From NCBI GenBank assembly GCA_020053475.1, contig JAGVNC010000049.1:1-40937 (forward strand): DNA of 40,937 nt. Reading direction: 5' to 3'. The notes under the pieces are model-generated. The model saw only the letters and a list, made by a program, of their open reading frames with translations. It made no database searches and was not told where the DNA came from. This DNA is from Candidatus Omnitrophota bacterium (GTDB taxonomy: Bacteria; Omnitrophota; Gorgyraeia; Zapsychrales; Zapsychraceae). A program made the translations under genes and the position numbers. This document shows positions 1 to 40,937 of the stretch, one piece after another (the first letter of the stretch is position 1; every line of letters starts with the position of its first letter).

Positions 1-419
1 GTTCCGACGCTGGCATTTTTAAGGCGATAAACACGCGTAATTAAATTTTTGGCCGGCACATCCAGCCGTTTCACCACAAAAATATTGCTCCCGGGTTTAA
101 GTTCATAGGTCAGATTATTGGCGGAAAGGATGCGCTCTAGCGCTTCATCAACAGGGACATTATCCAAGTAAAGATTGATGCTTAAGGAGGCGGCATCGGT
201 GCCTGCAATAAAATTCATCCCGGACTGCTGCGAGAAAACTTTTAAAACATCATTCAGCTGAGCGTTTTTAAAATCCATGGAAATCGTTTTCTGAAATTCG
301 GGATAAAGAAATACCGATGATGTGTCGAGCTCTAGCCCTGCTCCGGGAGGAGCCAGAAAGCTTATGTGGGCACATAAACCAATCAAGGCTATCAGCAATA
401 CACGAAAAATTTTATTCAT
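1..419 (-). CDS. Secretin (PilQ/GspD-like), N-terminal part; runs off the left edge
   Basis: Manual reverse translation from the ATG at 419: MNKIFRVLLIALIGLCAHISFLAPPGAGLELDTSSVFLYPEFQKTISMDFKNAQLNDVLKVFSQQSGMNFIAGTDAASLSINLYLDNVPVDEALERILSANNLTYELKPGSNIFVVKRLDVPAKNLITRVYRLKNASVG. Signal peptide plus STN/secretin N0-type domain. Adjacent to pilO/pilM-like genes. Confidence 0.8.
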   Translation of the reverse strand, partial: MNKIFRVLLIALIGLCAHISFLAPPGAGLELDTSSVFLYPEFQKTISMDFKNAQLNDVLKVFSQQSGMNFIAGTDAASLSINLYLDNVPVDEALERILSANNLTYELKPGSNIFVVKRLDVPAKNLITRVYRLKNASVG

Positions 420-436
420 GGACGACTCCTATTTTA

Positions 437-501
437 AGTTCATAGCCGGGAGTTCGTAGTTGGGAGTATTTTTTCTACGAACTGCGAACGATGAACTCCC
501 C
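437..501. repeat. Inverted heptad array (AGTTCGT / ACGAACT type)
   Basis: Left arm AGTTCAT-AGCCGGG-AGTTCGT-AGTTGGG-AG; right arm CTACGAA-CTGCGAA-CGATGAA-CTCCCCT. Confidence 0.75.
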
Positions 502-505
502 TCTT

Positions 506-955
506 TTAAGGGGTTAATGTCATGGCCTGACCTTGGTATATTATATCAATTCCTGTTTTTCGAATAGCAACAATTTTAATTTCTGCAACGGTATCTCCCT
601 CATTGACCACTGCGCCGTTAATAATGGCCTGCGGCCGATCACTGTTCCAAATAATCCCCGTAATGACCAATGTCGGTAAAGCCATTTTATTCGCGGGTTC
701 ATCAGGTGTCCCAAATGGTGATTGTGGTTTTACCTGGCGGGGTGCCGATTTCGGCTCGGCAAATTTCGGCGGTTCGACAACCCGTGGCGGTTCAACAATC
801 TTCTTAGGTAAAAGCGGCTTAAACGGATTTTGTGCCGGAAAAGATTCCAGATAGGCATCTAAATTGTTAGAATCCGCTTCTTGGGCTGCGGGAGCGGAAA
901 CAATCCCCAGGAACATGAAGGTTATGATTAAATGGGCAAAGGATTTATTCATCAT
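506..955 (-). CDS. PilP-like pilus assembly lipoprotein/periplasmic protein
   Basis: ORF of 149 aa: signal peptide, Pro-rich linker, then ALPTLVITGIIWNSDRPQAIINGAVVNEGDTVAEIKIVAIRKTGIDIIYQGQ (PilP/GspC-like fold). Context between the secretin and the PilO-like gene. Confidence 0.6.
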   Translation of the reverse strand: MMNKSFAHLIITFMFLGIVSAPAAQEADSNNLDAYLESFPAQNPFKPLLPKKIVEPPRVVEPPKFAEPKSAPRQVKPQSPFGTPDEPANKMALPTLVITGIIWNSDRPQAIINGAVVNEGDTVAEIKIVAIRKTGIDIIYQGQAMTLTP

Positions 956-1596
956 TATTTTTGTGATTTATTGGGATCAACAGAGGCGTCCAATTCTTTT
1001 TTTAATTTGATCGAGGCGATCGTAATCTCAGCCTCGATTTTATTGCTCTCGGGCGCCGGCCCCCCGCGCTGTTGGAACGCAGGCGTCGCCATGGATGCTG
1101 AAAATTTATCGACGCGTAATGTGTAAGGAGCGTCTTCAATGCCTTTTAAAAACAAAACAATATCTTTAAATTCTTCCGAAGAAACATCGACATTAACACT
1201 GGTGATGACAACAAAATCCGTGGTTTTTTCCTGGGCCGGGGAAAAAGATAAAATCCGCACATTGTGGTCAACAGCAAATTCAGAAAGGAGTTCGACTAAA
1301 TCATCATATTCAATGGATTTAGGGACTATTGCCAGGAAATCATCAAATTTTTTCTGCGCTTCCTTATTAATTTTGACGGCATCCAGCGTTTCGGACATCA
1401 TTCGGACATCGTTGTTTAACCGTTGGGCCTTGTTTTGCTGAGAGGTGTAAATGTAGGTTGTGGCCAAAATAGTACCGGCGATCAGGGCCACGCTCAACAG
1501 GATATCCAGCCGGCTCTGCAGGATTTCCTTGATCTGCGCCACATTGATATTCTTGAGGTCTTTGATGTCTATTTGAGATAATTTGCTAAAATCCAT
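955..1596 (-). CDS. PilO-like type IV pilus inner-membrane protein
   Basis: 213 aa, one TM helix, coiled coil, then a ferredoxin-like region (FAVDHNVRILSFSPAQEKTTDFVVITSVNVDVSSEEFKDIVLFLKGIEDAPYTLRVDKFSAS). Confidence 0.65.
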   Translation of the reverse strand: MDFSKLSQIDIKDLKNINVAQIKEILQSRLDILLSVALIAGTILATTYIYTSQQNKAQRLNNDVRMMSETLDAVKINKEAQKKFDDFLAIVPKSIEYDDLVELLSEFAVDHNVRILSFSPAQEKTTDFVVITSVNVDVSSEEFKDIVLFLKGIEDAPYTLRVDKFSASMATPAFQQRGGPAPESNKIEAEITIASIKLKKELDASVDPNKSQK

Positions 1597-1605
1597 GGCT
1601 TGTCC

Positions 1606-3123
1606 TTATTGACACAATATTTTAAAAGAAGTGACGATGTAATCATTCATTCGTTGGGTGCTGGACGTGTCCAGTTCGATACTTTCAAAATGTTTGGCAA
1701 AGTCTTGATTATTTTTTATATTGCGTACAAATTTATGGACAACGCGGAATTGTTCCCCAACATTTTCTAGATAAACAAAACCGGAAATGGTGATCACGGG
1801 CGTCGGTTTCTCTTCTATTTTTCTTTCATAAGTGACTTCTAAATTTTCAATCCATGTCCCTTCGGGAAGCATCTTAGGCAGCACCGCCAAAAAAAAAGTG
1901 ACATTGCTAGAAAGCCGTACATTTGCAAAGCCTTCCAGTTTTTTCTTTAACGCAGCGGTTTTTTCCGTCAATTTCTGGGTGGAGGCACCCTTGTCAACCC
2001 CAAGCTGTATTTCTAGGTCTTCTTTTTGGGCAGTAGGCTTTGTGACAAACTGGTTAGTGTTGAGTAAAACCATGGATAAAATCCCGGCACAGACCAGGAC
2101 CACCCCAGCCACGGTTTTATAATTTAATTTTTTGGTGGATGCCGAACCCCGGAATTTAAATGATTTCGGTTTTTGCGGAGATAAATTAAAAACAGCCGGC
2201 GAGTTTACATCTTCTTGCAGCGTTGCCCCAAAACAATTCACATAATTAAGATCTTCCGTTTCATTTAAGTTGAGCAAAGCCTGCGTGTTAATAAATTGGA
2301 CGCTTAAGCCTATTTCTTTTTCGAGGGACTGGGCCAATTCGGCCTCCTTGGCCTTGGCGACAAAAACGATTTGTTTGACCTCTAAAAAGCTGTCCTGGCG
2401 GCTAAAATAATCCAGAGAGATACGGATTTCATTAAAAAGCCTCGTCATGAGCATTTGGTCATCAAGGTCATCGCTTCCTCCCGCCGATTTTAAATAAAAT
2501 TCACGGACAAACTGGGGGATCCCTTTGTCGATGATGATGATTTTCCCCCCCATCCCTTCTTTGGTGATAATGGCCGCCGTTTGCTCTTGCGGAAGAAAAT
2601 TGTGGAATGTCAACCCACGGATAAGGCTCATCGTCGCGGGCTCGATAAATTCCATCGTAAGCCCGGCTTGTTCAAATGTGGCGATATACGCATTTAAGGC
2701 TTCTTTTTTGATGGCCACAAAAATGATGCGGATGCGTTTCACTCCGTCTTGCGTAATGATAATGGGATGATAAGAATAGACGAGGTCCTCGATGGCGAAT
2801 GGAATATACTTGCTTGACTCGAAGTCAACGACCCCTTTGATTTCATTGGACTGCATCCAGGGGATAATAAAGGACCGGAAGATAATTTCTTTCGTCGGTA
2901 AGCCTAAATAAACGGGCATGGAAGAAATACGGTGCCGGGAACAATATTCTTGGATATTGTTCGACATCTGCGTCCCGTCAGGGGCATAAGTGTCGCCTGG
3001 TTGTTTGCGCGTGTTCTGGCTTGTAAACGGAATGTTGAATGGTTGGACAGGCTCTGTCCCCGCGCATTCGAGGAAGTAAAGGCTGTCGTTGCCCCAGTAA
3101 ACGCCTAATTTTTTATCGCCCAT
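1606..3123 (-). CDS. PilM-PilN fusion (GspL-like) type IV pilus/secretion platform protein
   Basis: 505 aa: N-terminal actin-like PilM region, single TM (VAGVVLVCAGILSMVLL) and PilN-like periplasmic region in one ORF. Confidence 0.65.
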   Translation of the reverse strand: MGDKKLGVYWGNDSLYFLECAGTEPVQPFNIPFTSQNTRKQPGDTYAPDGTQMSNNIQEYCSRHRISSMPVYLGLPTKEIIFRSFIIPWMQSNEIKGVVDFESSKYIPFAIEDLVYSYHPIIITQDGVKRIRIIFVAIKKEALNAYIATFEQAGLTMEFIEPATMSLIRGLTFHNFLPQEQTAAIITKEGMGGKIIIIDKGIPQFVREFYLKSAGGSDDLDDQMLMTRLFNEIRISLDYFSRQDSFLEVKQIVFVAKAKEAELAQSLEKEIGLSVQFINTQALLNLNETEDLNYVNCFGATLQEDVNSPAVFNLSPQKPKSFKFRGSASTKKLNYKTVAGVVLVCAGILSMVLLNTNQFVTKPTAQKEDLEIQLGVDKGASTQKLTEKTAALKKKLEGFANVRLSSNVTFFLAVLPKMLPEGTWIENLEVTYERKIEEKPTPVITISGFVYLENVGEQFRVVHKFVRNIKNNQDFAKHFESIELDTSSTQRMNDYIVTSFKILCQ

Positions 3124-3126
3124 AGG

Positions 3127-3321
3127 TTATGATGAAGGTTTTTCGCTGCGTACTTTTTGTGATTGAGAACGCAACCATTTGTCAATTTCATGTTTATCGA
3201 AGCGCCAAACGCCTCCCAATTTGATCCCGGAAATTTTTCGTTGATTGAGCCAATTGTAGATCGTCTGCTTTTGCAGTTTAAGATATCTGGCTAAATCATC
3301 GACATCCATCAAATTTTTCAT
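3127..3321 (-). CDS. Excisionase-family helix-turn-helix DNA-binding protein
   Basis: 64 aa MDVDDLARYLKLQKQTIYNWLNQRKISGIKLGGVWRFDKHEIDKWL, typical of helix-turn-helix excisionase-family proteins. Confidence 0.8.
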   Translation of the reverse strand: MKNLMDVDDLARYLKLQKQTIYNWLNQRKISGIKLGGVWRFDKHEIDKWLRSQSQKVRSEKPSS

Positions 3322-3368
3322 AGTTTATAATGCATTACAATGATTTTCTGTGGACTTATCTATACTTA

Positions 3369-3397
3369 ATTACACTATAATAGACTTACTTTGTCAA
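3369..3397 (-). promoter_or_regulatory. Putative sigma70-type promoter for the HTH/pilus operon
   Basis: Minus-strand TTGACA (3392-3397) - 17 nt - TGTAAT (3369-3374), upstream of the ORF at 3321. Confidence 0.45.
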
Positions 3398-3439
3398 AAC
3401 AATTTATAAGTATTTGACTGGGAGGACGTTAAGAGAGAT

Positions 3440-3775
3440 TTAATAAGAAACAGTAATGTCTAAATTGCTTGTTCCTAATGGGCCCGTCGGGGTATTGGCA
3501 AGATTAACAAAGACATTGAAAGAAAGCCCGTCTAATTCCTCAATTGTGTAAAATTGATTGACGGGAGATCCGGAGAGTTGATCGGCAAATGTATAAGCCA
3601 ACGCTCCCATGGCGAGCGTTTCGGCTTGCTGGCGGCGTACCTCATTCTCAGAAGTCATGACCTGGCTTACATTGATGCTAATAACGCTGATGGCTAACAC
3701 CATCATGACAAGGATAATCATGAGAACCGTAACAAACACAACCCCTTTTTCATTGTTCTTTAATTGTCGCAACAT
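3440..3775 (-). CDS. Pilin-like/PilX-type prepilin-related protein
   Basis: MLRQLKNNEKGVVFVTVLMIILVMMVLAISVISIN...SENEVRRQQAETLAMGALAYTF: basic leader, GVVFVTVLMIIL hydrophobic segment, then the helix typical of PilX-like minor pilins. Confidence 0.6.
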   Translation of the reverse strand: MLRQLKNNEKGVVFVTVLMIILVMMVLAISVISINVSQVMTSENEVRRQQAETLAMGALAYTFADQLSGSPVNQFYTIEELDGLSFNVFVNLANTPTGPLGTSNLDITVSY

Positions 3776-3777
3776 AT

Positions 3778-4044
3778 CTACTGTCCATCCTTCGGTCTTG
3801 CCGGGATAATCGTCACCAGCTGGTCGGAGGTAATATAGCTTTTACAGTGGGGGCATATCTCGATATCCTTGCCTTGAATATTAAAGAATAAATAGGTGCA
3901 ATACGCGCATCGCTGCAAATGATAAATTTGGCTGATGGTATTGGTATGCCTAGAGTTAGTATAAAATATCCAAAATGCAAAGACAAGGACTATTGAGAAA
4001 GATAAATAAAGGCCTAGCGCCATTCCAATGTCTATTTTAATCAT
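3778..4044 (-). CDS. Membrane-anchored zinc-ribbon-like small protein
   Basis: ORF track 3778..4089. Internal start MIKIDIGMALG at 4044 preferred. TM helix plus CAYC...CPHC motif. Confidence 0.5.
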   Translation of the reverse strand: MIKIDIGMALGLYLSFSIVLVFAFWIFYTNSRHTNTISQIYHLQRCAYCTYLFFNIQGKDIEICPHCKSYITSDQLVTIIPARPKDGQ

Positions 4045-4510
4045 TTGTTCTTGTCCTAATCGATTGATACACAGGCAATTGGACATCAATGCCTAAGTCT
4101 TCTTCATTCTGATATTGAGCTGCTTCTTGGGGCAAAAATGTTGATTTGAATGTTTTTTTCTGCTGGCTACTGGCCATCGCCGAAGGAGGTTTGGTTGTTC
4201 GCAGATCTCGATACGGAGATTGTTGGGACAAATGGCCATTTTCTTCAAAGCTATAAAAATTTAAAGGGTGGCTCTCTGTTTTTTTAAACGCAACAGGTGT
4301 CAGCTCTTGTATTTTTAAAATACTCCCTAGAAATGTAAATTGAGGATTGGAAGATATTGCCTGCACGGGAACGGTCAAACTTAAAGCAAACAGGATCAGG
4401 ACATGAGCCGCGGCAGACCAGGCAATCCCCTGTGAAACAGCGGGGTTAGTGAATGTCCGGGGCAATATCATCCATCTTCTCCTAGTTGGTTGCAATGTTG
4501 ATCCGTTCAA
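4037..4510 (-). CDS. TonB-like/periplasmic energy-transduction protein
   Basis: Single N-terminal TM (AWSAAAHVLILFALSLTV); encoded directly downstream of exbB/exbD-like genes. Confidence 0.4.
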   Translation of the reverse strand: MNGSTLQPTRRRWMILPRTFTNPAVSQGIAWSAAAHVLILFALSLTVPVQAISSNPQFTFLGSILKIQELTPVAFKKTESHPLNFYSFEENGHLSQQSPYRDLRTTKPPSAMASSQQKKTFKSTFLPQEAAQYQNEEDLGIDVQLPVYQSIRTRTND

Positions 4511-4877
4511 TGCCTAACCGTCGGCAAAGATTCCAAACATCGACAATCCTCCCGACGGAGGCGCGCCGGTCTGCCTTGATCAGAATGGTTAAATCCCGGC
4601 GGGGCACCGTTTGCAGCTGGTGAGTTAATTCTTTTTGGGTAACGACGTGATCATTGAGATAAAGAATGTTTTCGCTTGTCAGGGTAATCACAAAATGATC
4701 TTCGTTGAGAAGATCGCTGGTAACAGCTTTGGGGAGCCTAATGCCAATGCTTAAGGGTGATGTCAACGAAGATGTCAGGACAAAAAATAAGAGTAATAAA
4801 AAAAGAATGTTAAGAAATGAAACGAGGTGAATGTGTTTCAGCCCGGTTTCCAGCTTGTTGTCGCGTTGAAAACGCAC
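4482..4877 (-). CDS. ExbD/TolR-family biopolymer transport protein
   Basis: TM followed by ...IRLPKAVTSDLLNEDHFVITLTSENILYLNDHVVTQKELTHQL...ILIKADRRASVGRIVDVWNLCRRLGIERINIATN. Confidence 0.85.
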   Translation of the reverse strand: MRFQRDNKLETGLKHIHLVSFLNILFLLLLFFVLTSSLTSPLSIGIRLPKAVTSDLLNEDHFVITLTSENILYLNDHVVTQKELTHQLQTVPRRDLTILIKADRRASVGRIVDVWNLCRRLGIERINIATN

Positions 4878-4894
4878 TTCAGGGGCTCCTTATG

Positions 4895-5551
4895 TTAAGA
4901 AGACACGTCCATCATCTGGCTCATGAAATGGACGAGTTCTGTGGCGCCCCGCTCCATCTCTAAAACCAACGTGTTGACGCGATGAACAAAATAATGATAA
5001 GCGATGTACGCCGGGATCGCCACCAAGAGTCCACCCAGGGTTGTCAGGAGCGCCACGCTGATCCCTCCGGCCAGATCCCCGGGAGTGACGGGATTAAGGT
5101 CAGCAGTACGCATCTGGATTGTGTGAAAACAGCTGATCATCCCCACAACGGTTCCTAAAAGACCCAGCAAAGGCGCCATGTTCGCAATCGTGGCCAAAAC
5201 ATTTAAGCGGCTTTCCAATTTGGGGATTTCAAACAAACTGGCGTCTTGCAAGGCTTCTTTAATCTCTTCCTTCGATGCCCCTTGTTTCATCAGGCCCGCC
5301 TGAAAGATTTTAGCGACCGGCGAAGGATTGGCATCGCATAACTGAACGGCTTCTTTCAAACGGTTTTTTTGAAGATGTTCGAAAATTTCTTTTTTGAATT
5401 GTGAAACATTTGTCTCGATCTGATGGAAGAAAAAAAACTTTTCAATCATAATCCCCAACGCAAACAACGAACATAATAGGATCGGAATCATGATCGGCCC
5501 ACCGGCCCAAATCATCCTCCAGGCATTCATTCCCCCCAAACTATCCATCAT
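4895..5551 (-). CDS. MotA/TolQ/ExbB-family proton channel protein
   Basis: ESRLNVLATIANMAPLLGLLGTVVGMISCFHTI...GDLAGGISVALLTTLGGLLVAIPAYIAYHYF. Confidence 0.9.
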   Translation of the reverse strand: MMDSLGGMNAWRMIWAGGPIMIPILLCSLFALGIMIEKFFFFHQIETNVSQFKKEIFEHLQKNRLKEAVQLCDANPSPVAKIFQAGLMKQGASKEEIKEALQDASLFEIPKLESRLNVLATIANMAPLLGLLGTVVGMISCFHTIQMRTADLNPVTPGDLAGGISVALLTTLGGLLVAIPAYIAYHYFVHRVNTLVLEMERGATELVHFMSQMMDVSS

Positions 5552-5560
5552 TTTCTCCCT

Positions 5561-5614
5561 GCCTGCCGGTCACCGCTTGCAGCGGGATCCCGCCAACGGC
5601 GGTGACCGGCAGGC
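5561..5614. repeat. Palindromic intergenic module (perfect 15-bp stem with inner palindrome)
   Basis: GCCTGCCGGTCACCG (5561-5575) is the exact reverse complement of CGGTGACCGGCAGGC (5600-5614). The loop contains the palindrome GCGGGATCCCGC. Confidence 0.9.
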
Positions 5615-5633
5615 TCATCAAAATGGGTTTACA

Positions 5634-8135
5634 TTAAGGTTTTGATAAATTTAAATTGTTTTCGTTGATCCAATCAAGCCGCTCTTGGGCGAACTTGGCT
5701 TCATCGGTCTGGTAGGTTAAAATTTTATTATAAATTGTTGTGGCGTCCTCCCACTTTTCTTGGTTTTCAAAAATCCGGGCCACTTGGAGGTAAGATTTAA
5801 TCACCCAAGGCGTGTCATTGGGATACACATAAGGGATTTTTAAATATTCTTCGATGGCTTGTTCGGGATTGTTGAACAAATGATAACTGTCCCCGATGAG
5901 AAATTGGACTTCGGCGTTGCTGCGTTGGCCTAACCCTTTCGGGGATTCCAGCGCTTTGTGATACGCATCGATTGCTTGGGTGAAGTCCTTTTCATCCTTA
6001 TAAACGTCGGCGATCTTGATGTAAGCATCGCGTTTAAATTCAGGGGCTGTCGCCAGGATGTTTTGATAGGTCTTCATGGCGGAAGCTCCGTCTAGTTCGC
6101 GCGAAAAAATATCGGCGACAGCCAATTTGGCCTTGACGAACAATTCTTGGTCGCCCTGCGCGTTAATGTCTTTGAGGACATTGATCGCTTTGTCGTAATC
6201 TTGCCGGGCTTGGTAGGCCTGGGCCAGCTGGTAGCGGACCAAATTGACTTGGTCGCCGCCGGGAAAGTCTTCAATAAATTTTTCATAATAAGCGGCCGCC
6301 TGGGAGAATTCCGAAGATGCCAAGAAATGGTCCCCCAACCAAATCAGGGATTCCTGCGCGATTTCCGTCTGGGGGTATTGATTGACCAGGAGTTTAAATC
6401 GCTTGAGCGCCTCGGGGACTTTCCCTAGTTTGTATAAACATTTGGCCATGTTCATGTCCGCGCTCTTAACAATGGCCGGGCGATCAGGGTAATTTTTCAT
6501 CAAGTCCTCGAAGCGCTTGAGGGCGTTTTCATAGTCTTTAAGATTAAAATCCGAAAGGGCGAGGATGTAGGTGGCCTCAGCCAAAAATTCACTGCCCTGG
6601 GTGAGGTTTTTCATGAACGCTTCGATTTGTTGTTTGGCAGATGCCCAGTCGCCCTTTTTAAAATAAGCCACGGCCAAATAATAATTGGTGTCGTTGATGT
6701 AGCGGCTCCCCGGGAAATTGCTGCGCAAGCTTTGGAACGATAATGTGGCCATTTCGACTTTATTCAGTTTTAATAACGCAATTCCTTGACGGTACTGGAC
6801 GTAATCGGTGTAAGCACTATCGGGATAATCGCGCAAAATTTGGTCGTAGATCTCAATAGCTTTTTCGGGTTGATTGACGTCTTGATAGGCATCGCCGATT
6901 TGCGTCAGCGCGCTGATTTTAACCGTTTTATTTTGGGCCTTATCTTTGATGGCGCTAAAGACATTGACGGATTCGTCGATGTCCCCTTTCTTTAAATAAG
7001 ACCAGGCTAGTCCGAAATACGCTTTTTCCACGGCCTCCTGCTTTTGTTCATTGGTGGCAAATCCATCGATGATCGCCCGAAATTCGCTAATGGCATTGTC
7101 GTATTGTTTCAACAAAAAGGCAATATTGGCTTTCCCCAGACGGGCCTCCGCCATCCTGGGGCTATTCGGGAATGTCTGAATCATCTGATCATAAGCCTCA
7201 ATGGCTTTAGTGTTCTCTCCCCGCTCGGAGTAAAGGCTGGCTTGGCCTAAATAAACGTCATCGGTCAAGATTCCCTTTTCCTGGGCAAAGGCCAGGGCTT
7301 TATCAAAATACTGCTGGGACAAATCAAACTTTTCCAACTTCAGATAAGACCAGCCCAAGCTGACATTGGCCATAAACACCACTTTACTGTCCAGGGATTT
7401 TTCCGCCGCCTGCGCGTAATAGCCGATGGCTTCCAAATATTTCTCTAAATAATAATAAGATTCAGCGATATAAAAATAGGCTTCCGCTTGGCGGCTTGTT
7501 TGCGGATATTTGCTCAAGTATTCTTGAAAGTACTTAATGGCCGATTCATAATTTCGTTGGTTGTATTGGATTTCCCCTAACTTAAACGCGGCATCTTCAC
7601 TCAATTGATGGATGGGAAATTTCTTGAGGAGGGCAGCAAATGCATCAAACGCTTGATCGAATTGACTCTGTTCATAAAACACCCACCCTAACGAATAATA
7701 TGCCTGAGGGACATACGCGGAATCGGGGTAGAGTTTGATCAATTCTTGATAATATTGCTGAGATTGCTTGTAATCAGACCCTTTCAAGTATGTTTCCCCT
7801 AACCAAAACAATGTGGCGTCTTTTAACTCGTCAAAGGCCAGGAGGCTTTGGAAAATTTCGTAAGCTTTCAAATATTGGCCTTTGAAAAAATAACATTGGC
7901 CTAACAATAGGTTGATCTCAATTTTTTTCTCGGATTGAGGGAATTGCTCTAGGAATTGCGTGATGTAACGGGTCGCCACGTCGTAAAACCCATCATCAAA
8001 CGCTTTCTGAGCGACCAGAAACAACTCTTGTTCATCCCCTTGCGCCAAGGCGCGCACAGGAAGCGAAGCCGCAACAAAGCAACACAATAAAATAAGGCAC
8101 ACGGCTTTTTTGATGAAAATTGATTTTTTGAGCAT
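5634..8135 (-). CDS. Large exported TPR-repeat protein (YbgF/BamD-like repeats)
   Basis: ORF 5634..8195. Start MLKKSIFIKKAVCLILLCCFVAASLPVRALA at 8135 preferred (signal peptide). More than 15 degenerate TPR units such as FWLGETYLKGSDYKQSQQYYQELIKLYPDSAYVPQAYYSLG. Confidence 0.85.
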   Translation of the reverse strand: MLKKSIFIKKAVCLILLCCFVAASLPVRALAQGDEQELFLVAQKAFDDGFYDVATRYITQFLEQFPQSEKKIEINLLLGQCYFFKGQYLKAYEIFQSLLAFDELKDATLFWLGETYLKGSDYKQSQQYYQELIKLYPDSAYVPQAYYSLGWVFYEQSQFDQAFDAFAALLKKFPIHQLSEDAAFKLGEIQYNQRNYESAIKYFQEYLSKYPQTSRQAEAYFYIAESYYYLEKYLEAIGYYAQAAEKSLDSKVVFMANVSLGWSYLKLEKFDLSQQYFDKALAFAQEKGILTDDVYLGQASLYSERGENTKAIEAYDQMIQTFPNSPRMAEARLGKANIAFLLKQYDNAISEFRAIIDGFATNEQKQEAVEKAYFGLAWSYLKKGDIDESVNVFSAIKDKAQNKTVKISALTQIGDAYQDVNQPEKAIEIYDQILRDYPDSAYTDYVQYRQGIALLKLNKVEMATLSFQSLRSNFPGSRYINDTNYYLAVAYFKKGDWASAKQQIEAFMKNLTQGSEFLAEATYILALSDFNLKDYENALKRFEDLMKNYPDRPAIVKSADMNMAKCLYKLGKVPEALKRFKLLVNQYPQTEIAQESLIWLGDHFLASSEFSQAAAYYEKFIEDFPGGDQVNLVRYQLAQAYQARQDYDKAINVLKDINAQGDQELFVKAKLAVADIFSRELDGASAMKTYQNILATAPEFKRDAYIKIADVYKDEKDFTQAIDAYHKALESPKGLGQRSNAEVQFLIGDSYHLFNNPEQAIEEYLKIPYVYPNDTPWVIKSYLQVARIFENQEKWEDATTIYNKILTYQTDEAKFAQERLDWINENNLNLSKP

Positions 8136-8142
8136 GGCGATT

Positions 8143-8170
8143 ATTATAACAGGTTTGCTTCTTTTTTCAA
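8143..8170 (-). promoter_or_regulatory. Putative promoter TTGAAA-N16-TATAAT directly before the TPR gene
   Basis: Minus strand: TTGAAA (8165-8170), 16 nt, TATAAT (8143-8148), then AATCGCC-ATG (start codon at 8135). Confidence 0.5.
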
Positions 8171-8210
8171 TGAAAGGAGACTTCAGGCGATTCAATTTGA
8201 TTAAAAATTT

Positions 8211-9146
8211 CTATTCCGTTATTTCTTGAATTTTGTTCCAGCTTTTATAATTTAATAGACGGATTTTAGCTTCTTTGGGTGCTTCGTCATCTAGCTGAAT
8301 GAACGAACCCGAAGCTTCATCAAAATTTTGCGGGAAAATAGCAAGACAATCATTGTTGGTAAATTTTGAGGGATAGAGAATGCCTTCGATTCCAGCTTCA
8401 ACAACCATTTGACCAAAAATTTGTGAGGCGATTGGAACATCAAATTGCATTGGCCAAAGACGCCAATTAGGGTCTAATAATACATCGATCAGCTTAGAAA
8501 CCGTTTTAATCAGTTCGGGCTCTTGCTCTCCAATCTTTTTAGCATCTTTCTTCAGGGAGTCTGGGATTGAGAAGCCTTTTATTAAGTTAATAAAAGGTTG
8601 AAGTTTTTCCGGCTCCCTAAGGTTGATGATGGAGTTCAGAGAGCCGCTCAAGGAAACATTCGCAACAGATGTTGGATCTGTGAGAGCAAAATCTAAGGGA
8701 TTGGTTTTTTGATCAATTTTTTGACACAACAATTCCTGAAGAGCGGTATTCTTATCAGCGGCTAAGTAAAGCCCCGGGAAAGAGGGAAATTGTGAAGGAT
8801 TAATATCTCCAATGTTAAAACGACCACCCGCCGGATCGCAGAGGCTACCCGCAACGGAAAATGGCTCAAGGGCATATTTGTATTTTAATGCTCGTTGCCA
8901 TTGTTTAAACTCGAAGGTCTTTTGAGTCGCTTCGAGAAGCGATTTTTTAATTTCATCGATAATTTGAGAGCGCTGATAGGCAAGTTCTTTATAGTAGTCC
9001 CAATGATATTTTAAAAATTGATCTTTTAAGACGGTCCACTTATTGATATCCGCAATAGAAAACTGATCCAATAAAATAAATGGTGAGTGGGCTTTATGTT
9101 GGAATTTCGGTTGGATATGACGGATGTGCCGCCTGCGCCGAGTCAT
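8211..9146 (-). CDS. RES-domain toxin
   Basis: 311 aa containing GGRFNIGDINPSQFPSFPGLYLAADKNTALQELL (RES domain signature), encoded directly downstream of a DUF2384-like antitoxin. Confidence 0.8.
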   Translation of the reverse strand: MTRRRRHIRHIQPKFQHKAHSPFILLDQFSIADINKWTVLKDQFLKYHWDYYKELAYQRSQIIDEIKKSLLEATQKTFEFKQWQRALKYKYALEPFSVAGSLCDPAGGRFNIGDINPSQFPSFPGLYLAADKNTALQELLCQKIDQKTNPLDFALTDPTSVANVSLSGSLNSIINLREPEKLQPFINLIKGFSIPDSLKKDAKKIGEQEPELIKTVSKLIDVLLDPNWRLWPMQFDVPIASQIFGQMVVEAGIEGILYPSKFTNNDCLAIFPQNFDEASGSFIQLDDEAPKEAKIRLLNYKSWNKIQEITE

Positions 9147-9151
9147 GAGGC

Positions 9152-9541
9152 TTACCGTTTATTCTCGGCTAAGGCATTAAAAATAAACTTAAATAATTTT
9201 TTGTACCTTCCGAACCGAATCATATCACGTGGAGTTATGTTGCCCAAAAGAGGATTGGGCGTGGTGAACCACAATGCTGTTTTTGCAGCATCCCCTTTAA
9301 AATGTTCGGCAACTAGATTTAAAAGGATGGCCCATTCTCGAATACGCTCATGAAGTTTTTTGGGGATGTCTTCATCGTACCTCACAGAAGATTGAGGCAC
9401 TTCTGTCGCCTTTGAAACATCCATTTTATTAAATTCAAGAAATTCTACAATTCGATTGTACTTAGGTTTATCGTTTTCGAAAAAGGATAAATAATCTTGG
9501 CTAGGAAAATTTGCAAATATCTCACTGGCTAAAATTGTCAT
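9152..9541 (-). CDS. Xre/MbcA/ParS-type antitoxin (DUF2384-like C-terminus)
   Basis: 129 aa with TPNPLLGNITPRDMIRFGRYKKLFKFIFNAL, matching the toxin-binding region of RES-partner antitoxins; 5-nt gap to the toxin gene. Confidence 0.75.
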   Translation of the reverse strand: MTILASEIFANFPSQDYLSFFENDKPKYNRIVEFLEFNKMDVSKATEVPQSSVRYDEDIPKKLHERIREWAILLNLVAEHFKGDAAKTALWFTTPNPLLGNITPRDMIRFGRYKKLFKFIFNALAENKR

Positions 9542-9615
9542 ATTGTTCCTCCCGTATTTAAAACCATGTATTTACCATAAATTTACCACATAATAACCAT
9601 ATTGTCAATCTGGGA

Positions 9616-12405
9616 TTAGGGAAGAAAATGCTTTAAATACTGGCCCGTATACGAGGCTTGATGCTTGATTAATCCTTCCGGAGGACCGGCAAAGATGATC
9701 TCCCCGCCTTTTTCTCCGCCTTCCGGCCCCAAATCGATAATGTAATCGGCATTTTTGATGATTTCCATATTATGCTCGATGACTAAAACCGTATTGCCCC
9801 GGTCTACCAAGCGCTGAAGGACGCTAAGCAGTTTATCCACGTCGGCAAAATGCAATCCTGTGGTGGGCTCATCGAGAATATACAATGTCCGTCCTGTTGC
9901 CTGTTTGCATAATTCACTGGCTAGTTTAACGCGCTGGGCCTCGCCGCCGGACAATGTCGTGGCCTGCTGGCCTAACTTGATGTACCCTAACCCGACGTCC
10001 TTAAGGGTTTGCAGGACCGTGTGGATGCGGGGGATATTAGAGAACAGCGTGATCCCCTCGAGGACGGATAACCCAAGGACGTCCGCAATATTTTTGCCTT
10101 TAAATTCGACTTCCAATGTCTGCTCGGTAAAGCGTCGCCCGAGGCATACTTCGCATTCGACGTAAACATCCGGCAAGAAATGCATTTCGATTTTACGGAT
10201 CCCATCCCCCTTACAGGCTTCGCAGCGTCCTCCCTTGACGTTAAAACTAAACCGTCCCGGTTTGTAGCCGCGCATCTTGGATTGTGGCAACTGGCTAAAC
10301 AAGTCCCGAATCGGGCCAAAGACGCCGGTGTACGTCGCTGGGTTGGAGCGCGGGGTACGCCCGATCGGCGATTGGTCGACCTCGATGATCTTGTCAATAT
10401 GGTCAATCCCCACCATTTTTGCAAACTTCCCCGGTTTTTCCCGGGAATGATACAATTTCTGCGCGAACGCCTTGTAAAGGGTATCGTTGACGAGGGTCGA
10501 TTTCCCTGACCCTGAAACACCGGTCACGCAGACAAACGTTCCTAAGGGAATGGTGACATCGATTTTTTTGAGATTGTGTTCCTGGGCGCCGACGATTTGA
10601 AGTTGTTTGGTTCCCTGAATAGGACGCCGCTGGGCCGGCAAAGGGATTTTGAGCTCCCCGCTTAAATATTGGCCGGTCAGCGAATGTTTATCTTTAAGGA
10701 TCCCCTCAACCTTCCCGGCGTAAATCACCTCTCCCCCAAATTCCCCGGCGCCTGGCCCTAAATCAATCACATAATCAGCTTTACGGATCGTGTCCTCATC
10801 GTGTTCAACGACAATCAGGGTGTTGCCTAAATCTCTTAACGCGTGCAGTGTCGAGAGCAACCGTTCGTTATCTTTTTGATGCAACCCGATACTTGGTTCA
10901 TCGAGGATATAGATCACGCCTACCAATCCTGACCCGACTTGCGTGGCTAGACGGATCCGTTCGGCTTCCCCGCCGGAAAGCGTGGCGCTCTTGCGGTTTA
11001 GCGTCAGGTATTCCAGCCCGACATTGATACAGAAATCAAGGCGACGGACAATCTCCTTAAGAATTTGAGCGCTGATGGTTTTCTGTTCGGCCGTCAGTTG
11101 AAGATGCGTAAAAAAATGTTTGGCTTCAGTGATCGACAAAGCTGTCGTTTGGGCAATGTTATGGTTATTAATTTTAACGGACAAAGATTCTTTCTTAAGC
11201 CGTTCGCCTTTGCACCCGGGGCAAGGCGAGACGGACATATACTGTGACACTTCGTCTTTGAGCCAATCATTATCTGTTTCGCGAAACATCCGTTCTAAAT
11301 AAGGGATGACGCCTTCATAAGGCTTGCCCCAAACCATGTCCGAGGAACCGTAAAAAATAATTTTTTTCAATTTGGCATTCAGCGACTCCATGGGCTCATG
11401 AGGGTCCACTCGATATTCATGCGCCAATTCCCGCATGAGGGCCCGGTAGTACATCAAATATCCCCTGCGGCCCTTTTTCGCCGGGGCAATGGCATTGATC
11501 CATTGTTTTGCCGGATCCGGGACAAGGAGTTCGGGGTCGATTTCCATTTTGGTCCCCAGGCCGTTACACGTCGGGCATGCTCCGTAAGGAGAATTGAACG
11601 AAAAGATCCGTGGTTCGATCTCGAGGATATTGATGCCGCACTCAATGCAGGCGAATGTTTCGCTAAAAATCTTCTCCGGAAATTTATTGTCGAAATTGGC
11701 CATGACCAACCCTTGGCCGATCTTCAGCGCCGTTTCCAGAGAATCGGTCAGCCGTTTTTTGATCGTTGGCTTGATGGTCAGCCGGTCAATCACAATCTCG
11801 ATGTGATGGACTTTATATTTATCTAATTTAAACGATTCGCTGACTTCATAAATTTTGCCGTCCACTCGCAAACGAACAAAGCCGGCCTTGGCCACGTCCT
11901 GGCGGACATGCCGATACTCTCCCTTTCGGCCGCGGACAAAAGGCGCTAAAAGCACGACCGGAGTCCCTTCCGGGAGTTGCATCAATTGTTGAGCAATTTC
12001 TTCCACGCTCTGGCGTTCAATTTTCTTGCCGCAATGATAGCAATGAGGGGTCCCGGCGCGGGCGAATAAAAGGCGCAGGTAATCGTAAATTTCCGTTTGA
12101 GTGGCGACCGTGGAGCGCGGATTGCGGCTGGTAGTTTTTTGTCCGATGGAAATCGTCGGGGAAAGCCCTTCGATCGATTCCACCTCCGGCTTTTGAAGTT
12201 GTTCCAAAAATTGGCGCGCGTACGCAGACAGGCTCTCCACGTAGCGGCGTTGCCCCTCGGCGTAAATCGTATCGAAAGCAAGCGAAGATTTTCCCGAACC
12301 GCTTAAACCCGTGATAACGACAAATTGATTGCGGGGAATCTTAAGGCTAATGTTCTTAAGATTGTGTTCCTTGGCCCCGCGAATGGTGAGATAGGATGTT
12401 TCCAT
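9616..12405 (-). CDS. uvrA: Excinuclease ABC subunit UvrA
   Basis: 929 aa; ITGLSGSGKSSLAFDTIYAEGQRRYVESLSAYARQFL, CPTCNGLG zinc finger, two ABC signature motifs (LSGGEAERIRLA, LSGGEAQRVKLA). Confidence 0.99.
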   Translation of the reverse strand: METSYLTIRGAKEHNLKNISLKIPRNQFVVITGLSGSGKSSLAFDTIYAEGQRRYVESLSAYARQFLEQLQKPEVESIEGLSPTISIGQKTTSRNPRSTVATQTEIYDYLRLLFARAGTPHCYHCGKKIERQSVEEIAQQLMQLPEGTPVVLLAPFVRGRKGEYRHVRQDVAKAGFVRLRVDGKIYEVSESFKLDKYKVHHIEIVIDRLTIKPTIKKRLTDSLETALKIGQGLVMANFDNKFPEKIFSETFACIECGINILEIEPRIFSFNSPYGACPTCNGLGTKMEIDPELLVPDPAKQWINAIAPAKKGRRGYLMYYRALMRELAHEYRVDPHEPMESLNAKLKKIIFYGSSDMVWGKPYEGVIPYLERMFRETDNDWLKDEVSQYMSVSPCPGCKGERLKKESLSVKINNHNIAQTTALSITEAKHFFTHLQLTAEQKTISAQILKEIVRRLDFCINVGLEYLTLNRKSATLSGGEAERIRLATQVGSGLVGVIYILDEPSIGLHQKDNERLLSTLHALRDLGNTLIVVEHDEDTIRKADYVIDLGPGAGEFGGEVIYAGKVEGILKDKHSLTGQYLSGELKIPLPAQRRPIQGTKQLQIVGAQEHNLKKIDVTIPLGTFVCVTGVSGSGKSTLVNDTLYKAFAQKLYHSREKPGKFAKMVGIDHIDKIIEVDQSPIGRTPRSNPATYTGVFGPIRDLFSQLPQSKMRGYKPGRFSFNVKGGRCEACKGDGIRKIEMHFLPDVYVECEVCLGRRFTEQTLEVEFKGKNIADVLGLSVLEGITLFSNIPRIHTVLQTLKDVGLGYIKLGQQATTLSGGEAQRVKLASELCKQATGRTLYILDEPTTGLHFADVDKLLSVLQRLVDRGNTVLVIEHNMEIIKNADYIIDLGPEGGEKGGEIIFAGPPEGLIKHQASYTGQYLKHFLP

Positions 12406-12429
12406 AAATATTGTCAGGCGTTAGAAGTT

Positions 12430-12717
12430 AACGATACCCGCTTCGTTAAACGTCTTCATTGATGGCGTTCAACGATTAACCATCAACGACGCGGGCATCG
12501 TTTATCTTAAACGATTGACTGAACCGCAATTCAGTTTATATCAATTGCGCACGCGCGTGCGCAATTGGACTACGGGGCTAATTTTGAACGCGCGTTCAAA
12601 ATCCAAGATTTTAAATAAACGACCCCTGGTCGTCAATAAAGTCGCCCAGGGGCCGTTATTTATGTCAACCCTGAGCAAACCCCGGGCCAAAGCCCGGGGC
12701 GCGTCGAATGGGTTGAA
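12430..12717. repeat. Cluster of consecutive palindromes/hairpins upstream of uvrA
   Basis: AACGATACCCGC/GCGGGCATCGTT (12430-12502); ACTGAA/TTCAGT (12518-12535); perfect 26-nt palindrome CAATTGCGCACGCGCGTGCGCAATTG (12542-12567); perfect 22-nt palindrome ATTTTGAACGCGCGTTCAAAAT (12581-12602); AACGACCCCTGG/CCAGGGGCCGTT (12618-12657); CCCCGGGC-CAAA-GCCCGGGG (12680-12699) nested in TCAACCC/GGGTTGA (12665-12717). Confidence 0.9.
12612..12663. terminator. Likely bidirectional rho-independent terminator
   Basis: AAATAAACGACCCCTGG...CCAGGGGCCGTTATTT: GC stem flanked by A-rich and T-rich sides, downstream of the 12735..12980 gene. Confidence 0.55.
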
Positions 12718-12734
12718 TCAAAAGAGCAAAAAAA

Positions 12735-12980
12735 TTATCTTCTTTTGCCCTTCTTTTTACCGCCGCGAACCATCTTTGCGCAGGAGATGTCTCCCTTTTT
12801 ATCGATAAAGTATAAATAACCGCTTTTCTTCTTTATGCCGACCTTAGCAACTTTCTTAGGGCTTCCCCCTTTTTTGCTTCCACGGGCCATCTTTGCACAA
12901 GAAACGTCGCCTTTCTTATCAACAAAGTAAAGGTATCCCTTTGCTTTCTTGATTCCTACTTTAGCAACTTTCTCAGCCAT
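12735..12980 (-). CDS. Small, Lys-rich, internally duplicated basic protein
   Basis: 81 aa made of two ~40-aa copies: KVAKVGIKKAKGYLYFVDKKGDVSCAKMARGSKKGG / KVAKVGIKKKSGYLYFIDKKGDISCAKMVRGGKKKG. Preceded by a near-perfect SD (AAAAGGAGGTGATTAC-ATG). Confidence 0.85.
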   Translation of the reverse strand: MAEKVAKVGIKKAKGYLYFVDKKGDVSCAKMARGSKKGGSPKKVAKVGIKKKSGYLYFIDKKGDISCAKMVRGGKKKGKRR

Positions 12981-13010
12981 GTAATCACCTCCTTTTACGA
13001 TTGTTATGAA

Positions 13011-13838
13011 TTAAGTCCCAATCAAAATGCCTGTACAGTACTGCTTTAACGTTTGAAGTCCGGAAAGGACAGCCAAGTAACTTGTTTTGGGATTGTCCGG
13101 ACAGACGATATTATCTGTTTTGGTCGTAATTGTCCCAAAATCTCCGACCACTTCTATCTCGTGGGAATTTCTTTTATAATGAGGTGATGTGAAAATGCGA
13201 ATTTGTAGTTTTTTAGGGCTTCCGCACGCCAGGGCCAATGTGGCCGCGACGTTAATATTCAAGGGAAAACGGGTTAAGGCTTCGGTGACATTGCCTTTAA
13301 ACAGAAGCGTCTCTTTTTTGATTTTGTTGAAGTGAAAACCATTTCGGCTAAGAAAAGAATTTTTTCGAAACCCAACTAACGGCTTGCGGGTTGTCAACGT
13401 GATCTTGCGGATTTTCGCTAAACTGGCCGCCTTAATCGCGTCAATTCCGGCTACAGCGCCGGAAGGCAGCAAAATGTAGCATTTATTTTTTTTGGCCAAT
13501 TCAAATAGCTCCGGGGCTTGAAAAATTTTGCCCACGCTCATCGACAAAACGGTTTTTTTGGCTTTCAGCGCTTGCTCAACGATGGGACGGATATCCGGGG
13601 CATTCACCGCTTCGACGACACAATCGCTATGCTGGATCAATGATTTTAAATTGGGCATTAAAACATTGTTGAGCCTGAGCTTTTGGGCGAGATTGCGTGC
13701 TTTCATCATATCAATATCGTAAAGCCCGGTGACACGGCAGTCTTTAGTGAAATCTTGCGCGATGCCTTTGGCCATGCGTGAGCCAATGGCCCCGCATCCA
13801 ACAATACCAATTTTAACTTTATAATGAGGGGATTTCAT
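13011..13838 (-). CDS. nadX: L-aspartate dehydrogenase
   Basis: VKIGIVGCGAIGSRMAKGIA...VVEAVNAPDIRPIVEQALKAKKTVLSMSVGKI...LLPSGAVAGIDAIKAA: aspartate dehydrogenase (NadX) family. Confidence 0.85.
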   Translation of the reverse strand: MKSPHYKVKIGIVGCGAIGSRMAKGIAQDFTKDCRVTGLYDIDMMKARNLAQKLRLNNVLMPNLKSLIQHSDCVVEAVNAPDIRPIVEQALKAKKTVLSMSVGKIFQAPELFELAKKNKCYILLPSGAVAGIDAIKAASLAKIRKITLTTRKPLVGFRKNSFLSRNGFHFNKIKKETLLFKGNVTEALTRFPLNINVAATLALACGSPKKLQIRIFTSPHYKRNSHEIEVVGDFGTITTKTDNIVCPDNPKTSYLAVLSGLQTLKQYCTGILIGT

Positions 13839-14746
13839 CTTAATGTGACGGTGATGTTATCAATGAGTCGTGCGTTTCCTATTTTTACCGCCAGAACAAT
13901 AAGAATAGTCCCTGTTAACGCTTTCATGGGAGATAATGTCTGCGGATGAACACAGTGAATATATTCAATCGCTGTCGGTTTAACTCGGCGGATATGAGCG
14001 GCCATCATACGTTCAATCTTGGCCGCGCTGCGTTCACCTGCCTTGATGGCCTTGCGGGCCATTTGTAAAGCCTGGTAGAGAACAGAAGATTGACGACGTT
14101 GTTCATCCGTTAAATACTGATTGCGCGAACTTAAGGCCAATCCATTTAGTTCCCGGATGGTCGGACAAACTTTAACATTAACGGAGAAATTCAAATCCTG
14201 GATCATGCGTTTAAGGACGACCACTTGCTGCGCGTCTTTTTCTCCCAAGTAAAGCGTGTCGGGTGAAACAATGTTGAGCAGCTTGGCGACGACCGTCGCC
14301 ACCCCATCAAAATGCCCCGGGCGGGATTTCCCGCACAGCCTTTCGGTGATTTCGCCTAAATGAACGGATGTCAAATAACCCGTCGGGCGAAGTCCCGGCT
14401 GAAATGCCTTCTTTGCTTTGTTTTTTAACGAGGGCATTTCAGCGCCGGGGTACATCTGGTCGACCGACGGATTCAGTATTATATCAACTTTTTCTTTTTT
14501 TGCCAATAAAACATCTTTTTTAACAGGGCGCGGATATTTGTGAAAATCTTCGTTCGGGCCGAATTGTGCCGGGTTGACAAAAATGCTTAAGACACTAATG
14601 TCATTCTCTTGCTGACATTTTCGCAGGAGTGATGCATGCCCTGCATGTAGCGCCCCCATCGTCGGGACAAAGCCAATTGTTTTCCCTGCTTGATGGGCTC
14701 GCTGACTGAAATTTTGCATCTGCTTAACAGAATGAATAATGCGCAT
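13835..14746 (-). CDS. panC: Pantothenate synthetase
   Basis: TIGFVPTMGALHAGHASLLRKCQQENDISVLSIFVNPAQFGPNEDFHKYPR. Start at 14746 (MRIIHSVKQ) preferred over the ORF-track start. Confidence 0.95.
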   Translation of the reverse strand: MRIIHSVKQMQNFSQRAHQAGKTIGFVPTMGALHAGHASLLRKCQQENDISVLSIFVNPAQFGPNEDFHKYPRPVKKDVLLAKKEKVDIILNPSVDQMYPGAEMPSLKNKAKKAFQPGLRPTGYLTSVHLGEITERLCGKSRPGHFDGVATVVAKLLNIVSPDTLYLGEKDAQQVVVLKRMIQDLNFSVNVKVCPTIRELNGLALSSRNQYLTDEQRRQSSVLYQALQMARKAIKAGERSAAKIERMMAAHIRRVKPTAIEYIHCVHPQTLSPMKALTGTILIVLAVKIGNARLIDNITVTLR

Positions 14747-14753
14747 AATGAGG

Positions 14754-15191
14754 TTATTTGTTTCGCGAAGTTTTCCTAAGTTTAGCCGCAACGTCCGGAG
14801 CAATCTCGGCTAAAGGTTTTAAAACAAATTCTCTCTCCATCATTCGGGGATGAGGAACAATTAAATCCGTTGTGTTTAGGGTCATGTTTTCGTAAAGCAA
14901 AATATCGAGGTCAATGGTGCGCGGGGCATTTTTGATCGTGCGGACGCGCCCTAATATTTTTTCGATGTCGTGAAGATGGGTTAATAGATCAAGGGGCGGA
15001 TATGGGGTTTCAACTTTGACGACACAGTTGAGGTATTTGCCTTGCGGCGGGCCGCCGACAGGTTCGGTTTCAACCACGGAAGATTCTTTGATGATATGGA
15101 TTCCTTTTTCTTCAAGCAGGCGCATGGCTTCGTGGATGTTTTGTTCGCGGTCAGCTAAATTTGATCCTAATCCCAAAAAGGCAATGGCCAT
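14754..15191 (-). CDS. folK: 2-amino-4-hydroxy-6-hydroxymethyldihydropteridine pyrophosphokinase (canonical copy)
   Basis: AFLGLGSNLADREQNI...NAPRTIDLDILLYENMTLNTTDLIVPHPRMMEREFVLKPLAEIAPD. Confidence 0.95.
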   Translation of the reverse strand: MAIAFLGLGSNLADREQNIHEAMRLLEEKGIHIIKESSVVETEPVGGPPQGKYLNCVVKVETPYPPLDLLTHLHDIEKILGRVRTIKNAPRTIDLDILLYENMTLNTTDLIVPHPRMMEREFVLKPLAEIAPDVAAKLRKTSRNK

Positions 15192-15209
15192 GAGATTTGC
15201 GTTGCCTTG

Positions 15210-16397
15210 TTAAAGAATTTTGCGTAGGCGGTCGATCGCCTGATTGATCCGTTCCTTGGAAACTGTGAGCGTCATGCGGATGAATCCCTCTCCGGCGCCG
15301 CCGAAGCCCAACCCCGGAGTGGCCACAATATCAGCTTTGTCCAAGAAGGCTTTCGCTGTTTCCATGGAATTGGAAAACCCTTTAGGAATTTTCGCCCAAA
15401 CATAAAATGTGGCTTTGGGCGGCGGGACTTTCCATCCCAAACTGCGCAGTCCATTAATAAAATAATCCCGTCGTTCCTGATAGGCGCTACGCATATCTTC
15501 GATCAAGTCCGGTGGACTTTGTAAAGCCGCAATCCCCGCGACCTGGATCGCCTGAAACACGCCTGAATCAAAATTCGATTTGACTTTTGCCAGCGCCTGA
15601 ATCAACGTCGGATTTCCGCACGCCCAGCCGATGCGCCAGCCGGTCATGAAATATGTTTTAGACAAGGAATGAAATTCGATGGCCACGTCTTTGGCCCCGT
15701 CGATTTCCAGAATGCTGGGTGGTTTGACGCCGTCGTAGTAAACTTCCGAATACGCCATGTCAGAAACAATGATAAATCCTTTTTCGCGGGCCAATGTAAC
15801 GAGCTCCGCGTAAAATGGCTTATTCGCCGTCGCGGCTGTCGGATTGTTAGGGTAGTTGATAATGATGGCTTTAAAATCCTTCATTGACGCGATTTTTTTA
15901 ACGTCGGGCAAAAATTCACTGCTTGCTTTGAGCGGAAAATAAACGACCTTGCCGGAGGCAAATTCAACAGCCGGACGGTACGCCGGATAGGCTGGTTCAG
16001 TCAATAACACTTTATCTTTGGGATTGATGATTCCTAAAGGTAGATGGGCCAGCCCCTCTTTGGAGCCGATTAACGGATAAATTTCTGTATCAGGATTCAG
16101 CGTTACTTGAAACCGCCCCTGAAACCACTTCGCGATTTCTTGGCGCAGTGCTGGCAGCCCGGCATCCAATGCGTAATGATGATTGTCGGGATTATCCAGC
16201 GCCTTTTTCATCGCGTCAATAATATGCGGATGCGTCGGCTGGTCCGGATCACCAACGCCCAGATTAATCACGTCGCGGCCGGCGGCAATGGCGGCGCGCT
16301 TGGCTTTATCGATTTCGATAAAAAGATATGGCGGCAAGGCTTTGAGCCTCTCGGAGAAATCAATCGAAAATGTGTTGGATTCGGTGCCTGTGGACAT
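15210..16397 (-). CDS. dapL: LL-diaminopimelate aminotransferase (class I/II aminotransferase)
   Basis: INLGVGDPDQPTHPHIIDAM...YPLIGSKEGLAHLPLGIINP...EFHSLSKTYFMTGWRIGWACGNP; sits in the dap cluster. Confidence 0.85.
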   Translation of the reverse strand: MSTGTESNTFSIDFSERLKALPPYLFIEIDKAKRAAIAAGRDVINLGVGDPDQPTHPHIIDAMKKALDNPDNHHYALDAGLPALRQEIAKWFQGRFQVTLNPDTEIYPLIGSKEGLAHLPLGIINPKDKVLLTEPAYPAYRPAVEFASGKVVYFPLKASSEFLPDVKKIASMKDFKAIIINYPNNPTAATANKPFYAELVTLAREKGFIIVSDMAYSEVYYDGVKPPSILEIDGAKDVAIEFHSLSKTYFMTGWRIGWACGNPTLIQALAKVKSNFDSGVFQAIQVAGIAALQSPPDLIEDMRSAYQERRDYFINGLRSLGWKVPPPKATFYVWAKIPKGFSNSMETAKAFLDKADIVATPGLGFGGAGEGFIRMTLTVSKERINQAIDRLRKIL

Positions 16398-16408
16398 AAA
16401 AATCCTTT

Positions 16409-17140
16409 CTATTTGTTAAATCCTAAGACGTCGTGCATGGTGTATAACCCATTCTTCTTTGTTTGCAAAAAAATGGCAGCTTCAAGAGCGCCCTTCGCAA
16501 ACATGCCGCGGTCTTTGGCATTATGAATGATCTTTAATGTATCAAAGTCCGTTTCAAATGTAATCTCGTGATACCCGATGACTTCCCCTTCGCGCTTGAT
16601 TTTATCTTGATCGAAATGCGGCGGCGTTGGTGAACATTGAAGAGCAATGTCGTGCATCGTCTTGGCTGTTCCCGAAGGAGAATCTTTTTTGTGGATGTGA
16701 TGCGTCTCGCCGATCGAGATGTCTTCAATGCCTTTAAGATTTTTTGAGGCGATTTCGATTAATTTAAAAAGGACATTCACGCCGATCGACATATTCGAAG
16801 AACAGACGATGGGGATTTTTTTAGACGCTTCAACGATTTTTTCACGTTGTGGGGGGGTAAGCCCTGTCGTCCCAATGACCATTTTTACATTATGCTTAAC
16901 GCAAGCAGCGAGATTCTCAAGTGTTGATTCGGGCAGCGTAAACTCAATCAACACATCACTTCCCTTGATGGAATTGTTGTCGGAGGAAATCGGCAGCCCG
17001 GCAATTTTCTCATTCAGCTTAGGGTGATTTTTATGTTCCAGCAACGCGGTGATTTTGAAAACGTCGGGATTCTTAAAAGATAAATGGGTGATGGTATTGC
17101 CCATGCGCCCCTGCGCGCCGCTGACGGCTAAACGGATCAT
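16409..17140 (-). CDS. dapB: 4-hydroxy-tetrahydrodipicolinate reductase
   Basis: IRLAVSGAQGRMG...VIGTTGLTPPQREKI...ETHHIHKKDSPSGTAKTM. Confidence 0.97.
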   Translation of the reverse strand: MIRLAVSGAQGRMGNTITHLSFKNPDVFKITALLEHKNHPKLNEKIAGLPISSDNNSIKGSDVLIEFTLPESTLENLAACVKHNVKMVIGTTGLTPPQREKIVEASKKIPIVCSSNMSIGVNVLFKLIEIASKNLKGIEDISIGETHHIHKKDSPSGTAKTMHDIALQCSPTPPHFDQDKIKREGEVIGYHEITFETDFDTLKIIHNAKDRGMFAKGALEAAIFLQTKKNGLYTMHDVLGFNK

Positions 17141-18033
17141 CGAGAGCCTTTCACGGTGGCCAAGAGTCCATAATTTTCTAACGCGGTCTTTAATTTTTCC
17201 TTATTCTCCGGCGCCATTTCGCACAACGGGAGCCGTAATGTCCCGGGACATATTCCTAAAATTTCCATCGCCGTTTTGACTGGAATGGGGTTCGTCTCAA
17301 TAAACATGGCCGCAATCAGAGGTTTTAATTTATCATTGATTTGGTTGGCTTTTGCTTTGTTGCCCGTCTCAAAAGCCTTCACCATGGTTGCGACATCTTG
17401 GGGGACAATGTTGGCCACGACCGAAATAACTCCGACCCCTCCCAGCTCCATCATCGGCAATGTGAGGGCATCGTCTCCGGAAAGAAGAATGAAATCTTTG
17501 CCACAGGCTTCTTTGACAGCCTTGGCCTGGGTTAAGGAACCCGAAGCCTCTTTAACGCCAACAATGTTTTTACAGTCTTTGTGCAATTTGGCAACGGTTG
17601 GCGTTTCGATGTTTCTTCCTGTTCTTCCTTCAATGTTATAAAGGATAATAGGGATTTTCACGCTGTCGGCCACAGCTTTGAAATGAAGATACAGTCCGCG
17701 CTGGGTTGGTTTGTTGTAATAAGGCGTTACGACCAGTGTGGCGTCAGCGCCGGCTTGGGCTGCATGTTTTGTCAAAGACACGGCTTCGGCGGTTGAATTT
17801 GATCCTGTCCCGGCGATGATGGGAACGCGTTTGGCCGATGCTTGGATGCAAATTTCAATGACTTTGTGGTGTTCGTCATTGTCCAGAGTCGGGGACTCTC
17901 CGGTTGTTCCGCAGGGAACAATCCCGTTAGTCCCATTTTTGATTTGGAATTCAACAAGCTCTTTGAGCTTGGACTCATCGACTTTGCCGTCTTTGAAAGG
18001 CGTCACTATGGCTACGATTGATCCTTTAAACAT
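17137..18033 (-). CDS. dapA: 4-hydroxy-tetrahydrodipicolinate synthase
   Basis: GSIVAIVTPFKDGKVDESKLKELVEFQIKNGTNGIVPCGTTGESPTLDNDEH...VVTPYYNKPTQRGLYLHFKAVAD. Confidence 0.98.
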   Translation of the reverse strand: MFKGSIVAIVTPFKDGKVDESKLKELVEFQIKNGTNGIVPCGTTGESPTLDNDEHHKVIEICIQASAKRVPIIAGTGSNSTAEAVSLTKHAAQAGADATLVVTPYYNKPTQRGLYLHFKAVADSVKIPIILYNIEGRTGRNIETPTVAKLHKDCKNIVGVKEASGSLTQAKAVKEACGKDFILLSGDDALTLPMMELGGVGVISVVANIVPQDVATMVKAFETGNKAKANQINDKLKPLIAAMFIETNPIPVKTAMEILGICPGTLRLPLCEMAPENKEKLKTALENYGLLATVKGSR

Positions 18034-18050
18034 TCTTTCTCCTTTTATAA

Positions 18051-18181
18051 GTCGCTCGTCGCTTGTCCCGTGGAAGGCTTCGCCTTCTCGGGATTTAATC
18101 CCCGAAATCGCAAAGCGATTTCAGGGGATCTCTTGTCGCTCGAAGTTTACTAGCGACCAGAGACGAGAAGACTAGCGACTA
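18051..18181. repeat. Heptad array (GTCGCTC / TAGCGAC) interrupted by a 63-nt double-hairpin module at 18067-18129
   Basis: GTCGCTC-GTCGCTT-GT[module]CTCTT-GTCGCTC-G...; right arm CTAGCGA-CCAGAGA-CGAGAAG-ACTAGCGA-CTA. Confidence 0.85.
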
Positions 18182-19006
18182 ATAGTAATACTCCCCCCGC
18201 GCCACAAACTTCGCACTTCCTTTGAGCCAGACATTGGTGATTTTATCACCGACAATATCAAAAGTCACTTCTAATATTTCGCCGCCGGACGTCTTGACGT
18301 TCATCCGCGCTTTTGTTTTATTGTGGACTTTAGGATTGGCTTTTAAGAAGCTCACAATCGCGCTCGCGACACTTCCTGTCCCGCAGGCCCTGGTTTCATC
18401 CTCGACACCGCGTTCGTACGTTCGGGCATGGACGAGCCCTTCCTTCATCTGTTCAACAAAATTGACATTTGTCCCGCGCGGTTTAAACACTTCGTGATAA
18501 CGGATCAACGGACCGATGTTTGACACGTCGATGTTAGCCAGGCCATCAACAAAAACGATTGTGTGTGGTACCCCGGTATCGATATAACTGACATGCATGT
18601 CGCGGTCATTGACGGTCACGGCAACATCGGCTCGATAATCCTTTGGGTCGCTCAAATGAACATTAGCGACCTCCCCTTTAGCTTCACCTTCGACAATGCC
18701 GGCCAATGTTTCCATGGTAAATAATTTTTTCTTCGGTTTTTTGTCCGCAACGATGTAGGCGGCCATGCAACGGGCCCCATTCCCGCACATCTCTGCTTCG
18801 CTGCCATCGGCATTGATGATGCGCATTTTGTAATCGGCTTTTTTGGACTTGTCTAAAATCAATACTCCGTCCGCCCCAAGGCCTGTTGAACGATCGCATA
18901 CCTGGATCGTCAATTTTTTAAGATCGATTGATTTTTGAGGAGCATCAATCACGATAAAATCGTTGCCGGCTCCGGCCATTTTAGTAAATGAGATTTTTTT
19001 ATTCAT
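18179..19006 (-). CDS. dapF: Diaminopimelate epimerase
   Basis: FTKMAGAGNDFIVIDAP...DGSEAEMCGNGARCMAAYI...RGVEDETRACGTGSVASAIV. Confidence 0.98.
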   Translation of the reverse strand: MNKKISFTKMAGAGNDFIVIDAPQKSIDLKKLTIQVCDRSTGLGADGVLILDKSKKADYKMRIINADGSEAEMCGNGARCMAAYIVADKKPKKKLFTMETLAGIVEGEAKGEVANVHLSDPKDYRADVAVTVNDRDMHVSYIDTGVPHTIVFVDGLANIDVSNIGPLIRYHEVFKPRGTNVNFVEQMKEGLVHARTYERGVEDETRACGTGSVASAIVSFLKANPKVHNKTKARMNVKTSGGEILEVTFDIVGDKITNVWLKGSAKFVARGEYYY

Positions 19007-19494
19007 TGTTGATCCTGAGTGTTAAGAATATTTAAAATCCATTGCTTCTTTTCTTCAGAATAAGGAAACTGCAATCTAGGAGAAACAAAAAATAGCCTAG
19101 GCGATGATTCTTCAAGATCGTGGAATTTACCAGCAAGGATCATTTTCTCCCCTGTCTTTGGTCCAATCATTGGGATGGATTCCCATTCTTCAAGTCGCTG
19201 CTTTGCGTCACCACCACCATAATCTATGTCGTGAGGAATAGGAAGCCACACTGCATTTATTGTTTGATGTCCCCAGTTTCCCCTTAATACTTGGCTGACG
19301 GATAAAACAACTTTGGGAGGATTTGAGTTTTTAGCTTCTTTATCATCAACTTCAATAACTTCAGCGACAATGATATTGTAAACTTTGTTTCTTAGGAGTT
19401 CTTCATCACTAAAAACATGTTCAGGAGAAGCGCCGGCAAATGAAATATTCGTAGATCCCAAAAAGAATGCAAAAAGGAAAATAAGAGTTCTCAT
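19003..19494 (-). CDS. Hypothetical secreted protein inside the lysine operon
   Basis: 163 aa, N-terminal signal peptide MRTLIFLFAFFLGSTNISFAGA. 4-nt overlap with dapF and 1-nt overlap with lysA. Confidence 0.75.
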   Translation of the reverse strand: MRTLIFLFAFFLGSTNISFAGASPEHVFSDEELLRNKVYNIIVAEVIEVDDKEAKNSNPPKVVLSVSQVLRGNWGHQTINAVWLPIPHDIDYGGGDAKQRLEEWESIPMIGPKTGEKMILAGKFHDLEESSPRLFFVSPRLQFPYSEEKKQWILNILNTQDQQ

Positions 19495-20756
19495 TATTTT
19501 AGAAACGCCGGTATTGTTTCGCCCCGGACCAAGTCTTCAAACGTTTCCCGTTTTTTGGTAACCTCAAATTGATTACCTTTGACGATGACTTCCGGCGGAC
19601 GGCCGCGGACGTTGTAATTGCTCGCCATCACATACCCGTATGCGCCAGCGGTCATAATCGCTAAAAGGTCGCCTTGATTCATCTGGGGCAATTCGCGTTC
19701 TTTGGCAAAGTAATCACCGCTTTCGCAAATCGGGCCAACGACATCCACTTTCGCCGTTTTAGTCTTAGTCTTCGGCCTTTTCACCGGCACAATTTCATGA
19801 TACGCGTCGTAAAGTGCCGGACGGATCAAATCGTTCATCCCGCCATCGACAATCAGGAATTTCTTAATGCCGTTATCTTTTAGATACAGCACTTTGGTCA
19901 CAAAAATCCCTGCATTGGCCGTGATGAATCGTCCCGGCTCCATGATGATCTTAAGCCCTGTTTTCTCGAGATACGGCAAAATCGCGTCGGCAAATTCCTG
20001 AGCGGTTTGCGGCTTTTCATCTTTATAGACTGCCGCCAGACCGCCGCCGATGTCCAAATATTTTAAATGAATTCCTGCGGCTTTTAACGTTTCAATAAAC
20101 CCAAGGACTTTTTTGAGCGCCTTGACGAATGGTTCGCGCGTCAGGATTTGCGAACCGATATGCACGTGCAACCCGCAGAAATCCAGATGCGGATAGCGGG
20201 CGCGATTTTTCATAATGTCTTTGGCTGTGGTCAGGTCAATCCCGAATTTATTTTTAAGCGTCCCTGTCGTAATTTTGGCATGCGTCGCTGCCTCCACATC
20301 CGGATTAATCCGTAAGGCCACTTGCGGCTTCTTATTCATGGCTTTCGCCACGCGATTGATTTCATCCAGTTCGGGCAAAGACTCGACGTTAAAGAAAAGA
20401 ATCCCTATTTTGACCGCTTCGCTGATTTCCTCAGCGGTTTTCCCTACGGAGGCAAAAACAATTTTTTTCGGGTCAGCGTTGACCATCAGCGCTTTTTTCA
20501 GTTCGCCTAAGGAGACAATATCGAACCCAGCGCCTTGGTCGGCCAATGTTTTCAAAACAGCGAGATTGTCATTCGCTTTCATGGCAAAACAAATGAGTGG
20601 ATTGATCTTCGCAAAAGCCTTCTTGATCTTGGTGAAATGGTCGACAAGCGTGTGATGGCTGTAGAGATAAAGCGGCGTGCCCACGCTCTGGACCACATCC
20701 GTGACCTTCACGTCTTCGCAGTACAACTCCCCGTTTTTAAATTGGAAGTCATGCAT
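19494..20756 (-). CDS. lysA: Diaminopimelate decarboxylase
   Basis: PLYLYSHHTLVDHFTKIKKAFAKINPLICFAMKANDNLAVLKTLADQGAGFDIVSLGEL...LDIGGGL...MEPGRFITANAG. Confidence 0.98.
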   Translation of the reverse strand: MHDFQFKNGELYCEDVKVTDVVQSVGTPLYLYSHHTLVDHFTKIKKAFAKINPLICFAMKANDNLAVLKTLADQGAGFDIVSLGELKKALMVNADPKKIVFASVGKTAEEISEAVKIGILFFNVESLPELDEINRVAKAMNKKPQVALRINPDVEAATHAKITTGTLKNKFGIDLTTAKDIMKNRARYPHLDFCGLHVHIGSQILTREPFVKALKKVLGFIETLKAAGIHLKYLDIGGGLAAVYKDEKPQTAQEFADAILPYLEKTGLKIIMEPGRFITANAGIFVTKVLYLKDNGIKKFLIVDGGMNDLIRPALYDAYHEIVPVKRPKTKTKTAKVDVVGPICESGDYFAKERELPQMNQGDLLAIMTAGAYGYVMASNYNVRGRPPEVIVKGNQFEVTKKRETFEDLVRGETIPAFLK

Positions 20757-20758
20757 AT

Positions 20759-20893
20759 GAGTTATGAGTTCGTAGTTGGTCCCGTGGAAGGCAAAGCCTT
20801 CCCGGGATTGAATCCCCGAAATCGCAAAGCGATTTCAGGGGATAGTTCGTAGAAAAATTGCTTTTACTCCGACCTACGAACTCTGAACTACTA
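20759..20893. repeat. Heptad array (AGTTCGT) interrupted by the 63-nt module at 20781-20843
   Basis: GAGTTATGAGTTCGT-AGTTGGT[module]AGTTCGT-AG ... CTACGAA-CTCTGAA-CTA. Confidence 0.85.
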
Positions 20894-22222
20894 TCTTTTT
20901 ATCGATTTTTTTGATTTGACCGAATATTCCGGATCAATAATCTTGTTAATCATTCTTGAATTCAGCAAGGGATGGAACGTTTTTAACTCTTGATCGTCCA
21001 TTGTGCGCAATTCTTGGCCGCTTTGATATTTATGTTGGATTAATTTGCCGATAATCGCATGAGCTTCTTTAAACGCAACGCCTTTTTGGACCAGATAATC
21101 CGATAAATCAGTGGCGTACAAAGATTCATCATCGATCTGTTTGGCAATGTTTTCTTTTTTGAACGTAACATTTTTAAATAACTCTGTGAGCACAGCCAGT
21201 TCTTTTTGAATAATTTCAAAAGAATCAAATAAGGGCTCTTTATCCAACTGCATGTCGCGGTTGTAGCTTAACGGAAGCCCCTTCATCATCACAAGGACAT
21301 TGACTAGATTGCCGTAAAGTCGGCCGCTGTAGCCACGGACCAATTCCAAGACATCGGGATTCTTTTTCTGCGGCATCAAGGAGCTTCCTGTGCAAAATGC
21401 ATCATCGATATCGATAAAATCAAATTCTTTGGACGCCCACAAGATCACGTCTTCGGCCAATCGCGACAAATGCATCCCAATCACAGCCAGCCCACTTAAC
21501 GTTTCGATGATAAAGTCCCGATCACTAACGACGTCAATTGAATTAGCCGTTGGGTCAATCGCTTTAGGTAGATCCGAAGATGTAAAATAATAAGCCGACG
21601 CTGAAATCGATGTTCCGGCAATAGCCCCTGACCCAAACGTTAAACGAATGTTGTCATGGATCTGTTGAAGGCGCTGATGGTCGCGGGCCAGCATTTCCTG
21701 ATAGGCACCCAAATAATCGCTCAAGCTGATAATCATTGCATGTTGTAAGTGCGTGAGTCCAGGTAAGCAAATGCCTTTATTCTTTCCTGCTAATGCTTTC
21801 AAGCTCTCTGAAAAATTTTTTAACATCGTTTGGGTTATTTTCAGCTCATCCAAACAAAAAAGTTTCATGTCTAAAACGATTTGGTCATTCCGTGAACGGC
21901 ATGTGTGAAGTTTAAGACCGGCCTTTCCTGCTTTCTTCTCGACCAAATGCTGAATATAGGAATGAATGTCTTCAAAAGAAGAATCGATATTTTTAAAGAA
22001 GGATCTGTCCTCAATTGTTTTTGCAATGCTTCGTAGCGCCGTTGCCAATTTACTGTGTTCTTGGTTGGTCAAAAGCCCGGCTTTTTTTAGGATCGCGATA
22101 TGGGCTAACGATCCCAGGCAATCATACTTTGCCAATTTTTGGTCAAAGTGGATCGACTTCGTAAACTCTTCAACGAGTTTATGCGTTTGCTTGCTGAATC
22201 GTCCACCCCACAGTTTAGTCAT
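20891..22222 (-). CDS. argH: Argininosuccinate lyase
   Basis: KLWGGRFSKQTHKLVEEFTKSIHFDQKLAKYDCLGSLAHIAIL...GSSLMPQKKNPDVLELVRG. Confidence 0.99.
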   Translation of the reverse strand: MTKLWGGRFSKQTHKLVEEFTKSIHFDQKLAKYDCLGSLAHIAILKKAGLLTNQEHSKLATALRSIAKTIEDRSFFKNIDSSFEDIHSYIQHLVEKKAGKAGLKLHTCRSRNDQIVLDMKLFCLDELKITQTMLKNFSESLKALAGKNKGICLPGLTHLQHAMIISLSDYLGAYQEMLARDHQRLQQIHDNIRLTFGSGAIAGTSISASAYYFTSSDLPKAIDPTANSIDVVSDRDFIIETLSGLAVIGMHLSRLAEDVILWASKEFDFIDIDDAFCTGSSLMPQKKNPDVLELVRGYSGRLYGNLVNVLVMMKGLPLSYNRDMQLDKEPLFDSFEIIQKELAVLTELFKNVTFKKENIAKQIDDESLYATDLSDYLVQKGVAFKEAHAIIGKLIQHKYQSGQELRTMDDQELKTFHPLLNSRMINKIIDPEYSVKSKKSIKR

Positions 22223-22243
22223 AGGTTAATCCTTTTTGGTCAA

Positions 22244-22301
22244 CAGCCGCCGGCGACCGGTGACTGGCCACTGGCGACTGGCGACTGGCGACTAGTTACT
22301 A
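22244..22301. repeat. Heptad array (TGGCGAC type)
   Basis: CAGCCGC-CGGCGAC-CGGTGAC-TGGCCAC-TGGCGAC-TGGCGAC-TGGCGAC-TAGTTAC, contiguous and in phase. Confidence 0.9.
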
Positions 22302-23468
22302 ATACGGCATGCCCCACAATTTGATAAATCCATCGGCGAGTTTTTGGTCAAAGATGTCGCCTTTCCCGTACGTCGCCAATTTTTGATTGTAACGGGAGAA
22401 TTTAGATTGTCGTCCGACCGCCACACAATTGCCTTTGTAAAGTTTCAAGCGGATAGTCCCACTCACGCGTTCCTGCAATTGGTTGAAATATTCGTCGAGT
22501 TGTTTTTTCAGAGGCGTTTCCCAAAGGCCGTAATACACCAATTCCGCATATTTTTGCGACAAGGGTTGCTTGTAATGCAATGTCTCGCGATCTAAGACAA
22601 GCGCTTCCAACTCCTGCCGGGCCGTGTGCAACACCGTGGCCGCCGGATTTTCATAAATCTCACGCGATTTGATTCCCACGAGTCGATTCTCGATCATGTC
22701 AACGCGGCCGACGCCATTACCCCCGGCGATTTCATTGAGTTGATGAATCATGTCAACGGATGAATGTTGCTTGCCGTTGATTTTCATCGGAAACCCATTT
22801 AAAAATTCTAGTTCGATGTATGTTGGCTTATCAGGAGCTTTTGCCGGATCAACCGTCAGTTTATAAATTTCTTCCGGCGGCTCAGCCCACGGATCTTCCA
22901 AAATTCCTGACTCAATGCTTCGCCCGAATAAATTCAAATCAACACTGTACGGGCTTTTTTTAGTGACATCCATCTTAATGCCTTTTTTTTCTAAATATTC
23001 GATCTCGGCATCGCGTGTTTTGAATTCCCAAATCCGCAAGGGCGCGATAATCTCTAAGCTCGGATCAATCAACCGGGCCGTCACCTCAAACCGGACCTGG
23101 TCATTGCCTTTGCCTGTGCATCCGTGAGCGACAGCCATCGCTTTTTCTTTTTTTGCAACGATCACTTGATGTTTGGCAATCAAGGGCCGCGACAAAGCCG
23201 TGGCTAAATAATATTTATTTTCATAAACCGCGCCCGCCCGTAACGCCTTGAAGACGTAATCATCGACAAATTCTTTTTGCAGGTCGACAATGTGGACTTT
23301 GGACGCCCCCGTTTGCAGCGCGCGTTTTTCGATGGCTTTGAAATCTTCCTGGCCCCCTTGCCCGACATTGGCTAAAAAGGCAATGACGTCGTAGCCTTTA
23401 TCTTTAAGCCAGGGAATGGCGCAGGATGTGTCAAGTCCGCCTGAATATGCTAAGACAACTTTCTTCAT
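22299..23468 (-). CDS. argG: Argininosuccinate synthase
   Basis: MKKVVLAYSGGLDTSCAIPWLKDKGYDVIAFLANVGQ. The first 44 aa of the ORF-track version are translated repeat; start at 23468 with an AGAGG SD is preferred. Confidence 0.98.
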   Translation of the reverse strand: MKKVVLAYSGGLDTSCAIPWLKDKGYDVIAFLANVGQGGQEDFKAIEKRALQTGASKVHIVDLQKEFVDDYVFKALRAGAVYENKYYLATALSRPLIAKHQVIVAKKEKAMAVAHGCTGKGNDQVRFEVTARLIDPSLEIIAPLRIWEFKTRDAEIEYLEKKGIKMDVTKKSPYSVDLNLFGRSIESGILEDPWAEPPEEIYKLTVDPAKAPDKPTYIELEFLNGFPMKINGKQHSSVDMIHQLNEIAGGNGVGRVDMIENRLVGIKSREIYENPAATVLHTARQELEALVLDRETLHYKQPLSQKYAELVYYGLWETPLKKQLDEYFNQLQERVSGTIRLKLYKGNCVAVGRQSKFSRYNQKLATYGKGDIFDQKLADGFIKLWGMPY

Positions 23469-23487
23469 TTCATGGACCTCTTTTATG

Positions 23488-23624
23488 AGTTGAGAGTTCG
23501 TAGTGGGTAGTTCGTAGAAAGAACGCTTTTCCTCCGAACTATTCCCTGAAATCGCTTTGCGATTTCGGGGATTTAATCCCGGGAAGGCTTCGCCTTCCAC
23601 GGGACGAACTCCCCACTACGAACT
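23488..23624. repeat. Heptad array (AGTTCGT/ACGAACT) with the 63-nt module inverted at 23541-23603
   Basis: ...CCGAACT[module rc]ACGAACT-CCCCACT-ACGAACT; left arm GAGTTGAGAGTTCGTAGTGGGTAGTTCGTAG. Confidence 0.85.
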
Positions 23625-24536
23625 TTTTAATAGCTCTAACAATATCGCTTTCTGGATGTGCAGGCGGTTCTCTGCCTGGTCAAACACAATGGAATGCCCC
23701 CCGTCAATGACTTCCTCGGTGACTTCTTGCCCGCGGTGCGCCGGCAGGCAGTGCATAAAAATAAAATCCGGGTTCGCGAGCCGGACAAGTTCATTATTGA
23801 TTTGATAGTTCTTAAAATCATGTAACCGCTGTTTGCTTTCGGCTTCCTGCCCCATGCTCACCCAGGTGTCCGTGTAAATAATATTGGAGTTCTGGGCGGC
23901 TTTTTGCGCGTTGTGCGAAACAGAAAGAATGGACCCTGATTCTTCGGCATAACCGGCGGCTGCTTCAACCACATCATTTTGGGGCTCGTACCCTTTGGGC
24001 GTGGCCACATGAATGTTGATGCCCATCTTCGAGCATCCTAATAACAATGACAGGCACACGTTGTTGCCATCTCCGATGTACGCCAATGTGAGGCCTTTAA
24101 GTTCCTGAAATTTTTCTTTGATCGAAAAAAGGTCCGCCAGCGCCTGACAAGGATGAAACAGGTCCGACAATCCATTGATGACCGGGATCGTCGCCGATTT
24201 GGCTAAATCAATGATATCTTGATGGCGATGGGTGCGGGCAACAATCGCATCCAAATAACGGGACAATGTCTTGGAAACGTCCGATGTGGATTCGCGCACG
24301 CCCAAATTAATTTCTTCCGGCCCAAGATAGACGCAGTAGCCGCCCAATTCCCACACGCCGACCTCAAAGGAGACGCGGGTGCGGTTCGACGGTTTTTGAA
24401 AAATCAGCCCGACGGTCTTGCCTTTGAGCGCCTGGTTGTAGGCGGACGGATTATTCTTCATCTTCTGCGTGAGTTCCAGAAGTTCGGCGATTTCGTCGCT
24501 TGAAAAATCTTGTAAATTAATTAGATCACGTTTCAT
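23616..24536 (-). CDS. argF: Ornithine carbamoyltransferase
   Basis: GLIFQKPSNRTRVSFEVGVWELGG...DLFHPCQALADL...YTDTWVSMGQE...FMHCLPAHRGQEV. Confidence 0.98.
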   Translation of the reverse strand: MKRDLINLQDFSSDEIAELLELTQKMKNNPSAYNQALKGKTVGLIFQKPSNRTRVSFEVGVWELGGYCVYLGPEEINLGVRESTSDVSKTLSRYLDAIVARTHRHQDIIDLAKSATIPVINGLSDLFHPCQALADLFSIKEKFQELKGLTLAYIGDGNNVCLSLLLGCSKMGINIHVATPKGYEPQNDVVEAAAGYAEESGSILSVSHNAQKAAQNSNIIYTDTWVSMGQEAESKQRLHDFKNYQINNELVRLANPDFIFMHCLPAHRGQEVTEEVIDGGHSIVFDQAENRLHIQKAILLELLKSS

Positions 24537-24540
24537 TTTT

Positions 24541-24606
24541 CAGTGGTCAGCGGTCAGTGGCCAGTGATCAGAATTATTTTTCTGACCACTGAGCACTGAT
24601 CACTCT
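24541..24606. repeat. Inverted heptad array (AGTGGTC / CTGACCA)
   Basis: AGTGGTC-AGCGGTC-AGTGGCC-AGTGATC-AG, AT-rich loop, CTGACCA-CTGAGCA-CTGATCA-CT. Confidence 0.9.
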
Positions 24607-25792
24607 ATCCTCGGATTTCTTTTAGGCTTTTTTCTAGAATGTATATTGCCTTATCTACTTGTTTTTTGGTCACATTGAGCGCCGGCATCAGACGTAATAC
24701 ATTGCCTTGCGTGCAATTGATGATCAAGCCGTGCGCTAAACACTTTTCAAAAATATTTTTCCCTTCGATATTGAGTTCAACGCCAATCATCAGCCCTAAG
24801 CCGCGGACGTCTTTGATCAAAGAATACTTCTTTTTCAGGTCATTGAGTTTTTCACGCAGGTATTGGCCCATGACTTTTGTGTTTCTAAGCATTTTATCAC
24901 CCGTCAGTGCTTTAAAAACACCCAAGGAGGCTTTGCATACCAAAGGGCTCCCCCCGAATGTCGAGGCATGCATCCCTGGCTTTAGCACATCGGTAAATTT
25001 GTCTTTGACAACCAACGCCCCGATCGGAAGTCCGCCGCCTAAGGCTTTGGCTAACGTCATTAAATCCGGTTCAACGCCGTAATGGTTAAAGCAAAACATT
25101 TCTCCCGTGCGTCCCATCCCCGTCTGGACTTCATCAAAAATCAGAAGAATATCTTTCTCATCGCAAATGCGGCGGATTTCTTTCACGTAAGCCTCTTGGG
25201 CCACATTCAGTCCCCCCTCTCCTTGGATCAATTCCATCATGATGGCGATCGTTTGATCCGTGATCGCTTTTTTAAGCGCATCGATATCGTTAAAAGAGAC
25301 ATGAATAAATCCCGTGGGCAACGGATCAAACCCTTGTTGATATTTGGCTTGCCCTGTCGCGGCGAGCGCGCCTAACGTCCGGCCATGAAAGGAGTTCTTC
25401 ATGGTGATAATCTCAAACCGTTTGGTCTTTTGGCCATACGCCCGGGCTAATTTGATTGCGCCCTCCGTCGCTTCAGATCCACTATTGCCAAAGAACACTT
25501 TGCCGGCAAAAGACCAGCGAATGATTTCTTTGGCCAATTTTGCTTGCTGGGGGTGATAAAAATTATTCGGGAGATGAATCAGCTTATCGATTTGGTCGCG
25601 TACCGCCGACATCACCTTGACATGGCAATGCCCGACGTTATTGACACCCCATCCGGGAAAGAAATCCAAATATTCTTTTCCATCGATATCAATGAGTTTC
25701 ATCCCCTTGCCTTTGACAAAAATCACCGGCGTCCGCGTGTAGGTGGACAGGATATAATCGTCGTAGGCTTTAAAAATTTCTGCTTTTTTCAT
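24605..25792 (-). CDS. argD: Acetylornithine aminotransferase
   Basis: YLDFFPGWGVNNVGHCHVKVMSAVRDQ...SGSEATEGAIKLARAYG...LLIFDEVQTGMGRTGEMFCF. Start at 25792 (MKKAEIF) preferred over the track's 25801. Confidence 0.97.
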   Translation of the reverse strand: MKKAEIFKAYDDYILSTYTRTPVIFVKGKGMKLIDIDGKEYLDFFPGWGVNNVGHCHVKVMSAVRDQIDKLIHLPNNFYHPQQAKLAKEIIRWSFAGKVFFGNSGSEATEGAIKLARAYGQKTKRFEIITMKNSFHGRTLGALAATGQAKYQQGFDPLPTGFIHVSFNDIDALKKAITDQTIAIMMELIQGEGGLNVAQEAYVKEIRRICDEKDILLIFDEVQTGMGRTGEMFCFNHYGVEPDLMTLAKALGGGLPIGALVVKDKFTDVLKPGMHASTFGGSPLVCKASLGVFKALTGDKMLRNTKVMGQYLREKLNDLKKKYSLIKDVRGLGLMIGVELNIEGKNIFEKCLAHGLIINCTQGNVLRLMPALNVTKKQVDKAIYILEKSLKEIRG

Positions 25793-25868
25793 ATAGTTCA
25801 TAGTTCGTAGTTCGTGGTTCGTAGTAAAAACTAAATCTGTCTACGAACTCCGAGCTACCAACTAATTA
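25793..25868. repeat. Inverted heptad array (AGTTCGT)
   Basis: AGTTCAT-AGTTCGT-AGTTCGT-GGTTCGT-AG ... CTACGAA-CTCCGAG-CTACCAA-CTAATTA. Confidence 0.9.
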
Positions 25869-26723
25869 TCCTTTTAATATCTGTGTCCCAATCCCGCGGT
25901 TCGTAAAGAATTCCAGCAACAACGCGTGCTGAATGCGCGCGTCAACAATGTGGGTTTTTTGGACCCCGCCCAGCAACGCTTCGGTACACGATCTGACTTT
26001 GGGGATCATTCCGCCATGAATCACGTTTAGCTTGATGAGGTCCTCCACTTCCGCAATAGTCAATGTTGAAATCATCGATTCTGCATCTTCGGGATTGCGC
26101 ATGACACCCTGGACGTTCGTCAATAAAACCAATTTTTCCGCTTCCATGGAATTCGCAATGGCACTCGCCACTTCATCCGCGTTAATGTTGTGTAACTGTT
26201 TTTCTTCGGACACGCCCATCGGGGACACGACCGTGATATACCCGCGCTTTAAATGTTTTTCCAGCGCCTGGCGGTTGATCGATGTAATGCTTCCCACAAA
26301 GCCAAGGTCTTTGGCCGCTTTACGTTTCTCCACATAAATAATGTTTTCCTCGCCGGATAATCCTGTCACGTCGCCTTTGAGTTCCTTGATTTCTTTGACA
26401 ATCCGTCTGTTGAGTTTCCCTAACTCTTCGCTAACGATCGCCAGCGTTTCTTTGTCCGTCACCCGGATCCCTTCGTGAAATTCGCTTTTGATCCCCTCTT
26501 CTTTGAGGCGCGTGCTGATGTGCGGCCCGCCGCCGTGGACGAGGATGGTCCGGATCCCGACGTAACTTAAGAACACAATATCTTCAAGCACATTACGGCG
26601 GATCGTGTCATTATCCAGGATACTTCCGCCGTATTTAATGACGAACACTTTCTGGCGGAAAGCATGGATGTAGGGAATCGCTTCGATCAGGATATTTGCT
26701 TTTTGAATAAACTCTTCCATCAA
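25866..26723 (-). CDS. argB: Acetylglutamate kinase
   Basis: VFVIKYGGSILDND...ILVHGGGPHISTRLKEEGIKSEFHEGIRVTDKETL. Confidence 0.98.
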   Translation of the reverse strand: MMEEFIQKANILIEAIPYIHAFRQKVFVIKYGGSILDNDTIRRNVLEDIVFLSYVGIRTILVHGGGPHISTRLKEEGIKSEFHEGIRVTDKETLAIVSEELGKLNRRIVKEIKELKGDVTGLSGEENIIYVEKRKAAKDLGFVGSITSINRQALEKHLKRGYITVVSPMGVSEEKQLHNINADEVASAIANSMEAEKLVLLTNVQGVMRNPEDAESMISTLTIAEVEDLIKLNVIHGGMIPKVRSCTEALLGGVQKTHIVDARIQHALLLEFFTNRGIGTQILKG

Positions 26724-26736
26724 TGAACTCGCTTTC

Positions 26737-27885
26737 TTAATTGTATTCGGCGTTAATCCGGACGTATTCGTACGATAAATCCGACGTGTAAACGACCGAT
26801 TGATGTCTGCCGATATTTAAATCCACATGAATGACAATATGTTTCTTGGCAAAGGAACTAAACTTGATTTTCAAATGGTCTTCCGTCACTTTCTTGATGG
26901 CCAATGATCCAACGGCCGCGGCCACACGCCCCCAATTGGGATTGCTTCCGAAAGCCGCAGTCTTCACGAGAACGGAATTGCCGATTTGCAGGCCAACTGT
27001 TTTGGCTTGGCTCTCGCTCTTAGCACCAGTGACGCGAATCTCAATTAATTTCGTCGCTCCTTCGCCATCAACCACAATTTTTTTGGCCAAATCCAGGCAG
27101 ACGAATTTCAAAGCCTTTAAGAACCCCTGATAATCTTTGCCGGGCATGGTCATGGGTTTATTGCCAGCCAAACCGTTCGCCATGACAACCACCATGTCAT
27201 TGGTGCTCATGCACCCATCGATGGTAATCCGGTTAAACGTTTCTTCGTTGGCCTGACGTAATGCCGCCTGGAGCATCCCGCCGCTGATCGCCGCGTCGGT
27301 CGTGATGAACCCTAACATCGTCGCCATGTTGGGCGCGATCATGCCTGACCCTTTGGCGCATCCGGCGATTAATACTTTTCTCCCATCGAGCGTGCATCGG
27401 ACGCAAGCCTCTTTGGTTTTTAAGTCCGTCGTCAAAATCGCTTTGGCGGTTTTGCGTCCGGCGTCTTGCGTATTGGCTAATCCTTTGACGAGTTTTTGGC
27501 TGGCTGCCTTGATTTTCAAATACGGCAATGGTTTGCCGATGATCCCCGTCGACGCCACGACAATATGCTGGGGTTGGACGTTTAATAGTTTGCCAAAGAG
27601 CTCGGTTGTTTTTTCCGCGTATAAATAGCCAAAACTTCCGGTAAAACAATTGGCGTTCCCGCTGTTAACGACAACCGCTTGCGCTTTGTGATGGCGCAAA
27701 TTTTTCTGACTGATCAATAAGGGCGCTGCTTTGACGGAATTTTTTGTGAAAACCCCTGAGGCCGTCGCTGGGCGCTCACTGAAAATAAGCCCTAAATCCA
27801 GTTTGCCGGAACGCTTGATGCCGCTGGCAATGCCGTTTGCCTTAAAGCCAAGAGGTGTTGTTATCCCGCCTTTGATTGTTTTCAT
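26737..27885 (-). CDS. argJ: Bifunctional glutamate N-acetyltransferase/amino-acid acetyltransferase
   Basis: GFKANGIASGIKRSGKLDLGLIFSERPATASGVFTKN...AGCAKGSGMIAPNMATMLGFITTDA. Confidence 0.98.
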   Translation of the reverse strand: MKTIKGGITTPLGFKANGIASGIKRSGKLDLGLIFSERPATASGVFTKNSVKAAPLLISQKNLRHHKAQAVVVNSGNANCFTGSFGYLYAEKTTELFGKLLNVQPQHIVVASTGIIGKPLPYLKIKAASQKLVKGLANTQDAGRKTAKAILTTDLKTKEACVRCTLDGRKVLIAGCAKGSGMIAPNMATMLGFITTDAAISGGMLQAALRQANEETFNRITIDGCMSTNDMVVVMANGLAGNKPMTMPGKDYQGFLKALKFVCLDLAKKIVVDGEGATKLIEIRVTGAKSESQAKTVGLQIGNSVLVKTAAFGSNPNWGRVAAAVGSLAIKKVTEDHLKIKFSSFAKKHIVIHVDLNIGRHQSVVYTSDLSYEYVRINAEYN

Positions 27886-27900
27886 AAAAATTTTCCTGGT

Positions 27901-28032
27901 AAATTCGAAGCACGAAATTCGCCCGCCCCGCCGCTTCGCGGCTAAAAGCCGCGGGCCGGGGAAATCCGAAACAATATTTAAATTTAAAATTTTGAATTTG
28001 TTTCGTGCTTCGTACTTCGAATTTCGGATTTT
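27901..28032. repeat. Heptad array (ATTCGAA / TTCGTGC) with a 40-nt GC palindromic module at 27922-27961
   Basis: AATTCGAA-GCACGAA-ATTCG[CCCGCCCCGCCGCTTCGCGGCTAAAAGCCGCGGGCCGGGG]AA-ATCCGAA-ACA...; right arm TTTCGTGCTTCGTACTTCGAATTTCGGATTTT. Confidence 0.85.
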
Positions 28033-28033
28033 A

Positions 28034-29053
28034 TTATTTAAGCCCCTGTGTCTCTGGAAAACCGCACATGAGATTCATATTCTGCACGGCTTGTCCCGCC
28101 GCGCCTTTTAATAAATTATCAATGACCGAAGTTATAACCAAAAGTTTTCCATTTTGGCTCACGCTGACAGCAATATCGCAATAATTCGTCCCAACGACAT
28201 GTTTGATCTCGGGTTGCTGGCCGATATTTAACAGGCGAACAAACGGTTCGGTTTTATAAAATTTCTTGTAAATCTGATGGACCGCTTCGGCAGTCGTCTT
28301 TTCCTTCAACGACACGTAAATTGTCTCTAAAATCCCATTATTGATCGGCAATAGATGCGGCACAAAATTGACCGAGATCGGTTTGCCGGTGACTTGCGAT
28401 AAGTATAAATCGATTTCCGGCGCATGCTGATGGTTCAATACTTTGTACGCTTTAAAGTTCCCGTTCACTTCACAAAACATCATGCTCGTCACTGTTTTGC
28501 GCCCTGCCCCGCTCACGCCCGATTTGGCATCGATGATAATCGAAGTAATCTTTTTGCCCTGGGTCGCGCCGATCGGCGCTAAAGCCAACAACGCTGCCGT
28601 TGGGTAACATCCGGGGTTTGAGACGAGCTTGGCTTTCTTAATCTCTTCACGATACAATTCGGGAAGCCCATACACGGCTTTTTTGAGATTTTTTTTATCA
28701 ACGTGTTCTTCGATGTACCACTGTTGATATTGCTCAGGATCTTTGAGCCGATAATCGCCGCTAAAATCAATCACGGCTAAACCGGCTTTCAAAAGATCCG
28801 GCGCCAATTGCATGGCGATCGTATGCGGCACAGCTAATAAGATGACTTCACAGGACGTGGTAGCTTTGTCCAAATCAAAGGGCGTGCATTTTAGCGCAGT
28901 TTGTCCTTTAAGGTCAGGCCAAATGTCATCAACTTTCCCCTGTGTATTATTGGCGCTGACATACGTAACACGCACTCCCGGATGCTTTAAGAGGATTTTT
29001 AATGCGGTGTGCCCGGAGTATCCGCTGATCCCAACAATCCCGACTTTTTTCAT
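28034..29053 (-). CDS. argC: N-acetyl-gamma-glutamyl-phosphate reductase
   Basis: VGIVGISGYSGHTALKILLKHPGV...VSNPGCYPTAALLALAPI...DAKSGVSGAGRKT. Confidence 0.98.
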   Translation of the reverse strand: MKKVGIVGISGYSGHTALKILLKHPGVRVTYVSANNTQGKVDDIWPDLKGQTALKCTPFDLDKATTSCEVILLAVPHTIAMQLAPDLLKAGLAVIDFSGDYRLKDPEQYQQWYIEEHVDKKNLKKAVYGLPELYREEIKKAKLVSNPGCYPTAALLALAPIGATQGKKITSIIIDAKSGVSGAGRKTVTSMMFCEVNGNFKAYKVLNHQHAPEIDLYLSQVTGKPISVNFVPHLLPINNGILETIYVSLKEKTTAEAVHQIYKKFYKTEPFVRLLNIGQQPEIKHVVGTNYCDIAVSVSQNGKLLVITSVIDNLLKGAAGQAVQNMNLMCGFPETQGLK

Positions 29054-29103
29054 AATTTTTGGTCTCTAAATCTAAGGAATATAAAGGTTTATATTAAAAT
29101 AAA

Positions 29104-29144
29104 AAACCTATCTCGTCAACTCTTTTGTAGAGGGAGATAGGTTT
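29104..29144 (-). terminator. Rho-independent terminator downstream of rpsI
   Basis: AAACCTATCTC / GAGATAGGTTT 11-bp perfect stem, followed on the minus strand by TTTTTTATTTTAATA. Confidence 0.8.
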
Positions 29145-29174
29145 AAATTCCTTACTTCGGCTATATTCTTTAGG

Positions 29175-29570
29175 TTAACGCTTGACCCACTGGAATTTCT
29201 TCCTTGCTCCCTTTTGTCCCGGCTTTTTCCTTTCCTTCATTCTAGGATCACGCCTTAAAAGGTCAGCTTTCTTCAGAAGAGGCTTGTTGGATGCTTCACA
29301 GATAATCAGCGCACGAGATAACCCTAAACGAAAAGCGCCGGCTTGACCAGTGCTTCCACCGCCAGTGATTTTAGCGTCAATATCAAATTTATCTAATGTG
29401 TTGGTCAATTTTAAGGGTTCCAGAATAATAATCCTGTCCGTTTCACGCGGAAAATAATCTTCAAATCCTCGTTTATTCACACAAATCAGTCCTGTGCCGG
29501 GAGATAAATTCACTCGGGCAATTGAACTTTTGCGTCGACCTGTTGCTCCATATTTTACGATTTCAACCAT
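29175..29570 (-). CDS. rpsI: 30S ribosomal protein S9
   Basis: GATGRRKSSIARVNLSPGTG...C-terminal DPRMKERKKPGQKGARKKFQWVKR. Confidence 0.98.
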   Translation of the reverse strand: MVEIVKYGATGRRKSSIARVNLSPGTGLICVNKRGFEDYFPRETDRIIILEPLKLTNTLDKFDIDAKITGGGSTGQAGAFRLGLSRALIICEASNKPLLKKADLLRRDPRMKERKKPGQKGARKKFQWVKR

Positions 29571-29588
29571 TTATTATCCTTTAATTTA

Positions 29589-29648
29589 GTCTCTCGTCTC
29601 TTGTCTCTCGTCGCCAGCTAGCGACTAGAGACGAAAGGCAAGCGACTA
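29589..29648. repeat. Inverted heptad array (GTCTCTC / CTAGCGA)
   Basis: GTCTCTC-GTCTCTT-GTCTCTC-GTCGCCA-G-CTAGCGA-CTAGAGA-CGAAAGG-CAAGCGA-CTA. Confidence 0.92.
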
Positions 29649-30107
29649 AACTTCAACAACAACGGGTTTTTGGGCGATATGCGGATGTTGATCTCCCGCA
29701 TACACGCGTAATTTCCCTCGAAGTTGGTTCCCCAAAGGCCCCGAAGGGATCATGCGATTGACGGCCAGCTTCATGACTTGCTCGGGTCTGTTTTTAAGCA
29801 TCACAGCCAAAGGGATCAATTTCTTTCCGCCAGGATATCCGGAATGGCGCCCGTATTCTTTTTGCTCTAATTTGCGCCCAGTGACCTTGATTTTTTCCGC
29901 GTTAATGATCACGACCATGTCTCCATTATCAATATGCGGAGTATACGTCACTTTATGCTTGCCGCGCAAAATGTGGGCCGCTTTGGTGGCGACACGCCCT
30001 AAGACTTTGTCCTTCGCGTCAATGACAAAGCATTGGCGCTCAACGTCTTCGGCTCGCGTAAAAAATGTTTTTTGGCTGTTTTTATCTGTAACTTTTTTCT
30101 GAGTCAT
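29646..30107 (-). CDS. rplM: 50S ribosomal protein L13
   Basis: CFVIDAKDKVLGRVATKAAHILRGKHKVTYTPHIDNGDMVVIINAEKIKVTGRK. Confidence 0.98.
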   Translation of the reverse strand: MTQKKVTDKNSQKTFFTRAEDVERQCFVIDAKDKVLGRVATKAAHILRGKHKVTYTPHIDNGDMVVIINAEKIKVTGRKLEQKEYGRHSGYPGGKKLIPLAVMLKNRPEQVMKLAVNRMIPSGPLGNQLRGKLRVYAGDQHPHIAQKPVVVEV

Positions 30108-30185
30108 AAGATTTCTCTAAATGCGATAACGGAGTGAAAGTATAGCATTCTGGAATAAATTGTCAACGATTTATTTTGTGGAAAG

Positions 30186-30227
30186 AAAAAGGGACAGATG
30201 TAATTTCAAAGACATCTGTCCTTTTTC
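30186..30227. terminator. Bidirectional terminator-like hairpin
   Basis: AAAAAGGGACAGATGT...ACATCTGTCCTTTTTC; 10-bp stem GGACAGATGT/ACATCTGTCC flanked by A- and T-tracts. Confidence 0.75.
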
Positions 30228-30246
30228 GAGTTCCCTTCGATGGGGC

Positions 30247-30867
30247 TTATTGAACTGGAACGGCAGCTGGACCTGGGTCAACAGCTGAAATAACAGCTAA
30301 CGTGCCGGCATTAACTGTTCGGAAAAGTAAGTTATCCATTTTGCCATTGCCATCAAAGTCGCCCTCAATGGGTTGAAAATAACCAGCTGGCTCAGTGATT
30401 GAATTGTGCGTTTGAACGCTAAAGCCGATTTCATTCCCATTGTTTCCGTTTAGGACATACGAATAAACTTGGCCGGGAGGAATAAGATCTGCTGCATCTC
30501 GATAATTAAAAACGACATCATTGACGCTGTCGCTATTTGTATCAGTAACTTTCTGCACGGAAATCACAAATGTATCAATGTTTCCTTCACCAATTAAATC
30601 TTTTGTCCAAAGGACGTCGCCTGTGGCTGCATTTAAACTGACGGCTTGGACGATGTCACTCTGGTTTCCTTCGCCGGGATAGACAACTCCCACCACAACC
30701 ATATTAGGGTATGCGGCAGGGTTACGGCTTGGGATGTAGGCTGCGGTATCGATTCTTCCATCATGAACGATATAATTCCAGAGTTCGGCGGCGTGCGCTA
30801 CACTGACTGAAAAGCTTGAAACAAGAGCAAGAACAAAGAAGAAAAATCTTAAGTGGGGAACTTTCAT
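30247..30867 (-). CDS. Secreted hypothetical protein with an FG-GAP/EF-hand-like segment
   Basis: Start MKVPHLRFFFFVLALVSSFSVSVAHA at 30867 with SD AAGGAG. Contains GDFDGNGKMDNLLFR. Confidence 0.65.
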   Translation of the reverse strand: MKVPHLRFFFFVLALVSSFSVSVAHAAELWNYIVHDGRIDTAAYIPSRNPAAYPNMVVVGVVYPGEGNQSDIVQAVSLNAATGDVLWTKDLIGEGNIDTFVISVQKVTDTNSDSVNDVVFNYRDAADLIPPGQVYSYVLNGNNGNEIGFSVQTHNSITEPAGYFQPIEGDFDGNGKMDNLLFRTVNAGTLAVISAVDPGPAAVPVQ

Positions 30868-30907
30868 GAATGCTCTCCTTTTAACGGTTAAAAATCTAAC
30901 TGAATAA

Positions 30908-30935
30908 AAGATAACATATCTTTTGGACTTGTCAA
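30908..30935 (-). promoter_or_regulatory. Putative promoter of the 30247..30867 gene
   Basis: Minus strand TTGACA (30930-30935)-N16-TATCTT (30908-30913). Confidence 0.5.
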
Positions 30936-30953
30936 GGGCTAACCCCTTCCCCA

Positions 30954-31703
30954 TTAATAATTAACACTTACCAAGCACAGCCCTTGCGCTTTGGCTGTGG
31001 GGGGCGCAAGTTTTCTATCTTTTTGAGAGAGAATCGTTTTCAGGCTTTTCCTCTTCAATCTCCCTGCGCCAACGACCAAGAGCGAGCCAACGATGTTGCG
31101 CACCATTTTGTAGAGAAATCCATCGGCAGTGATGTCGATAAAAATCAAAAATCCTCTTTGATGAATTTTCAATGATTTGATTGTGCGGATAGTTGAGGCC
31201 TTTTTCTTTAATGAAGAACCAGCCGCTTGAAACGATCTAAAATCATGCCGGCCAACGAGAGATTTGGCTTCCTTTTTCATTAGCGCGACATTGAGAGGAT
31301 ACGGATAATGCAGAGCAAAACGATCATGCAGGGGCGATCGGATTTTAAGGTGCGAAATCGTATAACGATATGTTTTTTGTTTTGCCGAATATTGGGCGTG
31401 GAATGTGTCGGAAACTTTCTTGACATCGATGACGGCAATGTCCGATGGGAGTAACGCATTGAGCGCGCGGTGCAGCTCCTCGACGGGCATAGCCTTGGGG
31501 ATTTTCACATTGGCGACTTGCCCTAATGCATGCACACCGCTGTCTGTCCGTCCGGATCCGATGACCGTTAGATCTTTCTTGAAAATAGTCTGGAGCGCTT
31601 TTTTGATTTCCCCTTGGACAGTGCGCTGGCCTTTGGGTTGGATTTGCCAACCATTGAAATGCGTTCCGTCGTATTCGAGGGTGAGTTTGAGATTTATAGA
31701 CAT
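30954..31703 (-). CDS. truA: tRNA pseudouridine(38-40) synthase
   Basis: LTLEYDGTHFNGWQIQPKGQRTVQGEI...GSGRTDSGVHALGQVANV...FLYKMVRNIVGSLL. Confidence 0.98.
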   Translation of the reverse strand: MSINLKLTLEYDGTHFNGWQIQPKGQRTVQGEIKKALQTIFKKDLTVIGSGRTDSGVHALGQVANVKIPKAMPVEELHRALNALLPSDIAVIDVKKVSDTFHAQYSAKQKTYRYTISHLKIRSPLHDRFALHYPYPLNVALMKKEAKSLVGRHDFRSFQAAGSSLKKKASTIRTIKSLKIHQRGFLIFIDITADGFLYKMVRNIVGSLLVVGAGRLKRKSLKTILSQKDRKLAPPTAKAQGLCLVSVNY

Positions 31704-31707
31704 GATC

Positions 31708-31828
31708 GTGACCAGTCGACAGTCGCCAGTGCGAAAATTTGTCCCTGGTCACTGGCGATCCCCTGAAATCGCTTGCGATTTCGGGGATTAAATCCCGGGA
31801 AGGCGAAGCCTTCCACGGGACCGGCGAC
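31708..31828. repeat. Heptad array (CAGTCGC / CTGGCGA) with the 63-nt module inverted at 31758-31819
   Basis: CTGGTCA-CTGGCG[module rc]A-CCGGCGA-CTT; left arm CAGTCGA-CAGTCGC-CAGTGCG. Confidence 0.85.
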
Positions 31829-31829
31829 T

Positions 31830-32816
31830 TTAAATCAGTTTTCTTTTAATTAACTCTTCCGCGATTTGGATCGCATTGAGGGCAGCGCCTTTGCGGATGT
31901 TGTCGGACACAATCCACAGATTGAGCCCATTTTTGATGGACTCGTCTTCGCGGATGCGCCCGACGAATGTCTCATCTTTGCCGGCCGCGTCTAGCGGAAG
32001 AGGATATTGGCTTTTGGCTAAATCATCGATCACTTTGACGCCCGGTGCTTTTTTGAGTAAGCTGATAGCTTTTGCACGGGTCAGTTTTTTCTTCGTTTCG
32101 ATGTTGACCGATTCGCTGTGCGCAAAAAAGACAGGAACACGCACGCACGTCGCGGTCACTTTAATCGACTTGTCCCCCATGATTTTGGTCGTTTCGTTGA
32201 CCATCTTCATCTCTTCTTTGGTGTAATGATTCGGCTGGGCAGCGTCGATCTGGGGGATCAGATTAAAAGCAATTTGATACTGAAATTTTCTGGCTGGCAT
32301 ATCTTGATTTTTCACCTGCTCACGCAATTCTTCAATGGCCTCGGCCCCGGCCCCGGACACGGACTGGTACGTCGAGACAACGACTCGTTTAATTTTGGCG
32401 TAATCATGCAACGGTTTAAGCGCGACAACCATTTGGATTGTCGAGCAATTAGGGTTGGCGATGATCCCTTTGTGTTTTTTGATGTCATTAGGGTTCACTT
32501 CAGGCACAACCAACGGGACATTTTTATCCATGCGGAATTGGCTGGTATTGTCAATGACAACACATCCGGCCTTGGCGGCAATCGGCGCCCAGATTTTGCT
32601 GATCTCCGCCCCCGGCGAAAACAGGCCAATATCCATGCCATCGAAGGAATGTTCGTTGACCTTCTCAATAGGGATGCCATCGATTGTTTCATCGACGTCA
32701 CTTGTCGAAAACAACTTCAATTGATTGACAGGGAAATGCCGCTGCTTAAGAATTTTGTAGAATTCTTGGCCAACAGCGCCGCGAATCCCTAATATCGCTA
32801 CGTTATATTTTTTCAT
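31830..32816 (-). CDS. asd: Aspartate-semialdehyde dehydrogenase
   Basis: VAILGIRGAVGQEFYKIL...NPNCSTIQMVVALKPLHDYAKIKRVVVSTYQSVSGAGAEAIEEL. Confidence 0.97.
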   Translation of the reverse strand: MKKYNVAILGIRGAVGQEFYKILKQRHFPVNQLKLFSTSDVDETIDGIPIEKVNEHSFDGMDIGLFSPGAEISKIWAPIAAKAGCVVIDNTSQFRMDKNVPLVVPEVNPNDIKKHKGIIANPNCSTIQMVVALKPLHDYAKIKRVVVSTYQSVSGAGAEAIEELREQVKNQDMPARKFQYQIAFNLIPQIDAAQPNHYTKEEMKMVNETTKIMGDKSIKVTATCVRVPVFFAHSESVNIETKKKLTRAKAISLLKKAPGVKVIDDLAKSQYPLPLDAAGKDETFVGRIREDESIKNGLNLWIVSDNIRKGAALNAIQIAEELIKRKLI

Positions 32817-33868
32817 AGATTTTTTACCACAAGATCTCCAACCTCTGTCGTTGAATACCCCATCTTTCCAGCGGCGAGATCTTTGAGTTTCGTTTTGACG
32901 ATCGTTTTGACGGATGTTTCAATCATTTGAGCGGCTTTCGCTTCGCCGACTTGGCGTAACAACATCGCCATGGCACAAATCGCGGCCAGGGGGTTAATGA
33001 CATTCTTCCCTGTATATTTGGGAGCTGACCCGCCGATGGGTTCGAACATCGACACGCCTTTCGGATTAATATTCCCTCCGGCGGCAATGCCCATCCCGCC
33101 TTGAATCATCGCGCCTAAATCCGTGATGATGTCGCCGAACATGTTATCGGTCACGATCACATCAAACCATTCCGGGTTTTTGACAAACCACATGGTCGTG
33201 GCATCGACGTGCGTGTAATTTGTTTGGACATCTTTGTATTCTTTGGCTAATTCGTTAAATGTTCGTTCCCACAAATCCCAGGCAAACGTTAAGACATTTG
33301 TTTTTCCGCAGAGTGTTAATTGTTTTTTCTTTCCATATTTCTGGGTGAATTCAAAGGCGTAACGTAAACAGCGCTCCACCCCTTTGCGGGTATTGTGCGA
33401 GATTTGGATGGCCACCTCGTTGGGCGTTCCTTTGTCCTTAAATTCCCCCAGGCCTTTGTATAACCCTTCCGAATTCTCCCGCACGACGGTAAAATCGATG
33501 TCTTCGGGCTTTTTGTTTTTTAACGGACAGAATCGCTCGTCGAAAAGCTGGATTGGCCGCAAATTGATGTATTGATCCAAATCAAAGCGCAGTCGAAGCA
33601 AAATTCCCTTTTCAAGAATCCCGGGCTTGACATCGGGGTGGCCGATCGCGCCTAAAAACATGGCGTCAAATTTCTTGAACTCTCCGATGGCCGAGTCAGG
33701 CAACGTTTCTTTCGTTTTTAAATAGCGCGCTCCGCCGAAATCAAAATTGACAGTTTCGGTTTTGAATCCATATTTTTGTGAAGCCTCTTGCAGGACTTTT
33801 AATCCTTCGCGAACGACTTCCGGCCCTGTCCCGTCTCCGGGGATCACAGCAATTTTGTATGATTTCAT
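32813..33868 (-). CDS. leuB: 3-isopropylmalate dehydrogenase (or close isocitrate/tartrate DH family member)
   Basis: [21 protein letters not shown]...[43 protein letters not shown]...[29 protein letters not shown]. Confidence 0.85.
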
Positions 33869-33877
33869 ATGTAAAAA

Positions 33878-33946
33878 AGGGTTAGAGGGTTAAAGGGTTA
33901 GAGGACTAAAGGGTTTAACCCCCTTATCCCTTTGGCCCTAACCCTA
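33878..33946. repeat. Inverted octad array (GGGTTAAA / CCCTAACC type)
   Basis: GGGTTAGA-GGGTTAAA-GGGTTAGA-GGACTAAA-GGGTTTAA then CCCCCTTATCCCTTTGGCCCTAACCCT. Confidence 0.8.
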
Positions 33947-34011
33947 TTATCAATTTTCAAAGTATATCACACCCTTGATTTTTGCAAAGAGGAATCTTAT
34001 ATTCAGATAGT

Positions 34012-35262
34012 TTATTTTTGGAATTTCTTGACGATAACGCTGGCGTTGTGGCCGCCAAAGCCCAGTGAGTTGGACATCGCGGAATTGACGGTAATTTTGC
34101 GCGCCTTGTTGGGAACGTAATCGAGGTCACACTCAGGATCGGGGTTTTCATAATTGATCGTGGGAGGAATGATATTGTCCCGGACCGCCAAAACGATCGC
34201 CGCAAATTCGACACCACCGGCGGCACCAAGCAAGTGGCCTGTCATTGACTTAGTCGAACTGATCGGGACTTTATAAGCATGGTCTTTAAACACATTCTTG
34301 ACGGCCAATGTTTCGACTTTATCATTGAGATACGTGGATGTTCCGTGCGCGTTAATGTAAGAAATATCTTTTGGCGTAAACCCGGCGTCTTTGATAGCAA
34401 GTTCCATGGCTTTCCCTGCCCCTCTGCCGCTTTCTTCAGGAGCGGTGATGTGAAAGGCATCGGACGTGCGGCCGTAGCCGACCATTTCCGCAAGAATCGG
34501 CGCCCCACGTTTTTGGGCATGGTCGAGTGTTTCTAAAATGGCAATCCCAGCTCCTTCAGCCATGACAAACCCGTCGCGTTCTTTATCAAATGGCCGTGAA
34601 GCTCGCTGCGGCTCATCGTTGCGTTGGCTTAACGCTTTGAGGGCACAAAATCCGCCCAACCCCAGGATTGTTGTGGCGCTTTCGCTTCCGCCGGCGATAA
34701 TGACATCGGCATCCCCGTATTGAATAAAACGAAACGCATCACCGATGGCGTTGGTGGCTGTTGAGCACGCGGTGGACACACAACTGCACAATCCTTTTGC
34801 ACCCGACTGGATTGAAATCTGTCCGGCCGCTTCATTAATGATCACTTTCGGGATGAAGTGCGGCGAAATGCGGCTCGGGCCTTTCTCTATATATTTCTGA
34901 TATTCAGCTTCGGTCGTGCCAATGCTGCCGATCCCTGAGCCGACCAACACACCGACGCGGTCTGGATCAACATTTTTAATATCAAGCTTGGCATTCGCGA
35001 GGGCTTCTTTGCTGGCGACCCAGCCGTATTGGACAAATCGGGCGAGATTCCGGACTTCTTTAGTGGAGAAATGATCTAAGGCGTTGTAATCAATGACCGT
35101 GCCGGCAATGCGCGAATCGAATTGGCTGACATCAAAATCCGTGATGGCGCGAATCCCGTTTTTTCCTTCTAAAAGGGCTTTCCAAAATTTTTCTACGCCT
35201 GTTCCTACGGGAGAAACAACCCCCAACCCTGTGATGACGACGCGTCTTTTGGTCATTTTCAA
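34012..35262 (-). CDS. fabF: Beta-ketoacyl-ACP synthase II
   Basis: RRVVITGLGVVSPVGTGVEKFWKALLEGKNGI...CSCVSTACSTATNAIGDAFRFIQYGDADVIIAGGSE...NAHGTSTYLNDKVE. Confidence 0.98.
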   Translation of the reverse strand: MKMTKRRVVITGLGVVSPVGTGVEKFWKALLEGKNGIRAITDFDVSQFDSRIAGTVIDYNALDHFSTKEVRNLARFVQYGWVASKEALANAKLDIKNVDPDRVGVLVGSGIGSIGTTEAEYQKYIEKGPSRISPHFIPKVIINEAAGQISIQSGAKGLCSCVSTACSTATNAIGDAFRFIQYGDADVIIAGGSESATTILGLGGFCALKALSQRNDEPQRASRPFDKERDGFVMAEGAGIAILETLDHAQKRGAPILAEMVGYGRTSDAFHITAPEESGRGAGKAMELAIKDAGFTPKDISYINAHGTSTYLNDKVETLAVKNVFKDHAYKVPISSTKSMTGHLLGAAGGVEFAAIVLAVRDNIIPPTINYENPDPECDLDYVPNKARKITVNSAMSNSLGFGGHNASVIVKKFQK

Positions 35263-35280
35263 AAGGCCCTAGATAGTACA

Positions 35281-35308
35281 AGTGCCCCGACTAACTAGCC
35301 GAGGCACT
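35281..35308 (-). promoter_or_regulatory. Intercistronic hairpin between acpP and fabF
   Basis: Minus strand AGTGCCTCG-GCTAGTTAG-TCGGGGCACT; 9-10 bp stem including a G-U pair. Confidence 0.5.
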
Positions 35309-35342
35309 AAATGTTATTTCTCTATATTATAATAAGCGATAA

Positions 35343-35579
35343 TTACGCTTTTGCTTTTTCTTGAATGTATTTGATCGCATCACCGACGGTCGTCATCTTT
35401 TCCGCGTCTTCATCTGGGATTTCTACGCTGAATTCTTCTTCGAGCGCCATGATGAGTTCGACGGTGTCTAACGAATCCGCCCCCAGATCATCGATAAACG
35501 ACGCATCGGGAGTGACTTCTTCAGCTTTGACGCCGAGTTGTTCAGCAATGATGGATTTGATTTTTTCTTCGACTGCCAT
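35343..35579 (-). CDS. acpP: Acyl carrier protein
   Basis: [56 protein letters not shown]. Confidence 0.99.
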
Positions 35580-35617
35580 GAATCCCTCCTTGATTTACTT
35601 TACTAAAAAAATCTGTT

Positions 35618-36358
35618 TTATATCGCCATGCCCCCGTCGACAATGAGGGTTTGTCCGGTAATGTAGCTTGCTTGTTCAGAGGCCAAGAATAGACACACAC
35701 CGGCTACGTCCTGGGCTGTTCCTAACTTGCCCAGCGGAATGCGCTTGAGAATTTCTTCCTGGACCTGGCTTTTCATTTGGGCGGTCATATCGGTCTGGAT
35801 GTACCCTGGGGCCACCGCGTTGGCGGTAATCCCCCGGGAAGCCAACTCGCGCGCCACGGATTTGGTGAAGCCGATGATCCCGGCTTTACTGGCCGCGTAA
35901 TTCGCTTGCCCGACATTCCCTGTTATTCCAATGATCGATGAGATGTTGATGATCCGGCCGGCCTTTTCTTTGAGCATGGCCCGCGCCACAATCTTCGTGC
36001 AATTAAAGACCCCCCGGAGATTGATATCGATGACGCTTTGAAAGTCATCTTCGCTCATTCGGAGGAGTAAATTGTCTTTGGTGATGCCTGCGTTGTTAAC
36101 TAATATATCAACCCTCTTATGTTTGTCAAGAATTTTATTGACGATTTCTGTCACATTGGCGAGATTTGTCACGTCGCACGCGAAACTTTCGGCCGCAAAC
36201 CCGATATCAATGATCTCATCGCGCACCCGATCGGTAGCTTCAGCCGTCCTTCCTATAATAATGGCGGTCGCCCCCTCTTTGGCGAAAGCAAAAGCGATCT
36301 CTTTGCCAATACCGCGGGTGGATCCAGTGACTAAAACGATTTTGTTTTGAAAACGCAT
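35618..36358 (-). CDS. fabG: 3-oxoacyl-ACP reductase
   Basis: KIVLVTGSTRGIGKEIAFAFAKEGA...VDILVNNAGITKDNLLLRMSEDDFQSVIDINLRGVFNCTK...YAASKAGIIGFTKSVARE. Confidence 0.97.
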   Translation of the reverse strand: MRFQNKIVLVTGSTRGIGKEIAFAFAKEGATAIIIGRTAEATDRVRDEIIDIGFAAESFACDVTNLANVTEIVNKILDKHKRVDILVNNAGITKDNLLLRMSEDDFQSVIDINLRGVFNCTKIVARAMLKEKAGRIINISSIIGITGNVGQANYAASKAGIIGFTKSVARELASRGITANAVAPGYIQTDMTAQMKSQVQEEILKRIPLGKLGTAQDVAGVCLFLASEQASYITGQTLIVDGGMAI

Positions 36359-36366
36359 AGTGAAAT

Positions 36367-36461
36367 AGGGTTTAGGGGTAGAGGGTTAAGGGGTTTAAGG
36401 GTAAAGGGAAATCTAAAATTTATTTTCAAACCCTATATCCCTCTAACCCTTTAACCCTTTA
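36367..36461. repeat. Inverted octad array (GGGTTTAA / AACCCTTT)
   Basis: AGGGTTTAGGGGTAGAGGGTTAAGGGGTTTAAGGGTAAAGGG ... AACCCTATATCCCTCTAACCCTTTAACCCTTTA. Confidence 0.8.
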
Positions 36462-36503
36462 TATCAATTAATTTTCCTTTTGCAAGGGAAAATACTTAGA
36501 CAT

Positions 36504-36935
36504 TTACACATCAATGTCTTCAAAAGGCCCTTCTCTTCGGCGAAACGGCGATACTTGAACGACTTGCCCTTGTCGGATCATGGATTCGAGCTTTCGGCGC
36601 ACAAGAAGTTTGATGAGGGCTCGCGTCCAAGGGATCAGAAGCAGCAACCCCAGGACATCCGTAATAAACCCTGGCGCTAAGAGCATGATCCCTCCCACCA
36701 AAATCATCAGCCCATCCAGCAGCTCACTACTGGGCAAGACGCCTTGGTTGAGGCTTTGTTGAGTTTTATTAAGAACCCTAAATCCTTCAAGCCGGGCAAG
36801 CCATGCCCCGACCGTTCCGGTCAGAATGACCAAAAGAATAGTTGGCCCAGCGCCAATCACGCCTCCCACCTTAATTAAGATGTAGAGTTCCAGCGCTGGT
36901 AGGACGGTAAAGAGAAGAATTAAATAGATCAACAT
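36504..36935 (-). CDS. fxsA: FxsA family membrane protein
   Basis: YLILLFTVLPALELYILIKVGGVIGAGPTILLVILTGTVGAWLARLEGFRVL...PGFITDVLGLLLLIPWTRALI. Confidence 0.9.
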   Translation of the reverse strand: MLIYLILLFTVLPALELYILIKVGGVIGAGPTILLVILTGTVGAWLARLEGFRVLNKTQQSLNQGVLPSSELLDGLMILVGGIMLLAPGFITDVLGLLLLIPWTRALIKLLVRRKLESMIRQGQVVQVSPFRRREGPFEDIDV

Positions 36936-36976
36936 GGTAAAAACTCTAAATCCTGTTATGTAAAAGTGTCAAGCTT

Positions 36977-37180
36977 CATTAGTGAATCCGATTGAATAGT
37001 AAGAGCCGTTCATTGAAACCCGAACTATCTGTTATTCGTGGCATCCCAAAGGATCACACTGTTTGATGTTTCGTTTAAATTCTCGGGGGTCTCTATCTAA
37101 CAAACGAGCCGAAGCTCTGGATTTAGTCGAGGCGTCCCCCAAGAAAAGGTTCCAAATTTCAATCACAGCTGGTAAACATA
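36977..37180 (-). ncRNA. Candidate bridge (seek) RNA region of the IS element
   Basis: About 200 nt non-coding 3' flank between the transposase stop and the terminal IR. Minus strand contains GGGGG...GAGC-TTCG-GCTC...CCCCC nested stems (37085-37140). Confidence 0.35.
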
Positions 37181-38248
37181 TTAATGAACAATGTAAGGCC
37201 GCTGCTCTTTTAAGACGCAATAGATCCTGTGAGTCAATTTGCGAGCAACAGCGACGATCGCTTTTCTGGCCCCTATTTTGGGATGATGACGATTTTTGAT
37301 TCTATGATAAAACTGGTTGAGTTCTTTATCTTTGCGTATGGCCGACCATGATGCTTCAATGAGCAAGGCTCTTAAATGGCGGTCACCTAAATGAGTAATT
37401 GATCCGTGTTCAACAGTATCTCCGGTAGATTTTTCACTTGGGACTAACCCAAGAAAGGCCGACAGTTCTCTGACATTCTTTAAATAACTCGGATCACCTA
37501 TTCGGCCCAGGGTGGTAATGGCAACAATAAAACCAATCCCCGGCAGGGAAGTTAAATAATTCATATTCTGTCGGAGCTCTTTGGAATTTTTAACAAGCGC
37601 CTGTAACTGCCGAAGAATCAGCAGCGTTTGTTTTCGGGCGTATTCAATGTCCATCAAAAGCATATCCAATCTTTGCCGTTCTGCAGGGGAACAGGATAAT
37701 GCTTTAAGAGCTTGAATATAACAATTAGACCAGTTTTGCTCGATATCTTTTAAGGCATAATCCAAATGAGCGAATAATAACAAGGCTTTGATTCTTTGTT
37801 TCGCCGCCTTGCGGTTATAGACATAATTCTCCCTGAGATTGATCAGGTGACGCAATTCACGGTATTGACCTTGGGGAACGCGAATGGATGTTAGTTTGCC
37901 GGCTCTCAATTCATCGACAATCTTTTGGGAGTCAAGGCGGTTGTTCTTTATTTTTTGATTGGGCGCTCCGGGAATAGACAATGGAGAGATTACCATACAA
38001 TCTTCATTCTGTTCTCTCAGGTAATCGTGCAGATGATATCCCGTTGGCCCGGCTTCGTAAGCATACAGAATTTTCTTCTCAGCAAAATGATTTTGCATGT
38101 AATGATGTAATTGCTCCGGCTCCGAGGGTATTTTTTTACTTTTGTTCATACAGTGCTGATCTTTGATTGTAAAAGAAAAACTGTTCCTATCAACGTCCAG
38201 ACCTACGAAAAGGTCGTAGTCTTCTGGTAAATACGTGCTTGGTGTCAT
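37181..38248 (-). CDS. IS110-family transposase/recombinase
   Basis: DLFVGLDVDRNSFSFTI...YEAGPTGYHLHDYLREQ...NNRLDSQKIVDELRAGKL...LTSLPGIGFIVAITTLGRIGDPSYLKNVRELSAFLGLVPSEKSTGD. Start at 38248 with SD AAGGAGG. Confidence 0.93.
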   Translation of the reverse strand: MTPSTYLPEDYDLFVGLDVDRNSFSFTIKDQHCMNKSKKIPSEPEQLHHYMQNHFAEKKILYAYEAGPTGYHLHDYLREQNEDCMVISPLSIPGAPNQKIKNNRLDSQKIVDELRAGKLTSIRVPQGQYRELRHLINLRENYVYNRKAAKQRIKALLLFAHLDYALKDIEQNWSNCYIQALKALSCSPAERQRLDMLLMDIEYARKQTLLILRQLQALVKNSKELRQNMNYLTSLPGIGFIVAITTLGRIGDPSYLKNVRELSAFLGLVPSEKSTGDTVEHGSITHLGDRHLRALLIEASWSAIRKDKELNQFYHRIKNRHHPKIGARKAIVAVARKLTHRIYCVLKEQRPYIVH

Positions 38249-38321
38249 GCTTTCCTCCTTTTTTGTTTTGTCCAAGGACATTATAGATGTCCTCGAGGAA
38301 AGCTTGACACTTTTAACATAT

Positions 38322-38428
38322 CATCTAAACTCAAAATCCTAAGTAAATCCAAAATCACAAATTCAAAACCTTTTTGAATTTTGAATTTTGGGTTTATTTA
38401 GAGTTTAGGATTTTGGATTTAGGGCTTA
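38322..38428. repeat. Inverted heptad array (AAATCCT / ATTTTGA / TTTAGGA), separated from an outlier at 36938-36955 by the IS
   Basis: CTAAACT-CAAAATC-CTAAGTA-AATCCAA-AATCACA-AATTCAA ... GAATTTT-GAATTTT-GGGTTTA-TTTAGAG-TTTAGGA-TTTTGGA-TTTAGGG-CTTAGTA. Confidence 0.8.
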
Positions 38429-38812
38429 GTATTTTAACTCCGGTAATAACTCCAAGACAGCCATTTTCAAAAACTCTCTTTCATAAAAGTCTGCATCAAT
38501 CACTTGATTGTTCCAAACGATGATGTCTAGATCAATTGTCCGTGGGCCGTATTTGACCGAGGAATCTTCCCTCCCTAATTGTTTTTCCATTTCTTGAAGG
38601 ATGCCTTTGACCTGTTCAAGATTAAGTGGTGTTTCCACGAGGACAGCGCCATTCAAAAAATCGTCTTGCGCTAAATAGCCGATTGGCTTGGTTTGAATGA
38701 ATTGCGATTCTTTTAATCCCTTAAATTGCTCGTTCAGGAGGGATTTTGCCTGAGCAATATTTTGATCAGCTTCAATGTTAGACCCTAAACCAATAATTAC
38801 TGTGTTCATCAT
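38426..38812 (-). CDS. Second, shortened HPPK (FolK)-like protein
   Basis: VIIGLGSNIEADQNIAQA...VKYGPRTIDLDIIVWNNQVIDADFYEREFLKMAVLELLPELKY. HPPK signature present but the usual (V)PHPR segment is missing. Confidence 0.8.
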   Translation of the reverse strand: MMNTVIIGLGSNIEADQNIAQAKSLLNEQFKGLKESQFIQTKPIGYLAQDDFLNGAVLVETPLNLEQVKGILQEMEKQLGREDSSVKYGPRTIDLDIIVWNNQVIDADFYEREFLKMAVLELLPELKY

Positions 38813-38814
38813 TT

Positions 38815-38897
38815 AGCTCGTACCTGCCTGCCGGCAGGCAGGGCTGATAGCTCATCGCTCATAGTTTTTAAACTAAGAGCTGCGAGCTGTGAGCTTT
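38815..38897. repeat. Heptad array (AGCTCAT / GAGCTGC) with a 20-nt perfect palindrome module at 38823-38842
   Basis: AGCTCGT-A[CCTGCCTGCCGGCAGGCAGG]GCTGAT-AGCTCAT-CGCTCAT-AG ... AGAGCTG-CGAGCTG-TGAGCT. Confidence 0.88.
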
Positions 38898-39241
38898 TTC
38901 TTTGTTAGTTCCACCGAAACAGAATCTGCAAATCGTAAGGCCAATGGTTTATCAACGCGGACGAGTGCTTCGGTGACTTTAGGCGTATCTAAAACTAACG
39001 TGAGGATTTTGTCGGCTAATTTTTCTAAGAGAAAATAGCGGGAGCTTTGCACGTGTTTAATGATTTTTTTCGTCAGTGTTTTATAGTCGATCGTGTCTTT
39101 GAGATTGTCCGATTTCGATGCGTTCGTGGCGTCATAATCAATGACGACATTGATGACAATATCTTGCTCCACGTCGCGTTCCCATTCATTCGCCCCGATA
39201 ATAGTCCTTAGGCGTAGATTAGTAATGCGAATTTTAGCCAT
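38873..39241 (-). CDS. folB: Dihydroneopterin aldolase (FolB/FolX family)
   Basis: MAKIRITNLRLRTIIGANEWERDVEQDIVINVVIDYDA...SRYFLLEKLADKILTLVLDTPKVTEALVRVDKPLALRFADSVSVEL. The track's extra N-terminus is translated repeat. Confidence 0.92.
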   Translation of the reverse strand: MAKIRITNLRLRTIIGANEWERDVEQDIVINVVIDYDATNASKSDNLKDTIDYKTLTKKIIKHVQSSRYFLLEKLADKILTLVLDTPKVTEALVRVDKPLALRFADSVSVELTKKKLTARSS

Positions 39242-39257
39242 AATTATCCTTTTAAAA

Positions 39258-39362
39258 GTCGCTCGTCCCGTGGAAGGCTTTGCCTTCCCGGGATTAAATC
39301 CCCGAAATCGCAAAGCGATTTCAGGGGATCTCTAGAGACTAGAAACGAGTAACGAGCGACGA
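39258..39362. repeat. Heptad array (GTCGCTC/GTAACGA) with the 63-nt module at 39267-39329
   Basis: GTCGCTC-GT[module]CTCTA-GAGACTA-GAAACGA-GTAACGA-GCGACGA. Confidence 0.9.
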
Positions 39363-39363
39363 T

Positions 39364-40098
39364 TCATAATAAGTGTTCCCCGCCGTCATTGTAAATGATC
39401 TGTCCGGTGATGTACGTGTTCTCTAAAAGAAACTTGACGCAAGATGTAATTTCGGACAATTCCCCTTTTCGCCGCAATGGAACTCGTTGGGCCAACCGCT
39501 CAAGATGCGCCGCGGATTTCCCCTCCGGGGGTAAAAATGGCCCCAGCGCGATGGCATTGACACGGATGGCCGGTGCCAATTCCACAGCGCACATCTGTGT
39601 CAAAGAAGCCAGGGATTTTTTCGAGAGTAAATACGAAAAATGTTGGGTGGTGTTTTGGGTGATGTGCGTATCAAGGATATTGATGATCTGCCCGCCGGGG
39701 CGGCGGCAAATGTTGGCAAATTCCCGTGACAGAATGTAGGGCGCTTTACAGTTCACCCTCCAGTGACGGTCGAGCAAATCAAGCGATCCTGACCGCAAAT
39801 CAGACGGTTCAAAAATCGAGGCGTTATTAATCAGAAGGTTAAAGTCGCGGTGTTGTTTGGCGACGTTTCGGATAATGGGCAGCGTCTGTTTTTGAGAATT
39901 TAAATCGGCTTGAATAAGAAAGCATTGCCCGCCTTTTCGTTCAATGTCTTTGGCGGTTTCTTGAGCCTCATGGCGCGAACCATTGTAATGCAGGCCAACG
40001 GTGTACCCCTGATCAGCCAGAAAAAGGCTGATGGCTTTGCCTAAACGTTTGGCACCGCCGGTGACAAGAGCTGTTCCTGGAGAAGTTATTTTTTCCAT
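39364..40098 (-). CDS. SDR oxidoreductase, FolM/PTR1-like pteridine reductase
   Basis: MEKITSPGTALVTGGAKRLGKAISLFLADQGYTVGLHYNGS...NLLINNASIFEPSDL; TGxxxRxG pteridine-reductase-type cofactor motif. Start at 40098 preferred. Confidence 0.75.
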   Translation of the reverse strand: MEKITSPGTALVTGGAKRLGKAISLFLADQGYTVGLHYNGSRHEAQETAKDIERKGGQCFLIQADLNSQKQTLPIIRNVAKQHRDFNLLINNASIFEPSDLRSGSLDLLDRHWRVNCKAPYILSREFANICRRPGGQIINILDTHITQNTTQHFSYLLSKKSLASLTQMCAVELAPAIRVNAIALGPFLPPEGKSAAHLERLAQRVPLRRKGELSEITSCVKFLLENTYITGQIIYNDGGEHLL

Positions 40099-40100
40099 GC

Positions 40101-40640
40101 TTAATTGATGAGGCTGAGAAATTCGGAACGTGTTGAACTGTCTTTGCGGAATGTGCCGAGCATGCAGGATGTTTTCATCAGGGAGTTTTGTTTTTCTACC
40201 CCGCGCATCATCATGCACAAGTGTTTGGCCTCAATGACCACTCCCACGCCTCTCGCTCCGGTATATTTTAAAATAGCTTCAGCGATTTGTTTGGTTAGGT
40301 TTTCTTGCACTTGCAGACGGCGGGCAAACACATCAACGATGCGCGCGAGCTTTGATAGGCCGATGATCCGCCCTTTGGGGAGGTAGCCGACGTGGCATTT
40401 ACCGAAAAATGGCAGAAGATGATGTTCGCACAAGGAGTATAATTCAATGTCCTTGACGATGATCATCTCATCGTTGTCAGAATCGAAAATCGCGTTCCCA
40501 ACGATTTTATCAATATCTTCGCGGTAGCCTTTGGTCAGGTACTCAAAAGATTTGGCGGCACGCCGGGGAGTGTCTTTAAGCCCTTGGCGATTAACGTCTT
40601 CCCCAATATATTTTAATAAAGCGCTGTAAAATTGTTCCAT
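40101..40640 (-). CDS. folE: GTP cyclohydrolase I
   Basis: [27 protein letters not shown]...[57 protein letters not shown]. Confidence 0.98.
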
Positions 40641-40653
40641 CCCATTTCTCCCT

Positions 40654-40797
40654 GCCCCGCCAACGGCGGGGCTTTATCCCAGATGAAAATGGGATCGTAC
40701 TTGTTCCTTCTAGTCCCGTGGAAAGCTTTGCTTTCCCGGGATTAAGTCCCCGAAATCGCTTTGCGATTTCAGGGGATATTTAAAGAAACCAAGTACA
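40654..40797. repeat. GC hairpin plus sixth copy of the 63-nt module (40715-40777) inside inverted arms
   Basis: CCCCGCCAACGGCGGGG hairpin, then GTACTTGTTCCTTCTAGT[CCCGTGGAAAGCTTTGCTTTCCCGGG...GGGGAT]ATTTAAAGAAACCAAGTAC. Confidence 0.8.
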
Positions 40798-40937
40798 TCG
40801 AGCGGCATATTATCACAGAGCTTGGGGTAAGTCAACCGGCAGTCTATTACAATGCAAGATGAGCCTGAACAGAATCAGCTTCAAAAGCATGTTAGGAGAT
40901 TCTGAGCAAGAGAGTCATACTTGGAGGCATGACTCTA

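Follow-up and report, generated by a model that had tools for sequence, protein, structure and literature searches.

Heptad arrays between the genes of an Omnitrophota bacterium as probable ORF-less relatives of S23-bearing mobile elements

What kind of DNA fills the gaps between the genes of this Candidatus Omnitrophota genome, where short tandem units of differing sequence are laid out in the same way at one locus after another? The first-pass annotation of the 40,937-nt stretch analysed here (the window) described a single architecture of inverted heptad arms, built from differing units and filling gaps, and that description holds. Period-7 self-matching segments are present in all 13 gaps it named and period-8 segments in both of its period-8 gaps, the window arrays are mostly two-armed, and seven of them folded as single-stranded DNA give z of about −2.5 to −7.8, so the inverted-arm layout is real. 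Several arrays are weak when scored singly (437-501, for example, has scores of 6 and 7), while the periodicity as a whole far exceeds randomised DNA: first-order Markov simulations give 0.0 strong lag-7 windows where the window itself gives 74, and there are 50 lag-7 segments with a score of at least 14 in a 694-kb genome sample (the window plus 40 stretches of the same genome) against 0 in second-order simulation. Other lags in this sample yield at most 6 segments each, save the harmonics 14 (19) and 21 (8). The signal is seen again in relatives whose assemblies are independent, as well as in complete plasmids, and is thus neither confined to this contig nor an assembly artefact.

Units of AGTTCGT type make up a weak inverted array with two short arms at 437-501 (lag-7 segments 451-467 and 475-496; fold z −4.3), arrays at 20757-20893 and 23487-23624, and a palindrome at 25793-25868 (z −4.1). 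GTCGCTC-type arrays lie at 18051-18181 and 39258-39362, a GTCTCTC palindrome at 29589-29648 (z −2.6), and a GTCGCCA/TGGCGAC palindrome at 31708-31828; palindromes of AGTGGTC (24526-24606; z −5.5) and AGCTCAT units (38815-38897; z −3.7) rest, like all of the foregoing, on lag-7 segments. The TGGCGAC array at 22244-22301 is almost one-armed (lag-7 score 29; TRF period 7, 6.0 copies), and the GAAATTCG/GAAGCACG palindrome at 27901-28032 resembles the CGAAA family of the genomes G003 and G019. Two palindromes have period 8, one of AAAGGGTT units at 33878-33946 (lag-8 score 17) and one of GGGTT-type units at 36367-36461 (lag-8 scores 13 and 17). The AAAYYCW palindrome has been severed: its outer left end, 36937-36953 (AAACTCTAAATCC), is in phase with the sequence from 38326 onward, where the remainder (38326-38429; AAGTAAA/TTTATTT hinge; z −7.8) follows an IS110-family element on the minus strand. 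That element, placed by its junctions at 36954-38325 with approximate ends and by its transposase at 37181-38281 (PF01548/PF02371), is single-copy and so allows no statistics.

Part of five of these spans is not heptad DNA, because a 62-63-bp two-hairpin repeat is lodged within the arrays at 18051, 20759, 23488, 31708 and 39258. The copies at 18067-18129, 20781-20843 and 39267-39329 lie on the plus strand and those at 23541-23603 and 31758-31819 (the 62-bp copy) on the minus strand, each inserted in heptad phase, mostly after GT, and without visible duplication. We rejected this repeat as the generator of the arrays, because arrays occur without it and its removal restores the heptad phase.

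All window arrays sit between protein-coding genes, outside 23S rRNA, and those in codirectional gaps come directly after stop codons. The earlier restriction to codirectional gaps was right for most arrays and too narrow for the rest: among gaps of at least 30 bp, arrays occupy 40 of 289 codirectional gaps, and also 4 of 27 convergent and 1 of 30 divergent ones. Nor are the units strictly locus-specific, as had been claimed, because a few families are dispersed at many loci in the genome; in the 694-kb sample AGTTCGT recurs at 16 clusters, GTCNCYN at 25 and AAAYYCW at 15. Arm order is constant in 31/31 cases for recurring unit families, and the AAAYYCW hinge motif is found in 72 of 384 genomes of the phylum. 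The AAAYYCW unit combines nearly invariant positions with freely varying ones, and the two arms of one copy match each other less than arms from different copies do. We first read this as selection against perfect hairpins, a reading replaced once phylum-wide copies were included; the arm sequences suggest instead that the family has two conserved, non-identical arms. Six copies from other genomes deviate in the same direction, not significantly, and a reversed unit pattern is not a clean control since that pattern is itself a unit in other genomes.

Could the arrays have arisen, and been renewed, where they stand, through 7-nt polymerase slippage together with template switching within short hairpins (terminators, for instance), and with no mobile element at all? 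Slippage has been conjectured for heptamers before (cited in PMC4692102 and PMC4679880), adjacent units of the GTCNCYN family are identical slightly more often than expected, and at one orthologous gap G003 and G019 share outer arms that enclose different inner lengths. Against in-place generation stand the constant arm order, a hinge fixed across the phylum, the depletion of identical adjacent heptads in AAAYYCW (3% observed against 15% expected), the gain of arms as discrete insertions, whether or not they enclose the gene, at otherwise near-identical loci, and the association of arrays with S23 genes described below. We regard this origin as unlikely, and of the copying or expansion that had been suspected, a copying process stands and expansion in place is not the main one.

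The S23 association concerns PF05635/TIGR02436, the S23/IVP family of four-helix bundles known as '23S rRNA intervening-sequence protein'. In relatives of the Omnitrophota genome, 20 of 24 PF05635 genes lie inside inverted arms, mostly of heptads or octads (flank score of at least 15), with 4 lacking strong inverted flanks; control genes have inverted flanks in 5/540 cases (0.9%) and, in a second control set, 7/1070. The same layout extends to plasmids, where all 15 S23 genes considered, from four phyla (Cyanobacteria, including Nostocales, and Azospirillum, Gemmatirosa and Riemerella), are flanked on either side by arrays of heptads or octads, inverted in every case except Pseudanabaena (L361; 14/15), which has long same-strand heptad arrays. 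Related S23 proteins tend to go with related units (Mantel r 0.27, p 0.0036), and array density correlates with S23 gene number (rho 0.46, p 0.004), with period-7 arrays absent from the sampled stretch of some genomes that have several S23 genes. At one gene pair on Nostoc plasmids the site is filled in L359, L374 and L375 and empty in L371 and L376-L379, and any target-site duplication at the Nostoc insertion sites is of about 3 bp at most. Moreover, an ORF-less heptad palindrome has inserted within the S23 gene of L375 and carries the arm unit of that S23 host. Judged from the sequences of such loci, arms together with the gene, and arms alone, have evidently been gained as discrete insertions, and unit families have evidently spread within genomes.

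Two sequence ties connect the window to S23 genes. The AAAYYCW family, ORF-less here, encloses an S23 gene in its full-length relatives in G029 (L282) and G032 (L321), as in a MITE whose ORF-less copies share the ends of a full-length partner, and the window unit AGTGGTC is exactly the arm unit of S23 genes in G003 and G009. These are the only two such ties, and a comparison of window units with S23-borne units on sequence alone was uninformative. There is no S23 gene in the window, and none was detected in this genome at 96% completeness.

If these observations are taken together, heptad arrays very probably form the arms of small mobile elements with S23-bearing full-length relatives in many unrelated bacteria, and it is likely that the window arrays in particular are ORF-less, MITE-like relatives of S23 elements, the inverted arms of small palindromic mobile DNA. 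This explanation was not proposed in the first-pass annotation. In other genomes the full-length relative is a single S23/IVP gene set between two arms built of 7- or 8-nt units; the window retains only the forms that run arm, short loop, arm. Such elements would settle in the space that follows one gene's stop codon and precedes the next ribosome-binding site, which may be the only neutral ground in a compact operon, and would turn over fast once settled. We infer that an S23 protein recognises the heptads in the arms around its own gene and would be the trans-acting factor that moves the DNA; we know of no nuclease or joining activity of S23.

Rapid turnover agrees with the comparison of orthologous gaps in sister genomes that had been suggested for this locus: the gaps are filled, empty or occupied by another unit family, and arrays are patchy with differing units, so arrays must turn over fast. 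Lack of the palindrome-cutting nuclease SbcD may permit such palindromes, and was rejected as the determinant of which genomes carry arrays, since none of 37 genomes gave an SbcD match above the curated cut-off; 13 of 14 control genomes match at E 0.001, 8 of them above the cut-off.

A different mobiliser could be imagined in the genome's RAYT-like Y1 transposases, with the S23 gene as a passenger or an unrelated resident. REP/REPIN sequences, short palindromes dispersed between genes, are regarded as non-autonomous mobile DNA (PMC3733652), this genome holds three Y1_Tnp genes and no S23 gene, and the insertion pattern of the 63-bp repeat (after GT in most cases, in phase, no duplication seen) is one that a Y1-type process might leave. 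REPs, however, bear a GTAG or CGTC tag and are associated with Y1 transposases, and their arms are not heptad arrays. The three RAYT-like genes here have non-heptad flanks, which at two of the genes include unrelated palindromes (ACGCACCGGGTGCGT; GGGACAGACACTATTTT), Y1 gene counts fail by eye to separate array-rich from array-free genomes, and it is S23 genes that heptad arms enclose. On these grounds we rejected Y1-driven mobilisation, which now seems quite improbable.

The arrays might also be sites for a nucleoid or regulatory protein, each heptad a binding site and each palindrome a regulatory element. Dispersed tandem 7-/8-nt repeat sites of Geobacter metallireducens, partly on opposite strands, have been annotated as 'global regulator binding sites' (PMC2700814), and the mixture of nearly invariant and free positions in AAAYYCW units would suit binding; patchy presence, different units in sister genomes and discrete insertion events make a purely regulatory role very improbable, although binding as such is compatible with the S23 explanation because S23 could be the binder. 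That the arrays are functional RNA hairpins between operon genes (terminators, mRNA stabilisers or processing sites) with pairing under selection is something to which we give very little credence and which we rejected, since, despite stable folds, positions just past stop codons in codirectional gaps and the cutting of IVS stems by RNase III (PMC4990558), pairing in most arrays is no better than with units shuffled inside an arm, compensatory changes between arms were looked for and not found in window arrays or AAAYYCW copies, AAAYYCW arms match less within than between copies, an Rfam search of the window matched nothing, and orthologous gaps in sister genomes are empty or hold unrelated units.

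How does the S23 explanation relate to described systems? In the 23S rRNA intervening sequence (IVS) of Coxiella burnetii, regarded as selfish, inverted terminal repeats form a long stem around an S23 ORF, and tandem heptamers (GACAGAT) whose number varies by strain stand just before it (PMC4990558). The inverted terminal arms around the ORF and the heptamers beside it are shared, whereas known IVSs lie in 23S rRNA genes (in CPR, as rRNA insertions), the elements here occupy gaps between protein genes throughout the genome, with ORF-less copies in large excess over full ones; since no S23 ORF lies between the window arms, we call the arrays ORF-less relatives of IVS/S23 elements and not members. 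The short tandemly repeated repetitive sequences (STRRs) of heterocystous cyanobacteria, rightly named earlier as relatives, share intergenic tandem heptanucleotides of several unit types per genome, as found here, and differ in that they entered the literature as tandem repeats and not as an element's inverted arms. STRR-bearing genera also carry S23 genes in heptad arms on plasmids, a comparison that covers the plasmids.

The earlier statement that no description of such inverted arrays was known is contradicted by the opposite-strand Geobacter sites, which resemble the window arrays in tandem 7-/8-nt layout and were interpreted with mobility and S23 not considered, and by the Xanthomonas GGGAATC repeats. 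The latter are intergenic heptads in which some positions are fixed and the rest free (GGGANTN), mostly in codirectional gaps near the upstream gene and poorly shared between species, with 70 of 186 Xcc sites in inverted convergent pairs (PMC4692102). Inverted pairs in codirectional gaps are thus common to both; the Xanthomonas repeats differ in having one G-rich unit, a type found at no window array, and in having been studied as quadruplex DNA with no S23 link made. One solved S23 structure, 2gsc (XCC0516), comes from the same Xanthomonas species, X. campestris. Avd accessory proteins of diversity-generating retroelements are linked to S23 by distant homology only, the Avd profile giving two weak matches to S23 proteins (E 6e-6 and 5e-8), both below the Avd cut-off.

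Tentatively, and with somewhat more doubt than confidence, we propose that S23/IVP proteins may mark a class of bacterial mobile DNA that has so far gone unrecognised. In it S23, a small protein with no known nuclease domain, would read the tandem 7-/8-nt units of its own inverted arms and spread both full-length and ORF-less hairpins; STRRs, Xanthomonas GGGAATC repeats, Geobacter sites and the present arrays, much of the heptameric repeat excess, would be its footprint.

To our knowledge, the polymerase-slippage conjecture is the sole prior explanation of heptamer over-representation in bacteria, and S23/IVP proteins, widespread and with a solved structure, have no accepted role. The link between S23 and the arrays makes both testable, supplying candidates for the trans factor and for its recognition site (the unit of its own arms), along with natural filled and empty sites in culturable Nostoc. 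It would suggest where the IVSs of rRNA genes came from, and why palindromes, different in every relative, enlarge the gaps of some genomes. The mobile-element reading would unify several scattered bacterial repeat families under a single explanation.

Period-7 or period-8 self-matching DNA is present in all 15 intergenic gaps of the window that the first-pass annotation had named, and the genome-wide period-7 excess that it proposed to check is borne out. At lag 7, 50 segments score at least 14 in a 694-kb genome sample (the window and 40 further stretches, none longer than 20 kb) against 0 in a second-order Markov simulation, and lags other than 7 and its harmonics 14 and 21 yield at most 6 segments each; genome-wide statements here draw either on these 694 kb or on searches by pattern. 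With genes taken from a simple ORF caller, arrays occupy 40 of 289 codirectional, 4 of 27 convergent, and 1 of 30 divergent gaps. Heptad arrays, part of them clearly inverted, also occur in contigs of Desulfuromonadales, Nitrospirae, and Thermodesulfovibrionales (L021 11720-11767 and 13024-13116; L030 9062-9173 and 9887-9941; L008 1793-1845).

Contrary to what had been proposed, the units are not locus-specific: unit families repeat at many loci of the sample (25 clusters of GTCNCYN, 16 of AGTTCGT, and 15 of AAAYYCW). Arm order is constant in 31/31 cases with both arms visible. Copies of the AAAYYCW family share one palindromic plan, [AAAYYCW]n-AAATAAA-[YYCAAAA]n-loop-[TTTTGRR]n-TTTATTT-[WGRRTTT]n, whose hinge motif occurs across 64 genera, in 72 of the phylum's 384 genomes (the reversed control pattern gives 0-2 matches per strand and genome). 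AAA and C are almost invariant in its units, 3% of adjacent heptad pairs are identical against an expectation of 15%, and arms match at variable positions at 0.32 within one copy versus 0.47 between copies (p < 1/20000). The copies from across the phylum suggest that this pattern comes from a pair of conserved arms that differ from each other, and not from continuing slippage. Slippage does occur in GTCNCYN, since identical neighboring units are slightly in excess of expectation. If the arrays were conserved RNA stems, arms should pair position by position; pairing of this kind beyond the shared consensus was not found in most arrays tested, which argues against that reading.

In the relative G029, AAAYYCW arms lie ~440 bp apart and enclose a 119-aa ORF of the S23 family (PF05635/TIGR02436), and the G032 gene (L321) is likewise enclosed by AAAYYCW-hinge arms. 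PF05635 was found in 29 of 37 relatives' genomes. Flanks could be used for 24 genes in 23 genomes; at 20 of these genes the upstream and downstream flanks form an inverted repeat scoring at least 15, compared with 5/540 control genes of the same lineage and 7/1070 from 80 named contigs; the arm units are mostly heptads, several times octads, and in one case, by eye, of period 10. The test was repeated with S23 genes located by tblastn on plasmids of Nostoc, Anabaena, Calothrix, Aulosira, Trichormus, Pseudanabaena, Picosynechococcus, Stanieria, Geminocystis, Azospirillum, Gemmatirosa, and Riemerella. Heptad or octad arrays, with units varying case by case, flank 15/15 of these genes and are inverted at 14, the remaining one (Pseudanabaena galeata, L361) lying between very long same-strand arrays of AAAAGCT and AAAAGCC. 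S23 protein similarity tracks unit similarity (Mantel r 0.27, p 0.0036, 31 elements), and array density correlates with S23 gene number (rho 0.46, p 0.004, 37 genomes). No S23 gene was detectable in the source genome. Of the window arrays, only the AAAYYCW family and, by exact unit, AGTGGTC are tied to S23-bearing elements; the remaining families are linked through their shared layout and the parallel with relatives.

At one gene pair on Nostoc plasmids, three homologous copies hold an S23 element (~414 bp, arms AGTCAGG), and five homologues without it have an intergenic gap of merely 3 bp (L371, L376-L379); L371 alone carries another S23 element (arms GGGAAAA) between the next two genes. The S23 gene of L375 is split by a palindrome of ~184 bp whose arms repeat that same AGTCAGG unit; it lacks an S23 gene of its own and is missing from L359 and L374. 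The L375 comparison thus directly documents the gain, as a unit, of a heptad palindrome without an ORF. No target duplication beyond ~3 bp is evident at the Nostoc plasmid sites. The comparison of orthologous gaps in sister genomes that had been called for reveals a different unit family, an empty gap, or a changed length. The collinear stretches compared between G003 and G019 (~87% nucleotide identity in shared genes) have array-bearing gaps with unlike families (GCACGAA/GTCGTAA, TGTTATG/CGAAATC, AAATGAC/GTATCTC, and others) or with one of the pair empty, and one gap shares its outer arms and differs in inner length. Almost all compared gaps are filled across a 15-kb stretch of G008; most of the corresponding gaps of G020 (~77% identity) are short, and a search of 40 kb of G020 yielded no lag-7 segment. 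Array density among relatives is patchy, from 0 to 30 per 100 kb.

At the level of sequence, these comparisons establish discrete insertion of arms with gene and of arms alone, the spread of unit families within genomes, and a gene-arm association that holds across phyla. Mechanistically, S23 would bind its own arms at their repeated units and recruit a further enzyme, ORF-less copies would be mobilized in trans, and siting between stop codon and ribosome-binding site would reflect tolerance in compact operons. Structures are solved for the relatives 2gsc (XCC0516) and 2rld, and the NCBI Avd profile matches 2 of 6 proteins weakly, under its cut-off. SbcD, the usual palindrome-cutting nuclease, seems to be lacking from the whole order: 0/37 genomes match over the curated cut-off, and 13/14 control genomes match at E 0.001, 8 of them over the cut-off. 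In E. coli, absence of SbcD is linked to tolerance of long palindromes, and its absence here may permit them. The Xanthomonas S23 protein is a homopentamer of four-helix bundles, according to work cited in PMC4990558.

The arrays also serve as landing sites for other elements, because a two-hairpin repeat and an IS110-family element interrupt them in phase. The 62-63-bp repeat (window 18067-18129, 20781-20843, 23541-23603, 31758-31819, 39267-39329, and 40715-40777) has about 40 copies in the source genome. Most of the 28 read lie inside heptad arrays, the 40715 copy lies outside any, and GT precedes 23/28. Once the repeat is deleted in silico the heptad phase runs on across the junction (lag-7 match 0.66 versus 0.14-0.35 at other non-harmonic lags). 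The IS110-family element (~36954-38325, transposase 37181-38281) interrupts the left arm of an AAAYYCW palindrome; its single copy in the genome gives no statistics on siting. Other palindromes were noticed as well. A conserved short one, ACCTATCYCGTCAACT...GAGATAGGT, precedes argC-side genes in three genera (window 29090-29150, L151 17370-17430, L152 13899-13950), has no Rfam match, and is possibly a conserved leader or terminator. RAYT-like genes on source-genome contigs (G000:C78 72370-73260, L200; G000:C43, L211) have flanking palindromes of their own, ACGCACCGGGTGCGT and GGGACAGACACTATTTT.

Heptamers have been remarked on in the Coxiella IVS (PMC4990558), and a general S23-heptad association is stated nowhere in the open-access literature searched. 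We predict that chromosomal STRRs and Xanthomonas repeats are linked to S23 elements. Many plasmid S23 genes have codirectional genes on both sides, and S23/four-helix-bundle genes lie within cas6/cas4, cas10/cmr3, and suf operons (L360, L361, L363, L373); family genes annotated as operon "members" may belong to mobile elements.
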